This document shows positions 1-52,924 of a DNA stretch of 52,924 nucleotides, piece by piece. This stretch comes from an uncultured Bacteroidia bacterium. GTDB taxonomy: Bacteria; Bacteroidota; Bacteroidia; Bacteroidales; Prolixibacteraceae. The notes under the pieces are model-generated. The model saw only the letters and a list, made by a program, of their open reading frames with translations. It did not search any database and was not told the origin of the DNA. Each line of letters begins with the position of its first letter. The first letter of the stretch is position 1. The stretch covers positions 1-52,924 of the forward strand of contig CAINLJ010000270.1 in the NCBI GenBank assembly GCA_903850335.1, given 5' to 3'. A program made the translations under genes and the position numbers.

Positions 1-1
1 G

Positions 2-3000
2 ATCTTTAAAAGAGGTTTTGTTAGAATAAATACAGATGAGTTTTCCGTCCTTCAGGTTGACGCAGATGGTATGGCTATGAAAACTTGTAACCTCACTGAA
101 AATAAGGTTCATCAGATTGCAAAATATTTTGCAGATAAATCAAAGTTAATCTTTAACGGCACTTTAAATCTGGCAAAGCTCGGGTCTTTGGTTCAAACTG
201 AGTCAGAGGGTCTTCCAATTACCAAATCCTCGGCAGTAAATCACAAAGTAGAAGAGATTACACCACCGGAGGATGAAGGATTACCAGCAATGCGTTCGGC
301 TGGAATAGCTATTACAAAAAACGGGATGGCTGAACATTTGTTTTCCCGCTTTAAGCTTAACACGGAACTTCAGAATCATCTGCTTGCCGATGCTCCGCTT
401 CATAGTGAATTCAGAATCAAAGTTCCTGTCAAGACATTGTATTCCAATGATTTGATTCAAGGATACCGAATGGATATAGCTTATGAATCAGACCCTGAAA
501 AGTGGTATTCGCTTCATCAGAGAAAAGATGAGTATACATGGTTTAATGAAACCAATCAGGCTTCAATAATTTCTGGAATAGAGCCTGATGAAGGTTATGT
601 TGAACTTGCGATTACAGAAGATCACGATGATCCTGATGATGTTTTTGTTTCTGAGACGTTGGCAAGATGGGAAGGATGGAGTTTATCAGTTCGAAAACCC
701 GGCTATGCAATTAATGATTCTGAAGACTATGAACTTAAAACGGGGGAATCGCAAAAACGCGACTATGTTAATAAGGATAAGGCCATTGAAAGGAAAAAAT
801 ATGCATTTGACCCGGATTTGGAGTTTAAAATTAATGCACAATCAAACCCGGTTGCGGGAACTTTGCCTAAGCTTCGGTTTGGTAAAGATTACCGCATTAG
901 GATTCGGGCAGTTGACCTTGCAGGGAATAGTGTGCCACTCATTCAAGAGAGTGAAGATTCTCAGGAAACTATCCGAAAAAATATACGATACATGCGTTTT
1001 GAGCCATTAAGCAGTCCTGTTTTTTTAGTTGGTAATCAGTTAAGAGACGGAGAATTCCTTGAAAGAATGGTCATTCGCAGCAACTTTGATACTTCGACAA
1101 AGGACTACGAAAATAAATTTCCTGTTAATCACCAGGTATTTGATGAGTTCTCACGGAGGTATTTTCTTCCGCCCAAAAACAGTCAGGCGATGGCCGAAAC
1201 GCATGGAATGATTGAAAAAGCTTTTTCAAACAATCCCGTTGCGGCCAAAGAGATTTACAACCTGATCACTACACATGAGGGATTATACCAACATGACAAG
1301 AATAACCACGAAAAAGTATATCAACCTTCTGAAGTTGAGATCATTTACCTTCCTGATCCGATGGCTGCCGGTGTAGCACTGTTTATTTCAGAAGGGGTTG
1401 ACCATACTCATACTCAGGAGTTCAAGCCCAGAATGTTCAGCTTCTTCTCCAATGATGAAATTTTACAGTCAAATACAAATGTCAGTATTCCTGAAGCATG
1501 GTACTCAGCTGGCATAATTCATATCCGTCTTGAAGAGGGAGAAATTGAGAGTAAATGGAACGCATCGACCAGAACCTTTACAGTATTCCTGCCCAAAGGT
1601 CTTCGTAGCCGATTAAAATTCAGCACTTTCTGGAGAGAAAAGGATTTTAAGGAACTTTCAGCACTATGGAAAAATATGGTGGAGAAATCACCATCAAACA
1701 TAGGTGAACTTGATCTTCTTGCACGCTCAGGTCAACATTGGATGCTTAGCCCATCACGCGAACTGGAGTTAATCCATGCTGTTCAACAGCCAGTAATTGA
1801 ACCAGTTATTCAGGTATTAATTCCTGAAAGAAATTACGGGGACACTACGGCAAATATTAACACCCGATTTTTGGTGCATGGAGAGAGTACTGAAAAAGTC
1901 GAATATCAGGCCAGATGGACCGAGTCGTATGATGATGGTATATCATTGACAATTAAACAAATAGACGGAACAAATTCTATTTCTGATATCGATATCAGTT
2001 ATGTCGACGACCTAATAACCAAGGGAACCATTCCCTCATTTAATAAAATTGAGGTTAAGGAAAATCCGAAGTTACTCTTCCAACCCCACCGGCAGCTTCA
2101 GCGACAGACAATTACAGATTTCAGGTTAAATCCGCAGCCTGAAGCTGGTCGCGTCAATAATCTCTTTAAAGCACAAAGTGTATTGCTTGATAAGGTCCGG
2201 CAGGAAAAATCAGTAGCCCCCAAAAATCTTTCCAACCGTCTGAAATTTGAGATTCATGAATCACGCTTTAGTTTTTTAAAACACATTGAACTTCGGTTCG
2301 ATCCACTGGTTCAAAATTTCGGAGATACAAAACACCGTTGGGTAGATTATAAAATAGTTGCAGCCTCACGCTACCGTGAATATTTTGGGAAAATATTAAA
2401 GGAATATCCGGATCAAACTTCTGTTCGGGAAAGTAAATGGGTCGAAAAGATAAATATACTGAGTACAACAAGGCCTAAGATACCTGAAATTGATTATATC
2501 ATACCGACTTTTGAATGGCATAAAACACAGGATAAAGACACAATACGACATCAAAGACTAGGTGGCGGATTGCGCATTTTTCTTAAAAGACCGTGGTTTT
2601 CATCCGGTGATGACGAAATGTTGGGCATAATCCTGCCCCCGGCAGCAGCAAAATCACCATCTATCTCTGGTGCATTGTCATCTTATACTGGTTATTTTAC
2701 ACATTGGGGACTTGATCCGCTCCATAATTCTACTCAACCTGATTTATTGAGCCCGGCTCCCGGCGATTTCAGAATGAATCCAACTTTTGATGAAAATGTC
2801 CAATATCCTGATATGGGTAAGTTGCATGCAAATGTTGTTGCTTACCCGGTAATCTTCGATGAAGAACGTCAGCAATGGTTTTGCGATCTGGCTATAAATC
2901 CGAAAAATCTTTATTTCCCTTTTATAAAGCTAGCGCTCGCAAGGTACCAGCCTAATTCAGTCCATGCCGGAGATACGGATGTTTGCCTTTCGTCAGTAGT

Positions 3001-3469
3001 CCTAGCTGACATGATGCAACTTATGCCGGATAGAACAACAGTCATTCAATTCAAAAAAGAGGATGTTAATTCTAAATTTTCGGTGACAGTTTCCGGAGTC
3101 ATATACAGTGATATATCAAACCCTTTTAAATTATATAATTTTATTCGTATTTCTCTGATTGATAGTCGTATTGGGCAACCTATTTATGGGCTTGTGGATG
3201 ATGGAATTAATGCAAAAGACCTAAGAGACGAGAAAGTTGAAATCGAAATAACAGAACGTAATGTAACAAATAACAGATTCAAAATTACAGCAGATTTCAG
3301 GTTACAGCATAATTATAAAACAGCTCCTTTTCAGGTTGTAGTTGAAGAGTTTGAACGTGGCCCGAAGAAAATGAAGGTTCCGTCTGAATATGAAGATAGG
3401 CTTGAGCAGTCCGAAGAAACAGACAAACTTGTTTATGCAGATGTGTTTAAAATTAACGAGGCAAGATAA
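2..3469 (+). CDS. Large protein of unknown function, 5' end outside the window
   Basis: The reading frame is open from base 2, and codons before the first ATG (position 71) read as ordinary protein. The gene therefore probably starts before the window, and at least 1156 residues are present. I do not recognise the family. Visible features are a short beta-rich stretch around RIRAVDLAGNSV that resembles the end of a fibronectin-type or Ig-like domain, many charged and aromatic residues, and almost no cysteine. There is no membrane segment or signal peptide in the visible part. The C-terminus is acidic and probably soluble. The following gene starts 93 bases downstream with its own promoter, so this gene is likely a separate transcription unit. 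It could be a structural or surface component of a larger locus to the left. I would not assign a function. Confidence 0.75.
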   Translation: MFKRGFVRINTDEFSVLQVDADGMAMKTCNLTENKVHQIAKYFADKSKLIFNGTLNLAKLGSLVQTESEGLPITKSSAVNHKVEEITPPEDEGLPAMRSAGIAITKNGMAEHLFSRFKLNTELQNHLLADAPLHSEFRIKVPVKTLYSNDLIQGYRMDIAYESDPEKWYSLHQRKDEYTWFNETNQASIISGIEPDEGYVELAITEDHDDPDDVFVSETLARWEGWSLSVRKPGYAINDSEDYELKTGESQKRDYVNKDKAIERKKYAFDPDLEFKINAQSNPVAGTLPKLRFGKDYRIRIRAVDLAGNSVPLIQESEDSQETIRKNIRYMRFEPLSSPVFLVGNQLRDGEFLERMVIRSNFDTSTKDYENKFPVNHQVFDEFSRRYFLPPKNSQAMAETHGMIEKAFSNNPVAAKEIYNLITTHEGLYQHDKNNHEKVYQPSEVEIIYLPDPMAAGVALFISEGVDHTHTQEFKPRMFSFFSNDEILQSNTNVSIPEAWYSAGIIHIRLEEGEIESKWNASTRTFTVFLPKGLRSRLKFSTFWREKDFKELSALWKNMVEKSPSNIGELDLLARSGQHWMLSPSRELELIHAVQQPVIEPVIQVLIPERNYGDTTANINTRFLVHGESTEKVEYQARWTESYDDGISLTIKQIDGTNSISDIDISYVDDLITKGTIPSFNKIEVKENPKLLFQPHRQLQRQTITDFRLNPQPEAGRVNNLFKAQSVLLDKVRQEKSVAPKNLSNRLKFEIHESRFSFLKHIELRFDPLVQNFGDTKHRWVDYKIVAASRYREYFGKILKEYPDQTSVRESKWVEKINILSTTRPKIPEIDYIIPTFEWHKTQDKDTIRHQRLGGGLRIFLKRPWFSSGDDEMLGIILPPAAAKSPSISGALSSYTGYFTHWGLDPLHNSTQPDLLSPAPGDFRMNPTFDENVQYPDMGKLHANVVAYPVIFDEERQQWFCDLAINPKNLYFPFIKLALARYQPNSVHAGDTDVCLSSVVLADMMQLMPDRTTVIQFKKEDVNSKFSVTVSGVIYSDISNPFKLYNFIRISLIDSRIGQPIYGLVDDGINAKDLRDEKVEIEITERNVTNNRFKITADFRLQHNYKTAPFQVVVEEFERGPKKMKVPSEYEDRLEQSEETDKLVYADVFKINEAR

Positions 3470-3494
3470 ATAGGGAACCTTTTTTGGTATGCCG

Positions 3495-3525
3495 CTTGCG
3501 GTTCAATCCCTAAAACATATCTTTG
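3495..3525 (+). promoter_or_regulatory. Candidate Bacteroidota sigma-70 promoter
   Basis: CTTG at 3495-3498 and TATCTTTG at 3518-3525 are separated by 19 bases. They fit the Bacteroidota -33 (TTTG) and -7 (TAnnTTTG) consensus with one mismatch in the first box. The next start codon is at 3563, leaving a leader of about 30 bases. This is the best candidate for the transcription start of the long + strand cluster that follows. Confidence 0.5.
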
Positions 3526-3562
3526 CCACTCTATGTTTCATTAATAGCCGGATCTTTCAGTA

Positions 3563-4345
3563 ATGAGTAAACAAGTAATATTTTGTAATTGTGGGTCCAA
3601 ATTAATCGGATCTGAACGGTTGAAAGGTATCTCAGATCATCTTGAGATAAAAAACTGTCAGGTTATTGAAATTTCTGATTTATGTGGATGTGCTGTTGAA
3701 AAGCCGGATGAAATTCGTAAGCTATTTAATGGTTCTGATGACTTTTTGATTATTGCCTGTTATCCACGCAGTGTCAGTCTTTTGCTTGGTAAATGTGGAA
3801 TTGAGATTAAATCATTGAATTTGAATTATATCAATTTCAGAGAATTAAATAATATTCAGATCTTTAAGGAAATAGATACATTTTTGGAGAGTGAAGAAGG
3901 CAGTCGAAAACCAGATTATTTATCTTACAACAATGAATGGCCATCCTGGTTTCCAATAATTGACAACTCACGATGTAATTCGTGCGGACAGTGTTCCGAT
4001 TTTTGTCTCTTTGGAGTTTACGAGAAAATTGATAATAAGGTTGTTGTAGTAAACCCCAAAGGATGTAAGTATAATTGTCCGGCGTGTGCGAGAATATGTC
4101 CGCAGATTGCTATAATTTTTCCAAAATATGAGCATTCGGGAGCGATTGCCGGTTCGGAAACTTTTGATGAGCTGGCTGAACAAAGGCGGCAAAATAGTGA
4201 TATAGATACAATTCTTGGAACCAACATTTATAAGGCACTTGAAATGCGAAAAGCGAAGAGACAATCTATTATTCGCTCAACAGCTATGCAACAGGCAATT
4301 GTAGAAAGAGAAAAAGCCCTTGCCGAAAAAAATCCAAATCAATAA
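3563..4345 (+). CDS. HdrA N-terminal-like iron-sulfur protein with C-terminal 2[4Fe-4S] ferredoxin domain
   Basis: 260 residues, cytosolic, with no signal peptide. The N-terminal half has the layout of the N-terminal domain of heterodisulfide reductase subunit A: a CNCG start (residues 8-11), a middle CGC, then IIACYPRS and later NFREL. These correspond to the VVAACSPR and NIRE landmarks of HdrA as I remember them. The second half is a ferredoxin, with CNSCGQCSDFC followed by CKYNCPACARICP. The FAD domain of a complete HdrA is absent. It is the first gene of the long cluster and lies 11 bases before a radical SAM gene, so it may be an electron donor for that enzyme. The ferredoxin assignment is secure; the HdrA relationship is inferred from motif order. 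Confidence 0.75.
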   Translation: MSKQVIFCNCGSKLIGSERLKGISDHLEIKNCQVIEISDLCGCAVEKPDEIRKLFNGSDDFLIIACYPRSVSLLLGKCGIEIKSLNLNYINFRELNNIQIFKEIDTFLESEEGSRKPDYLSYNNEWPSWFPIIDNSRCNSCGQCSDFCLFGVYEKIDNKVVVVNPKGCKYNCPACARICPQIAIIFPKYEHSGAIAGSETFDELAEQRRQNSDIDTILGTNIYKALEMRKAKRQSIIRSTAMQQAIVEREKALAEKNPNQ

Positions 4346-4356
4346 TCTGACGCATA

Positions 4357-5535
4357 ATGTCGCTACTCAGGAATTTTCTAAAGTCGGATCTCCATTGTAT
4401 TTGGAAATTCTCATATAACCTTGGATGGAAGGGGATTATAGGATTTAATAAGTTTCAGAAAAGGAAGATGAAGGGAGAAATCTTCCCGGCATTTCAGTTT
4501 ATATCGGTTACAGACGACTGTAATCTTTCGTGTCAGGGTTGCTGGGTGACCAAGGAAGGAAAAGGCTCATCTCTTGATCTGAAAGCACTAAACAAAATCA
4601 TCACTGAAAGTAAAAGGTACGGATCCTATTTTTATGGAATACTTGGAGGAGAACCGTTGATGTACAGTGATTTAATGACTTTATTCAGGTCACATCCGGA
4701 TTGCTATTTTCAATTATTTACAAACGGAACCCTATTAAATGATAAAATAGCCAATGAACTAAAAATGTTGGCAAATGTTACTCCTTTAATTAGTCTTGAG
4801 GGAAATGAAAATGTTTCTGATATACGAAGAGGGAGCAATCGGGTTTTTGAACGGACGATAAGGGCAATTGAGACAAGTACATCTCACGGACTGATAACCG
4901 GAGTTGCTATAAGTGTTTGTAAATCAAATATTGATATGGCATTATCGGATTATTTTATCGATATGCTGCACTCTCGGGGGGTCGTTTATGTCTGGTATTA
5001 TATTTATCGTCCTACAGGTGAGAACCCGCATTATGAACTGGCACTTTCGGATGAGGAGATTCTGAGGTTGAGAAAGTTTCTTGTTGATGGCAGAGTAAAA
5101 TACCCCATCGTGATGATTGATTCATACTGGGGTGCTGATGGTGAACCGTTTTGTCCGGCTGTTGAAGGATTGAGTCATCACATAAACCCAGGTGGAAACA
5201 TTGAACCTTGCCCCGTAATTCAGTTCTCGGCCGATCATATCAATGAAGGTGAATTAAAGACGGTATATGAACAATCAGAATTTCTAAAATGCTTTAAATC
5301 TGAGGTTAACGGACTAACTAAAGGCTGCATATTGATGGAGGATCCTCAATGGCTGGCGAAATTTGCGACTGACCATCATGCAAAGAATACATCGAACCGT
5401 TCAGACCTCTATGAACATCTAAGCAGTGGAAGTAAGATTTGTAGTCATGGAAGTTGTGAAAAAATACCGGAAAAAAGCAGGATATACAGAATAGCAAAAA
5501 AAAGAGCCTTCTTTGGTTTAGGTGCTTACGGATAA
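4357..5535 (+). CDS. Radical SAM enzyme with C-terminal cysteine-rich (SPASM-like) region
   Basis: 392 residues. The radical SAM [4Fe-4S] motif CNLSCQGC uses C55, C59 and C62, and GGEP further on is the usual SAM-binding signature. A second set of cysteines in the C-terminal third (FCPA, NIEPCP, KGC and CSHGSC) suggests one or more auxiliary clusters like those of SPASM/twitch enzymes. The substrate cannot be read from the sequence. Neighbours are a ferredoxin upstream and a DUF116/polyprenyl synthase fusion 10 bases downstream, so a lipid or prenoid modification is plausible. HpnH-type hopanoid radical SAM enzymes are a precedent for such a role. A peptide-modifying role is less likely because no precursor peptide gene is visible nearby. 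Confidence 0.85.
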   Translation: MSLLRNFLKSDLHCIWKFSYNLGWKGIIGFNKFQKRKMKGEIFPAFQFISVTDDCNLSCQGCWVTKEGKGSSLDLKALNKIITESKRYGSYFYGILGGEPLMYSDLMTLFRSHPDCYFQLFTNGTLLNDKIANELKMLANVTPLISLEGNENVSDIRRGSNRVFERTIRAIETSTSHGLITGVAISVCKSNIDMALSDYFIDMLHSRGVVYVWYYIYRPTGENPHYELALSDEEILRLRKFLVDGRVKYPIVMIDSYWGADGEPFCPAVEGLSHHINPGGNIEPCPVIQFSADHINEGELKTVYEQSEFLKCFKSEVNGLTKGCILMEDPQWLAKFATDHHAKNTSNRSDLYEHLSSGSKICSHGSCEKIPEKSRIYRIAKKRAFFGLGAYG

Positions 5536-5545
5536 TTAATTAAAA

Positions 5546-7141
5546 ATGGATTCAAAGATATTTAAATCCCTGTTTACACTGGATATTCCAATTGTTAAAT
5601 CGAGTCGTGAGCAGATAAGGGCTACAATTGAGGCTCATTTTCTGAAATTTAAGGTTATGCCTCCTGTGAGCCATGATAGTTTATTCCGGGTTGCCAGCTT
5701 ACTTATCGACGAGAATAAGTGGGAAGAAAGATACCGTGCATTCATTATGGTATGTTGCGGAAATGCGATTTGGCGAACTGTAGTCGGCTCAATACCATTT
5801 AACCGACGGATATTTCTTTTGCCCCAATGTCTTAGAAATAGTGTCTATTGTAAGGCCGAACAGGATGATCTTGGTCTCTTATGCGGAGAATGTGGCCATT
5901 GCAGTATTTCAGGTCTGTTGCGTGAAGCTGAAAATCTGGGATATGTTGCACTCGTTACTGAAGGCACAACAATCACTACAAGACTCATCGAAAGTGGTAA
6001 GGTAGATGCAGTAATCGGAGTTGGATGTATGGAGGTGTTACAGAAAATGTTTGCCTCTGTGAGTAAATATTCAATTCCAGGTATTGGAATACCATTAACG
6101 TCTTGTGGATGTGTTGATACAACAGCTGATTCAGACTGGATTAAACAAGAGATTTATAATTTTCGTGAGGATCCATCGATCAGGCTTTTAAATCTGAATT
6201 ATCTTAAGAATAAATCATCTTCGATATTTGGCGAGGAACAACTTATCAGGATGCTGGGCGTTCCCAAAAGTAGAACCGAAGTTATAGCCTTTGAATCCCT
6301 TTTATCTGGTGGTCAGCGTTTAAGACCCTTTCTGACAGTTCTCGCCTATGAGGCTTTTGTACCCGAACCAGATCCTACAATTTTGAATATGCTTGCCTTG
6401 TCCGTTGAGTGTTTCCACAAAGCATCTCTTATACATGATGATATAGAAGATAATGACGAAATAAGATATGGGGTTGAGACCCTTCATACTCAGCATGGTG
6501 TACCCATAGCAATAAATGTTGGAGATTATCTGATTGGTGAGGGATACAGGTTGATATCCGAAAGTACACTCTCCTCAGCTATGATTCGCGAAGGAGTCAA
6601 AATAGTTTCACGCGGCCATCGTACACTCACAATCGGACAGGGTGCAGAATTAATTTCAATCCAGTCAAACGAAATTCTTACACTTGGTGAAATGCTGGAA
6701 TTATTTGAAAATAAGACTGCTGCTGCATTTAAAGTTTCACTTCTTTTGGGCGCTACTGTCGGAGGAGCTTCGTCCGAAATGCTTGAAGGACTTAGCAATT
6801 TCAGCAGATTGATAGGTATTGGCTATCAGATTAAAGATGATATTTCAGATTTCAAGGGGAATAAGGGAGATATCGCAATCAGGAAATTTTCCATATTACT
6901 CTCGATTTTAATGGAAAAACTTCCTCCTTCAGAAAAAGAAATAATGACAAGATGCTATAAATCAGATGATTTTGAATCATTATATAAATTGATTGATTTC
7001 TATCAAATAGAGGAAATTACCAAAGAACTCCTGGTCACCACGATTAATGATGCAAAATTATGCCTCGACAATCTTTCGAATCTTGGTCTAAAACTGGCTT
7101 TATATGAAATTTTGGGGAAGATTTTTAAGGATTATATTTAG
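5546..7141 (+). CDS. DUF116 domain fused to polyprenyl diphosphate synthase
   Basis: 531 residues. Residues about 60-200 match DUF116: MVCCGNAIWR, LPQCLRN, GLLCGECGHCSI, GVGCME and a late CGC, giving a cysteine-rich probable metal or FeS domain. Residues about 235-531 are a trans-isoprenyl diphosphate synthase. The first aspartate-rich motif is D298-D299-I-E-D302 and the second is D431-D432-I-S-D435. Small residues (A293, S294) before the first motif suggest a product of C20 or longer. Two conserved IPP diphosphate-binding positions differ: GGQRLRP has Q257 where most family members have Lys, and IRYG has Y308 where RRG is usual. It precedes a toroid prenyltransferase-like gene (38-base overlap) and a class II cyclase, so it probably supplies the polyprenyl substrate. 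The domain calls are firm; chain length and the effect of the substitutions are inference. Confidence 0.85.
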   Translation: MDSKIFKSLFTLDIPIVKSSREQIRATIEAHFLKFKVMPPVSHDSLFRVASLLIDENKWEERYRAFIMVCCGNAIWRTVVGSIPFNRRIFLLPQCLRNSVYCKAEQDDLGLLCGECGHCSISGLLREAENLGYVALVTEGTTITTRLIESGKVDAVIGVGCMEVLQKMFASVSKYSIPGIGIPLTSCGCVDTTADSDWIKQEIYNFREDPSIRLLNLNYLKNKSSSIFGEEQLIRMLGVPKSRTEVIAFESLLSGGQRLRPFLTVLAYEAFVPEPDPTILNMLALSVECFHKASLIHDDIEDNDEIRYGVETLHTQHGVPIAINVGDYLIGEGYRLISESTLSSAMIREGVKIVSRGHRTLTIGQGAELISIQSNEILTLGEMLELFENKTAAAFKVSLLLGATVGGASSEMLEGLSNFSRLIGIGYQIKDDISDFKGNKGDIAIRKFSILLSILMEKLPPSEKEIMTRCYKSDDFESLYKLIDFYQIEEITKELLVTTINDAKLCLDNLSNLGLKLALYEILGKIFKDYI

Positions 7142-7982
7142 AATTGCATCAATTAATCAGCTTAGAAAAGTAAAACCTAAACTTCTTGAGGCAGTTTTAG
7201 CTAAGTCGATTTCAATTCTTGATGATGAAATGGCTAAAGAAATTAGCAATTTCATACGAATGAGTCAAACCGTACAAGGCGGATTTGCTGATCGGGGTGG
7301 TAAACCGGATTTGTATTATTCATTGTTTGGCTACTATATTGCTGAAGCATTTTCAGTTCAAGAGGTCATGAGTCCGTTGAAAAGATATGTTTCAGAAGTT
7401 GTTATAAACAACGAATTGTCAGGAGTATATCGTTATTGCGGAGCGATTTTGTATGTTAAACTTGTCGGATTGGATTCGCACACGGATAAGCTACGTGAAG
7501 AAATTGTAAAAGAGCTTAAAAAATCGACATCCAAACAACCTGAGTATTCGGGATTTTTGGGAATTCTGGCTTTGTTTTACCTGAAGGATTTTTCAACAAT
7601 AAAATGGGTCGTAAATCAATATAGCAGAAGTTATTTAAGAAAAAATAATTTACCATGCCCGGTGGAATCTGCCATCCTGGTGATTCACGGATTAGCCGGA
7701 AAAAAAGTTGAAGAATTTCCGGATAAATTATTCAAATTTTATCGTGAGAATGGTGGTTTTGCTGCACTGGAAAAGGCTCCATCCGAAGACCTTCTCTCAA
7801 CTGGGGTGGCCTTATTCGCATTAAATTTTTTGGATGTTGATCTGAGGCTGATAAAACCAGATTGCCTTAATTTTGTTGATAGTTTGTATGATAGTGGTGG
7901 TTTTCGATCTGCCTTATCAGATTCGGTAAGTGATGTGGAATATACATTTTATGGGCTACTTGCCCTTGGATCACTGGTGTAA
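7104..7982 (+). CDS. Prenyltransferase-beta / terpene cyclase-like alpha-alpha toroid protein
   Basis: 292 residues. Three QW-like or prenyltransferase-beta-like repeats are visible: QGGFADRGGKPDLYYSLFG near residue 58, NGGFAALEKAPSEDLLSTG near 213 and SGGFRSALSDSVSDVEYTF near 263. These fit the toroid fold shared by protein prenyltransferase beta subunits and squalene cyclases. There is no DxDD motif. The position that holds a zinc-binding Cys in Rab geranylgeranyltransferase beta (PDVCYS) reads PDLYYS here, so canonical zinc chemistry is unlikely. The ATG at 7104 overlaps the upstream gene by 38 bases; the reading frame between it and the upstream stop has no alternative start, which supports it. 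It may be a non-catalytic partner of the next gene's cyclase, or an enzyme of unknown chemistry. Confidence 0.7.
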   Translation: MKFWGRFLRIIFRIASINQLRKVKPKLLEAVLAKSISILDDEMAKEISNFIRMSQTVQGGFADRGGKPDLYYSLFGYYIAEAFSVQEVMSPLKRYVSEVVINNELSGVYRYCGAILYVKLVGLDSHTDKLREEIVKELKKSTSKQPEYSGFLGILALFYLKDFSTIKWVVNQYSRSYLRKNNLPCPVESAILVIHGLAGKKVEEFPDKLFKFYRENGGFAALEKAPSEDLLSTGVALFALNFLDVDLRLIKPDCLNFVDSLYDSGGFRSALSDSVSDVEYTFYGLLALGSLV

Positions 7983-8013
7983 TTGTAAATTTGTTTAGTT
8001 TAGATTGAAACTT

Positions 8014-9849
8014 ATGAAAGGAATAAACCTTGAAGACAGGTTCACCGAATTAGTTGAAATACTTCGTTCTGAGAGGAACGAAGCCGGATTCTGGAGCGGA
8101 AAACTTTCATCAAGTTCATTGGCGACTGCTGTATCCGTTGTAGCACTCAAAATAAATAATAAAGCTGAAGATAATGCATTGGTAATAAATGGATTAAATT
8201 GGCTTTTAAATCACGTGAATTCAGACGGAGGGTATGGTGACACTCCCCAAAGTAAAAGTAACGTTAGCACTACATTACTTTGTTATGCCGCTGTCAGCTA
8301 CTGTGGCTCAGGGAATCAATCCTGCAATTTAGTTATTGATGGGATCCGGACCTATCTTTCCAAAGAAAGAATTAATCTTGAAAGCCGGGAAATAACCTCT
8401 TCAGTTTTGGCTTTTTACGGAAATGATTATACCTTTTCTGTTCCTATACTTTCTATGCTTGTAATATGTGGTGTTCTTGATTCAAAAAGTTGTGACAAGA
8501 TCCCCCAATTGCCGTTTGAATTTACATTATTACCCACTTCATGGTATAGTTTATTCAATCTGCATGTTGTTAGCTATGCCATACCTGCATTGGTAGCAGT
8601 AGGAATTTTTGTTTTCAAATCCAGGAAAAGACATAATCCATTAATGGCCTGGATAAGGAAAAAGTCAATAAATCATGCATTGCGAAAACTTGAAAATATT
8701 GTACCCGAAAGTGGTGGCTTTCTGGAGGCTATTCCTTTAACTGCCTTTGTATCGATGTGTCTTATTTCCTCGGGATATGCAAATAACGGTGTTGTTAACA
8801 AAGGCATACATTTTTTGCAAATCCAGCAACGACAGGATGGGAGTTGGCCAATCGATACGGATCTTTCAACCTGGGTAACGACACTAAGCGTTAAATCACT
8901 TGGTTCGGAGATGATTAATAAATTCTCTATAAGTGAAATATCAAGGATTATAAACCATCTGGAATCCGTTCAATCTGCGAATATACACCCTTTTAATCAG
9001 GCGCAACCCGGCGGTTGGGGTTGGACGAATTTTTCCGGATCGGTGCCTGACGTCGACGATACATGCGGAGCAATTTTGGCATTGCTCGAATTGCAAGAAT
9101 CCAAAGTTGACATAAATCCAATTATTAATGGTTGTAAATGGCTGTTATCACTGCAAAATAAAGACGGCGGTTTTCCTACTTTCTGCAAAGGTTGGGGCCG
9201 TCTTCCTTTTGACAGTAGTTGTGCAGATCTGACGGGCCATGTATTTCTTGCTTTAACAAGGTCCAGAGAGATTATAGACAATGAAATGCCTCCAGGGCTA
9301 AAGAATTCAATTAACGATTCTATTGCCCGGGCATTGGGTTACTTGTGGAAAGTCCAGGAGGATAATGGTTGTTGGATACCATTATGGTTTGGAAACCAGC
9401 ATTCAAAGGATTTCAAGAATCCTGTTTATGGTACAGCTAAAGTGGTTATCTATTTAAGAGATAGCTTATTGTGTCATTTGCTTGATGATAATATTAAAGT
9501 AAATGTTCAAAAGATGTTGTTGCGTGCACAACAGTTCTTACTGAGTCAACAAAACGATGATGGCAGTTGGGGCGGTGAGATTGGGATTGAAGGAAGTATT
9601 GAAGAAAGTGCACTGGCAATTTCTGCTCTTGCAGGGATCAATGAGAGTGCTTGCATAAGAGGATTTGACTGGTTGCAGATGGAGTATGTCAAAAACGGAT
9701 TAAGATCAAATCCAATAGGTCTTTACTTTGCAATGCTATGGTACGATGAGAAGCTTTTCCCAATTATTTATTATATTGAGGCCATCCGGAGATATCTGAA
9801 AAACGGACCCTCCTTTTGTCAGAATGAAAAACTATCAGGAATTGTGTAG
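8014..9849 (+). CDS. Class II terpene cyclase of the squalene-hopene cyclase family
   Basis: 611 residues from the ATG at 8014 (a TTG lies three codons earlier). The class II catalytic motif is D346-V-D348-D349-T, at the place expected from squalene-hopene cyclase (DxDDTA). QW-type repeats are seen as QDGSWPID, GGWGWTN, KDGGFPTFCKGWG, DNGCWIPLWFG and DDGSWGGE. The C-terminus, with IGLYFAMLWYDEKLFP, resembles that of squalene and sporulenol-type cyclases. A hydrophobic stretch near residues 180-200 may be the membrane-dipping segment of the family. Protonation-initiated cyclisation of a polyprenoid at the inner membrane face is expected. No squalene synthase (HpnCDE or ERG9 type) is present in the window, so the substrate may be a polyprenyl chain from the upstream synthase rather than squalene. 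Confidence 0.85.
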   Translation: MKGINLEDRFTELVEILRSERNEAGFWSGKLSSSSLATAVSVVALKINNKAEDNALVINGLNWLLNHVNSDGGYGDTPQSKSNVSTTLLCYAAVSYCGSGNQSCNLVIDGIRTYLSKERINLESREITSSVLAFYGNDYTFSVPILSMLVICGVLDSKSCDKIPQLPFEFTLLPTSWYSLFNLHVVSYAIPALVAVGIFVFKSRKRHNPLMAWIRKKSINHALRKLENIVPESGGFLEAIPLTAFVSMCLISSGYANNGVVNKGIHFLQIQQRQDGSWPIDTDLSTWVTTLSVKSLGSEMINKFSISEISRIINHLESVQSANIHPFNQAQPGGWGWTNFSGSVPDVDDTCGAILALLELQESKVDINPIINGCKWLLSLQNKDGGFPTFCKGWGRLPFDSSCADLTGHVFLALTRSREIIDNEMPPGLKNSINDSIARALGYLWKVQEDNGCWIPLWFGNQHSKDFKNPVYGTAKVVIYLRDSLLCHLLDDNIKVNVQKMLLRAQQFLLSQQNDDGSWGGEIGIEGSIEESALAISALAGINESACIRGFDWLQMEYVKNGLRSNPIGLYFAMLWYDEKLFPIIYYIEAIRRYLKNGPSFCQNEKLSGIV

Positions 9850-10863
9850 ATGCGCAAGAAATTAATCATAATTGGATTATTATTTCCGGTGTGGATATTA
9901 TTGTATTACTACAAGGAAGAATCAGCGAATTTTATTGTATATAATTGGTTTCGTTTACCTTATGAATCAAATGTTTCGACTACATTATGGTTTTTTATCA
10001 GTAATCTTCAAAAAATCTTTCTAATACTCGTTCTGGTTATATTTCTTACAGGGATCGTACGTTCGTATTTTTCTCCTGAAAAGACAAGGAATATTTTGGA
10101 GGGGAAACCTCTTTTTGCCGGGAATGTTCTAGCTTCACTCCTTGGGATACTTACACCCTTCTGTTCCTGTTCCGCAATACCCCTTTTTTTGGGATTTGTC
10201 GAAACTGGTATTCCTCTCGGAATAACATTTTCTTTTCTCATTGCTGCACCTATGATCAATGAAGTTGCTGTAATCATGTTATTTAGCATGTTTGGCTGGA
10301 AGACAGGGTTAGTTTATGTTTTATCAGGGCTTTTAATTTCGATCCTCTCAGGTTGGATAATAGGTAGGCTGAAACTGGAAAGATGGCTTCAGGATTGGGT
10401 AATTCAGATAAAAACAGGAATCGGACAATCGTCAGATGCGCAATTGGATTTCAGCACCCGGATCGAAATTGGCCAAAGTGCTGTCAGGGAGATAGTTATA
10501 AAAATATGGCTGTATGTTGTTGCAGGTATTGCAGTTGGGGCTATCGTTCATGGATATGTTTCCAATGATTATTTAGCAGGTCTGTTCAACAAATCAACCT
10601 GGTATTCAGTCCCGCTGGCCGTTTTAACGGGAATTCCAATTTATGCCTGTTCACCGGGGGCAGTACCCATTTTATATGCTCTTATAGAAAAAGGAGTTCC
10701 GTTAGGCACGGCACTTGCATTTATGATGTCTGTAATTGCTATTTCATTACCGGAATTAATTATCCTTAAAAAAGTATTGAAGATTCAATTTATCCTGGTT
10801 TTTGCGGGAATTTTAACGGTTGGTATTATTCTGGTAGGCTATGTAATGAATCTCGTGTTTTAA
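9850..10863 (+). CDS. UPF0718/ArsP-type permease with CSCS motif
   Basis: 337 residues with about eight to ten membrane segments. The family signature TPFCSCSAIPLFLGF (C105 and C107) and the second-half motif YACSPGAVPI are both present; this two-half arrangement is typical of the DUF318/UPF0718 permeases, which include ArsP and relatives linked to metal or organoarsenical efflux. The ATG directly follows the stop of the cyclase gene, so the two are almost certainly cotranscribed. In this context the substrate need not be a metalloid. The paired cysteines could bind a metal or take part in thiol chemistry. The family call is strong and the substrate unknown. Confidence 0.8.
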   Translation: MRKKLIIIGLLFPVWILLYYYKEESANFIVYNWFRLPYESNVSTTLWFFISNLQKIFLILVLVIFLTGIVRSYFSPEKTRNILEGKPLFAGNVLASLLGILTPFCSCSAIPLFLGFVETGIPLGITFSFLIAAPMINEVAVIMLFSMFGWKTGLVYVLSGLLISILSGWIIGRLKLERWLQDWVIQIKTGIGQSSDAQLDFSTRIEIGQSAVREIVIKIWLYVVAGIAVGAIVHGYVSNDYLAGLFNKSTWYSVPLAVLTGIPIYACSPGAVPILYALIEKGVPLGTALAFMMSVIAISLPELIILKKVLKIQFILVFAGILTVGIILVGYVMNLVF

Positions 10864-10961
10864 CCTAATCCCTTATTTAGACGTAAACTAAATTCTCCTG
10901 CATCCTTGCACATACTGCGGAATGATTCTAATTTTAGGGCAAAGTTTATACTCAAAAAATT

Positions 10962-12176
10962 ATGAATAAGCGTATTATTTCGTTCATATTTGCTGCTTTA
11001 TCATTAGCGGTTACAGCTAAAGCTCAGGATGCGACAACCTGGAGGGGACCCGGATCAACGGGTATTTATCCGGAAAATGGGTTATTAAGATCATGGCCTT
11101 CTGAGGGTCCGCAACTCCTTTGGCATTATGATGATCTGGGTGATGGCTTTTCTTCCCCTGTGTTCGCAAATGAGAAGATTTATATCTCTGCAGCAGAAGA
11201 TAATAAGGGATTTATTTATGCATTAAACCCGGACGGAAAGCTCGAATGGAAGGCTTCGTACGGTGAAGAATGGATAGAGAATTATCCTGGTGCCAGAGCA
11301 ACTCCCACTGTTTGTGGTGATAAACTATATATTTATTCGGGAACCGGGGTCCTAACCTGTTTGAACACATCCAATGGATCGGTTAACTGGAAAAAAGATA
11401 TTATTAAGGATTATGAAGGTGCCAATATTAATTGGGGTGTAACAGAGACGGTAGTTATCGAAGGCGATAAGGTTTATATTACATGTGGCGGACCAGTAAA
11501 TAATATTGTTGCCTTGAATCGTAATAACGGTCAGCTTGTTTGGAGCAGCAAGGGTGTGGGAGAAAAGCCTGCATATTGCACACCGGTTATCGTGAAACTT
11601 CAATCACGTAAGTTGTTGGTTACCATGACGGAAAAACATATTATTGGATTAGATGCTGAGACAGGGGTAACACTTTGGTCATACGAGCATATAAACCAGT
11701 GGGCAGTTCAGGCAAATACCCCAGTCTTTTATGAGAATAGTCTCTTCTGTTTTAGTGGTTATGGCCAGGGGGGAGAAAGACTTGATTTAAATGCAGACGG
11801 AAGTCAGGTTACTAAGGTATGGTTCAGCAAAAAGGTTGACAGCCGAATGGGAGGTGCTGTTATTCTGAACGGTTATATATACGGATCGGGCGATAATACA
11901 CGAGACTGGCAATGTACAGATTGGAAGACCGGGGAACAGAAATATGCCTCTCAGGCAATTGCTAAGGGTAATGTTATTGCTGCCGATGGAATGTTGTTTT
12001 GTTATAGCGAAAGAGGCGAACTTGCAATTGTCCCGGCAACTCCCCAGGGATTCAATATTGCAGGTAAAACAAAGGTTGAATTGGGAAGTGGTCAGCATTG
12101 GGCTCATTTAGTGATTCATGATGGTCGTCTTTATGTAAGGCACGGTAAGTCACTAATTGCCTACAAGATAAAATAA
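10962..12176 (+). CDS. Secreted PQQ-like beta-propeller protein (first of a tandem set)
   Basis: 404 residues with a cleavable signal peptide ending near AKAQD. The mature start WRGPGSTGIYPENGLL is the usual opening of Bacteroidota and Planctomycetes PQQ-like propellers. Blades repeat the pattern of a Tyr/Ala-rich strand followed by NG(K/Q)L-x-W, for example near ALNPDGKLEWK and LNRNNGQLVWS. The fold is that of BamB and quinoprotein dehydrogenases, but no catalytic Asp/Glu set or cytochrome domain marks it as a true PQQ enzyme. It is probably periplasmic or at the outer membrane. A strong terminator hairpin follows it (12209-12250). Confidence 0.85.
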   Translation: MNKRIISFIFAALSLAVTAKAQDATTWRGPGSTGIYPENGLLRSWPSEGPQLLWHYDDLGDGFSSPVFANEKIYISAAEDNKGFIYALNPDGKLEWKASYGEEWIENYPGARATPTVCGDKLYIYSGTGVLTCLNTSNGSVNWKKDIIKDYEGANINWGVTETVVIEGDKVYITCGGPVNNIVALNRNNGQLVWSSKGVGEKPAYCTPVIVKLQSRKLLVTMTEKHIIGLDAETGVTLWSYEHINQWAVQANTPVFYENSLFCFSGYGQGGERLDLNADGSQVTKVWFSKKVDSRMGGAVILNGYIYGSGDNTRDWQCTDWKTGEQKYASQAIAKGNVIAADGMLFCYSERGELAIVPATPQGFNIAGKTKVELGSGQHWAHLVIHDGRLYVRHGKSLIAYKIK

Positions 12177-12208
12177 TTTGGTTTTTATCATGCATTTAAA
12201 CTCATATT

Positions 12209-12250
12209 AAAACGGGAGAAATTGTAAACAAACCAATATTCTCCCGTTTT
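12209..12250 (+). terminator. Hairpin terminator inside the cluster
   Basis: Arms AAAACGGGAGAA (12209-12220) and TTCTCCCGTTTT (12239-12250) pair perfectly over 12 bases around an 18-base loop, and the right arm runs into T-rich sequence. It lies between two tandem propeller genes on the same strand, with only 23 bases before the next ATG, so it may attenuate rather than end transcription. It could also protect the 3' end of the upstream message. Confidence 0.75.
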
Positions 12251-12273
12251 TAATTATCATCAATACGTTAACT

Positions 12274-13530
12274 ATGAAGAAAGTTGTTTTGTTTATCATT
12301 ATAGTTTTAATAACCCAATCTGCATTCAATCAGGTAATTCAATGGAGAGGGCCCAAAAGGGACGGATATTTTAAAGAAACCGGGTTAATGAAGTCATGGC
12401 CAGTTGAGGGACCTCAGATAGTCTTAAAGGTCGATAATCTGGGGAAGGGATATTCGTCACCCGTAGTTGCAAATCAAACTATTTACATAACCGGTATGAT
12501 TGATTCTCTCGATTATCTTACTTCGGTTGACAATATGGGAAAAGTAAACTGGCAGGTGCCATATGGACGATCATGGTCCAAATCCTTTCCTGATACCCGC
12601 TCTACGCCAACTGTTGAAGGTGACCGGGTTTATGTAATTGGAGGTCAGGGCCGGCTGGTTTGTATTAATGCCTATACAGGGAAAGAAATCTGGGCTGTTG
12701 ATGTTGATCAGGAATTTAAGGGAGAATGGCACAATTGGGGAGTTTCCGAATCACCCCTCGTTGTTGACGATAATGTAATTTGTACTCCAGGAGGTAAAGA
12801 AACCTCGGTAGTGGCGTTTAATAAAAATACTGGAAAACTTGTTTGGAAGAGTGAGTGTATAGGAGGCCAAAGGTCTTATGCTTCTCCAACTCTTTATGAG
12901 TATGGAAAATTCAGATTCATCCTTGCGATGACTACAACTCACCTTATTGCACTATTACCCGAAAATGGTAAAACAGCCTGGAGTTATAAATATTTCAAAA
13001 ACGAATGGGTAGAGGATAAAGAGGATGATGGACTTATTTTGACAAATACTCCTGTTTATAAAAATAATGAGATCTTCCTGTCGATGGGGTATGATTATCC
13101 GGCTGTAATGCTTAAAATGGATTCAACAGGAACTGGTGTTACAGAAAAGTGGATAGACCATACACTTGATAATCATCATCATGGAGTGATGGTATATGGC
13201 GATTATCTATACGGTTCAAATTGGATAAGTAACGGCAAAGGAAAATGGGTTTGCCTTAAATGGGATACAGGTGAGGTTCGTTATGAGACCGACTGGATTA
13301 ACAAGGGATCAATTATCGGGGCAGAAAATTTGTTTTATGTTTATGAAGAGAAGTCCGGCACTGTTGGGCTGATTAAACCGAATCCAGATAAATGGGATGT
13401 AATAAGCTCATTTAAGCTTACAAGTGGCACAGGACCTCATTGGGCACATCCATTTATAAATGATGGTAAGCTCTATATGCGCCATGGTTCTGTTTTGGTA
13501 GTTTATGCCATTCGGGAACCAATGCGTTAA
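12274..13530 (+). CDS. Secreted PQQ-like beta-propeller protein
   Basis: 418 residues, with a signal peptide of about 19 residues (ITQSAFNQ at its end) and a mature start QWRGPKRDGYFKETGLMKSWP. Blade motifs include GKVNWQVPYG, GKEIWAVD, GKLVWKSE and GKTAWSYKY. It is a clear paralogue of the next gene: both share the phrases FPDTRSTP/YPDTRCTP, GVSES and GPHWAHP/GPYWAHP. It therefore belongs to a tandem duplication. It is probably a periplasmic seven- or eight-bladed propeller. Its only start-proximal sequence is the terminator just upstream, so expression depends on readthrough or on a promoter hidden in that hairpin. Confidence 0.85.
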   Translation: MKKVVLFIIIVLITQSAFNQVIQWRGPKRDGYFKETGLMKSWPVEGPQIVLKVDNLGKGYSSPVVANQTIYITGMIDSLDYLTSVDNMGKVNWQVPYGRSWSKSFPDTRSTPTVEGDRVYVIGGQGRLVCINAYTGKEIWAVDVDQEFKGEWHNWGVSESPLVVDDNVICTPGGKETSVVAFNKNTGKLVWKSECIGGQRSYASPTLYEYGKFRFILAMTTTHLIALLPENGKTAWSYKYFKNEWVEDKEDDGLILTNTPVYKNNEIFLSMGYDYPAVMLKMDSTGTGVTEKWIDHTLDNHHHGVMVYGDYLYGSNWISNGKGKWVCLKWDTGEVRYETDWINKGSIIGAENLFYVYEEKSGTVGLIKPNPDKWDVISSFKLTSGTGPHWAHPFINDGKLYMRHGSVLVVYAIREPMR

Positions 13531-13594
13531 AATAGAAGTATTTCAAAAAACATTCTATCTAAATATCCAATTAATAATACTTAATTTCTAATTA

Positions 13595-14839
13595 ATGAAG
13601 GCAACTGTTTTTTTTATTTTGATGTTTCTTTTGCTGGATTCATTTGGTCAGGAAATCGTTCAATGGCGGGGTCCATTACGTAATGGAATCTATAATGAGA
13701 AGGGTCTTCTAAAAAAGTGGCCTGAAGCAGGACCTAAAGTCGAATTGGAGATTTCAGGAATTGGAAAGGGGTATTCGCAACCTGTTGTGTCAGATAATAT
13801 GATCTTTGTAACCGGAATTAAACAGGATACATTGGATATGATTTCTGCTTATGATCTGAAAGGTAATCTGATTTGGAATCAGATTTATGGTCGTGCATGG
13901 GCAAATTCATATCCAGACACTCGTTGTACGCCTACTATACAAAATCATAAAGTATATCTAATTAGTGGAATGGGTGCAGTTACCTGTCTGGATGCCTTAA
14001 ATGGAAAAATAGTCTGGTCGCAGGAGGCTCACACACAATTTAAGGGAAGCTACGATCGATGGGGTGTTTCTGAATCCGTTTTACTTACCGATCAGGCTGC
14101 TCTCTATGTCACAGGAGGAGAAGAGACAACTGTAGTAGCCTTTGATAAGATTACTGGTAAATTAATTTGGAAAACCAAAAGCGTTGGAGGTTCACGTGCT
14201 TATGTTTCCTCCTTACTTATTGAACGTAACGGAATGAAAATCGTTGTTGCAGAAACAATGGATAACCTGATTGGAATCAATGCCACAGACGGAGAAATTC
14301 TTTGGAATTTCGATCTTAAACCATTCGAACAAGTGAAAATGGGAAAAGGCATCAACACAAATACACCACTCTATTTTGACGGAGACCTGTTCGTGACGAG
14401 TGGTTATGACCATACTGCAGTTATGATTTCGCTTTCTCCAGATTGCCGTAATGTAACTTTGAAATGGCAAAATGATGTAATGGACACGCATCATGGAGGT
14501 GTTGTCCTGATCGACGGAAATATTTTTGGAACTAACTGGATCAATAATTCCAAAGGACAGTGGGTTTCACTCAATTGGGCAACGGGCAATACGAATTGGG
14601 TAAAAGATTGGATAGCAAAGGGTTCTATAATTGCTGCTGATGGCCTGCTTTATTGTTATGATGAAAAAGCAGGTAATGTGGCGCTCGTTCAGCCAGATTC
14701 GTCTGATTTCAAAATTATAAGTACTTTTAAGTTCGAAGGTGGAGAAGGCCCTTATTGGGCGCATCCATCAATATATGAAGGAAAGCTTTATCTCCGTCAT
14801 GGTAATGTAATGCGCAGTTATAATGTAAAAGGGGAATAA
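13595..14839 (+). CDS. Secreted PQQ-like beta-propeller protein
   Basis: 414 residues with a short signal peptide (hydrophobic FFILMFLLLDSFGQ) and the family start QWRGPLRNGIYNEKGLLKKWP. Internal blades carry GNLIWNQIYG, GKIVWSQ, GKLIWKTK and GEILWNFD. It is paralogous to the preceding protein over its whole length, as shown by shared motifs such as GVSES and WGSIIAADGLLYCYDE-like blade ends. The genes are 64 bases apart. A scaffold, ligand-binding or electron-transfer-partner role outside the inner membrane is reasonable; no cofactor-binding residues can be pointed out. Confidence 0.85.
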   Translation: MKATVFFILMFLLLDSFGQEIVQWRGPLRNGIYNEKGLLKKWPEAGPKVELEISGIGKGYSQPVVSDNMIFVTGIKQDTLDMISAYDLKGNLIWNQIYGRAWANSYPDTRCTPTIQNHKVYLISGMGAVTCLDALNGKIVWSQEAHTQFKGSYDRWGVSESVLLTDQAALYVTGGEETTVVAFDKITGKLIWKTKSVGGSRAYVSSLLIERNGMKIVVAETMDNLIGINATDGEILWNFDLKPFEQVKMGKGINTNTPLYFDGDLFVTSGYDHTAVMISLSPDCRNVTLKWQNDVMDTHHGGVVLIDGNIFGTNWINNSKGQWVSLNWATGNTNWVKDWIAKGSIIAADGLLYCYDEKAGNVALVQPDSSDFKIISTFKFEGGEGPYWAHPSIYEGKLYLRHGNVMRSYNVKGE

Positions 14840-14857
14840 TCTTTAATCCGAAGATTG

Positions 14858-16285
14858 ATGATTCAAAAAAAGATTTTGAATATTACGATTATAGTAGTTT
14901 CAGTCGTTGGTATAATGATGATTATATGGTGGCTGACAAAGGATCCTACAGCCAAATTCTCCAAAAGTCTTCCCGGGCTGGATAAAAGAGGAGTAGGAGA
15001 CACGGTATCCGAAAATGTTGAAATAGGTAAAATATTTGAATCCAATACATTAGTTTATAATGAATTGCCAGGTACATGGCCGCGTTTCAGGGGCGTTGAT
15101 TTTGATAATATTTCTAAGTCCCCTGTCAGACTGAAAGAAAAGTTTGGATCCAAAGGTCCGGATATTAGATGGACGTTATCATTGGGTGAGGGGCATTCAG
15201 GGGCTGCTATTTATAAAGGGCTTGTGTACGTTCTTGATTATAACGAGAAAGATAAGGCTGATTTATTGCGATGCCTGATTCTTAAGGACGGAAAAGAATT
15301 ATGGAGACGAGGTTATCACGTTACGATCAAGAGAAATCATGGAATGTCAAGAACAATTCCTGCAATAAACGAAAAATATATCGTTACAATAGGACCACGT
15401 TGTCACGTGATGTGTCTCGACCGGACAACTGGCAACTTCAGATGGGGACTCGATGTTGCAAAGGAATATGCTGTAGAAATACCGTTCTGGTATACAGGAC
15501 AGTGTCCTTTGATTGACAACGACATAGCAGTTATAGCTACTGGTGGAAAGGCACTTATGGTTGGCATAAGCTGTGAGACTGGAAAGAAATTATGGGAAAC
15601 CCCTAATCCTGATGGCTGGAACATGTCTCATTCCTCAATAATGCCATTCAATTTTGGAGGCCGTAAGATGTATGTTTACAGCGCAATAGGTGGGATGGCA
15701 GGAATAGCCGCTGATGGGCCGGATGTCGGCAAGGTACTCTGGAAAACGTCGGCATGGAACCATTCGGTTGTTGCACCTTCCCCAGTATGTATGCCGGATG
15801 GAAAAATCTTTATTACTGCCGGCTATGGGGCAGGAGCAATGATGTTGCAACTTAAAAAAAATGGAAGTGCTTTTTCACTTAATGTTTTGCAGCAATACCT
15901 TCCAAGGTTTGGACTCGCTTGTGAACAACAAACTCCAGTATTTTGGGAAGGACACTTGTTTGGAATATTACCCAAAGATGCCGGTTCATTGAGAAATCAA
16001 TTTGTTTGTGTGGATCCTTATGATTGTAAGAAAATGGTATGGTCAAGTGGTCCGACCTCGCGATTTGGACTAGGTCCTTATTTTATTGCCGATAATAAAT
16101 TCTTTATTCTTGACGATGAGGGTACACTGACAATTATCAAACCAAGTTCCTCCAGGTATATACAACTTGATCAGGCCAAGGTGGTTAAAGACGGTGCAGA
16201 TGCATGGGCGCCAATGGCAATCGCTGATGGTTATCTAATATTAAGAGATTCAAAGACAATGACTTGCATTAATATGAACCTTTAA
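14858..16285 (+). CDS. Membrane-anchored PQQ-like beta-propeller protein
   Basis: 475 residues from the ATG at 14858 (a TTG lies one codon before). The N-terminus holds a single hydrophobic segment (ILNITIIVVSVVGIMMIIWW) without an obvious cleavage site, so it is probably an inner-membrane anchor facing the periplasm. The propeller begins after a linker of about 45 residues with TWPRFRGVDFDNIS, the membrane-anchored variant of the WRGP opening. It is rich in Trp and Gly and has two near-adjacent cysteines in CMPDG and ACEQQ. It is more diverged from the other propellers and includes blades resembling the GHSGAAIYKGLVYVLDY type. It follows the previous stop by 18 bases and precedes the NHL protein by 9. 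Confidence 0.8.
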   Translation: MIQKKILNITIIVVSVVGIMMIIWWLTKDPTAKFSKSLPGLDKRGVGDTVSENVEIGKIFESNTLVYNELPGTWPRFRGVDFDNISKSPVRLKEKFGSKGPDIRWTLSLGEGHSGAAIYKGLVYVLDYNEKDKADLLRCLILKDGKELWRRGYHVTIKRNHGMSRTIPAINEKYIVTIGPRCHVMCLDRTTGNFRWGLDVAKEYAVEIPFWYTGQCPLIDNDIAVIATGGKALMVGISCETGKKLWETPNPDGWNMSHSSIMPFNFGGRKMYVYSAIGGMAGIAADGPDVGKVLWKTSAWNHSVVAPSPVCMPDGKIFITAGYGAGAMMLQLKKNGSAFSLNVLQQYLPRFGLACEQQTPVFWEGHLFGILPKDAGSLRNQFVCVDPYDCKKMVWSSGPTSRFGLGPYFIADNKFFILDDEGTLTIIKPSSSRYIQLDQAKVVKDGADAWAPMAIADGYLILRDSKTMTCINMNL

Positions 16286-16294
16286 ATTCAATCC

Positions 16295-17254
16295 ATGAAA
16301 AACAAGGGCATACTGATTTTTCTTATTATCCTGGCTGTAATCATTGTCACAGTAGTTACTATCGATTACAGTACTTCGAAACGTGGAGAGCTTCCTCCCA
16401 ATCCATATGAGCTATCAACAGATCCTTTCACAAAGGTAGATACCTCTTTGATAATATTTAAGGAAACCAGAGATTTCGCACTTGATTTTAATGAGCCAAG
16501 GGGCGTCTGTATTAAAAATGGTCAGATTTTTGTCGTTGGTGACCAAAAAATGCAGATAATAGAACCTACGGGTAAACTGATCAGGGAAGTTAGTTTTGAT
16601 CAAAAGCCAGCCACTGTGTACTGTTCCGGCAAAAATATTTTTGTAGGTTTCAGAAAAAACCTTTCTCTTTTAACAATGGATGGCAACAAAATCATGGGAT
16701 GGAATGCCTTTTCTGATAGCACAGTAATTACAAGTATAACTGAATTTGAAGGTAAAGTATTCGTCGCCGATGCGGGTAAACGCATTATCCGGAAATTTGA
16801 TATTGAAGGTAAACCGCAGGGCATAATCGAAGGAAAGTCAGGAAATGAACAGATTCACGGATTTATTATTCCAAGCCCTTATTTTGACATTGCATTTAAT
16901 GCTGAAAATGAATTGTGGGTTGTAAATCCCGGGAAACATACCCTCGAGAATTATACAATGAATGGCGACCTACGAACATGGTGGAAGGGTTCCTCAGTCA
17001 GAATTGATGGATTTAGCGGGTGCTGTAACCCGGCACATTTTGCCTTTATGCCTGATGGAGGTTTTGTGACGAGTGAAAAAGGGATTGTTCGTATTAAAGT
17101 ATATAAACCTTCAGGTGAGTTTCTTGGCGTTGTTGCCGCTCCATCAAAATTCAGTGAGAATGCACAGGCTCCGGACCTGGCAGTTGACGACCAGGGGAAA
17201 ATATATGCCCTGGATTTAGATAAAAAGATGCTCAGACTATTCATTAAAAAGTAA
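16295..17254 (+). CDS. Membrane-anchored NHL-type six-bladed beta-propeller protein
   Basis: 319 residues with one N-terminal membrane segment (ILIFLIILAVIIVTVVTI) and a periplasmic domain built of NHL-like repeats. Examples are EPRGVCIKNGQIFVVGDQKM, FEGKVFVADAGKRIIRKFD and DDQGKIYALDLDKKMLRLF. A conserved-looking FSGCCNPAHFAF segment near residue 244 places two adjacent cysteines, followed by VTSEKGIVRIKVY. I associate that GCCNP block with a recurrent NHL subfamily, though this is from memory. It lies immediately before the small four-cysteine and Tat ferredoxin genes, so a role as docking surface for the periplasmic FeS proteins is plausible. Confidence 0.75.
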   Translation: MKNKGILIFLIILAVIIVTVVTIDYSTSKRGELPPNPYELSTDPFTKVDTSLIIFKETRDFALDFNEPRGVCIKNGQIFVVGDQKMQIIEPTGKLIREVSFDQKPATVYCSGKNIFVGFRKNLSLLTMDGNKIMGWNAFSDSTVITSITEFEGKVFVADAGKRIIRKFDIEGKPQGIIEGKSGNEQIHGFIIPSPYFDIAFNAENELWVVNPGKHTLENYTMNGDLRTWWKGSSVRIDGFSGCCNPAHFAFMPDGGFVTSEKGIVRIKVYKPSGEFLGVVAAPSKFSENAQAPDLAVDDQGKIYALDLDKKMLRLFIKK

Positions 17255-17258
17255 AACC

Positions 17259-17465
17259 ATGAACCGAAAAGAGTTCTTTATGAAGAGTGGACGTTGGGTA
17301 ATATTGTCCGGCATCGTTGGGTTAAGTGTATTTCTTGCTCGTAACGATAAAGTTGCAATCTCGCGGAATTGTTCTGGTCCTTCTTTATGCAGGAATTGCG
17401 GTAAGTATTCTCAATGTGAACTCCCACAGGCTAATAACCAAAGAAATGGCAGAAAAGAATCCTAA
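17259..17465 (+). CDS. Small four-cysteine protein with twin-Arg-like N-terminus
   Basis: 68 residues. The N-terminus NRKEFFMKSGRW resembles a Tat signal with RK in place of RR and parallels the SRRDFLRNG of the next gene. A hydrophobic stretch (VILSGIVGLSVFLA) follows. The C-terminal part holds C38-x5-C44-x2-C47-x5-C53, a compact arrangement that could bind an FeS cluster or zinc. It starts 4 bases after the NHL gene and its end overlaps the start of the Tat ferredoxin by 20 bases. Translational coupling and the ordered cysteines argue that it is real. I do not know a named family for it. It may be a small partner of the ferredoxin. Confidence 0.65.
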   Translation: MNRKEFFMKSGRWVILSGIVGLSVFLARNDKVAISRNCSGPSLCRNCGKYSQCELPQANNQRNGRKES

Positions 17466-18018
17466 ATATAGTCGTCGGGATTTTTTAAGAAATGGAACCC
17501 GAATTTCCCTTTTAATTACATTGGGAACAGTAGGTGGAATTTCCGCAAGACATTTAACCCATGAAAAATATGTGTGGCAAATCGACCCATTTAAATGCAC
17601 ACAATGTGGAAGGTGTGCCACATCGTGTGTAATGTCGCCTTCAGCGGTTAAATGTTTACATGCCTATGATCTTTGTGGTTATTGCGACCTATGCGGCGGA
17701 TATCTTAAATCTGATCCAAATAAACGTTCTACGGCTGCAGAAAATCAACTCTGCCCAACGGCTGCTATTCAAAGAAAGTATATTGAAGAACCTTATTTTG
17801 AATATGTTATCAATGAAGATCTTTGTATTGGCTGCGCAAAATGTGTTAAAGGCTGTACTTCTTTTGGTAATGGATCTCTTCATTTGCAAATTATTCAAAG
17901 CAGATGCCTAAATTGTAACGAGTGTTCAATAGCGCGTTTGTGTCCGTCTGATGCAATTTCCCGGGTTAAAGGAAGTAAACCTTATATGGTAAAAGGAAGT
18001 TTTACAAAAGAAAGTTGA
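17446..18018 (+). CDS. Tat-exported polyferredoxin (several [4Fe-4S] clusters)
   Basis: 190 residues from the ATG at 17446; an upstream TTG would add 40 residues but would bury the Tat motif. The signal is SRRDFLRNG followed by a hydrophobic ISLLITLGTVGGISA, so the folded protein should cross to the periplasm. Cysteine motifs are CTQCGRCATSC (C51, C54, C57, C61), CGYCDLC with a later CP, CIGCAKCVKGC and CLNCNECSIARLCP. That is enough for three or four [4Fe-4S] clusters. It resembles NapG/NosR-associated ferredoxins. It overlaps the small gene before it and is followed directly by the NapH-like membrane ferredoxin, so it is the likely periplasmic electron acceptor or donor for that protein. 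Confidence 0.85.
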   Translation: MAEKNPKYSRRDFLRNGTRISLLITLGTVGGISARHLTHEKYVWQIDPFKCTQCGRCATSCVMSPSAVKCLHAYDLCGYCDLCGGYLKSDPNKRSTAAENQLCPTAAIQRKYIEEPYFEYVINEDLCIGCAKCVKGCTSFGNGSLHLQIIQSRCLNCNECSIARLCPSDAISRVKGSKPYMVKGSFTKES

Positions 18019-18020
18019 TA

Positions 18021-19322
18021 ATGATCAATGATAAAAAATACGAAAAAATAAAGCCAATAATGAGTAATTGGTTCAAAATATCACTTTTGTTTACCTTCCT
18101 GTTGTTCAGCATTGCTGGAATGAGTCAGAAACAGAGGTTTCCAAAGCCGGAATTTGGAACCGGATACCATCAGCCAACTCCAATAACACCTGAACCCCGT
18201 GCACTATCACTCGAATATTTCGATGTGGTCGTTTTAGCTGTTGTCTTGTCACTTGCCAGTTGGATTGCTCTTCGCCGACGTTCACGAAAGGAAATGCTTT
18301 GGTTGTCGGTTTTCACTTTACTATATTTCGGATTTTACCGTGATGGATGTATTTGTGCAATTGGCTCTGTTCAGAATGTTACACTTACTCTTTTTGATCC
18401 AAACTATGCCATATCAATTTCAACATTACTTTTTTTCCTGTTACCTCTGATTTTTACATTATATTTCGGAAGAACCTTTTGTGCCGGTGCTTGTCCTCTT
18501 GGGGCAATTCAGGATCTGATTATTGTCAAGCCTTTAACGATGCCTCAATGGCTGCGCAAAACTCTGGGATTATTCCCTTACCTGTACCTGACATTAGCTG
18601 TATTATTCGCTGCTACGGGTACGGATTTTATTATTTGCCGGTATGATCCATTTGTGGGTATTTTTAGGATGGATGCAGCATTTCACATGGTTGTTCTTGG
18701 TATTTCATTTTTACTGATGGGAATGTTTATTGCACGTCCATATTGCAGATTTCTATGTCCTTATGGTGTTCTGTTAAACTGGATGTCGAAGTATTCAAAA
18801 TGGCACCTAAAAATTAGTCCGGCGGCTTGTATACAGTGTAAATTATGCACTAACTCTTGCCCGTTTGACGCGATTGACTTCCCAACAGGTGAAAAGGAAT
18901 CAAAAACAAGAATATGGGGAGTGAACCGTTTTCTGGTTTATCTTGTATTAATACCGGTTTGGATATTGATTGGAGGTTTTGCCGGTTCACAGGCGCATAC
19001 ATGGATTTCGAAAGCAAACTCCAAAGTCTACCTCGCCGAACTGTTGATTACAAGACCTGAGGTTAGGAGTGATGAAAAAAACCTCGATGTACAGGCATTT
19101 CTTGGTTCTGGAAAATCAATGGAAATGCTTGTAAATGAAGCAAAAGTAATTCGTCATAAATTTTATACCGGAGGTTGGATAGCCGGAGGATTTATGGGTC
19201 TTATCATTGGTATGACATTACTTAACCAGGTTGTCTACAGAAGAAAAGAGGACTATCAGCCTGATAAAGGGAATTGCTATAGTTGTGCACGTTGCATAAG
19301 TTATTGTCCTGTTAAAAATTAA
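18021..19322 (+). CDS. NapH/NosR-like membrane ferredoxin
   Basis: 433 residues from the ATG at 18021 (a TTG two codons earlier overlaps the previous stop). It has about five to six membrane segments. The two CxxxCP motifs of the NapH/NosR family are present, C154-xxx-C158-P (FCAGACPLG) and C242-xxx-C246-P (YCRFLCPYG). A ferredoxin motif CIQCKLCTNSCP starts at C270, and a further CYSCARCISYCP lies at the very C-terminus after the last membrane segment. The FMN-binding periplasmic domain of complete NosR is absent. Such proteins carry electrons between quinol or cytosolic FeS proteins and periplasmic partners. Its neighbours, a Tat ferredoxin before and a membrane-anchored propeller after, support transmembrane electron transfer. 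Confidence 0.85.
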   Translation: MINDKKYEKIKPIMSNWFKISLLFTFLLFSIAGMSQKQRFPKPEFGTGYHQPTPITPEPRALSLEYFDVVVLAVVLSLASWIALRRRSRKEMLWLSVFTLLYFGFYRDGCICAIGSVQNVTLTLFDPNYAISISTLLFFLLPLIFTLYFGRTFCAGACPLGAIQDLIIVKPLTMPQWLRKTLGLFPYLYLTLAVLFAATGTDFIICRYDPFVGIFRMDAAFHMVVLGISFLLMGMFIARPYCRFLCPYGVLLNWMSKYSKWHLKISPAACIQCKLCTNSCPFDAIDFPTGEKESKTRIWGVNRFLVYLVLIPVWILIGGFAGSQAHTWISKANSKVYLAELLITRPEVRSDEKNLDVQAFLGSGKSMEMLVNEAKVIRHKFYTGGWIAGGFMGLIIGMTLLNQVVYRRKEDYQPDKGNCYSCARCISYCPVKN

Positions 19323-19343
19323 TAATGTTATCACGTTTCTCGA

Positions 19344-21161
19344 ATGGAAAATGACAATAAATTGAAATTATCCTTCAATATTGCCCTGATTTCAGGGATT
19401 TTCTGCGTTACCGTGGCCCTGCTATTACTACTTAATTTCATGCAGATGATTAAGAGTAAACCACTTGAAAGTAAGGCGCTTATTTCATTAGTTCAGCGAC
19501 TTGGTCAGGAACCCAACAGTGACGAACTTAAACAGGAAATACGTGATTTTGACCTTTTGGCACGTAAAGCTTATTTTAATACTCAATGGCAGGTCAAAAC
19601 AGGAGGATATCTCTTACTGTTCGGATCCATTATTTTGGCATTTTCGCTTCGGATTTTTATAGGATTGAGAGCCCGGATAGAGGAACCTGAGGTCAATGAA
19701 AATAATGAGTTTATCAGCAGAATGCTGGCTCAGCGGTGGGTAATTATTATAGGATCATCATTGATTTGCCTCGGATTGGTGGCTTCATTTTTGACTGTCG
19801 ATGATCTTCAGAAATATTCTGTTGATGAATCAATCAAAATAATAAAATCTTCTGAAAATCAGGATAACATTGAGGTTATTCAGGTCGGTCAAAAACCTGT
19901 TGTTTCAGACACAATAAAAAGTAGCTTAGCAGGATCAGCCCCAAAAATAAAGAATTCCATAGTTGAAAAAGGTGCTATTCCGGCTCCTAAAATCTCCTTC
20001 CCAGGGGCAACAGAGATTCGAAAAAATGTACCCTCTTTCCGTGGACCATTTGGTAATGGAGTCTTTTATCAAAAAGGAACCCCTGTTTCGTGGGATGCAA
20101 CTTCAGGAAAAAATGTGATCTGGAAAACGCCGGTTCTTAAAAAGGGATACAATTCACCTGTGATTTGGGGAGACAAATTATTTTTATCTGGTAGTGACGC
20201 TAAGTCAAGAGAGGTTTACTGTTTTGATACAAAAAATGGTAAACTACTTTGGAAACAGACAGTTGACAAGATTCAGGGTAGTCCTGCTACTCCTCCGAAG
20301 GTCACCGAAGACACAGGGTTGTCAGCTTCTTCGCTGACAACCGATGGAACCAGGGTCTTTGCAATATTTGCAACCGGCGATATAATCTGTTTTGATCCTG
20401 AAGGAAATCGTATTTGGGCCCGAAACCTTGGAATTCCTGATAATCATTATGGTCATGCATCCTCATTGGTAATGTGGAGAGATAAAATTTTCGTGCAGTA
20501 TGATACAAATAAGAGCCGAAAATTGATGGCATTACTGACTTCTAACGGAAAGACTGCATGGGAAACGGTGAGAAAAGGAAAAATCTCATGGGCAAGCCCA
20601 ATTATTGGTGAGATAAATGGTAAGTTCGAGGTCATTCTTTCTACAGATCCAATGGTAGCCGGCTACGATACAGAGTCTGGTAAAGAGTTATGGTCTGTAG
20701 ATTGCATGAGCGGGGAAGTCGGTCCTTCTCCAGCCTTTGGAAGCGGTTTGGTTTTTGCCGCCAACGAATATGCCAAACTTGTTGCGATTGATCCTGTTAA
20801 AAATGCAAAGGTTTGGGAAAGTGATGAATATATGCCTGAAGTGGCAAGTCCCGTTTCAGCAAACGGATTACTTTTCATTGCAACAAGCTATGGAGTTCTT
20901 GCATGCTACGATGCAAAATCGGGACAAAAATATTGGGTCAAAGAGGATGGAACCGGATATTACTCCTCACCGGTGATAGTTGATAATAAACTTTATACAT
21001 TTAATACAGCAGGTAATATGAAGGTCTTCGAAGTCGCAAAAACAGAAAAGTTGCTTGGTGAAGGTAATGCTTCTGAAAAAGTAACGACCACTCCTGCCTT
21101 CAAAGATGGACGAATGTATTTACGAACACCCAATTTTATTTATTGCATCGGCAAAAAGTAA
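19344..21161 (+). CDS. PQQ-like beta-propeller protein with three N-terminal membrane segments
   Basis: 605 residues. Three hydrophobic segments lie near residues 10-32, 86-107 and 132-153, and a Ser/Lys/Pro linker leads to a propeller that starts near VPSFRGPFGNGVFYQKGTPVSW. Blades repeat GKLLWKQ, GNRIWARN, GKTAWETV, GKELWSVD and GQKYWVKE. This subtype, with its SWDATSGKNVIWKTP opening, differs from the WRGP tandem set. The membrane part is unusual for a propeller and could interact with the NapH-like protein encoded 21 bases upstream. The next gene, a NuoE-NuoF fusion, begins 36 bases downstream, so the propeller sits between membrane and cytosolic parts of the presumed electron path. Confidence 0.8.
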   Translation: MENDNKLKLSFNIALISGIFCVTVALLLLLNFMQMIKSKPLESKALISLVQRLGQEPNSDELKQEIRDFDLLARKAYFNTQWQVKTGGYLLLFGSIILAFSLRIFIGLRARIEEPEVNENNEFISRMLAQRWVIIIGSSLICLGLVASFLTVDDLQKYSVDESIKIIKSSENQDNIEVIQVGQKPVVSDTIKSSLAGSAPKIKNSIVEKGAIPAPKISFPGATEIRKNVPSFRGPFGNGVFYQKGTPVSWDATSGKNVIWKTPVLKKGYNSPVIWGDKLFLSGSDAKSREVYCFDTKNGKLLWKQTVDKIQGSPATPPKVTEDTGLSASSLTTDGTRVFAIFATGDIICFDPEGNRIWARNLGIPDNHYGHASSLVMWRDKIFVQYDTNKSRKLMALLTSNGKTAWETVRKGKISWASPIIGEINGKFEVILSTDPMVAGYDTESGKELWSVDCMSGEVGPSPAFGSGLVFAANEYAKLVAIDPVKNAKVWESDEYMPEVASPVSANGLLFIATSYGVLACYDAKSGQKYWVKEDGTGYYSSPVIVDNKLYTFNTAGNMKVFEVAKTEKLLGEGNASEKVTTTPAFKDGRMYLRTPNFIYCIGKK

Positions 21162-21197
21162 ATTGCCGGAAAATAATTATGATTTAAATAGTTAAAA

Positions 21198-23537
21198 ATG
21201 ATTGACCTGAAGCAGATAGATGAAACCATTCAGGAGAAGGGGAATACAAAAACTTCTTTAATTCCCATCCTTCAGTCGATTCAGGGCAAATATAATTATT
21301 TGCCTGGTGAGGCTTTACGAAGGGTTAGTGATACAACTTCTATAACTCCATCTGAAATAATCGGGGTTGCTAGCTTCTATTCGCAGTTTCGTCTCGCACC
21401 TGTTGGTGAACACATTGTTCGGGTTTGTGTCGGCACTGCCTGTCATGTTAAAGGAGCAACTCAGGTCTATGATTCATTGCGAAGAGCCTTTAATTTGAAA
21501 GAGGGTGAATACACTGATCAATCACATAAATATACAATTGAAAAGGTCAGTTGTCTTGGTTGCTGTACTTTGGCACCTGTTGTTCAGATAGATAGTATAA
21601 CTTATGGACATGTAACATCGGATAAAGCCACAGATATTATTAAAGATTTTGAAAATCAAAAATCAAAGAAAAATAAGGGACCTTATCTCAATACAGATGG
21701 TACAGAAATTCAGGGTGAAATAAGGATTGGACTCGGTTCATGCTGTGTGGCAAGTGGCAGCAGTGACATTAAGGATGCTGTTGAACACACAATTAATGAC
21801 ACAGGTTTGAATGTTAAACTTAAAAGTGTTGGTTGTGTTGGAATGTGCCATCAGGTCCCGCTTGTCGAAATCGTTCCTGTAAGGGGTGAACCAACACTTT
21901 ATTCCAAAGTAAAATCGGAGGATATCCAGCAGATCATTTCTGCGCATTTTCAACCTCTGGGACGTTTATCCAGATTGAAAAAGAGGTTTATTAATGCTAT
22001 TGAGAATATTCAAACCGATCAGAAATGGAATGGTATAGAGCGTTATGAGCTGGATATCAGGGAAAAACATGTCTCTTCCTTCCTTGGTAAACAGTTTCCA
22101 ATTGCAACTGAACTTCGAGGTTTAATCAACCCTCTGGATCTCCAGGAATACCAGGACCATGGGGGATTCAAGGCACTAAAAAAGGTTTTAAACGAATTCA
22201 CACCTGTTCAGGTTATTGAAAATATCAAAGCTAGTGGAATAAGGGGGCGGGGAGGAGCAGGTTTTCCAACCGGGATAAAATGGGAGCTTGTTTCAAAAGA
22301 AATCAGTGAGCAAAAATATCTCATTTGTAATGGAGATGAGGGAGATCCAGGTGCTTTTATGGATCGTATGCTGCTCGAATCCTATCCATACCGGATTATT
22401 GAAGGAATGATTATAGCAGCCTATGCAACCAATATTTGCGAAGGCTATTTTTATATTCGTGCAGAGTATCCGCTCGCTGTAAAACGAATTCGCGCTGCCC
22501 TTGAGATATGTATTAGTAATAACCTGATTGGTAATAATATACTTGGAACTAACTTTAGTTTTAACGTTAAAATCTACGAAGGTGCCGGGGCATTTGTTTG
22601 CGGTGAGGAGACGGCTCTTATCCAATCAATTGAAGGGAACCGTGGATTTCCACATCTCCGCCCACCTTTCCCGGCAGTAAAAGGATTATTTGGATTTCCA
22701 ACTTTAGTAAACAACACTGAGACATTTGCACAAATTCCTTTTATCATACGAGATAATATTGACAGGTTTACACGTATTGGTACTGAAAATAGCAAAGGAA
22801 CAAAAGTTTTTTCCCTGGCGGGGAAAGTAGCTCGCGGAGGATTGATCGAGGTTCCTATGGGAATGACAATAAGACAAATTGTCGAAGAAATTGGTGGAGG
22901 GATTGCCAATGGACAGAAATTCAAGGCAGTACAAATCGGTGGCCCTTCTGGTGGCTGTATTCCGGCACATTTGCAAGATACACCAATCGATTATGAGTCA
23001 CTTACAAGTCTGGGTGCAATGATGGGTTCAGGTGGACTTATTGTTCTGGACGAGACAGACTGTATGGTTGACATTGCAAAGTTCTTTCTATCATTTACTC
23101 AGGATGAATCGTGCGGAAAATGTACATTTTGCAGGGTAGGTACCAAAAGAATGCTTGATATCCTTGATAATCTGACACAGGGCAAAGGAAAACCGGGTGA
23201 TCTTGAAAAACTCGAAAATCTCGCCGATTGGACAAAAAAAGGTTCACTTTGCGGGCTTGGGAGAACTGCCCCAAACCCGGTATTGAGTACTTTAAAATAT
23301 TTCAGGGAGGAATATGAATCTCATTTAAAGGGTATTTGTCCTACCGGTAAATGTGCTTCACTTGTAAATTATTCAATTAATGATGATTGTATTGGTTGTA
23401 CCCTTTGTGTGCAAAGGTGCCCTGTACAGGCAATACCATTTAAACCACATGAAAAACACATAATTAGCAGGGAATTATGCATTAAATGTGATGCATGCAG
23501 ACAGGTATGCCCTGTTAATGCGGTCATTGTGAAATGA
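21198..23537 (+). CDS. NuoE-NuoF fusion, NAD(P)H-oxidising FeS flavoprotein with C-terminal ferredoxin
   Basis: 779 residues. Residues about 1-155 are a NuoE-type thioredoxin-like [2Fe-2S] domain (C77-x4-C82 and CLGCC). Residues about 170-250 are a second thioredoxin-like ferredoxin (GSCCVASG, CVGMC). Next comes the NuoF core, with the FMN/NADH-binding signatures GIRGRGGAGFPTGIKW, GDEGDPGAFMDR and GAGAFVCGEETALI. Its [4Fe-4S] ligands are C639, C642 and C645 plus a later cysteine. The protein ends with CIGCTLCVQRCP and CIKCDACRQVCP. The NuoF-plus-ferredoxin layout is that of HydB/HndC-type subunits of electron-bifurcating hydrogenases and NADH-dependent formate dehydrogenases; fusion with NuoE is less usual. 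No hydrogenase or formate dehydrogenase catalytic subunit occurs in the window. It probably oxidises NADH and passes electrons to the FeS-flavoprotein at 24313. Confidence 0.9.
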   Translation: MIDLKQIDETIQEKGNTKTSLIPILQSIQGKYNYLPGEALRRVSDTTSITPSEIIGVASFYSQFRLAPVGEHIVRVCVGTACHVKGATQVYDSLRRAFNLKEGEYTDQSHKYTIEKVSCLGCCTLAPVVQIDSITYGHVTSDKATDIIKDFENQKSKKNKGPYLNTDGTEIQGEIRIGLGSCCVASGSSDIKDAVEHTINDTGLNVKLKSVGCVGMCHQVPLVEIVPVRGEPTLYSKVKSEDIQQIISAHFQPLGRLSRLKKRFINAIENIQTDQKWNGIERYELDIREKHVSSFLGKQFPIATELRGLINPLDLQEYQDHGGFKALKKVLNEFTPVQVIENIKASGIRGRGGAGFPTGIKWELVSKEISEQKYLICNGDEGDPGAFMDRMLLESYPYRIIEGMIIAAYATNICEGYFYIRAEYPLAVKRIRAALEICISNNLIGNNILGTNFSFNVKIYEGAGAFVCGEETALIQSIEGNRGFPHLRPPFPAVKGLFGFPTLVNNTETFAQIPFIIRDNIDRFTRIGTENSKGTKVFSLAGKVARGGLIEVPMGMTIRQIVEEIGGGIANGQKFKAVQIGGPSGGCIPAHLQDTPIDYESLTSLGAMMGSGGLIVLDETDCMVDIAKFFLSFTQDESCGKCTFCRVGTKRMLDILDNLTQGKGKPGDLEKLENLADWTKKGSLCGLGRTAPNPVLSTLKYFREEYESHLKGICPTGKCASLVNYSINDDCIGCTLCVQRCPVQAIPFKPHEKHIISRELCIKCDACRQVCPVNAVIVK

Positions 23538-23582
23538 TTTTTTTTTGTAAATATAAATAGACAAATCAAGATTAATATTTTA

Positions 23583-24308
23583 ATGACATTATTTAAAAAT
23601 AAATATAGAATAGAATCAACCCGGTTAAAAGGGTGGGATTATGGATCCGAAGGTTCCTATTTTGTCACAATTTGCACTGAAGATCGTTTCAATTTGTTTG
23701 GATGTGTTATAGAAGGTAAAATGGAATTAAACCAATTTGGCAATATCGTAAATCAATGTTGGTTCGATTTGCCTAATCATTATGACAATATACGGTTGGA
23801 CGAATTTGTTATAATGCCAAATCATATTCACGGGATCATTATTATTGACAATAATATAATTAAATATCGTGTAGAGACGGGTTTGAAACCCGTCTCTACC
23901 ATTATCCCAACCGAACCCATTATCCCAACCGAACCCATTATCCCAACCGAACCCATCATCCCAACCGAATCCATTGTCCCAACCGAACCCATCATCCCAA
24001 CCGAACCCATTATCCCAACCGGATCCATTATCCCAACCGGATCCATTATCCCAACCGGATCCATTATCCCAACCGAATCCAATGTCCCAACCCATGGATC
24101 GATTATAATAAAAAAACGACATGGATTATTCGAATTTATTCGTGCGTTAAAAACATTCTCGGGACGTCGAATTAATGAATTACGTCATTTACCTGGAAAA
24201 CCTGTTTGGCAACTACGTTTCCATGATCATGTAATCAGAGATAATGGAGAGCTATTAAGAATCAGGCAATACATAAAAAATAACCCTGTCAATTTTACAG
24301 AAGATTAA
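23583..24308 (+). CDS. REP-associated tyrosine transposase (RAYT, Y1 family) with internal repeat insertion
   Basis: 241 residues. The HUH motif appears in MPNHIHGIIII and the C-terminal tyrosine region in RQYIKNNPVNF, both typical of IS200/IS605-related RAYT proteins that act on dispersed palindromes. Between these lies an unusual in-frame insertion: a perfect palindrome encoding VETGLKPVST and ten 18-base units encoding IIPTEP-like repeats. The gene sits on the same strand as the cluster, between the NuoE-NuoF gene and the FeS-flavoprotein gene, ending only 4 bases before the next ATG. It therefore interrupts or has been absorbed into the operon. The repeat block is likely a disordered loop, and whether the enzyme still works is unknown. 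Confidence 0.85.
   Translation: MTLFKNKYRIESTRLKGWDYGSEGSYFVTICTEDRFNLFGCVIEGKMELNQFGNIVNQCWFDLPNHYDNIRLDEFVIMPNHIHGIIIIDNNIIKYRVETGLKPVSTIIPTEPIIPTEPIIPTEPIIPTESIVPTEPIIPTEPIIPTGSIIPTGSIIPTGSIIPTESNVPTHGSIIIKKRHGLFEFIRALKTFSGRRINELRHLPGKPVWQLRFHDHVIRDNGELLRIRQYIKNNPVNFTED
23871..23899. repeat. 29-base perfect palindrome (REP-like) inside the RAYT gene
   Basis: Two 14-base arms beginning GTAGAGACGGGTTT flank a single G at the centre and are perfectly complementary. The element looks like the dispersed GTAGAGACG...CGTCTCTAC palindromes that I recall from Bacteroidota and cyanobacterial genomes, and RAYT enzymes are thought to mobilise such sequences. No second copy of the full palindrome was noticed in this window. 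Confidence 0.85.
23901..24093 (+). repeat. Tandem 18-base repeats, ten units plus a partial unit
   Basis: Units follow ATTATCCCAACCGAACCC with small variants (ATCATC, ATTGTC, GGATCC, GAATCC). The ten full units span 23901-24080 and a partial one follows. Each unit is six codons, so the frame is kept, and the protein reads IIPTEP, IIPTES or IIPTGS. Units 7-9 are identical GGATCC variants, and units 1-3 are identical to each other, showing recent expansion. The block starts two bases after the palindrome. Confidence 0.95.
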
Positions 24309-24312
24309 TTAA

Positions 24313-25857
24313 ATGGTCCAAATCAAAATAAATGGTCACGAAATAATTGTTGAAGAGGGGACCTCCGTTCTTCATGCTGCAGAGACCGCCGGTTATACAG
24401 TTCCTTCCATGTGCTACAATAAGGAGCTTGGTCATTTCACCTCCTGCATGCTATGCCTTGTAAAGGATGAATCTGATGGCCGGTTATTTCCCTCCTGCTC
24501 AGTAAATTCAAAAAATGGTATGTCCATAATCACTGAGGATGAAGAAATCAGGGAAGCACGACAGACAGGATTGGAACTGCTCTTAAGTGAACATGTCGGT
24601 GATTGTCAGGGACCCTGCCAGGTAGCTTGCCCGGCCCATATGGATATCCCACAAATGAACAGGCTGATCGCAGCAGGAAAATTTGAAATGGCATTAAAAC
24701 TGGTTAAAAAAGATATTGCAATACCCTCAATATTAGGTCGAATTTGTCCGGCACCATGCGAAGGGGCTTGTCATCGCCGGACAGTGGATACTTCGGTCTC
24801 TATTTGCCTGTTAAAAAGGTTTGTCGGTGATCAGAATGATCTTCACCCTTATAAATCACATACCGCAACAGGAAAGAAAGTCGCCATAGTTGGTGCAGGT
24901 CCTGCCGGATTAGCAGCCGCATATTATTTGCAGTTAAATGGAAATCAGACAACATTATTTGATAAGGAAAGCCGGCCCGGAGGACTTCTTCGAACGAATA
25001 TCGACCCGGAAGTATTACCCTCATCTATTTTAGATAAAGAAATAAATTCAATTTTAAACACTGGGGTTATATTTAAAGGTGATACTGAAATCAATACTTT
25101 ATCTTTTCAAAATATTAAAAACCAATATGATGCTGTTGTTATCTCCACCGGTGCTTTAGTTGATGAAATGAGGAATTGGGGGTTTCTGACTAATTCGAAA
25201 GGAGTAGATACAGATAAGAATAGCTACATGACATCGATGGAAGGTGTATTTGCAATTGGAAATACAATACGGTTTTCAAGAATGGCTGTTCGTGCTGCCG
25301 GGCAAGGAAAAGAGGTTGCAATGTCAGTGGCACAATATTTATCCGGAGAGCAGCCCAAGGGAGAGCCCAAATTATTTAACTCCAACTTTGGCCGTCTCCT
25401 TGGGGACGAAATCTCTGAATATCTAAAGGAATCTGTAAATTATGACAGAATTAATCCTGCTGACAATGTCCTGGTAGGTTACGATGCTATTCAAGCTATT
25501 AGTGAAGCAAAAAGATGTCTTCATTGTGATTGCCGCGATCTGGATAGTTGTAAATTACGTGAACTGTCTGGTACGTATAAGGCAAATCAAAGGAGGTATG
25601 CCAGCAACCACAGGAAGACGATGACTAAGTATTTTGCACATTCTATTATTTATGAACCACTTAAATGTATTAAATGCGGAATATGTGTGCGAATGACTTC
25701 TAAATACAAGGAGAAATTCGGATTCTCATATATTGGACGTGGTTTCGATGTTGTTATTGGTGTGCCTTTTAATGAGTCAGTTGATACGGGTCTGGCTGAA
25801 ACAGCGCTAATAGTGGCCAATGCATGCCCTACTGGTGCGCTATCTGTAAAATCATAG
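24313..25857 (+). CDS. FeS-flavoprotein: NuoG-like ferredoxin plus GltD-like FAD domain lacking the pyridine-nucleotide domain
   Basis: 514 residues. The N-terminus is a plant-type [2Fe-2S] ferredoxin like that of NuoG/HydA (PSMCYNKELGHFTSCMLC and a later cysteine). Then comes a GltD-like FeS region (CQGPCQVACPAHMDIP, GRICPAPCEGACHR) and an FAD-binding motif, G194-A-G196-P-A-G199. In GltD-type enzymes a second GxGxxG domain binds NAD(P)H; here only about 30 residues separate ISTGA (near 280) from GVFAIGN (311-317), so that domain is missing. The C-terminus adds CLHCDC and a NuoG-like CIKCGIC with a final ACPTGAL cysteine, enough for one cluster. NADH is probably oxidised by the NuoF protein encoded upstream, with this subunit as an electron hub. 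The domain loss is seen in the sequence; the role is inference. Confidence 0.85.
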   Translation: MVQIKINGHEIIVEEGTSVLHAAETAGYTVPSMCYNKELGHFTSCMLCLVKDESDGRLFPSCSVNSKNGMSIITEDEEIREARQTGLELLLSEHVGDCQGPCQVACPAHMDIPQMNRLIAAGKFEMALKLVKKDIAIPSILGRICPAPCEGACHRRTVDTSVSICLLKRFVGDQNDLHPYKSHTATGKKVAIVGAGPAGLAAAYYLQLNGNQTTLFDKESRPGGLLRTNIDPEVLPSSILDKEINSILNTGVIFKGDTEINTLSFQNIKNQYDAVVISTGALVDEMRNWGFLTNSKGVDTDKNSYMTSMEGVFAIGNTIRFSRMAVRAAGQGKEVAMSVAQYLSGEQPKGEPKLFNSNFGRLLGDEISEYLKESVNYDRINPADNVLVGYDAIQAISEAKRCLHCDCRDLDSCKLRELSGTYKANQRRYASNHRKTMTKYFAHSIIYEPLKCIKCGICVRMTSKYKEKFGFSYIGRGFDVVIGVPFNESVDTGLAETALIVANACPTGALSVKS

Positions 25858-25859
25858 TA

Positions 25860-26969
25860 ATGAAGATTTTAAAATTATTAATAATTCTTTTAGCATTTCA
25901 TAGTGCAGGGAAGGGGCAATCTTCTTCAAGTTGGAGTATGTATCGCGGAAATCAAAACCTCCTTGGGGTTACGCATGTAAATTTTCCGGATAAACCCCGG
26001 CTTCTTTGGAGTTTTCAGGTTGGTGATAATATCAAATCTGCTGCGGTAATTCAAAATAAAAAAATTGTTGTAGGTTCAACAGACGGTTATATTTATTGTC
26101 TTGACTTTAAGGGGAAATTAATTTGGAAATTCAAATCCGAAAATTCCATAGAAGCACCGGCACTAATTTTGGATGAAAAGGTCATCGTAGGTAATCTGGA
26201 TGGAACCCTGTTGGCACTAAAACTTTCTGATGGGTCACTAATTTGGAAATATAAGACTGATAACCAAATTATTGGTTCAGCCAATTATTTTAAATCCGGA
26301 GCAAAAACATGGTTGATTGTAGGAAGCTACGACTATAATTTATATTGTATTGACGCTCAAAACGGAGAAATGAAGTGGAAATACGAATCTGACAATTTTA
26401 TAAATGGATCACCTGCTTGCTTCAATGGAAAAGCTATATTTGGAGGATGTGATGGGTTCCTTCATATTCTCGATATCAAAACAGGTAAATCAATATCAAA
26501 ATTAAATATTGGAACCTATGTGGCAGGTTCGTGTCCGGTGAATGCCCTGAATGCTTATGTGGGTGATTACGATGGAAAATTTTCAAGGGTTGATATTCAA
26601 TCGGGCAGGATAGTTTGGACCTGGGAAAATAGGGAATTAAAGCAACCCTTTATTGCATCCGCTTCTTTATCTGATAATAAGATAGTTACGGGTAATCGTG
26701 ATAAATTTGTGTATTGTTTTGAAGAGAATTCAGGTAAGCTGCTATGGAGCTATAACAGCGGTAACAGGATAGAGGCATCACCTATTATAATCAATGATAA
26801 AGTTTTGACGGCAAATATGCGTGGAGACTTGTCATTACTTAATTTAGCCGATGGCACTCCAATTTGGAAATATGAAGTTGGTAATTCCATTCTTCATAAT
26901 CCTGCTGTGATAGAGAATTTAATGGTCGTCTGTTCCTTAAGCGGGACAATTTTTTGCTTTGGAAAATAA
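25860..26969 (+). CDS. Secreted PQQ-like beta-propeller protein
   Basis: 369 residues from the ATG at 25860, two bases after the previous stop; the longer frame overlaps the upstream gene and would hide the signal peptide MKILKLLIILLAFHSAGKGQS. The propeller is very regular: repeated VGSTDGYIYCLDFKGKLIWKF-type blades, with GKLIWKF, GSLIWKYKT, GEMKWKYES, GRIVWTWEN, GKLLWSYNS and GTPIWKYEV. It is a BamB-like minimal propeller in which each blade ends with a Trp. It is the seventh propeller of the cluster, counting the NHL protein, and precedes the glycosyltransferase. Confidence 0.85.
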   Translation: MKILKLLIILLAFHSAGKGQSSSSWSMYRGNQNLLGVTHVNFPDKPRLLWSFQVGDNIKSAAVIQNKKIVVGSTDGYIYCLDFKGKLIWKFKSENSIEAPALILDEKVIVGNLDGTLLALKLSDGSLIWKYKTDNQIIGSANYFKSGAKTWLIVGSYDYNLYCIDAQNGEMKWKYESDNFINGSPACFNGKAIFGGCDGFLHILDIKTGKSISKLNIGTYVAGSCPVNALNAYVGDYDGKFSRVDIQSGRIVWTWENRELKQPFIASASLSDNKIVTGNRDKFVYCFEENSGKLLWSYNSGNRIEASPIIINDKVLTANMRGDLSLLNLADGTPIWKYEVGNSILHNPAVIENLMVVCSLSGTIFCFGK

Positions 26970-26995
26970 TTTAAACAAATTAATTGCATCAAATC

Positions 26996-28276
26996 ATGAA
27001 CATTATTCAAATTATTCCGGGTTCTGGTGGCAGTTTTTATTGTGGTAACTGTCTTCGGGACAGTAAGTTTATCGTTGCACTTCGTGAACAGGGTCATGAG
27101 GTAATTAAAATCCCAATGTATCTCCCAATTTTTGCAGATGAGCATGACATAGACAAAATTCCAGTCTTTTATGGTGCAGTCAGTATATATTTGAAACAGC
27201 TTTATCCAATTTTCCGAAAGGCTCCTGCCTGGATTGACAGGTTACTCAATTCCAGGCCAATCTTAAAATTAGCTGCCTCTATGGCTGGCTCGACAAATGC
27301 AAAAGGTCTTGAAGAATTAACAGTTTCGATGTTACTTGGTGAGAATGGAAAGCAAAATGAAGAGCTTGAGCGTTTGATTGATTGGGTAGAAGACCATTAC
27401 AAGCCAGATATTATTCACATATCCAACGCATTACTTCTTGGTTTGGCTCACCGGATTAAAGAAAGACTTAAAGTCCCTGTTGTCTGCTCATTGCAGGATG
27501 AGGATGTTTGGGTCGATGCAATGGGATCCGATTTTAGAGATCAAATTTGGAAATTAATGACAGAAAAGGCCAAATACATCGATCTTTTTATTGGTGTAAG
27601 TCATTATTTTTCAGAGGTAATGAAACAAAGAATGTTAATACCTGATCAAAAGGTTCGAAGTCTTTACCTTGGAGTCGATCCTGACGATTATGATTTTATA
27701 CCCCCTAATGAAAAATCTCGTAATATTGGTTTTATCTCCCGAATGTGCCATGAAAATGGATTGGATATCCTTGTCGGGGCTTTTATCCTTTTGAAGAAAA
27801 AACAGGGGTTTGATGATGTAAAACTTAAGCTTACAGGCGGGTCAACAGGATCTGATATAAAGTACCTTAAAAAAATAAAAAAGAGTATCAGAAAGGAAGA
27901 TCTTGAAAGTCAGGTTGATTTTATCGATGAATTTGAAGATAACGATCGTCTCGGATTTTTTAGTCAGGTTACTGTAATTTCTGTTCCAGTCCGCAATGGG
28001 GAAGCATTTGGGATGTATCTGCTGGAGTCAATGGCATCAGGTATTCCTGTATTACAACCTGCAATAGGAGCGTTTCCAGAGATTATTAATTTGGCAGGTG
28101 GCGGTCTAATTTATGAGCCAAATACTCCGGACGCACTTTGCGAAGCCCTTGCAACGATATTGTGCGATCCGGTTTTATTAAATTCTCTTGGACTAACAGC
28201 GCGAAAAGGGGTCGAACAAGAATTCAATATTCATGAACATGCAAAGGAGATGATTGAAGTTTATGCTGAGCTTTGA
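26996..28276 (+). CDS. Glycosyltransferase family 4 (GT-B fold)
   Basis: 426 residues from the ATG at 26996; a TTG four codons earlier is less likely. The N-terminus has IIPGSGGSFYCGNCLRDSK, whose GGxFYCGNCLRD block marks a subgroup of GT4-like enzymes. The C-terminal Rossmann half has NIGFISRMCHENGLDILV, RNGEAFGMYLLESMASG and the E-x7-E-type GEAFGMYLLE donor-binding region. It is cytosolic or membrane-associated, with no membrane segments. The acceptor is unknown; in this setting a polycyclic prenoid or a secreted protein could be glycosylated. It follows the last propeller by 26 bases and precedes the ABC transporter by 45. Confidence 0.85.
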   Translation: MNIIQIIPGSGGSFYCGNCLRDSKFIVALREQGHEVIKIPMYLPIFADEHDIDKIPVFYGAVSIYLKQLYPIFRKAPAWIDRLLNSRPILKLAASMAGSTNAKGLEELTVSMLLGENGKQNEELERLIDWVEDHYKPDIIHISNALLLGLAHRIKERLKVPVVCSLQDEDVWVDAMGSDFRDQIWKLMTEKAKYIDLFIGVSHYFSEVMKQRMLIPDQKVRSLYLGVDPDDYDFIPPNEKSRNIGFISRMCHENGLDILVGAFILLKKKQGFDDVKLKLTGGSTGSDIKYLKKIKKSIRKEDLESQVDFIDEFEDNDRLGFFSQVTVISVPVRNGEAFGMYLLESMASGIPVLQPAIGAFPEIINLAGGGLIYEPNTPDALCEALATILCDPVLLNSLGLTARKGVEQEFNIHEHAKEMIEVYAEL

Positions 28277-28321
28277 GATATAGCAGAAATTCACCTAATC
28301 CTTTTTAATATTCAAAATCTG

Positions 28322-28996
28322 ATGATTCTTAAACTAAAAAATGTCTCCAAAGGTTATGGTGACCCGCAGAAAAGCAATTATAGAAAAGTCCTTGATGAGA
28401 TAAATCTGGAAGTATATGAAAACCAGAAAATTGCCATTGCCGGTCCTAGCGGATCAGGAAAGACAACCTTGTTGAACCTCATTGGCACTCTTGATAAGGC
28501 TGATTCGGGTGAGATTATCTTTAAAGGCACTAATATAATTGAATATTCAGACGAACAACTGGCACATTTTAGAAACAGACAGCTTGGATTTGTATTTCAA
28601 TTTCACCACCTTTTGCCCCAGTGCACTCTTTGGGAAAATGTTCTCCTGCCTGTTTTGCCTTTTAAAAAAATTGCAGGTAAAACGGAAAAGGAGTGGGCGG
28701 AATATTTATTACGTAAAGTTGGCATTTGGGAACAGAGGAATCAAAAACCATCTGAACTTTCGGGCGGTGAATGTCAGCGTACTGCAGTTGTAAGAGCCCT
28801 GATCAATAAACCACAGCTGATACTTGCAGATGAACCAACTGGTGCTCTCGATGAGAAAAATGCATTGAATCTGACAGAGTTGTTAAACCATATAAGTAGC
28901 GAAGAGGGAATATCACTTGTTGTTGTTACTCATTCAGCAGAACTCGCTTCTCAAATGGACAAAATCTATCAATTGAAAGACGGGCAACTACGATGA
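28322..28996 (+). CDS. ABC transporter ATP-binding protein, LolD/MacB type
   Basis: 224 residues with every ABC ATPase motif: Walker A GPSGSGKTT, Q-loop FVFQFHH, signature LSGGECQR, Walker B LILADEPTGALD and the switch His in VVVTHS. Length and sequence suit the LolD/MacB/FtsE group, which works with FtsX-type permeases that move substrates mechanically rather than by a channel. Its stop overlaps the ATG of the permease gene by 4 bases (ATGA), so the two are translationally coupled. Confidence 0.95.
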   Translation: MILKLKNVSKGYGDPQKSNYRKVLDEINLEVYENQKIAIAGPSGSGKTTLLNLIGTLDKADSGEIIFKGTNIIEYSDEQLAHFRNRQLGFVFQFHHLLPQCTLWENVLLPVLPFKKIAGKTEKEWAEYLLRKVGIWEQRNQKPSELSGGECQRTAVVRALINKPQLILADEPTGALDEKNALNLTELLNHISSEEGISLVVVTHSAELASQMDKIYQLKDGQLR

Positions 28997-31900
28997 CTTA
29001 TTTCTCATTGATAATAAATAACTTCAGGTACTATTTAAAGGCTAATATTCTCGTAATATCAGGTATTGCAATCAGTGCTGCAGTCCTAACCGGTGCACTG
29101 ATTATTGGTGATTCGGTATTTTACAGTCTTGAACAATCAACCTTTTACAGGCTAGGCAATATTTCCCATACTGTTTCGTCTGCAGACCGGTATTTTCGTG
29201 AAGACCTGGCAGAGGAAGTTGCAGTAGAGGGCAGATTCATAGTCGCTCCAGCCCTTATCCTGGATGGTATGGCGGTTTCAGAGGGGGGCAATGATCGTGT
29301 AAATAAGGTTCAGGTTGTAGGTGTAAATGATAATTTTGAGAAAATTGCGAATTCCAAAATTTATAGCAATCTTTCAGGTAATGAGGTTGTATTAAGTGAT
29401 AATCTGGCATATAGACTGCATCTTAAAAAAGGTGACAGGTTTATTGTCAGGATAAAAAAAGCAAGCTTAGCTCCACTTAATGCTCCCTTTATTTCTGATG
29501 CCGAAACAAATGCCTCTTTTCAGGCAACTGTTAAGGAAATTTCAGGCCAGAAAACCCTCGGTTTTTTTAATCTTAAGAATGTCCAGACGGCCCCTTATAA
29601 CCTTTTCCTTTCGTTGTCGAAACTAAACAGCCTCATGAAATTTAAGGAGAAGGCAAATTGGCTACTAATTTCAGCACCATCTTTTAACAGTCAGCAAATT
29701 ACTGAAACACTTAACAGGTGCTTTAAAACGGAGGATGCTGGTTTAACAGTAAAGGATATCCCGGTTACGAACGAAACGGAGATCAGTTCCGATCGGATTT
29801 TTATTGAGAATCAGGTCATAAAAGCCTTTGAGCCATTGAAGAATTCACGTTGTGTACTAACTTATTTTGCGAATAGTCTCGAGTTTAATGGGAAGAAAAC
29901 ACCTTATTCGTTTATTTCAACAATAGACGATAAGACACTGGTTAGTAATGATATAATCATTAACAACTGGGTTGCAGATGATCTGAATGTAAAACAAGGC
30001 GACTCAATACTGGTTAAATATTATGTGATTGGTCCCTTGCGTCAATTGGTTGAAAAAGGTATGAAATTTTCCATAAAAAAAATAGTATCAATTGAAGGAA
30101 AATTTGGGGATAGAGATTTAATGCCTTTATTACCAGGGCTTTCTAATGCTGGTCATTGCCGTGATTGGGAAGCGGGAGTACCTATTAAACTTGAATATAT
30201 CCGTCCTAAAGATGAGGCTTACTGGAATAAGTATAAAGGAACTCCAAAAGCATTCATTTCCACCTCAAAAGCACAGCAAATTTGGTCAAACAGGTTTGGA
30301 AATGTCACAGCAATCAGGATAGATAAGCATTCTTTTAATAATAGTGGCTATTTATCCTTGTTTCGAACCTCGGTAAAACCTAAGAATCTGGGAATAATTG
30401 TCACCTCAGTCAAAGAAAATGGATTGAAAGCTGCTCATAACGGAGTTGATTTTAGTCAGTTATTCCTTGGATTAAGTTTTTTCCTCTTAGTTGCGACTCT
30501 ATTTCTTAATGCCTTACTAATGCTTTTAAATCTTGAAAGCCGTAAATCAGAATTGGGTTCTCTTTTGTCTATCGGCTTTACAAAGAAGCAGATGAGAATA
30601 CTTTTTCTGACCGAGGTGTTTGGAATTTCGGTTTTAGGAGGCCTGGCCGGTCTTTTCATTTCATTAATATACACTAAATTAATCTTTTGGGCACTTAATA
30701 CATTATGGTGGGATGCTATTCACTCTTCAATATTAATGATGGATCTGAAGGCATCGACCCTAGGACTTGGGTTGATATTGAGTATCGTAATTTCACTTAC
30801 AACTGTCTTTGCAGCAATTCAGGGAAGTTTTAAAAAGCAAGCAGCTGAATTACAGCGACAACGAGACAATTCTCAAAAGCCTTTAATGAGAAATATAAAA
30901 TTAGGAGCAATCTTCCTTACAATTATTCCGGCATTAGGATTAGTAATCTTTCAGCTGATTTATTCACCTGTTTTAAACTCATCTAAATTCTTTCTTTCAG
31001 GAAGCTTACTTTTAACAGGTTTATTGTTAATTGCAGATATTGTTCTTCGCTATAACCCTGAGAAGGTTGATTATAGGTTATCTTTTCAAAAGTTTAACCA
31101 AAGAAACAGATCGCAAAATACAGGGAGATCTTCTACCATATTGATTTTATTTTCCCTGGGAACTTTTATTGTTATATCAACCGGTGCAAACAGCGGAAAT
31201 CCATTATCTGAAGGTAATGCGAATAGTAGCGGCACTGGCGGTTATAAGTACTTCGCAGAAACTTCTGTACCTGTTTTATTTAGTTTGAATGATAGGGATC
31301 AAAGGAAAAAGGAAGGGATTCAAACATCTTTTAAAGCTTTAGAAATTAGTAGGATAGATGGTGATGATGCCAGTTGTCTGAATTTAAACCAGGTGTCAAA
31401 TCCATCCATTTTGGGTGTCGATCCGGAAATATTCAAAAATAGGTTCACCTTTGAAACAAAATATCAAGGAATCGGTGACAAACAAATTTGGGAGGCTTTA
31501 AATGAATCATATCCGGATAATGTTGTGCCAGCAATTGCCGATCAGACTGTTATTCAGTGGGGGATGGGTAAGAGTATTGGAGATACCCTGATTTACACCA
31601 ACGAATCTGGAGAATTACTAAAATTAAAACTTATTGCGGGATTGGCACCTTCTGTCTTTCAAGGTAATGTTTTAATTTCGAATAGAAATTTCCTGAAAAA
31701 TTATCCTGCAAGAAGCGGATCTCATCTTTTTTTGATTGATGTACCTAATGAGAATGCTGAAAAGACAAAGGAGGAGCTAATGAATGTTTTTAGGGATTAT
31801 GGATGGGAAATTACAACCTGTATTCAAAGAATAACAGAGTTTAACTCGGTTGAGAATACTTATTTATCCATATTCCTGGCTCTTGGTACTTTGGGTTTAA

Positions 31901-32262
31901 TCCTTGGAACTGCCGGGCTTTCTATTGTTCTTGCCAGATCGCTTTTGGAAAGGAAGAATGAAATTATGCTTATGCTTTCGTTAGGTTTCACCCGAAACCA
32001 ACTTGTCGGATTATTGGTCAATGAATATGCTTTTTTACTGATCTTAGGTGTTGCGACAGGGTTTCTGGCAGCGATGGTTGCTATACTTCCCAATTTACTT
32101 ACCGCTGGAGGTGAGGTTTCATTTTTAACTGTTTTATTGATAGTTACATTAATCATTATAAATGGAGTATTCTGGATCTTCGTGCTTTCGCGCAGGGGCA
32201 CAGAACAAGGTAAGATAAGCTTTAATTCAGATTATACAAATAATTCAAAAGCCATCCTTTAG
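28993..32262 (+). CDS. Giant FtsX-type ABC transporter permease
   Basis: 1089 residues. One membrane segment at the N-terminus (ILVISGIAISAAVLTGALIIG) precedes a periplasmic domain of several hundred residues, and a cluster of FtsX-like segments follows near residues 495-600 (FLGLSFFLLVATLFLNALL, SVLGGLAGLFISLIY). Two more segments follow near 635-685. A second periplasmic domain then leads to a final FtsX set (residues about 955-1075). The double architecture resembles LolC/LolE and the long FtsX permeases I recall from Planctomycetes, which open with a closely similar VLTGALLVGDS block. The pair could release a lipid or lipoprotein from the inner membrane. Its 3' end overlaps the convergent RND gene by 18 bases. 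Confidence 0.85.
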   Translation: MTYFSLIINNFRYYLKANILVISGIAISAAVLTGALIIGDSVFYSLEQSTFYRLGNISHTVSSADRYFREDLAEEVAVEGRFIVAPALILDGMAVSEGGNDRVNKVQVVGVNDNFEKIANSKIYSNLSGNEVVLSDNLAYRLHLKKGDRFIVRIKKASLAPLNAPFISDAETNASFQATVKEISGQKTLGFFNLKNVQTAPYNLFLSLSKLNSLMKFKEKANWLLISAPSFNSQQITETLNRCFKTEDAGLTVKDIPVTNETEISSDRIFIENQVIKAFEPLKNSRCVLTYFANSLEFNGKKTPYSFISTIDDKTLVSNDIIINNWVADDLNVKQGDSILVKYYVIGPLRQLVEKGMKFSIKKIVSIEGKFGDRDLMPLLPGLSNAGHCRDWEAGVPIKLEYIRPKDEAYWNKYKGTPKAFISTSKAQQIWSNRFGNVTAIRIDKHSFNNSGYLSLFRTSVKPKNLGIIVTSVKENGLKAAHNGVDFSQLFLGLSFFLLVATLFLNALLMLLNLESRKSELGSLLSIGFTKKQMRILFLTEVFGISVLGGLAGLFISLIYTKLIFWALNTLWWDAIHSSILMMDLKASTLGLGLILSIVISLTTVFAAIQGSFKKQAAELQRQRDNSQKPLMRNIKLGAIFLTIIPALGLVIFQLIYSPVLNSSKFFLSGSLLLTGLLLIADIVLRYNPEKVDYRLSFQKFNQRNRSQNTGRSSTILILFSLGTFIVISTGANSGNPLSEGNANSSGTGGYKYFAETSVPVLFSLNDRDQRKKEGIQTSFKALEISRIDGDDASCLNLNQVSNPSILGVDPEIFKNRFTFETKYQGIGDKQIWEALNESYPDNVVPAIADQTVIQWGMGKSIGDTLIYTNESGELLKLKLIAGLAPSVFQGNVLISNRNFLKNYPARSGSHLFLIDVPNENAEKTKEELMNVFRDYGWEITTCIQRITEFNSVENTYLSIFLALGTLGLILGTAGLSIVLARSLLERKNEIMLMLSLGFTRNQLVGLLVNEYAFLLILGVATGFLAAMVAILPNLLTAGGEVSFLTVLLIVTLIIINGVFWIFVLSRRGTEQGKISFNSDYTNNSKAIL

Positions 32263-35200
32263 CTTAATGTGGTGCCCTTTGAACATGAGCCTTAACATGG
32301 ATGGGTATACGATCAGTAACAATGGCAAAGCGATTATAAATCCACCAATAACAGCAATTGCAAGAGGTTGATGCAATTGGGCACCAGTACCAATTCCCAT
32401 TGCAATTGGAGACAAAGCGATTATTGCCCCTAATGCAGTCATCAGTTTAGGCCTTAAGCGGGTTGAAATAGCGTAAATAATGGCACGGTCAGTAGTGGAT
32501 ACTTTCAAAGAATGTTCAAACTGTAAAAAAGTAAAGATTGCATTTTCTCCAATAATTCCTATTATCATGATTATTCCCGTGTAGCTTCCAACATTTAGGG
32601 GAGTATTCGTAATATAAAGGGCGATCATGCTTCCGGAAATTCCAAGTGCAGCTATTAAAACAATTAATAATGCGACATGAAACTCTTTAAATAAGAAGAG
32701 CATAGTCGCAAATACAAGCAAAACAGAAGAAATTAATATGATCAGCAATTCGTTAAATGATTTCTGCTGTTCTTCAAATGCACCTCCATAGGTAATATGA
32801 TATCCATGAGGCAGATTGATTTTGGATTGTATTTCATGCTGCAAATCCTTCATCACACCCCCCAGGTCACGATTATTAAGCCGAGCAGTCACCGGAATCA
32901 TAGTCTGTAAATTCTCCCGGTCAATTTCAGCTTTTCCCGGTTCTACACTAATATTTGCGAGTTGGGCAATCGGTTGAAGTTTTCCTTCCGGAAGAAATAT
33001 TGACCCTTTTTTTAACTTTTCAAGCGTGGTGTTTACGGCATCAGGATAAAGCATTCGCACAGATGTTAATTGCTCCTTTTCATAAATACTGCCAACAATA
33101 ATTCCTTCAAGTTGTGTTTGAACCTGATTTTGAAAATCGGAAGGGGTGATGCCTAACAAAGCAAGCTTTTTATGATCTGGCTCAAGGTTTATATAGGGTC
33201 CGGCTACTGTTATTCCGTTAAATACATCCGCAGTACCTTCAATGCCAGAAGTTATCTTTTCTACTTTTCGTGCCAGATCCTGAAGTATATTAACATTGTC
33301 CCCATAGATTTTAATTTCAACAGGCTTTGTCGAACTCATCAGATCTCCTAACATATCTCCAATTACCTGGCCGAAATCTATTTTAAGCGCCGGTTGTGAA
33401 GCTTCCACCTTCCTGCGTATCTCATCTATCACATCCTCAGTGGTTCTTTTTCGGTCCTTCCTAAGCTGGATAAGATAGTCTCCATAATTTGGTTCAGTTA
33501 TAAAGAACCCCATTTGTGTTCCAGTTCTTCTTGAATAGGTCTCTATTTCGTGAACAGAAGGGAAAATCTTTTCAACCTCACGAAGCATCCGGTCTGTTTC
33601 CTGCAACGAAGTTCCCGGTGGTGAGGTATAATCCAGAACAATACTCCCTTCGTCCATCTCAGGAAGAAAACCGGTTTCTAATCGCCCTGAAATAAAGTAA
33701 ATTGAAAAAACCAAAAAAATCATCAACCCAAAACTGAAATAAGGTCTGAATATAAAAAATGAAATCCACTTTCTGCTACTTGTATGAGCCTCCGGATGAG
33801 GTACGGCAACCTTGTTTGTTTTGCCTGATAAGAAAAGGTAGATAACAGGCAATCCAATCCATGTGACTATAAATGAACAAATTAAGGTGATCATCATTGT
33901 GGTTGTCAGGATCTTAAAATAAGCACCGGCAACACCACTCAAAATAACAAATGGCAAAAAGATTACTATTGTACTGATGGACGAGCCAATCATTGCAGGC
34001 AGAAGGAATCCAACTGACCCACTCAACAGCTCTTTTGTTGGCTTTTCGGGAAACTCTTCGTGCGTGCGGTGGATCTGCTCAACAACAACAATTGCGTCAT
34101 CAATTATTAAACCTATACTTGCAGCAATTGCTCCTAAGGTCATAATATTGAAATTATAACCAATCACATATAGAACGACGAGTGTAAGAGATAATGTAAT
34201 TGGTATCGTAATTAGGATAACCGCACTTGATTTTAATGAACGAAGAAAGACAAATGCCACAAGGATAGCCAGTAGAAGACCAATCCAAAGGCTGTCAGTT
34301 ACACTTTTTATTGAATCGTGTACAAAGTCTGCCTGAACATAGTAGGGACTCAACTTCACATCTTTGGGTAAAATTCGGCTGTTTAACTCATCGATTTTTT
34401 TCGATACACCATCGGTAACCTCAATCAGATTTGCGTTTGGTTGCTTAACTACAGCCATAAGTATAGCGCTTTTCCCGTTTGCATTAATCCTTACATACTG
34501 GGTCTGCTCTGCAATTTTTATACTTCCAACATCGTTGAGTCGCAAAACTCTTTTACCGTCATTGCTGATAATCAAGTTTTCGAGCTCATCAAGATTCTGT
34601 ACATTCGCATCGGTAACGGTCAGGTAAAGCCTGTTATAATCCGTTAGATATCCATTACTTGTAATAAAATTGGTCTGACTCAATGCAGTAGTAATTTTTG
34701 CAGGAGTTATTCCTAAGGATGCCATCTTTTGAGGTTTTAGTTCAATATGATACTCCTTTGTCTTACCTCCGATTACCCACACTTCAGCAACACCCATTGC
34801 CTGCGAAAGGAAAGGTTTGATTGTGTAATTGGCAATTTGGTTCAGTTCAATATTACTACGACCCTTTGCTTCAATCACATAACCAATAACCGGGAGAATT
34901 GATGGATTCATCTTTTCTACTGACAGGTTGGTGCCAGTAGGCAAATCATTCTTAATCTGATTTATGGATGATTCAATCTGTTGTTTACTTAAATCAATAT
35001 CTGAATTCCATTCCATAAATGCCGATATTTCACAACTACCCCTGCTCGTTATACTTCTGACTATTTTAAGATTGGGGACTCGTTTAATTGCATTTTCAAG
35101 AGGTTTAGTTACCGTAACCATCATTTTTCCAATGGGTTGCAAACCACTATCCGCAATTATCTTGATTTTAGGAAAAGTTACCTCAGGAAAAAGTGAGGAT

Positions 35201-35292
35201 TGCATACTCGAGTAGCTGTAAATACCGGCAGCGAGTACTATAAACAGAACAACAATTACCGGGTTTTTATGGGAAACGAAAAAATCTCTCAT
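32245..35292 (-). CDS. RND efflux transporter (inner-membrane pump)
   Basis: 1015 residues, within the family's usual size. The membrane topology repeats (12 segments), and the TM4 proton-relay motif is GLIIDDAIVVVEQ with its two Asp. The central family phrase FLPEMDEGSIVLDYTSPPGT is close to that of CzcA/HAE1 pumps. No clear heavy-metal-specific residues can be named, so substrate is left open. It is the last gene of a three-gene - strand operon with the TolC-like and adaptor genes upstream, which gives a complete tripartite efflux system. The 3' end overlaps the convergent FtsX permease gene by 18 bases. Confidence 0.9.
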   Translation of the reverse strand: MRDFFVSHKNPVIVVLFIVLAAGIYSYSSMQSSLFPEVTFPKIKIIADSGLQPIGKMMVTVTKPLENAIKRVPNLKIVRSITSRGSCEISAFMEWNSDIDLSKQQIESSINQIKNDLPTGTNLSVEKMNPSILPVIGYVIEAKGRSNIELNQIANYTIKPFLSQAMGVAEVWVIGGKTKEYHIELKPQKMASLGITPAKITTALSQTNFITSNGYLTDYNRLYLTVTDANVQNLDELENLIISNDGKRVLRLNDVGSIKIAEQTQYVRINANGKSAILMAVVKQPNANLIEVTDGVSKKIDELNSRILPKDVKLSPYYVQADFVHDSIKSVTDSLWIGLLLAILVAFVFLRSLKSSAVILITIPITLSLTLVVLYVIGYNFNIMTLGAIAASIGLIIDDAIVVVEQIHRTHEEFPEKPTKELLSGSVGFLLPAMIGSSISTIVIFLPFVILSGVAGAYFKILTTTMMITLICSFIVTWIGLPVIYLFLSGKTNKVAVPHPEAHTSSRKWISFFIFRPYFSFGLMIFLVFSIYFISGRLETGFLPEMDEGSIVLDYTSPPGTSLQETDRMLREVEKIFPSVHEIETYSRRTGTQMGFFITEPNYGDYLIQLRKDRKRTTEDVIDEIRRKVEASQPALKIDFGQVIGDMLGDLMSSTKPVEIKIYGDNVNILQDLARKVEKITSGIEGTADVFNGITVAGPYINLEPDHKKLALLGITPSDFQNQVQTQLEGIIVGSIYEKEQLTSVRMLYPDAVNTTLEKLKKGSIFLPEGKLQPIAQLANISVEPGKAEIDRENLQTMIPVTARLNNRDLGGVMKDLQHEIQSKINLPHGYHITYGGAFEEQQKSFNELLIILISSVLLVFATMLFLFKEFHVALLIVLIAALGISGSMIALYITNTPLNVGSYTGIIMIIGIIGENAIFTFLQFEHSLKVSTTDRAIIYAISTRLRPKLMTALGAIIALSPIAMGIGTGAQLHQPLAIAVIGGFIIALPLLLIVYPSMLRLMFKGHHIKLKDGF

Positions 35293-35296
35293 CGGG

Positions 35297-36217
35297 TCAG
35301 TGTTGAATGATATTTACAAATGCTGTATCAGATAACCCGTAATTTCCCTTGTTAATAATTCTGTCTTTTAATGAAAAAACAGGTGAAATTATTTCTATTT
35401 TATTACCTGCTGTAATACCTGGTTTAATTGCAGTTCTTACGGCTGTTGTATCATCAATTAACTTCATTACCCAGAAATTCTCCATCGTTTCGTCTGACAA
35501 GACGGATAATTTGTCGATGATCTGCGCCGTTATTTTTGAGCTTTTGGTAATCTGAACCTGAACCGACAGATTTTCGGGTAATACCGAATTGACAATTGGT
35601 TTGATGATAAAGCTTTGTGTCTGTGAAACAGGATCAACCGTGGAAAGCCTCCCGGTAATAGTTCCTTCAAGAACCGTAGAATCAGGCAGAAAGATAGTGC
35701 ATTTTTTGCCTGTAACCGCATATTTATTTTGCTCAAAGGGTACATTCAGAACAAACACGAAGCTGTTTTGTACCGCCACAATACCTAACTGCTCCCCATC
35801 ACTGACATAATCATTTACCTGTTTATTGGCCTCAATGATAACCCCGGAAGTTGGCGATGTGATAGCAAGGCTTCCCTTAAAATTCAAAGTTGAATCTTGT
35901 TGAACATATTTGCTCAATGCATCGCCTTCCTTAGTTTTAAGTTCATAGATGGGTTGCCCGATTTTAACAATATCACCCGGGTTAATAAATGATTTGCAGA
36001 TATAACCGTTTACATTGGATTTAATAATGTTTTTGCGCTGGTAAACTGAAACAGCATTAAAGCTAACCACATCACTTATTGGCGTGATTTCTATATTGGT
36101 TACTGTTACAGGAGTTGATACCCTTACCGGTTCGTCTGACTTGTTTGAGCTATTATTGCCACAACTCAGCAGTTGAAAACTTAACAGGGCTCCCAAAATA
36201 ATTTTGATATGGCTCAT
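35297..36217 (-). CDS. Periplasmic adaptor (membrane fusion protein) lipoprotein of the RND system
   Basis: 306 residues. The signal peptide ends in the lipobox LLSC at C19, so it is likely lipid-anchored. The biotinyl-lipoyl hairpin region (GYICKSFINPGDIVKIGQPIYEL, with SPTSGVIIEANKQVNDYVSDGEQLG after it) and a beta-barrel/membrane-proximal C-terminal region are typical of HlyD/AcrA family adaptors. It is shorter than AcrA (about 400 residues) and has little alpha-helical hairpin, a common trait of CzcB-type or Bacteroidota adaptors. It overlaps the upstream TolC-type gene by 4 bases and lies 4 bases before the pump gene. Confidence 0.9.
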   Translation of the reverse strand: MSHIKIILGALLSFQLLSCGNNSSNKSDEPVRVSTPVTVTNIEITPISDVVSFNAVSVYQRKNIIKSNVNGYICKSFINPGDIVKIGQPIYELKTKEGDALSKYVQQDSTLNFKGSLAITSPTSGVIIEANKQVNDYVSDGEQLGIVAVQNSFVFVLNVPFEQNKYAVTGKKCTIFLPDSTVLEGTITGRLSTVDPVSQTQSFIIKPIVNSVLPENLSVQVQITKSSKITAQIIDKLSVLSDETMENFWVMKLIDDTTAVRTAIKPGITAGNKIEIISPVFSLKDRIINKGNYGLSDTAFVNIIQH

Positions 36218-37449
36218 TTGAGGTAATTCAATTGATTAATAATTTGCATACGGTTCATTTCCGAAAGGAGGCAGGTAATTTTAGTGGATGTATAATTATT
36301 GAAAACCGTTGAAAAATCAAGAAACCGAACTAAGCCCTTCTCTAATTCAAGATGATATAACTCAAGCAACTTATCCTGTTGCGATAATTGATTTTTAATC
36401 TCAAGAATCAAATTATCAGTTAATTTAAGCTGATTGGTCAGTTGGTCAAACTGTAGCTTGTATTGCGAAGAATAAAACCGCCGATAATAAATCCGGGTAT
36501 TCTCAGACAGACTAAGTTTTTTGTATTGCAATTTACGTTGTTTTCCGTCGTAAATGGGAATTGCCAGGTTGACACCTACACTTCCTCCGAGATTATGTGG
36601 TATGTTTTCAGGCGCAATTGCATTGACTCCTGCATCTGCAAATATATTTACCCGGGGCCTGTAACTAAGGTCAATCAACTGCCTGCTGTTAATATTTTTA
36701 AGACTGTCTATCCTGAATTGAGCCATTAATGGTGAACTTTCAGGATTAAAAACATTTTGGACAGTAAGTTCAGGATTAATCAGCTTAACTTGATCGTGTT
36801 GATCATTGATTCCGCAAATGAAGTTAAGTAAGGCAATATCATTTGCTAACTGAATTGACGACTGCGACATAACAATCTTCTGGGAAGTAATCATGACCTG
36901 AAGGTTCAAAAGATCAGTAATCTGGTATACACCCTTGTCAACAAGTGCCCTGATCGTTTTTAATTCCCGTGTAAGGAGCTCTAGTACAGATTGATTAAAT
37001 TGATTCTGGCTAAAATCCGTAAAGGCTGTAAGATATTGTGCAGTAATACTTTTCTTAAGGTCAATTAAAGTTATTTTTTCATTAATCCGAAGAGTCTGGT
37101 TAACAAGATCAAGGGATTGAAGCTGCCCGTTAATCATCTTCCTATTAAACAAGGACTTCGTGACATTCACTACAGCAGAATAATTTCCACCATTTGTAAT
37201 GGCATCATCATAACCATAACCAGATCCTCCCGGAAAATATGTCGCCTGGGTCAGCTGATTTACCTGAGGCTTATATGATGCGATTAATAGCAGACTGTCA
37301 AACTTCGCAGACAACTTTTGATTATTAAAATCATAAAGTAAGGGACTATTTTTTAAGGCGGTATTAATATAACTATCAAGCGTTTGAGCATCAACCTTAG
37401 AGAAAAAAAGTGAGGCCAGTATCAGAGTAAACCAAAGCTCTTTTAACAT
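36214..37449 (-). CDS. TolC-family outer-membrane efflux protein
   Basis: 411 residues with an N-terminal signal peptide (LWFTLILASLFFSKVDAQ). The coiled-coil repeats (LLNLQVMITSQKIVMSQSS, LKLTDNLILEIKNQLSQQDKL) and the family pattern SYRPRVNIFADAG and GVNLAIPIYDGKQRKLQ identify an outer-membrane efflux channel of the TolC/OEP family. It is the first gene of the tripartite efflux operon. The divergent gap of 187 bases upstream (37450-37636) holds the promoters for it and for the barrel gene on the other strand. Confidence 0.9.
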   Translation of the reverse strand: MLKELWFTLILASLFFSKVDAQTLDSYINTALKNSPLLYDFNNQKLSAKFDSLLLIASYKPQVNQLTQATYFPGGSGYGYDDAITNGGNYSAVVNVTKSLFNRKMINGQLQSLDLVNQTLRINEKITLIDLKKSITAQYLTAFTDFSQNQFNQSVLELLTRELKTIRALVDKGVYQITDLLNLQVMITSQKIVMSQSSIQLANDIALLNFICGINDQHDQVKLINPELTVQNVFNPESSPLMAQFRIDSLKNINSRQLIDLSYRPRVNIFADAGVNAIAPENIPHNLGGSVGVNLAIPIYDGKQRKLQYKKLSLSENTRIYYRRFYSSQYKLQFDQLTNQLKLTDNLILEIKNQLSQQDKLLELYHLELEKGLVRFLDFSTVFNNYTSTKITCLLSEMNRMQIINQLNYLK

Positions 37450-37593
37450 CTTTTCTTGTGGGTAATTAAGTAATATTTAACATGGGTAAAGATAAAAATA
37501 TATTATTGTTGTTCCAGTTTTACTTCTACCTTTTTCGCTTTGATTTGCCATTAATCCAGCCATGAATTAAAGGTTTCAACTATTATTGAATTA

Positions 37594-37601
37594 TATTTTT
37601 G
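37594..37601 (+). promoter_or_regulatory. Candidate Bacteroidota -7 box
   Basis: TATTTTTG matches the TAnnTTTG -7 consensus, with TTTC at 37574-37577 as a poor upstream box at a short spacing of 16. It is 35 bases before the ATG at 37637, inside the divergent 37450-37636 gap. Beyond AT-rich sequence I see nothing else in that gap. Confidence 0.35.
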
Positions 37602-37636
37602 TATTCTTGCATCTAAATCAACTTACGCGGTAATTC

Positions 37637-38389
37637 ATGAAAAAATTAATATTTTATTTGTTTTTTTTGAATATCAACTTAGCAGCAAGTGCTCAGGAAC
37701 AGAATATAAGTGAATTTAAGCCTTCAAACATAGTTAAGTTTCTACCCTTATCCCTTCCATTCAACTCAATATCCTTTGAATACGAGCGGATGATAAGCGC
37801 TAAAAACTCAATTAGTATGGAGATTGGTATCCCTGATAAGAAATCTATTATCGGAAAATACGGAATACCAATAAATTCAGATCTAAAAACGGCTGAATTC
37901 AGCGTTTCCGCTTTGCGGGGTGCCTTTCGTCATTATACTGGCAAGAAGTCGCTTCCCAAAGGCTTCTATATAGAACCATACTTCAAATATCAACATCTGG
38001 AAGGAAAGGCAAGCATCGATGGAGTTGATAACCAAGGAGATAACTATTCAGGCAAATCAGATATTAACTTCAATACAATAAACATCGGTTGCCAGTTAGG
38101 TTTTCAGTTTTTAATTGCAAAAAGAATAAGTCTGGATTTGTACTTTTTAGGACTTGAAGGCGGCCTCATAAACGGAAATATTACGACAACACCAACTTCA
38201 TATACTGAATATGACCCAATTATTCTTGGTGTTTTGAAAAATGTTATCGATCAAAAAATTTCAGAGGCACCGTCAATTATAAGAAATAATGTCTCTACAA
38301 CAGTTACTCAAAATTCAATTTTGCTAAAGGCACACAATGTACCATATCCATGGTATAGAGGTGGTATAAGTATTGGTTTTGTGTTTTGA
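37637..38389 (+). CDS. Outer-membrane beta-barrel protein of unknown function (DUF3575-like)
   Basis: 250 residues with a cleavable signal peptide ending at ASAQEQ. Alternating hydrophobic strands, an aromatic C-terminal strand ending in GISIGFVF, and glycine-rich turns point to a small outer-membrane barrel. The opening segment (KFLPLSLPFNSISFEYERMIS) resembles DUF3575-type barrels. It is a single gene between the efflux operon (divergent) and the cytochrome operon (convergent), with no obvious partner. Family membership is tentative. Confidence 0.7.
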   Translation: MKKLIFYLFFLNINLAASAQEQNISEFKPSNIVKFLPLSLPFNSISFEYERMISAKNSISMEIGIPDKKSIIGKYGIPINSDLKTAEFSVSALRGAFRHYTGKKSLPKGFYIEPYFKYQHLEGKASIDGVDNQGDNYSGKSDINFNTINIGCQLGFQFLIAKRISLDLYFLGLEGGLINGNITTTPTSYTEYDPIILGVLKNVIDQKISEAPSIIRNNVSTTVTQNSILLKAHNVPYPWYRGGISIGFVF

Positions 38390-38461
38390 CCGGATAAATA
38401 TTTTTGGCGCTGACAATCTAGAGTAAATTGATTTTTAAGTAATTATATATCAATAATTTAA

Positions 38462-38485
38462 AATAGATTACTTCGTTAATCTATT
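38462..38485 (-). terminator. Probable terminator hairpin of the cytochrome operon
   Basis: AATAGATTA (38462-38470) and TAATCTATT (38477-38485) form a perfect 9-base stem around a six-base loop. Read on the - strand the stem is followed by a T/A-rich run. It overlaps the stop codon of the last gene of the - strand operon. The AT-rich stem is weak, so it is only a candidate. Confidence 0.45.
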
Positions 38486-38915
38486 CAGGAACAGAATTAA
38501 TGATCTGAATATCCATTAACATACCTGAACACCGTCCTTTAAATGTAGCCTTTGAGCCAGTTTTAATAGTTTTAAGTCTTGAAGCAAAACTTAAAACATC
38601 AGCGCTATCCACTGTACAGCTAACTCCTTCCATAACATCTTCAAGGCTGTAGACAATACTCTGATTATCAAGCGTTCTTATACCTTTGATTTCACCTGTG
38701 ACAGAAATTGCCTTATCAAGGTACTTAGCATTGGCAGAAGTTTCGTCTTTTTTAAATTCTGATATCAGCTGTTTTGCATCAAGCGAATAGATTGCCTTTT
38801 CGGTTGCAACATTCCTTCTGGGCATATTGAACATGTAGAATATTGTCGAAAATGCCAGAATAAGTCCAAACAGAAATAACCATAATACTATTCGGATTGC
38901 TTTTTTCTTGCTCAT
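38481..38915 (-). CDS. OB-fold (tRNA_anti-like) membrane-anchored protein
   Basis: 144 residues. One N-terminal hydrophobic segment (IVLWLFLFGLILAFSTIFYMF) serves as anchor or signal. The rest fits the tRNA_anti-like OB-fold family of Bacteroidota (YLDKAISVTGEIKGI, then VSCTVDS and GSKATFKGRCSGMLMDI). It is the last gene of the cytochrome/YceI operon, 11 bases after yceI-like. Members of this family are usually periplasmic, and their ligands are not known. Confidence 0.75.
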   Translation of the reverse strand: MSKKKAIRIVLWLFLFGLILAFSTIFYMFNMPRRNVATEKAIYSLDAKQLISEFKKDETSANAKYLDKAISVTGEIKGIRTLDNQSIVYSLEDVMEGVSCTVDSADVLSFASRLKTIKTGSKATFKGRCSGMLMDIQIINSVPE

Positions 38916-38926
38916 CTTTAGAACTG

Positions 38927-39472
38927 TTATTGGTATGGGGTATAGGTAGCCTCAATGTCAATTGTAACTTCTTTGGCGATTTTTTCTCTTACTGCTGATG
39001 GAATTTGAATACCATAAGACTCTGGAATAACCTTAACCTCTGCTGATGCCATAATTTTACCTTTCGCAGGCGTAATCCGGGCCTTAAAGCTCACTTCGTT
39101 AGTAATCCCGTGTATTGTCAATGCGCCTTTAATATCGGCGATAACCGACTTATCACTCTTCCAGTCAACAGGAGAAACAATCTGACCGGCAAAAGCAGCC
39201 TTTGGAAATTTACCTGACTCCATATAATTTTCATTAAAGTGTTCTTCCATAAGTGCCCGGCGAAATTTAAACGAGGTTGTCAGAACCGAAAATTTGACAA
39301 TATTCTTACTAATATCCAAAACTGTTGTGGCCTGTCGGGATTCAGCAATAATATCTTCAACAGGAGTAGAAGAGTTAAATTTGATTTTTGCATCCTTTGT
39401 AATAAAAAGATTCTGCGCCACTGCAGACATGCAGAATAGACTTATTACTAATGATATAAGTAATTTATTCAT
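38927..39472 (-). CDS. YceI-family periplasmic protein
   Basis: 181 residues with a signal peptide ending at SAVAQN. It has the YceI lipocalin-like pattern: KIKFNSSTPVEDIIAESRQ, FRRALMEEHFNENYMES, FPKAAFAGQI and GALTIHGITNEVSF. YceI proteins bind polyisoprenoid or amphiphilic ligands in the periplasm. It is in an operon with the DUF5777 barrel upstream and the OB-fold protein downstream. The link between YceI and a cytochrome/DUF5777 operon recurs in Bacteroidota in my recollection. Polyisoprenoid binding also touches the prenoid theme of the large cluster, but the two loci are separate. Confidence 0.9.
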   Translation of the reverse strand: MNKLLISLVISLFCMSAVAQNLFITKDAKIKFNSSTPVEDIIAESRQATTVLDISKNIVKFSVLTTSFKFRRALMEEHFNENYMESGKFPKAAFAGQIVSPVDWKSDKSVIADIKGALTIHGITNEVSFKARITPAKGKIMASAEVKVIPESYGIQIPSAVREKIAKEVTIDIEATYTPYQ

Positions 39473-39482
39473 ATAAATTTAT

Positions 39483-40394
39483 TTAGTCGTTAAATGAAAA
39501 AACTCTGGAAATATTGAATCCTAGGTGAATTCCCCCATCACTCCATGATCCTGTAGTTTTTCCAATGAAACCCCCTTCACGCATTGCCTGGGCATTTGTA
39601 ATCATAATCTGAAATACGTGTCCACCGGTCTCTATATCGATACCAACAGAAAGAGGATTGTAATACTTTGTAGGAGTAGGAACTGATTGGTTTATTGCAT
39701 TTTGATTGCCACGATAGACATAAAAATATTCAATATTTAAAGAAATGCGTTTGGACAATTTGTAACGCCCTCCGAAGCCTGCACAGAAAAGATCGTTCTT
39801 TTCGACTTCCTGTGGTACCAGATTACGGTGTACAAAGGTTGGTGATAACTGTAATGATAAGTGCTCATTAAATTTTCTGGCTATCAAAAGTTGTTGAACA
39901 AACGACATTCTTGAAGTGAAATTTTTATTCATTGCAACATTATAGTTTACACCAATGACCTCTGTGCTTGCTAAATAAGACAGATGAACCGGCATGTTTT
40001 TTGCTCCACTGCTTTGTCTTAATAACGATACTTTCGCAAATGCATCTGCCGTCTTTTCATAGGTGCTTCGGCCGATTCCTGCTTCAAGCCAATCGTTTAT
40101 ACCATATTCCAATGCTAAATGAATGGTTCCCTGATCAAGTCCCCAAAAATTGTAAGATCCTGTATTAAATTCACCAAACCTGTGCGAAACCCTAAACTCG
40201 AGTTGATTTTTCTTCATTCGTTCAACAGAATGACCGTTTACAACTCTGGTTGACTTAAAAGTAGCAGTCGCATAAGTGATTTGAGGCTTGACAGATTTAT
40301 TCATCAATGAGTCAAGGTCTTGTGCAGATGCCAGACTTGATTTACCAAAAATTACAAAAAGAATAAATGTAAATGTTAATAATCTCTTTTTCAT
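39483..40394 (-). CDS. DUF5777-family outer-membrane beta-barrel protein
   Basis: 303 residues with a signal peptide (TFILFVIFGKSSLASAQ). The motifs TYATATFKSTRVVNGHSVE, NQLEFRVSHRFGEFN, GLDQGTIHLALEYGINDW and the C-terminal FNISRVFSFND identify the DUF5777 barrel family, which is nearly always near c-type cytochromes and YceI in Bacteroidota. It is 4 bases after the 129-residue cytochrome gene. Function is unknown; it may be an outer-membrane partner of the cytochromes. Confidence 0.85.
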   Translation of the reverse strand: MKKRLLTFTFILFVIFGKSSLASAQDLDSLMNKSVKPQITYATATFKSTRVVNGHSVERMKKNQLEFRVSHRFGEFNTGSYNFWGLDQGTIHLALEYGINDWLEAGIGRSTYEKTADAFAKVSLLRQSSGAKNMPVHLSYLASTEVIGVNYNVAMNKNFTSRMSFVQQLLIARKFNEHLSLQLSPTFVHRNLVPQEVEKNDLFCAGFGGRYKLSKRISLNIEYFYVYRGNQNAINQSVPTPTKYYNPLSVGIDIETGGHVFQIMITNAQAMREGGFIGKTTGSWSDGGIHLGFNISRVFSFND

Positions 40395-40398
40395 AGCG

Positions 40399-40788
40399 TT
40401 AGTTGTTTAATGTTCCTCTCTTGATCCAAAGTTTGATCGTATTGATTTCACAAGGTGTTAACTGGCCTCCATTTAGTGGCATTGCATAATATCCTGATGT
40501 ATGTTGAATTGTACCAACCAGCTTACCATTGTCTGCGAAAAATTTAACATCCGGATAATCCTGAAGTCTTATTCCAGAGCCACTGCCTGCGGCATGAGCA
40601 TTCGAATGACAGGAGTAACAGTTGGACAGAAGAATTGGTTTGACTTGGGCACTAAAGTTAGTCACGGTAGTATCACAAGGTGTAACCTCACCTGGCTTTC
40701 CTAAGAGGGCTTCTTCACTATCGTAGTAACATCCTGCCAGACAATATGTCAGGATTAATGTAATAAAAGGTAAAAAATAGTTTTTCAT
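40399..40788 (-). CDS. Monohaem c-type cytochrome lipoprotein
   Basis: 129 residues. The lipobox LAGC (C19) follows a hydrophobic signal, so it is a lipoprotein. A single haem motif CYSCH is followed by MPLNGG, whose Met is a candidate axial ligand, and by CEINTIKLWIKRG, the standard C-terminus of this cytochrome family in Bacteroidota. It lies 10 bases after the triple-haem gene. It probably passes electrons at the periplasmic face of a membrane. Confidence 0.85.
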   Translation of the reverse strand: MKNYFLPFITLILTYCLAGCYYDSEEALLGKPGEVTPCDTTVTNFSAQVKPILLSNCYSCHSNAHAAGSGSGIRLQDYPDVKFFADNGKLVGTIQHTSGYYAMPLNGGQLTPCEINTIKLWIKRGTLNN

Positions 40789-40798
40789 GATTTATAAG

Positions 40799-41797
40799 TT
40801 AATTCTGTAACTCGCCGGAGGCTTTCCATAGTTCAAGCTGTCGTAATTCGCAATCTGTGATATGACCTCCGGGAGGCATTTGTAATGTAATGCCCTGAAC
40901 GGCTTTCAAAATAGATCCATTGTCGAGGTTGGCCTTAACCGATGCATAACTATCCAATAACACACCTTTATTTGCATTACTTCCGCTGTGACATGACACA
41001 CAATTGTTTGACATTATTAGTGAAATCTGTTTCTGATAGGTAACTACTCCTGTGGTATCGCATGAGGAAGCACAAGTTCCATTTTGTGCACCGTTTTTAA
41101 TCCAATTGTAAATACTATCTTTTTGAGCTGTATTTAATTTGGTGTATGAATTTGGTGGCATATTATTATTGGCAACTGCCGTGTATAACCTGCTGGAATT
41201 TGGAGATCCTGCTTTGACAAGGTTTGTCATAACCGAGGCATAACTCGTGATATTGTAACCATCACGATGGGTAGTCTGGTCATGACAACCTGTTGTTCCA
41301 CAAGAGGATAATAAGACTGGTAAAATATCCCGCTGGAAACAAACCACATCTCCGGTTCCTGAAGATGACCCTCCTTTACCCCCATTGCCAGGTAAAACCG
41401 GAGTCGTAGTTGCACACATCGTATTTTTAGCACCCTGATCAATCCAAACCCTGATAAGGATCCGTTCATTTTCGGATAAGGCACCGTCCGGAGGCATTAA
41501 CTGCGTAAAGCCCTTTCCAGTAATAGCCTTGTAGGCAATGCTTTTTTGAGCATCATAAGGCGTTACAGAACTGAAAATAGAATTGTAGTCGTAAAAGCCA
41601 AAGCCCCCTTTGGATTTGCTTTGACTATGACAGGTTGCACATTTATTTAAGAATATGGGTTCTATCTCTGTATTATAACATACCGGGGTCATCGTATTGA
41701 CATTGAGACCCTCGTGACGGCATTGAACCAAAATTAACGGCAAAGTGAGACCAAGTATTACATGCACAAAAATTTGAACAGTTTTTCCACCCTTCAT
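40799..41797 (-). CDS. Triple-domain c-type cytochrome lipoprotein
   Basis: 332 residues, with a lipobox LVQC near residue 26. Three haem domains each pair a binding motif with a downstream MPP: CATCH with MPPDG, CGTTGCH with MPPNS and CVSCH with MPPGG. The middle motif is CX4CH rather than CXXCH, as is known in some Bacteroidota. A Gly/Ser-rich linker (GNGGKGGSSSGTG) joins the first two domains. It is the first gene of a five-gene - strand operon running down to 38481. No oxidase or reductase gene is nearby, so its partner is not known. Confidence 0.9.
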   Translation of the reverse strand: MKGGKTVQIFVHVILGLTLPLILVQCRHEGLNVNTMTPVCYNTEIEPIFLNKCATCHSQSKSKGGFGFYDYNSIFSSVTPYDAQKSIAYKAITGKGFTQLMPPDGALSENERILIRVWIDQGAKNTMCATTTPVLPGNGGKGGSSSGTGDVVCFQRDILPVLLSSCGTTGCHDQTTHRDGYNITSYASVMTNLVKAGSPNSSRLYTAVANNNMPPNSYTKLNTAQKDSIYNWIKNGAQNGTCASSCDTTGVVTYQKQISLIMSNNCVSCHSGSNANKGVLLDSYASVKANLDNGSILKAVQGITLQMPPGGHITDCELRQLELWKASGELQN

Positions 41798-41910
41798 ATA
41801 CTAAGTTTTACTTTATATTGTTGATGAATGCAATTAGATAATGGTTGCAAAGGTTCAAAATAAATATTGAATCAAGCAAATATTAATCGATTCATTTATA
41901 CTAAAATACT

Positions 41911-41928
41911 AACATAAATATTTATGTT
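41911..41928. repeat. 18-base perfect AT palindrome upstream of the cytochrome operon
   Basis: AACATAAATATTTATGTT is its own reverse complement. It sits between the 3' end of the pabC-like gene (41949) and the cytochrome start (41797), about 115 bases upstream of that start. It could be an operator or part of a weak terminator for the pabC gene. AT palindromes also arise by chance in such sequence. Nothing else stands out in the 41798-41948 gap. Confidence 0.5.
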
Positions 41929-41948
41929 GCTACGTTATTTGATCATGA

Positions 41949-42548
41949 TCAGTAAAATATATGATCAATGGGAATCACAGGAGAATCTTCAATCGATATC
42001 ATTGCATTGATTATTCGTGCCTCTGAAAAGTGCGAAATTGCCTTGATTGTCAACCTTGCCGGTATAACACGCTTATCCTTAAAATACGACTGAAGACGAG
42101 TACCTAAGAGTAAAGGTTTTGATTGCGAATACCAATTATTGTTATGTTTGAATATGATATTCGCATACGAAGTATCTGTGATTAATCCATTTTTAACAAT
42201 CAATATATCACTATGTTGGCCTTTATTTTCGGATAATAGTGTCAAATCCTTCCTGTCGGAATATTTAAATGAATATTCTATATGATTATCATTAACGATG
42301 AGCAAGGAATTGATCGGTTTGACCTCATATTTCGAGTATATAATGCTTATAACATCGATTCCATAGGTCACGGTGCACTTAACTTTAAAGTCAATTAAGT
42401 TATGAGGAATACAGAGGTGGTTCTGGAATTTAATTGAACGCTGGTCCCCAAAAAAATGTCGCCTCGTCTGGTTACATCGTTCGTTGTGCAATTCAATTCT
42501 ATGAAAACTGCCTTTCTCGTAACAGATTGTCTCAATAAATAGGTACAT
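41949..42548 (-). CDS. pabC: Aminodeoxychorismate lyase-like aminotransferase class IV (PabC)
   Basis: 199 residues, on the short side for the family (usually about 200-290). The start MYLFIETICYEKG and the C-terminal part ILIVKNGLITDTSYANIIF with LLLGTRLQ and AISHFSEARIINAMISIED match the PLP fold-type IV PabC signature. The expected reaction is cleavage of 4-amino-4-deoxychorismate to 4-aminobenzoate and pyruvate for folate synthesis. It overlaps pabB by 17 bases, which supports a shared pathway. No separate glutaminase gene (pabA) is seen here. Confidence 0.85.
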   Translation of the reverse strand: MYLFIETICYEKGSFHRIELHNERCNQTRRHFFGDQRSIKFQNHLCIPHNLIDFKVKCTVTYGIDVISIIYSKYEVKPINSLLIVNDNHIEYSFKYSDRKDLTLLSENKGQHSDILIVKNGLITDTSYANIIFKHNNNWYSQSKPLLLGTRLQSYFKDKRVIPARLTIKAISHFSEARIINAMISIEDSPVIPIDHIFY

Positions 42549-43512
42549 AAACCTTATCTGTAAGTTCTTTATATTCTTTTACGGGATCACTGTAGAATGT
42601 AATCCCTCCGCCACTCTTAAATACAAAATTCTGCCCGCTTTTTTCAATAAACCGGATCATAACAGCTGAATGAATATCTGTACCATCAAAGATGCCGAAG
42701 ACTCCGGTGTAATAACCTCTTTTATATACCTCTGCCCGGCTGATTATTTCAAGGGTTTTTCTTTTGGGAGCACCACAGATTGATCCTGCTGGTAACAGCA
42801 TCATTATAATATCGCCAATATGACTCCTGTAATCGTTTTGAAGCTCCCCGGTTATTTCAGAACTTACCTGTAACAATGTTTTTTCATGCGTTTTAACCGT
42901 ATTTAGAAATCTGAATTTTTCAACTTTCACATTTGTGGAAACCAGAGATAAATCACTTCTTATCATATCCACAATAGTATGATGTTCAGCTGTTTCCTTT
43001 ATATCATTTAAAATGATACTTCGTGCATTCCGGATTGATTCGTCGATTGTACCTTTCATAGGAAATGAAGAAATTTTATTGCCCTGTGTAAAAATAAATC
43101 GTTCAGGGGAGAAAACGACAAATAAATTCTTGAAAAGCAACTTGTAAGGTGCTTCACTCCTGTAAAAGATATCTTTAAGTGAAATATTTGTTGTAACTGG
43201 AGTTGGGAAAGTCAGATTTGTCAGGAAAGAGTTTCCTTTTTTGATTTCATTGAAAATTAGGTCAAATGACTTTCTATAAACATCGAAACTTACAGGATTT
43301 TTTGTAAACGTGAAAGGAATTCCGTCAACTGAATCATCAACAATATTAGTAAGGTCTTCAAACTTAAAATAGATTCCATTTATGGCAGCTTCTTCAAGAG
43401 GTAGAACAACCGGATTCAATTGTTCGAAGTCAATAATGAAAATGAAAGGTTTTCGATTCTTACCCCAAAGATTCATTTTAGAAATATATTTGACTAAACC
43501 TGGATTCTTCAT
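42532..43512 (-). CDS. pabB: Aminodeoxychorismate synthase component I (PabB)
   Basis: 326 residues, the size of the compact chorismate-binding proteins of Bacteroidota. Chorismate-binding signatures are SFPMKGTIDE, HTIVDMIRSDLS, LLPAGSICGAPKRKTLEII, and RGYYTGVFGIFDG near the C-terminus. It converts chorismate and ammonia to 4-amino-4-deoxychorismate. The pairing with pabC tips the balance towards folate rather than anthranilate synthesis. Its ATG is 2 bases after the stop of the regulator, so the three genes form one transcription unit. Confidence 0.9.
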   Translation of the reverse strand: MKNPGLVKYISKMNLWGKNRKPFIFIIDFEQLNPVVLPLEEAAINGIYFKFEDLTNIVDDSVDGIPFTFTKNPVSFDVYRKSFDLIFNEIKKGNSFLTNLTFPTPVTTNISLKDIFYRSEAPYKLLFKNLFVVFSPERFIFTQGNKISSFPMKGTIDESIRNARSIILNDIKETAEHHTIVDMIRSDLSLVSTNVKVEKFRFLNTVKTHEKTLLQVSSEITGELQNDYRSHIGDIIMMLLPAGSICGAPKRKTLEIISRAEVYKRGYYTGVFGIFDGTDIHSAVMIRFIEKSGQNFVFKSGGGITFYSDPVKEYKELTDKVYVPIY

Positions 43513-43514
43513 GC

Positions 43515-44183
43515 TTATCTTCCGATAATTGATTTAAGCAACAGAATATTAGTAATATGCACTTCATTTCTTTCCCAACGAATAATCTTTTCATTTTCCA
43601 TCTCACTGATTGATCGTGCAAGAGAAGGTCGTGCTACACCAAACATTGAAGCAAGGGCTGTTTGATTTTGCCCTATTTCTACAACCAATCCCGGCGATCT
43701 CAACTGATTTAAAAGATAGTATGCAATCTTCTCTCTAATAGTTTTGAAACTTAAAAAGGTAATTTTATTAGACAGAAACTGGACTTTTCCTGAAACGATA
43801 TTTAAATAGTTATTTAAAAGGCGAGGATCGCTGGATAGAAGCCGTGTGAAATCTTTTTTATGAAAAGAGAGTATTTTTCCCTCAGACAAAGCGGACAAAT
43901 TGACTGGAAAGAAATTTTGGGGCCCATACAAAAATGCTGCTGCAACCATCTGAGGTGGCTCCAAATCTTCTATTTTAAGGCTATTGCCCGCAAAATCTAC
44001 CATTTCACCCCGAAGCTTTCCCTCAAGTAATATCATTGCCTTTCCTACAGTTTCACCTGAAAATTCAAGAACTTCATTACTCGAAAAATTCCTGATCTGA
44101 TGCAATACATTATTTATTACCAGGTTAATTTCCAAAACATCCAAACCTGAAAATAGGGGAGACGATTTTAAAACACCAAACAT
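43515..44183 (-). CDS. Crp/Fnr-family transcriptional regulator (HcpR-like)
   Basis: 222 residues: an N-terminal cyclic-nucleotide-binding-type beta-roll (KAMILLEGKLRGEMVDFAGNSL) and a C-terminal winged helix (QNQTALASMFGVARPSLARSISEMENEKII). It has no cysteine at all, so it cannot hold an Fnr-type FeS cluster; a haem or small-molecule sensor is more likely. In Bacteroidota, HcpR-type members of this family control hybrid-cluster protein genes in response to nitrosative stress. The divergent partner gene is a ferredoxin that commonly accompanies hcp, which fits. A regulator-type palindrome lies in the divergent gap. Confidence 0.85.
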   Translation of the reverse strand: MFGVLKSSPLFSGLDVLEINLVINNVLHQIRNFSSNEVLEFSGETVGKAMILLEGKLRGEMVDFAGNSLKIEDLEPPQMVAAAFLYGPQNFFPVNLSALSEGKILSFHKKDFTRLLSSDPRLLNNYLNIVSGKVQFLSNKITFLSFKTIREKIAYYLLNQLRSPGLVVEIGQNQTALASMFGVARPSLARSISEMENEKIIRWERNEVHITNILLLKSIIGR

Positions 44184-44193
44184 CTTTTTTCTG

Positions 44194-44201
44194 CAAATAT
44201 A
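44194..44201 (-). promoter_or_regulatory. Candidate -7 box for the regulator-pabBC operon
   Basis: Read on the - strand it is TATATTTG, matching the TAnnTTTG consensus exactly. It is only 10 bases from the regulator's ATG, so transcripts would have a very short leader or be leaderless. The palindrome at 44208-44225 lies directly upstream of it. Confidence 0.35.
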
Positions 44202-44207
44202 GTCAGT

Positions 44208-44225
44208 GTGTCACAATTGTTACAC
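44208..44225. promoter_or_regulatory. Crp/Fnr-type operator palindrome in the divergent gap
   Basis: GTGTCACAATTGTTACAC is an 18-base dyad with one mismatched pair (GTGTCACAA / TTGTTACAC). Its centre (44216/44217) is about 42 bases upstream of the start predicted for the + strand gene from the TATTTTTG box at 44246-44253, a class II activator position. For the - strand regulator it overlaps the promoter region, which suggests autoregulation. It is the probable site of the adjacent regulator. Confidence 0.6.
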
Positions 44226-44245
44226 TTTTTAATTGCTGTCATTTG

Positions 44246-44253
44246 TATTTTTG
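44246..44253 (+). promoter_or_regulatory. Candidate -7 box for the ferredoxin gene
   Basis: TATTTTTG fits TAnnTTTG. No good -33 box exists, as expected of an activator-dependent promoter, since the palindrome at 44208-44225 covers that position. The ferredoxin start codon is at 44325. Confidence 0.4.
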
Positions 44254-44324
44254 ACAGGTTAATATTCGAAATTGAATTATAGCATTGGTGATTTGTTCTA
44301 CTTTATTAAATCTGAAATACAAAA

Positions 44325-45197
44325 ATGGAACGTGAAATAATAAAAATCGATGAAGACAAATGTAATGGGTGCGGACAATGTGTTCCTAACTGCCATGAAG
44401 GTGCTCTTCAGATAATTGATTCTAAAGCTCGTTTAATCAGTGATCTGATGTGCGATGGGCTTGGTGCTTGTGTTGGTCATTGTCCGGAAGGGGCAATAAC
44501 TATTGAATCAAGGGAAGCTGAACCTTACGATGAAATCAAAGTTATGGAGATTATGGTCAAAAAGGGTTTTAACACTGTGGTGGCACATCTTCGTCATTTA
44601 AAGGAACATCAGGAAGCGGCATTTTTAAAACAAGGAATGGCTTATCTTGTTACTCATGAATCTATGCTGGAATTTAAGGTTGGTGATGTAAAAAATGCTG
44701 TTCATCAGCAGAATAACCTATCCATTGAATCTCCAGGATGCCCGGGATCCAAAAGTGTGATTTTTCATCCTGCAGACATTAAGATGGCAGATTCACCCGT
44801 TAGAGGATCCTTGAAATCTCAATTGCGACATTGGCCTGTTCAATTACATTTAATTAACCCTTCCGGATCACATTTTATAGGATCCGATTTATTGGTTGCC
44901 GCTGATTGTACCGCATTTACTTTAGGTGATTTCCATCAAAACTGGCTGAAAAATAGAACCTTGGTCATAGCATGCCCTAAACTCGATCAGGGCAAAGAAA
45001 TTTATCTGCAAAAAATTATTTCCCTGATAGATAATGCAAAAATAAATACGATTACAGTTCTTATTATGGAAGTTCCGTGCTGTTCAGGCCTTTTGCAACT
45101 TGTAGAACTTGCTGCATCACAGTCTCGAAGAAAAGTTCCTGTTAAAGCTATTACAATAAGCATTCAAGGTGAAATATTAAATGAGGAGTGGGTTTAA
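44325..45197 (+). CDS. Hcp-associated-type 4Fe-4S ferredoxin protein
   Basis: 290 residues. The N-terminal ferredoxin has CNGCGQCVPNC and CDGLGACVGHCPEGAI; the CDGLGAC form is typical of the ferredoxin that partners hybrid-cluster protein. The remainder (about 200 residues) includes ACPKLD near the end and EVPCCSGL, with conserved-looking cysteines that may bind a metal or a further cluster. It is probably an electron donor induced under nitrosative or redox stress. The hcp gene itself is not next to it; a DUF502 gene follows 78 bases later, so the partner would have to be elsewhere. Confidence 0.8.
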   Translation: MEREIIKIDEDKCNGCGQCVPNCHEGALQIIDSKARLISDLMCDGLGACVGHCPEGAITIESREAEPYDEIKVMEIMVKKGFNTVVAHLRHLKEHQEAAFLKQGMAYLVTHESMLEFKVGDVKNAVHQQNNLSIESPGCPGSKSVIFHPADIKMADSPVRGSLKSQLRHWPVQLHLINPSGSHFIGSDLLVAADCTAFTLGDFHQNWLKNRTLVIACPKLDQGKEIYLQKIISLIDNAKINTITVLIMEVPCCSGLLQLVELAASQSRRKVPVKAITISIQGEILNEEWV

Positions 45198-45216
45198 AAT
45201 TTAATGCTTTAGCCGG

Positions 45217-45251
45217 TTTCGAATATTAGATACAACTTTTTCGTACTTTCG
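45217..45251 (+). promoter_or_regulatory. Candidate promoter of the DUF502 gene
   Basis: TTTC at 45217-45220 and TACTTTCG at 45244-45251 are 23 bases apart and each differ from TTTG and TAnnTTTG by one base. The start codon at 45276 is 24 bases further. A weak but plausible match. Confidence 0.35.
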
Positions 45252-45275
45252 CATGCGGAAAAAATTGAAAGAATA

Positions 45276-45857
45276 ATGAAAAAGTTGTTTACATATTTTC
45301 TACAGGGACTTTTATTTATTGCTCCTTTGGGAATAACTGTTTTAATAGTTTACAGGATTTTTACATTTACAGACGGGTTGCTTGCAACATATCTTGAAGA
45401 GCATTTAGAGATAAAGACTCCAGGTTTGGGGATACTGATTATATTTATTCTTCTTGTGCTTCTTGGAATGGTAGGTGAAACAATACTTGCCAGGCCACTT
45501 AAGAATATTTTAAACCGTATATTAGAAAAAACACCTTTCCTCAAATTAATCTATACTTCTATAAATGATCTGTTTTCGGCTTTTATAGGTAAAGAACGAA
45601 AATTTCACCGGCCTGTAATGATATTGCTTAACAAGGAGAATGACTTATGGAAGATGGGATTTGTTACACAGGATATTCCAATTAAAATAGATGAAATTGA
45701 ATTAATTACAGTCTATTGTCCATTCTCCTATGGATTTGCCGGTGAAATATATTTAGTGCCACCTTCCAGCGTAAAACCCATTTCTGTTCCTCCTACAGAT
45801 GCTATGAAGTTTATAATTTCAGGAGGTGTTTCAGGAGTCGACTTTAATCCGAAATAA
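45276..45857 (+). CDS. DUF502 membrane protein
   Basis: 193 residues. Two N-terminal membrane helices (LLFIAPLGITVLIVYRIF and GLGILIIFILLVLLGMVGE) are followed by a cytosolic or periplasmic beta-rich domain with the family phrases IPFLKLIYTSINDLFSAF and CPFSYGFAGEIYLVPPSSVKPIS. This matches DUF502, a widespread membrane family of unknown function with a plant relative involved in growth control. It stands alone, between the ferredoxin gene and the zinc peptidase. Confidence 0.9.
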   Translation: MKKLFTYFLQGLLFIAPLGITVLIVYRIFTFTDGLLATYLEEHLEIKTPGLGILIIFILLVLLGMVGETILARPLKNILNRILEKTPFLKLIYTSINDLFSAFIGKERKFHRPVMILLNKENDLWKMGFVTQDIPIKIDEIELITVYCPFSYGFAGEIYLVPPSSVKPISVPPTDAMKFIISGGVSGVDFNPK

Positions 45858-45951
45858 AGATTAAAGAACTGACATTATTTCAGAGAATTAAACTTTGGCC
45901 GGAAATTTGATATGTTTCCTTTTGTATGTATACGAATTAAAATCTTAAGGT

Positions 45952-46635
45952 ATGATAGGAAGTTGGATAATTTTCATTGTTTTTGCGTTAGTAAGCTGGT
46001 TGATCAGCAATCAGCTAAAACGGCGCTTTGAGGAGTATTCCGGAATCCCAACCTCAAACGGTATGTCAGGGAGGGAAGTTGCACAGAAGATGTTACAGGA
46101 TAATGGGATATTTGGGGTTAGAATTGAATCAGTAGAGGGAAAACTAACCGATCATTACGATCCTTCAACCAGGACTGTAAATCTGAGTGAAGATGTATAT
46201 AGTGGAAGAAGTGTGGCAGCGGCAGCAGTTGCAGCACATGAATGCGGCCATGCTCTTCAGCATGCTTCAGCATATCAATGGCTTGGCTTACGGTCCGGAC
46301 TAGTGCCTGTAGTAAGTTTCGCTTCGCAATGGATGCAATGGATTCTGCTGGCAGGAATACTGCTAATAAATACCTTTCCGGCAATTTTGCTGGCAGGCAT
46401 TGTACTTTTTGCTATGACAACTTTATTTAGTTTTATAACACTTCCGGTTGAAATTAATGCAAGTAACCGGGCATTGATCTGGATTAAATCCTCTGGAATA
46501 ACTAATTCCCAGACTCATGAAAAAGCTGAGGACGCTTTGAGATGGGCAGGTTATACTTACATTGTTGCTGCACTTGGATCATTGGCCACTCTTTTGTATT
46601 ATATTATGATTTATATGGGAGGGAGAAGGGATTAA
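45952..46635 (+). CDS. Zinc-dependent membrane metallopeptidase (YugP/Zn_peptidase_2 family)
   Basis: 227 residues. The zinc-binding motif is H96-E97-C98-G99-H100 (HExxH), preceded by the family phrase DHYDPSTRTVNLSEDVYSGRSVAAAAVAAHECGHA. Four hydrophobic segments surround it (one at the N-terminus, two near residues 115-160, one at the C-terminus), which is the usual layout of DUF2268-unlike YugP peptidases. It is an inner-membrane protein, with role unknown. A terminator follows directly. Confidence 0.9.
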   Translation: MIGSWIIFIVFALVSWLISNQLKRRFEEYSGIPTSNGMSGREVAQKMLQDNGIFGVRIESVEGKLTDHYDPSTRTVNLSEDVYSGRSVAAAAVAAHECGHALQHASAYQWLGLRSGLVPVVSFASQWMQWILLAGILLINTFPAILLAGIVLFAMTTLFSFITLPVEINASNRALIWIKSSGITNSQTHEKAEDALRWAGYTYIVAALGSLATLLYYIMIYMGGRRD

Positions 46636-46640
46636 AATAA

Positions 46641-46673
46641 AAAGGGGCTGTCTTTACGGACACCCCCTTTTTA
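46641..46673. terminator. Bidirectional terminator between convergent genes
   Basis: AAAGGGGCTGTC and GGACACCCCCTTT form a G/C-rich stem (with one mismatch) around a short TTTAC loop. T-rich sequence lies on the right and A-rich sequence on the left. The hairpin sits between the stops of the zinc peptidase (+) and the GH109-type gene (-), so it can serve both. Confidence 0.75.
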
Positions 46674-46675
46674 TT

Positions 46676-48121
46676 TTAGAAGAGATTATTTATAAAATCA
46701 TGTTCCGGTGATATCGGGAATTTTTCATCAAAGGCAAATCCGGGATGCCTTTTAATCCACTGTCCACGTGTGAAGTCGGGAAAATCGACAGATGTTCCAC
46801 CTCTGGCAACCGACATTTCAGATAATGCAGAAACCGCACTCCAGGCAGCAGCATCGTAAGCATCGAGAGGTACCTGCCTTTTGTTTCGTACTGTATCAAA
46901 AAAATCATTTAGCATTATGAAGTCCATACCCCCATGACCTGAACCAAGGGCCTGCTCGCCTTTTTCTCTCCAGTATTTATGATCGTATTTTTTCAGCCAA
47001 TCCTCAGCTTTGTCCCAGGTATGAGGTTTACTCTGACCTTCGACGTAGATCTGTTCACCAGCATCCATCCACTCACCTCCGCCTTCGCCTTTCCAGATAC
47101 CATTTGTCCCCTGGACACGAAAACCTAAAGAATAAGGGCGAGGCAAGTTTGTATCATGAGTAACTAAAATTGTCTCACCATTTGCACATTTTATCATGGA
47201 GGTCACAATGTCTCCCAAATTGAAATTAATATTTTGATAGGGGTGATCTTTTCCTACATGATCATCAATGAATTTAGACAATCCCCTTGATTTTGTGGCC
47301 ATTGCAGAAAGGGTGAGGAATCTGTTTCCACGATTAATGTCAAGATAAACACCTATTGGACCGAGTCCATGGGTAGGGTATAGGTCACCATTTCGGCGAA
47401 CAGCATGAAGACCTCTCCATTTAGCTTCTGAATGAGCTTCTTTACCTATCTTTAAATCATGACTCTCAACATCAAATTTCACTCCTCGAAGATCATGTTC
47501 ATACCCACAACGGCAATGGATTAATTCCCCAAAAAGATTGGTGCGAACCATGTTTAAAATTGCCATAACATCCCTGCGGTAGCAAACATTTTCCATGATC
47601 ATTACCTGGTTTCCGGTTTGTTCATGTACATTTACAAGATCCCAGCATTCTTCGATCGTATTTGCAGCCGAAACTTCAACTCCAGTGTAAGGTACACCAG
47701 CCTTCATTGAGGCTATGGCCATAGGAACATGCCATTCCCATGGAGTCGCGATAATAACTGCATCAAGAACTTCTTTTTTTAGCATCTCCTCAAAAGCATG
47801 ATCACTTCCCGTGTAGGCCTTGGGTGCTTTCATTCCGTTTTTCGCAACAATCTTCTGAACATTATCTATTGCCTCCTGACTAATATCACAAATTGCAACA
47901 ACTTCAATTCCACCAACCGTAATCGAATCGTGCACATGACCACTGCCGCGACCACCAATACCGATAAATCCAACCCTTACGATAGAAGGATCGTGTTGAA
48001 TAGTTTCCTTATTTTTTGCATTTTTTTGTCCAAATGCTTTGCTGTCAGTTAATCCCATCGCTGCAACTCCTAAACCTGCTGCAGTTCCGGTTTTAACAAA
48101 ATCTCTGCGGTTTGTTTTCAT
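46676..48121 (-). CDS. Gfo/Idh/MocA oxidoreductase of the GH109 type, Tat-exported
   Basis: 481 residues. A Tat signal NRRDFVKTG starts the protein, followed by GLGVAAMGLT. The NAD-binding fold has VGFIGIGGRGSGHV, then VVAICDIS. The phrases ENVCYRRDVMAILNMVR, FGELIHCRCGYEHDLR and RNGDLYPTHGLGPIGVYLDINRGNRF match the GH109 subgroup, which includes alpha-N-acetylgalactosaminidases that use NAD+ as a catalytic cofactor. The expected role is glycan breakdown in the periplasm. It is a single-gene unit, divergent from the TonB receptor. The family call is firm; GalNAc specificity is inference. Confidence 0.85.
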   Translation of the reverse strand: MKTNRRDFVKTGTAAGLGVAAMGLTDSKAFGQKNAKNKETIQHDPSIVRVGFIGIGGRGSGHVHDSITVGGIEVVAICDISQEAIDNVQKIVAKNGMKAPKAYTGSDHAFEEMLKKEVLDAVIIATPWEWHVPMAIASMKAGVPYTGVEVSAANTIEECWDLVNVHEQTGNQVMIMENVCYRRDVMAILNMVRTNLFGELIHCRCGYEHDLRGVKFDVESHDLKIGKEAHSEAKWRGLHAVRRNGDLYPTHGLGPIGVYLDINRGNRFLTLSAMATKSRGLSKFIDDHVGKDHPYQNINFNLGDIVTSMIKCANGETILVTHDTNLPRPYSLGFRVQGTNGIWKGEGGGEWMDAGEQIYVEGQSKPHTWDKAEDWLKKYDHKYWREKGEQALGSGHGGMDFIMLNDFFDTVRNKRQVPLDAYDAAAWSAVSALSEMSVARGGTSVDFPDFTRGQWIKRHPGFAFDEKFPISPEHDFINNLF

Positions 48122-48185
48122 TTTTTCTAGTTTCGTTTATAACTGTAAAATTGAGTATTCAAAACCGGAAAATAAAATGTTTGAA

Positions 48186-48193
48186 TAACTTTG
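48186..48193 (+). promoter_or_regulatory. Candidate -7 box of the TonB receptor gene
   Basis: TAACTTTG matches TAnnTTTG exactly and lies 28 bases before the ATG at 48222. No convincing -33 box is visible at the usual distance. Confidence 0.4.
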
Positions 48194-48221
48194 TGCAGTT
48201 AAATTTTAAAAATAAATAATT

Positions 48222-50306
48222 ATGAATCAAAAAAGTCTGGTGCGCCAGGCAGGTCATGTTTTAACATTCAGAAAATTTGCACGAAAAGGGTATTCAATAT
48301 TTCGCAGTTTGAATAAGATTGTAAGAATAGGCTGTTTAAGTGTAAGCTATTTGTTATTTGCAATACCTTCGAATGCTCAAAAAAACATGATGAATGCCGC
48401 ACACGACTCAATCAGCCCAGTGAAAGACATAAAGGTTGATGAAGTCGTTGTCAGCGCACAGCGGGCTCCTGTAGCATTTTCACAGGTTGCCCGTGTTGTT
48501 AAAGTAATAGGGAAGGAGGAGATCCAAACGGCTCCTGTTCAAAGTATTCAGGACCTGTTGCGCTATTCGCTGGATATTGACGTGAGGCAACGTGGAAGTC
48601 TTGGAGTACAGACAGATATCAGTCTGCGTGGGGGTTCTTTTGATCAGGTACTAATTTTGCTAAACGGAATTAATATCAACGATCCACAAACAGGGCATCA
48701 TTCACTAAATCTCCCGGTTAGTTTTGATGCAATCGACAGAATTGAAATTCTTGAGGGTCCATCCTCCCGAATTTACGGACCTAATGCTTTCAGCGGTGCA
48801 ATTAACATAATCACAGGCAGTTCAGAGAACTCAAATCTAAAGGCGAGGATTTCGGCGGGGCAGAATGGCTATTTTGATGCAGGATTATCGGGAACTTTTG
48901 CATCAGGCAAATTGAAAAATCTAATTTCCTATGACCATCGAAGCTCTGACGGGTATATCAAAAACACTGATTTCAAGCTTAATGATGCCTTTTACCAGGG
49001 GAAACTTACAACCAAAACAGGCACACTGGATTTACAGGCAGGACATACTGACAGGAGCTTTGGGGCTAACAGTTTTTATACACCTGCCTATCCTGATCAA
49101 TATGAACAAGTTAAGACCACCTTTGCCTCTATAAAAATGGAAACCGGCGATTTAGTCCATTTTACCCCTTCTGTTTATTGGCGAAGGAACCAGGATCGTT
49201 TTGAACTTTTCAGATACCCAGAATTGGCTCCTGCCTGGTACACTACACACAATTATCATCTCACAGATGTATACGGTTCAAATCTAAACGCCTGGTTTGT
49301 AAGCCGTTTTGGGAAAACAGCTTTTGGTACTGATTTTAGAAGCGAAAATATTGAAAGTAATGTTTTGGGAAAACTTATGGATAATCCAGTTTCTGTTCCT
49401 GGCGAATCCGGGCATTTCTTTACTAAATCAGATACCCGCACTAACATGAGTCTGTTCGTTGAGCATTCGATTTATTGGCACAGGTTCACAGCCTCAGCCG
49501 GAATTATGGCTAACTGGAATTCACAATTAGGCACTAAATGGAAGATATTTCCCGGAATGGATATTAGCTACCAGATCTTAAATACTTTAAAGTATTATGG
49601 ATCTATAAATTCCTCACTTCGATTACCGACATTCACCGATTTATATTATTCAAGTCCTACAAATAAAGGAAATACTTCCCTTCAACCAGAGAAGGCTGTT
49701 GAATTTGAATCGGGGTTTAAATATCAGTTTAACGGCATAGACGGACATTTAGCCTATTTTCATCGAAATGGGAAAAATATGATTGACTGGGTTCGAAAAC
49801 CTGGAGATAATATCTGGAATGCAATGAATATCACAGAATTAAATACAGATGGACTGGAATTTTCGGCCAAAATAAATCCCGGGAGGCTTTTTAATAAAAA
49901 ACTATTTATTCAATCTATAAATCTATATTGGTCCCATCTAAACCAAAATAAACAATCCGGTTTGTATGCTTCGTCGTATATACTTGATTATCTTAAAAAT
50001 AAATTTAATTTGGGAATAACACACCAGGTAATTAAAAATATAAGTATAAACTGGCAAATTTCCTGTCAGGATAGAAACGGATCTTACACAAACTGGGATG
50101 GCAGCAAATATGGACACCAAATCAACTATAAACCCTATATATTGGTTGATAGTCGGTTATACTGGAAAAAAAGAAAGGTAACTTACTATCTGGAAGCCTC
50201 AAATCTCCTAAACAAAGAGTATCATGATTTTGGAAATATACAGGAACCAGGCAGGTGGATTAAGGCAGGTATCATCTATCAGCTTAATTTATTGCCAAAG
50301 ATTTAA
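48222..50306 (+). CDS. TonB-dependent outer-membrane receptor (BtuB-like)
   Basis: 694 residues. A basic stretch of about 35 residues (with FARKGYSIFRSLNKIVRIG) precedes the hydrophobic core of the signal peptide, an extended leader seen in some Bacteroidota receptors. The plug is complete: VDEVVVSAQRAPV, DLLRYSLDIDVRQRGSLG, TDISLRGGSFDQVLILLNG, DRIEILEGPSSRIYGPNAFSGAINII. The barrel ends with GRWIKAGIIYQLNLL. Size and sequence suggest a BtuB/siderophore-type importer rather than a SusC glycan importer, which would be longer. No cobalamin riboswitch is visible in its 100-base leader, so the ligand is open. It is an isolated gene followed by DUF5606. Confidence 0.9.
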   Translation: MNQKSLVRQAGHVLTFRKFARKGYSIFRSLNKIVRIGCLSVSYLLFAIPSNAQKNMMNAAHDSISPVKDIKVDEVVVSAQRAPVAFSQVARVVKVIGKEEIQTAPVQSIQDLLRYSLDIDVRQRGSLGVQTDISLRGGSFDQVLILLNGININDPQTGHHSLNLPVSFDAIDRIEILEGPSSRIYGPNAFSGAINIITGSSENSNLKARISAGQNGYFDAGLSGTFASGKLKNLISYDHRSSDGYIKNTDFKLNDAFYQGKLTTKTGTLDLQAGHTDRSFGANSFYTPAYPDQYEQVKTTFASIKMETGDLVHFTPSVYWRRNQDRFELFRYPELAPAWYTTHNYHLTDVYGSNLNAWFVSRFGKTAFGTDFRSENIESNVLGKLMDNPVSVPGESGHFFTKSDTRTNMSLFVEHSIYWHRFTASAGIMANWNSQLGTKWKIFPGMDISYQILNTLKYYGSINSSLRLPTFTDLYYSSPTNKGNTSLQPEKAVEFESGFKYQFNGIDGHLAYFHRNGKNMIDWVRKPGDNIWNAMNITELNTDGLEFSAKINPGRLFNKKLFIQSINLYWSHLNQNKQSGLYASSYILDYLKNKFNLGITHQVIKNISINWQISCQDRNGSYTNWDGSKYGHQINYKPYILVDSRLYWKKRKVTYYLEASNLLNKEYHDFGNIQEPGRWIKAGIIYQLNLLPKI

Positions 50307-50313
50307 AAATAAC

Positions 50314-50321
50314 TATCTTCG
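50314..50321 (+). promoter_or_regulatory. Candidate -7 box of the DUF5606 gene
   Basis: TATCTTCG differs from TAnnTTTG by one base and is 25 bases before the ATG at 50346. It sits just past the end of the TonB receptor gene, so DUF5606 may have its own transcript. Confidence 0.3.
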
Positions 50322-50345
50322 CGTTGCAAAATAAAAGAAAAATTT

Positions 50346-50789
50346 ATGTTAAAAGGAATTTTGGCCATTTCCGGACAACCCGGGCTTTATAAAGTAATTT
50401 CTGAAGGGAAGAATAATGTTGTAATTGAATCTCTGCTTACAGGCAAGAAATCTACTGCGTATGCTGATGCAAAGATGAGTGCGCTCGAAGATATTGCTAT
50501 TTATACATCCACGGAAGATGTACCCTTAAAGAGAATTTTTCAGAAAATATTTGAAAAAGAAAATGGAGGACAAGCGATTGATGCTAAATCATCACCCGAC
50601 GATCTTAAGAAGTATTTCGAAGTTATTTTACCTGATTACGATAAGGAAAGAGTTTACGGATCTGATGTAAAAAAAGTCATTTCCTGGTATAACTTATTAC
50701 AAGAGAAGGGACTATTGGCATTTGAACCGGATACAGAACTGGAACAGGAGACTGAAGAAGCTTTAGATACAAATGAACCTGTTGAATAA
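50346..50789 (+). CDS. DUF5606 protein
   Basis: 147 residues, soluble, cytosolic and acidic at the C-terminus. The start MLKGILAISGQPGLYKVISEGKNN, with VIESLLTGKKSTAYADAKMSALEDI, is the conserved opening of DUF5606, a small Bacteroidota family. Its N-terminus looks like an SH3-type or Tudor-like beta barrel, and the helical half includes DLKKYFEVILPDYDKERVYGSD. Function is unknown. A strong terminator follows it. Confidence 0.9.
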   Translation: MLKGILAISGQPGLYKVISEGKNNVVIESLLTGKKSTAYADAKMSALEDIAIYTSTEDVPLKRIFQKIFEKENGGQAIDAKSSPDDLKKYFEVILPDYDKERVYGSDVKKVISWYNLLQEKGLLAFEPDTELEQETEEALDTNEPVE

Positions 50790-50810
50790 CTCTGAATAAA
50801 CAGGCAATAA

Positions 50811-50840
50811 AAAAGCGGTAATTTTACGATTACCGCTTTT
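50811..50840. terminator. Rho-independent terminator between convergent genes
   Basis: AAAAGCGGTAAT (50811-50822) and ATTACCGCTTTT (50829-50840) pair perfectly over 12 bases around a TTTACG loop, with T runs at the right edge and A runs at the left. It lies between DUF5606 (+) and purC (-) and can act in both directions. Confidence 0.9.
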
Positions 50841-50856
50841 TTTATCCCGGGATTAA

Positions 50857-51807
50857 TTATAACCTTTCTGAAATAAAATCCTTGATATTATTTTCAATCC
50901 TACTGGCAGCATTGCTTACATCACCCCTCACAAATTTGTCACCCGTAATATTTTCAAACAGTTCAATGTAACGTTCTGATATTTGTGCAACAATTTCAGG
51001 AGTCATTTCAGGAACAGTCTGACCTTCAAGACCTTGAAAACCATTTTCGATCAACCATTGCCGTACAAATTCCTTGGATAATTGTTTCTGGCTCTCTCCG
51101 CTAGCCAACAGGTCCTCATAGCCGTTTGCGTAAAAATATCGGGAAGAATCAGGTGTATGAATTTCATCGATGAGGTAAATCTGATCGCCTTTTTTGCCAA
51201 ACTCATACTTGGTATCCACCAGAATTAAACCTTTTTCGGCAGCCATGATTGTGCCGCGTTCAAAAAGCGAATAGGTATATTTTTCGAGCTGTGCATATTC
51301 TTCGGCAGATACAAGTCCCTGATTTACAATTTCTTCCCTTGATATGTCTTCATCGTGTCCTTCGGCAGCCTTTGTTGTCGGAGTTATTATCGGCATGGGA
51401 AATTTTTGACTTTCTTTCATTCCCTCAGGCATTACGACACCGCAAAGTACCCTTTTGCCTGCACGATACTGGCGCCATGCATGTCCGGTAAGATATCCCC
51501 TAATGACCATCTCTACTTTAAACGGCTCACACAAGTGACCAACCGTAACCATTGGATCGGGTGTGGCTATTTTCCAGTTGGGTACAATGTCTGCTGTTGC
51601 ATTCAGAAATTTGTCTGCAATCTGATTTAAAACCTGTCCTTTGAATGGAATACCTTCCGGCAGCACAACATCAAAAGCAGAAATCCTGTCAGTGACTACC
51701 ATAACCAGATAATCATTTTTGATATTATATACATCTCTCACTTTACCTTTGTAGAAACTTACCTGACCGGGGAAAGAAAAATTTGTTAAAACTATTGCAT
51801 TACTCAT
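50857..51807 (-). CDS. purC: Phosphoribosylaminoimidazole-succinocarboxamide synthase
   Basis: 316 residues, the long form of SAICAR synthetase found in Bacteroidota and eukaryotes (E. coli PurC has 237). The ATP- and substrate-binding phrases are all present: [58 protein letters not shown] and [12 protein letters not shown]. It joins aspartate to CAIR in purine synthesis. It is downstream of phoH on the - strand with a 22-base gap, and the two are probably cotranscribed. Confidence 0.95.
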
Positions 51808-51829
51808 ATTATCAGAAATTTATAGGTTA

Positions 51830-52795
51830 TTAAAAATCTTCGTTATGTATTATATTGTATCTGTCGTATGCGTCCACGATTTCTCTCACAAGTTTGTGCC
51901 GTACAATATCACTCTTATCGAAATGGATTGTTGAGATACCTGAAACACCATTAAGTATTTTTAATGCAAGGATTAAGCCGGAATGCTGCTTTCTTGGCAA
52001 ATCGATCTGTGTTATATCTCCGGTTATTATATACTTGGTATTCAATCCCATCCGAGTTAAAAACATTTTTAGCTGAGGAATTGTAGTGTTTTGTGCTTCA
52101 TCCAGAATTACAAAAGCATTACTTAATGTCCTGCCTCTCATAAACGCAAGAGGAGCAATCTGAATTATACCGTCTTTCAGATATTCTTCCAGTTTTTTGG
52201 GTGGGATCATATCCAGTAACGCATCGTAGATCGGTTGAAGGTAAGGATCAATTTTTTCCTTAAGATCTCCTGGCAGAAATCCAAGATTTTCTCCTGCCTC
52301 AACTGCAGGCCGGCTTAATATAATCCGCTTAATTTGTCTGTTTTTTAAAGCACTAATTGCCAATGCTATGGCGACGTATGTTTTACCTGTTCCTGCAGGT
52401 CCGATGGCAAATATCAGATCATCTTTTTTCGATATCTCAACAAGTTTGGATTGGTTTGCAGTGCGTGGCCGTATGGGTTTTCCTGAATTACCGAATACAA
52501 GTACATCGCTTGCATTTTGTATACTCTGTTCAATAGAACTTATGTCATCCATCATAATCTGGTGAATCGTTTCATCAGAAAGGGCATTAAAGTGGTAAAA
52601 ATGTTCGATAATTAATTGAAATCTTCGGATGAAATCACTAACCTCTTGTTCTTCACCTTTTATTTTTATTGTATGGCCACGGGCAACAATTAGAATCTTC
52701 GGGCAATACGACCTGATCAACTCCATTTTAGAATTTCTAACGCCGTAAAACTCCGTAGGATCAATACCTTCAAGCTGAAAACTATGCTCTATCAT
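51830..52795 (-). CDS. phoH: PhoH-family ATPase
   Basis: 321 residues from the ATG at 52795. A longer frame to 52879 exists but its extra 28 residues are unlike the family; MIEHSFQLEGIDPTEFYGV is the usual Bacteroidota start. An N-terminal KH-like region (ARGHTIKIKGEEQEV) is followed by the ATPase with Walker A GPAGTGKT, PAVEAGENLGFLPGD and Walker B VILDEAQNTT. PhoH is a cytosolic RNA-related ATPase, YbeZ-like. In most Bacteroidota it lies just before purC, as here. The 129 bases before it (52796-52924) show no further gene. Confidence 0.95.
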   Translation of the reverse strand: MIEHSFQLEGIDPTEFYGVRNSKMELIRSYCPKILIVARGHTIKIKGEEQEVSDFIRRFQLIIEHFYHFNALSDETIHQIMMDDISSIEQSIQNASDVLVFGNSGKPIRPRTANQSKLVEISKKDDLIFAIGPAGTGKTYVAIALAISALKNRQIKRIILSRPAVEAGENLGFLPGDLKEKIDPYLQPIYDALLDMIPPKKLEEYLKDGIIQIAPLAFMRGRTLSNAFVILDEAQNTTIPQLKMFLTRMGLNTKYIITGDITQIDLPRKQHSGLILALKILNGVSGISTIHFDKSDIVRHKLVREIVDAYDRYNIIHNEDF

Positions 52796-52924
52796 GCACA
52801 CTAAATTAGATTCTACAAAATAAGCATTTTTTTGAGACAGATATTTATTGGTTCGCGGAAATAGTAAATAAAACAGCATCTATTTAAAATTAGTTAAGCA
52901 AATAATTACTTTCGTAGTCATAAA

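Follow-up and report, generated by a model that had tools for sequence, protein, structure and literature searches.

A run of 21 genes at positions 3563–32262 of the window (the whole 52,924-nucleotide stretch of DNA that was analyzed) consists of two separable conserved modules, as opposed to one fixed operon. Module A has five genes, which encode a Cys-rich ferredoxin, a radical SAM protein, a DUF116-polyprenyl synthase, a toroid protein and a DxDD class II cyclase. Module B encodes propellers, an NHL protein, a Tat-type ferredoxin, a NapH-like protein, NuoEF and FAD proteins, LolD/FtsX proteins and often a GT4 glycosyltransferase. The two modules very probably constitute one functional system. 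The overall explanation that is tentatively preferred here is one system of two co-inherited modules, with lipid, electron and metalloid parts.

Gene layout

All 21 genes are on the + strand, as are all coordinates given below, and intergene distances range from −38 to +98 bases. The tight spacing reported in an earlier note on this sequence is thus correct, with 98 bases as the largest gap. Domain calls also agree with the protein classes named there, including seven propellers (six PQQ_2/BamB-like and one NHL); the gene make-up differs in that one of the 21 genes is a transposase and the permease belongs to the ArsP/SaoE family. The note had read the run as a single linked locus. The genes do belong together, as seen from synteny and from co-occurrence over several phyla, but as two modules. 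It had also considered that other genomes might share no more than two or three of these genes; the combination is instead widely conserved. Within each module, gene order is kept in other genomes at 27%–85% protein identity, and the 21-gene arrangement is therefore not a product of chance. The two-module structure, the occurrence of B without A, the kinship of the NuoEF and FAD proteins to Stn/Nfn/Hyd proteins and the metalloid-type neighbors were not part of the earlier note.

Module A

The first gene, fdA (positions 3563–4345), has a Cys-rich N-terminal half, which we liken to the N-terminal region of HdrA, and a Pfam Fer4_10 domain at aa positions 131–180. The fdA cysteines are conserved in 70 orthologs. 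The second gene (4357–5535) encodes a radical SAM protein with the motif CNLxCxGCW and C-terminal cysteines. The AhbC, NirJ and HpnH models match this protein, but far under their cut-offs, e.g. 44.3 bits versus 225.05 for the HpnH adenosyl-hopene transferase. Mercury methylation was rejected as a function, as a weak HgcB ferredoxin match is confined to the ferredoxin domain.

The third gene (5546–7141) is a fusion of DUF116 with a trans-polyprenyl diphosphate synthase. Both Asp-rich motifs of the synthase, DDxxD (D298, D299, D302) and the second DD motif (D431, D432), are invariant in 36 sequences, and the DUF116 domain displays seven invariant Cys residues (36 rows aligned). The fold search matches listed for the fusion are all GGPP/polyprenyl synthases and thus give no separate answer for the DUF116 part. 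Viral contigs showed no relative of the fusion. The idea that there would be many carriers in the phylum sample failed, since the fused protein is found in only one of 395 genomes, that of the window itself, and the other 22 matches cover the synthase part only.

The fourth gene (7104–7982) encodes a small, half-cyclase-like alpha-alpha toroid protein with a sub-threshold Prenyltrans match and a conserved position. The fifth (8005–9849) encodes a class II cyclase similar to squalene-hopene cyclase, with the sequence DVDDT at residues 349–353 (nt positions 9049–9063); the P, D, D, D and T of PD.DDT are each present in at least 97% of 99 cyclase orthologs. The cyclase scores 84 bits versus 431.1 with the curated SHC model and 114.3 versus 322.7 with the general squalene cyclase model. 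A conserved synthase with both Asp-rich motifs together with a conserved DxDD cyclase is in keeping with the polyprenoid synthesis and cyclization that the earlier note had proposed from sequence.

The SQS/PSY family (PF00494) has no match in three of the 16 A carriers tested, one of which is a four-contig genome rated 100% complete. The window genome has two homologs, and squalene may therefore be the substrate there. Module A resembles the hopanoid, tetrahymanol and oxidosqualene cyclase pathways in having a DxDD class II cyclase related to SHC, and the hopanoid pathways also in its radical SAM partner. It differs from SHC/HpnH pathways in scores far under the cut-offs, in its own DUF116-polyprenyl synthase and second toroid protein, in the lack of a squalene synthase match in some carriers, and in its linkage to a redox operon. 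Membership in the hopanoid pathway was rejected on the basis of the scores and the missing SQS. Module A is predicted, with reasonable confidence, to cyclize a polyprenyl chain independently of squalene.

Module B

Pfam scans identify PQ1 (10962–12176, a secreted PQQ_2/BamB-like protein), PQ2 (12274–13530), PQ3 (13595–14839) and PQ6 (25824–26969) as propellers. PQ5 (19344–21161) has hydrophobic N-terminal segments, and PQ4 (14855–16285) is membrane-anchored with an invariant set of His, Cys and Arg residues; its best fold matches are tetrathionate hydrolase and BamB, i.e. generic propellers. A PQQ-dependent dehydrogenase was rejected by score: in a scan with the PQQ alcohol dehydrogenase model, which took five propellers and left out PQ3, four gave 38–68 bits versus 480.05 and PQ4 gave no match. 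The NHL-repeat protein (16295–17254) has a conserved GCCNP motif.

A ferredoxin with multiple [4Fe-4S] clusters, whose N-terminus is of the twin-arginine type (SRRDF) (17326–18018), is followed by a membrane Fe-S protein of the NapH/NosR type (18015–19322), recognized by domain calls and conserved cysteines. The latter scores 45.9 bits versus 213.05 with the curated NapH/MauN model. Across 11 sequences, 15 of its Cys residues are invariant, with a CxC and a C-terminal 4Fe-4S-type site among them; we take both sites to be additions relative to NapH. The pair resembles the periplasmic electron delivery proteins NapGH, NosR-NosH and MauMN; unlike these systems, the 21-gene run lacks NapA, NosZ and Mau enzymes and has an NADH flavoprotein.

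This flavoprotein is a NuoE-2Fe2S-NuoF-2[4Fe-4S] fusion (21198–23537), close to HydB and NfnB chains, with 9bov_B as its best solved-structure match (E-value = 4.9e-209 over positions 296–778). A protein with a 2Fe-2S and a GltD-like FAD domain (24313–25857) is akin to the N-terminal portions of NfnA and 8oh5_C. The two are closest to chains of 9bov, 9n5u (NfnA/B) and 8oh5, i.e. to the Stn/Nfn/HydABC bifurcating complexes, and NuoEF is, as in these, a NuoF-type NADH subunit with extra ferredoxin domains. The differences are that the FAD protein aligns mainly with the first ~290 residues of its partners (9bov_A, 9n5u_A, 8oh5_C), that both genes are linked here to those of the NapH-like protein and the Tat ferredoxin, and that Pfam scans show no hydrogenase, formate dehydrogenase or complete (NADP-binding) transhydrogenase subunit among the 21 genes.

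Several Bacteroidales have a short FAD protein (~320 aa), and in two loci (L238, L239) this protein is unrecognized. The GT4 glycosyltransferase (26984–28276, Pfam scan) is not universal either, being unrecognized in five of nine B loci of other groups. Neither the FAD step nor glycosylation is thus a general feature, and the glycosylation proposed in the earlier note is weakened. The module ends with a LolD-like ABC ATPase (28322–28996) and an FtsX/MacB-like permease of 1089 aa (28993–32262), both from domain calls.

In agreement with the earlier note, none of the 21 proteins matches a known terminal reductase family in Pfam scans, and the redox genes make up a plausible chain for delivery of NADH electrons to the periplasm. 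That module B is an outward NADH electron chain is, judged from its gene set, somewhat favored.

Genes between the modules and metalloid-type neighbors

An ArsP_1 (PF03773) permease of the ArsP/SaoE type (9850–10863) sits between A and B and is the only ars-type gene of the window run. Among the stretches compared, this position of ArsP is seen only in the genus of the window (G395, G404, G406, G408); in G395, G404 and G408 a G3E GTPase is also present between the modules. A REP-associated tyrosine (IS200-like) transposase (23583–24308), located between the NuoEF and FAD genes and found also in G404, is taken as an insertion outside the system.

A MIP channel and a G3E GTPase recur beside A and B genes. 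The GTPase is rare, with two carriers in 395 phylum genomes and 21 in 149 relatives; all 21 have B and 18 have A. In 13 genomes, and in three more (G400, G405, G409), no more than 4 kb separates the GTPase from an A or B gene. When distinct genes are counted with no locus left out, ArsR, ArsC or ArsP account for 16 of the 331 genes located up to 7 kb from the GTPase versus 4 of 1985 elsewhere in the stretches compared; with two seed loci removed the counts are 13 of 314 and 4 of 1979. One locus with an ArsR gene, L195, is a close relative and not a duplicate. An ArsR or ArsC gene adjoins A, B or their MIP-G3E pair in five cases (L126, L139, L236, L237, G446).

Aquaglyceroporins are found in ars operons of the AqpS type. 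The neighboring loci resemble these in ArsR, a thioredoxin-family ArsC and the MIP channel, and the window in its ArsP permease; they differ in the added G3E GTPase and, in some genomes, in the A or B genes next to it. The recurrence of these neighbors suggests a metalloid role for A and B, and a role with arsenic or a related metalloid is a fair possibility, though short of probable. In the stretches read, most A/B loci lack an ars gene, and a G3E match is missing from 53 of 74 B carriers; arsenic may thus be incidental.

A somewhat less probable view is that the G3E, MIP and ars genes are an ordinary metalloid-resistance operon that shares regulation or insertion sites with A and B, which would themselves be unrelated to arsenic. 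Operons of the ars type are mobile and common, and MIP-G3E pairs occur in L265–L270 (four of the six with ArsR), where the stretch read contains neither A nor B genes; the rarity of the GTPase in the phylum, its constant association with B among relatives and its closeness to A or B genes argue the other way.

Co-occurrence and synteny of A and B

Of the 149 relatives, 51 have the A cyclase and 74 have the NapH-like gene of B. B is present in 50 of the 51 A carriers versus 24 of 98 non-carriers (raw counts, like the others given here, uncorrected for shared ancestry). A without B is therefore rare among relatives; B lacks the A cyclase in 24 of its 74 carriers, which shows that the lipid is not essential to B. 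Cyclase (SHC) and NapH sequences co-vary (Mantel r = 0.912, 47 genomes).

The order of the A cassette is identical in 20 of 21 relatives examined, and the 21st ends at a contig edge before fdA. B comes after A in six of the 21, with a G3E gene and ArsP between them in two and ArsP in one; within the stretch read, A is apart from B in the other 15. The cyclase and NapH genes are within ~9 kb in 10 of 50 genomes that have both. B order is kept, with gaps, in 11 further loci. A and B adjoin each other in Bacteroidota, Lentisphaerae and Verrucomicrobia, and their arrangement varies: A precedes B (Parabacteroides, Carboxylicivirga, Oligosphaera), comes after FtsX (Labilibaculum, Ancylomarina) or lies inside B (Lentisphaerae GWF2, L164). 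Among 47 cross-phylum loci with a length of 20 kb or more, at least three of the four other A genes are present in 38, at least three of six core B genes in 28, and both sets in 25.

In G425 the cyclase and NapH are nearest to those of Carboxylicivirga, at 74% and 82%; for the family members compared the range is 39%–49%. Both modules point to the same foreign lineage, and A and B thus appear to have been transferred together into one lineage.

It is unlikely that A is a pathway for hopanoid-like membrane lipids and B a separate anaerobic respiratory chain of the periplasm, brought together by shared conditions of use. B without A is common, the two are often apart, and the cyclase is SHC-like. 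In addition, a cyclase occurs without a NapH-like match in eight of 29 genomes from the cross-phylum scan; six of these are Verrucomicrobia that have just the cyclase, and the other two are MAGs (Acidobacteria L188 and Prevotellaceae L148) with the whole A cassette. Such a view does not sit well with a linkage that persists in different gene orders over several phyla, with B in nearly all A carriers among relatives, with the apparent common foreign origin of both modules in G425, or with SHC and HpnH scores far below the cut-offs.

Proposed system

In the preferred explanation of one two-module system, module A would build a polyprenyl chain, which the cyclase would close from the non-diphosphate end with no requirement for squalene, and the Fe-S and radical proteins of A may then modify the product. 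Electrons would pass in B from NADH to the NuoEF and FAD proteins, the NapH-like protein, the Tat ferredoxin and finally PQ4 and NHL, the propellers in the periplasm at which the lipid or an adduct of it may be reduced or processed. LolD/FtsX would release the lipid. The task of the system would be metalloid handling, most likely of arsenic.

A new isoprenoid redox carrier or anchor made by A, serving as a respiratory component with which the NapH-like/Tat ferredoxin chain of B passes NADH electrons to an extracellular acceptor, is an improbable alternative: it would suit the dependence of A on B among relatives, the full NADH-to-periplasm set of B and the many gut, rumen and sediment sources in carrier record titles, which suggest anaerobes, but A shows no sign of a step that forms an aromatic ring or a quinone, B exists without A, and Pfam scans of the 21 proteins give no match to a known terminal reductase family.

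A more specific form of the two-module explanation, with A and B as the pathway that produces and processes a terpenoid arsenical, is quite improbable. Here the DUF116 cysteines would hold arsenite, to be joined to a polyprenyl or radical-SAM-derived carbon, and the class II cyclase would cyclize the prenyl tail. The NADH-fed NapH/Tat-ferredoxin chain would reduce or release the arsenic in the periplasm via the vicinal-cysteine NHL protein and PQ4, and the outcome would be membrane-anchored storage, use or expulsion of arsenic.

Significance

No description of an A plus B system was found in the titles and abstract beginnings searched, a body of literature that excludes most subscription papers and all bioRxiv preprints. 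Within that scope, this appears to be a previously undescribed system of about 20 genes, conserved in Bacteroidota and PVC-group phyla, with cultured bacteria from gut and sediment among its carriers. It is made approachable by named isolates with both modules. A is beside B genes in Parabacteroides sp. ZJ-118 and PH5-46, in Carboxylicivirga linearis and Oligosphaera ethanolica, and beside part of B, within the stretch in view, in a Marinifilum isolate; in Draconibacterium aestuarii, B is elsewhere in the genome.

If the model is right, there would be a squalene-independent route to cyclic terpenoid lipids, coupled to a new path for outward electron flow, and it would become possible to test the functions of DUF116, NHL proteins with GCCNP and the propeller arrays of these phyla. 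If the arsenic link is real, lipid chemistry would be tied to the biology of metalloids in bacteria of the gut and rumen.

Gene organization of the locus and its surroundings

The locus at positions 3563–32262 contains 21 genes, all on the + strand and lying −38 to +98 bases apart, in a genome of 5.5 Mb and 95.6% completeness. Gene calls and spacings bear out the continuous run that an earlier note described from the sequence. Domain scans also confirm the gene list of that note except at two points: a REP-associated tyrosine (IS200-like) transposase gene is present at 23583–24308 (+ strand) between the NuoEF and FAD protein genes, and the permease is a member of the ArsP_1 family (Pfam scan, 240.5 bits; cut-off 32.3). 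The transposase, inside the operon, bears a PTEPIIPTEP-type repeat, and a relative of it is found at the same position in G404 (G-numbers denote genomes among 149 relatives; L-numbers denote fetched loci or genomes, many from other groups).

Just upstream of the locus, positions 71–3469 (+ strand) encode a 1132-aa protein with no match in Pfam; among 21 fetched relatives, only G406 has an upstream relative of it. Convergent with the locus are genes for an RND efflux pump, an HlyD-type adaptor and an outer-membrane factor (32245–37449, − strand). The pump gene shares 18 bases with the FtsX gene; G404 and G408 likewise have a relative of the pump there. Domain scans show a cluster at 38481–41797 (− strand) encoding a PSCyt1/cbb3-type cytochrome c protein, a DUF5777 barrel and a tRNA_anti-like protein.

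Two modules among relatives

The single-locus layout of the earlier note is amended here to two modules (gene labels such as fdA and PQ1–PQ6 are coined in this analysis). Module A consists of fdA (a Cys-rich ferredoxin), radical SAM, DUF116-synthase, toroid and cyclase genes. They occur in this order in 20 of the 21 relatives for which the stretch around the cyclase was retrieved; in the remaining one, G468, the contig start lies after fdA. The DUF116-synthase of G395 reads as two pieces, and a small frame precedes the cyclase in G413.

Module B comprises the propeller and redox genes. Within the stretch read, they follow A in six of the 21 (G395, G404, G406, G425, G451 and G506; the G406 stretch stops at the Tat ferredoxin) and were not found after A in the other 15. 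A G3E GTPase gene and ArsP intervene between A and B in G395 and G404, and ArsP in G406. In the 11 genomes whose NapH region was fetched separately, the B genes retain the order propellers, NHL, Tat ferredoxin, NapH, PQ5, NuoEF, FAD, PQ6, GT4, LolD, FtsX, some genomes having additional small frames. PQ1–PQ4 are missing from their usual place in G520, the B region of G407 and G521 is truncated where the stretch or contig ends, and in G412 the Tat ferredoxin is uncalled, an opposite-strand frame having taken its place. In G408 (locus L115) only fdA and DUF116-synthase are left of module A, adjoining B, and the cyclase was not found in the genome.

Co-occurrence and co-variation

Searches of the 149 relatives show the cyclase (E threshold 1e-15) in 51 and the NapH-like gene (1e-40) in 74. 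Both are present in 50, the cyclase only in one (G480, 66% complete), NapH only in 24 and neither in 74; the Fisher odds for this association are 154, uncorrected for ancestry. Thus, among relatives, A is nearly always accompanied by B, and B can exist without A.

Distances between cyclases correlate with those between NapH-like proteins (r = 0.912, 47 genomes) nearly as closely as with those of radical SAM, another A gene (r = 0.925, 70 genomes). The G425 cyclase, NapH and PQ4 are nearest to those of Carboxylicivirga linearis (L130), at 74%, 82% and 77%, and its radical SAM is equally near L123 and L130 (75%), as against 39–49% likeness to the family members compared; for its genus mates G442 and G453 the comparison is restricted to A genes. 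The simple reading is that A and B were transferred together as one unit.

Occurrence in other phyla

Scanning a genome collection with the cyclase alignment gave at least 575 relatives. The best 80 were kept: 48 are from Bacteroidota, 30 from Planctomycetota/Verrucomicrobiota/Lentisphaerota/Kiritimatiellota (L175 being counted here through its likeness to L163), one is from Acidobacteria and one is unplaced. Within these 80 are 47 loci of at least 20 kb, of which 38 have at least three of the four other A genes, 28 at least three of six core B genes, and 25 both.

Gene order varies. A is followed by B in Parabacteroides, Prevotella, Alistipes, Carboxylicivirga and Oligosphaera records, and is preceded by B genes in Marinifilum, Labilibaculum and Ancylomarina. 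In Lentisphaerae GWF2 (L164), A sits between a PQ5 piece and PQ6, with no NuoEF or FAD found within the stretches read. A Verrucomicrobia MAG (L159) has a G3E gene within A and PQ4–PQ5 on the opposite strand, and the arrangement in Pontiella is rearranged. The persistence of A–B linkage through these changes is what most strongly suggests that the modules share a function. Laboratory isolates with both modules include Carboxylicivirga linearis and Draconibacterium aestuarii. Conservation of the joint locus proposed in the earlier note is far stronger than is visible from the window sequence alone.

Of 29 of these genomes searched in full, 21 have the NapH-like gene; it was not found in L148, L180, L184, L187, L188, L191, L193 and L196; L148 and L188 have a complete A cassette despite this. 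The other six, all Verrucomicrobia, have the cyclase with no other A genes in the stretch read. These six would put this family of cyclases to a second use.

Predicted functions of the modules

The cyclase motif PD.DDT (D349 to T353) is kept in at least 97% of 99 orthologs, and the nearest solved relative, a weak match, is squalene-hopene cyclase. Both Asp-rich motifs of the DUF116-synthase are invariant in 36 sequences, and its DUF116 domain has seven invariant cysteines; a confident structure model (pLDDT 91) matches GGPP and long-chain prenyl synthases. Two squalene/phytoene synthase genes are present in the window genome, where squalene may thus serve as substrate. Three of the 16 A carriers searched (G413, G446 and G482) gave no match to such a synthase; therefore the cyclase there probably uses something other than its product, which most simply would be the product of the neighbouring DUF116-synthase.

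In module B, the closest chains to NuoEF are 9bov_B, 8oh5_B, NfnB and HydB, whereas the FAD protein is closest to 9bov_A, NfnA and 8oh5_C in their N-terminal parts; 8oh5 is presumably the Stn structure. The window NuoEF and FAD protein resemble chains of the Stn/Nfn complexes by sequence, and the NADH entry suggested earlier is kept in outline but amended to an Stn/Nfn-like entry. The Stn complex of Sporomusa is the subject of PMC10482914 and PMC7483475. Across 11 sequences, 15 cysteines of the NapH-like protein are invariant. The propeller PQ4 is anchored and has invariant His, Cys and Arg residues; its top fold matches are tetrathionate hydrolase and BamB. From these parts we infer that electrons may flow through NuoEF, the FAD protein, the NapH-like protein and PQ4.

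Variation in B was examined in nine loci of other groups. L237, L241, L249 and L251 have a recognisable GT4, and the remaining five (L236, L238, L239, L246, L253) do not; therefore glycosylation, a possible step in the earlier model, is not a general one. No FAD protein could be recognised in L238, L239 and L241, and those of L236, L237 and L251 are short, at only about 320 aa.

Module A would make a lipid and then cyclise it, and module B would send NADH electrons outward. This outline of the earlier model is retained as a putative function, but B is independent of A.

Flanking genes and a possible metalloid context

When flanking genes were compared all against all, in a set that included some loci chosen for their GTPase, three recurrent families emerged beyond genes shared in order by close relatives: LytTR/LytS-like, G3E GTPase and MIP channel. 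Strong matches to both the LytTR response regulator and the LytS-like kinase occur in 13 loci. In G395 and G404 the G3E GTPase gene separates the cyclase from ArsP; in G408 it precedes ArsP, in G407 it comes after the cyclase, in G479 it is immediately upstream of A, and in L159 it lies within A. G3E and MIP genes adjoin A or B in L126, L138, L139, L147, L148, L163, L175, L236 and L237. In the window genome, a 6.3 kb contig carries a MIP–G3E pair and another contig a further G3E gene; no ars gene is in view on either.

The GTPase is rare, being present in 2 of 395 genomes sampled across the phylum. Among the 149 relatives it occurs in 21; every one of these carries B, and 18 also carry A. Of the 74 B carriers, 53 gave no match. 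Within 7 kb of G3E, ArsR, ArsC or ArsP account for 16 out of 331 distinct genes, compared with 4 out of 1985 in the rest of the fetched stretches (13/314 and 4/1979 without the two model-seeding loci).

ArsC of L236 and L237 resembles thioredoxin-type arsenate reductase with a score below the cut-off, and by eye ArsC of L236, L237 and L139 has an apparent signal or lipoprotein peptide. Vicinal cysteines lie near the C-terminus in nine of ten ArsR-type proteins inspected and are absent from that of G482. In G446 an ArsR gene lies about 70 bases after the cyclase. In L265, L267 and the G446 flank (L051), ArsR has a BioB-like radical SAM gene nearby, together with a small gene whose cysteine motif we take to be GCAxxG-like; these genes adjoin MIP–G3E or directly follow module A.

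Because the rare G3E GTPase co-occurs with B, and ars-type genes are frequent around it, arsenic is the best lead as to what the A and B system may handle, but most B carriers gave no match to this GTPase. A possible metalloid context is thereby added to the earlier model.
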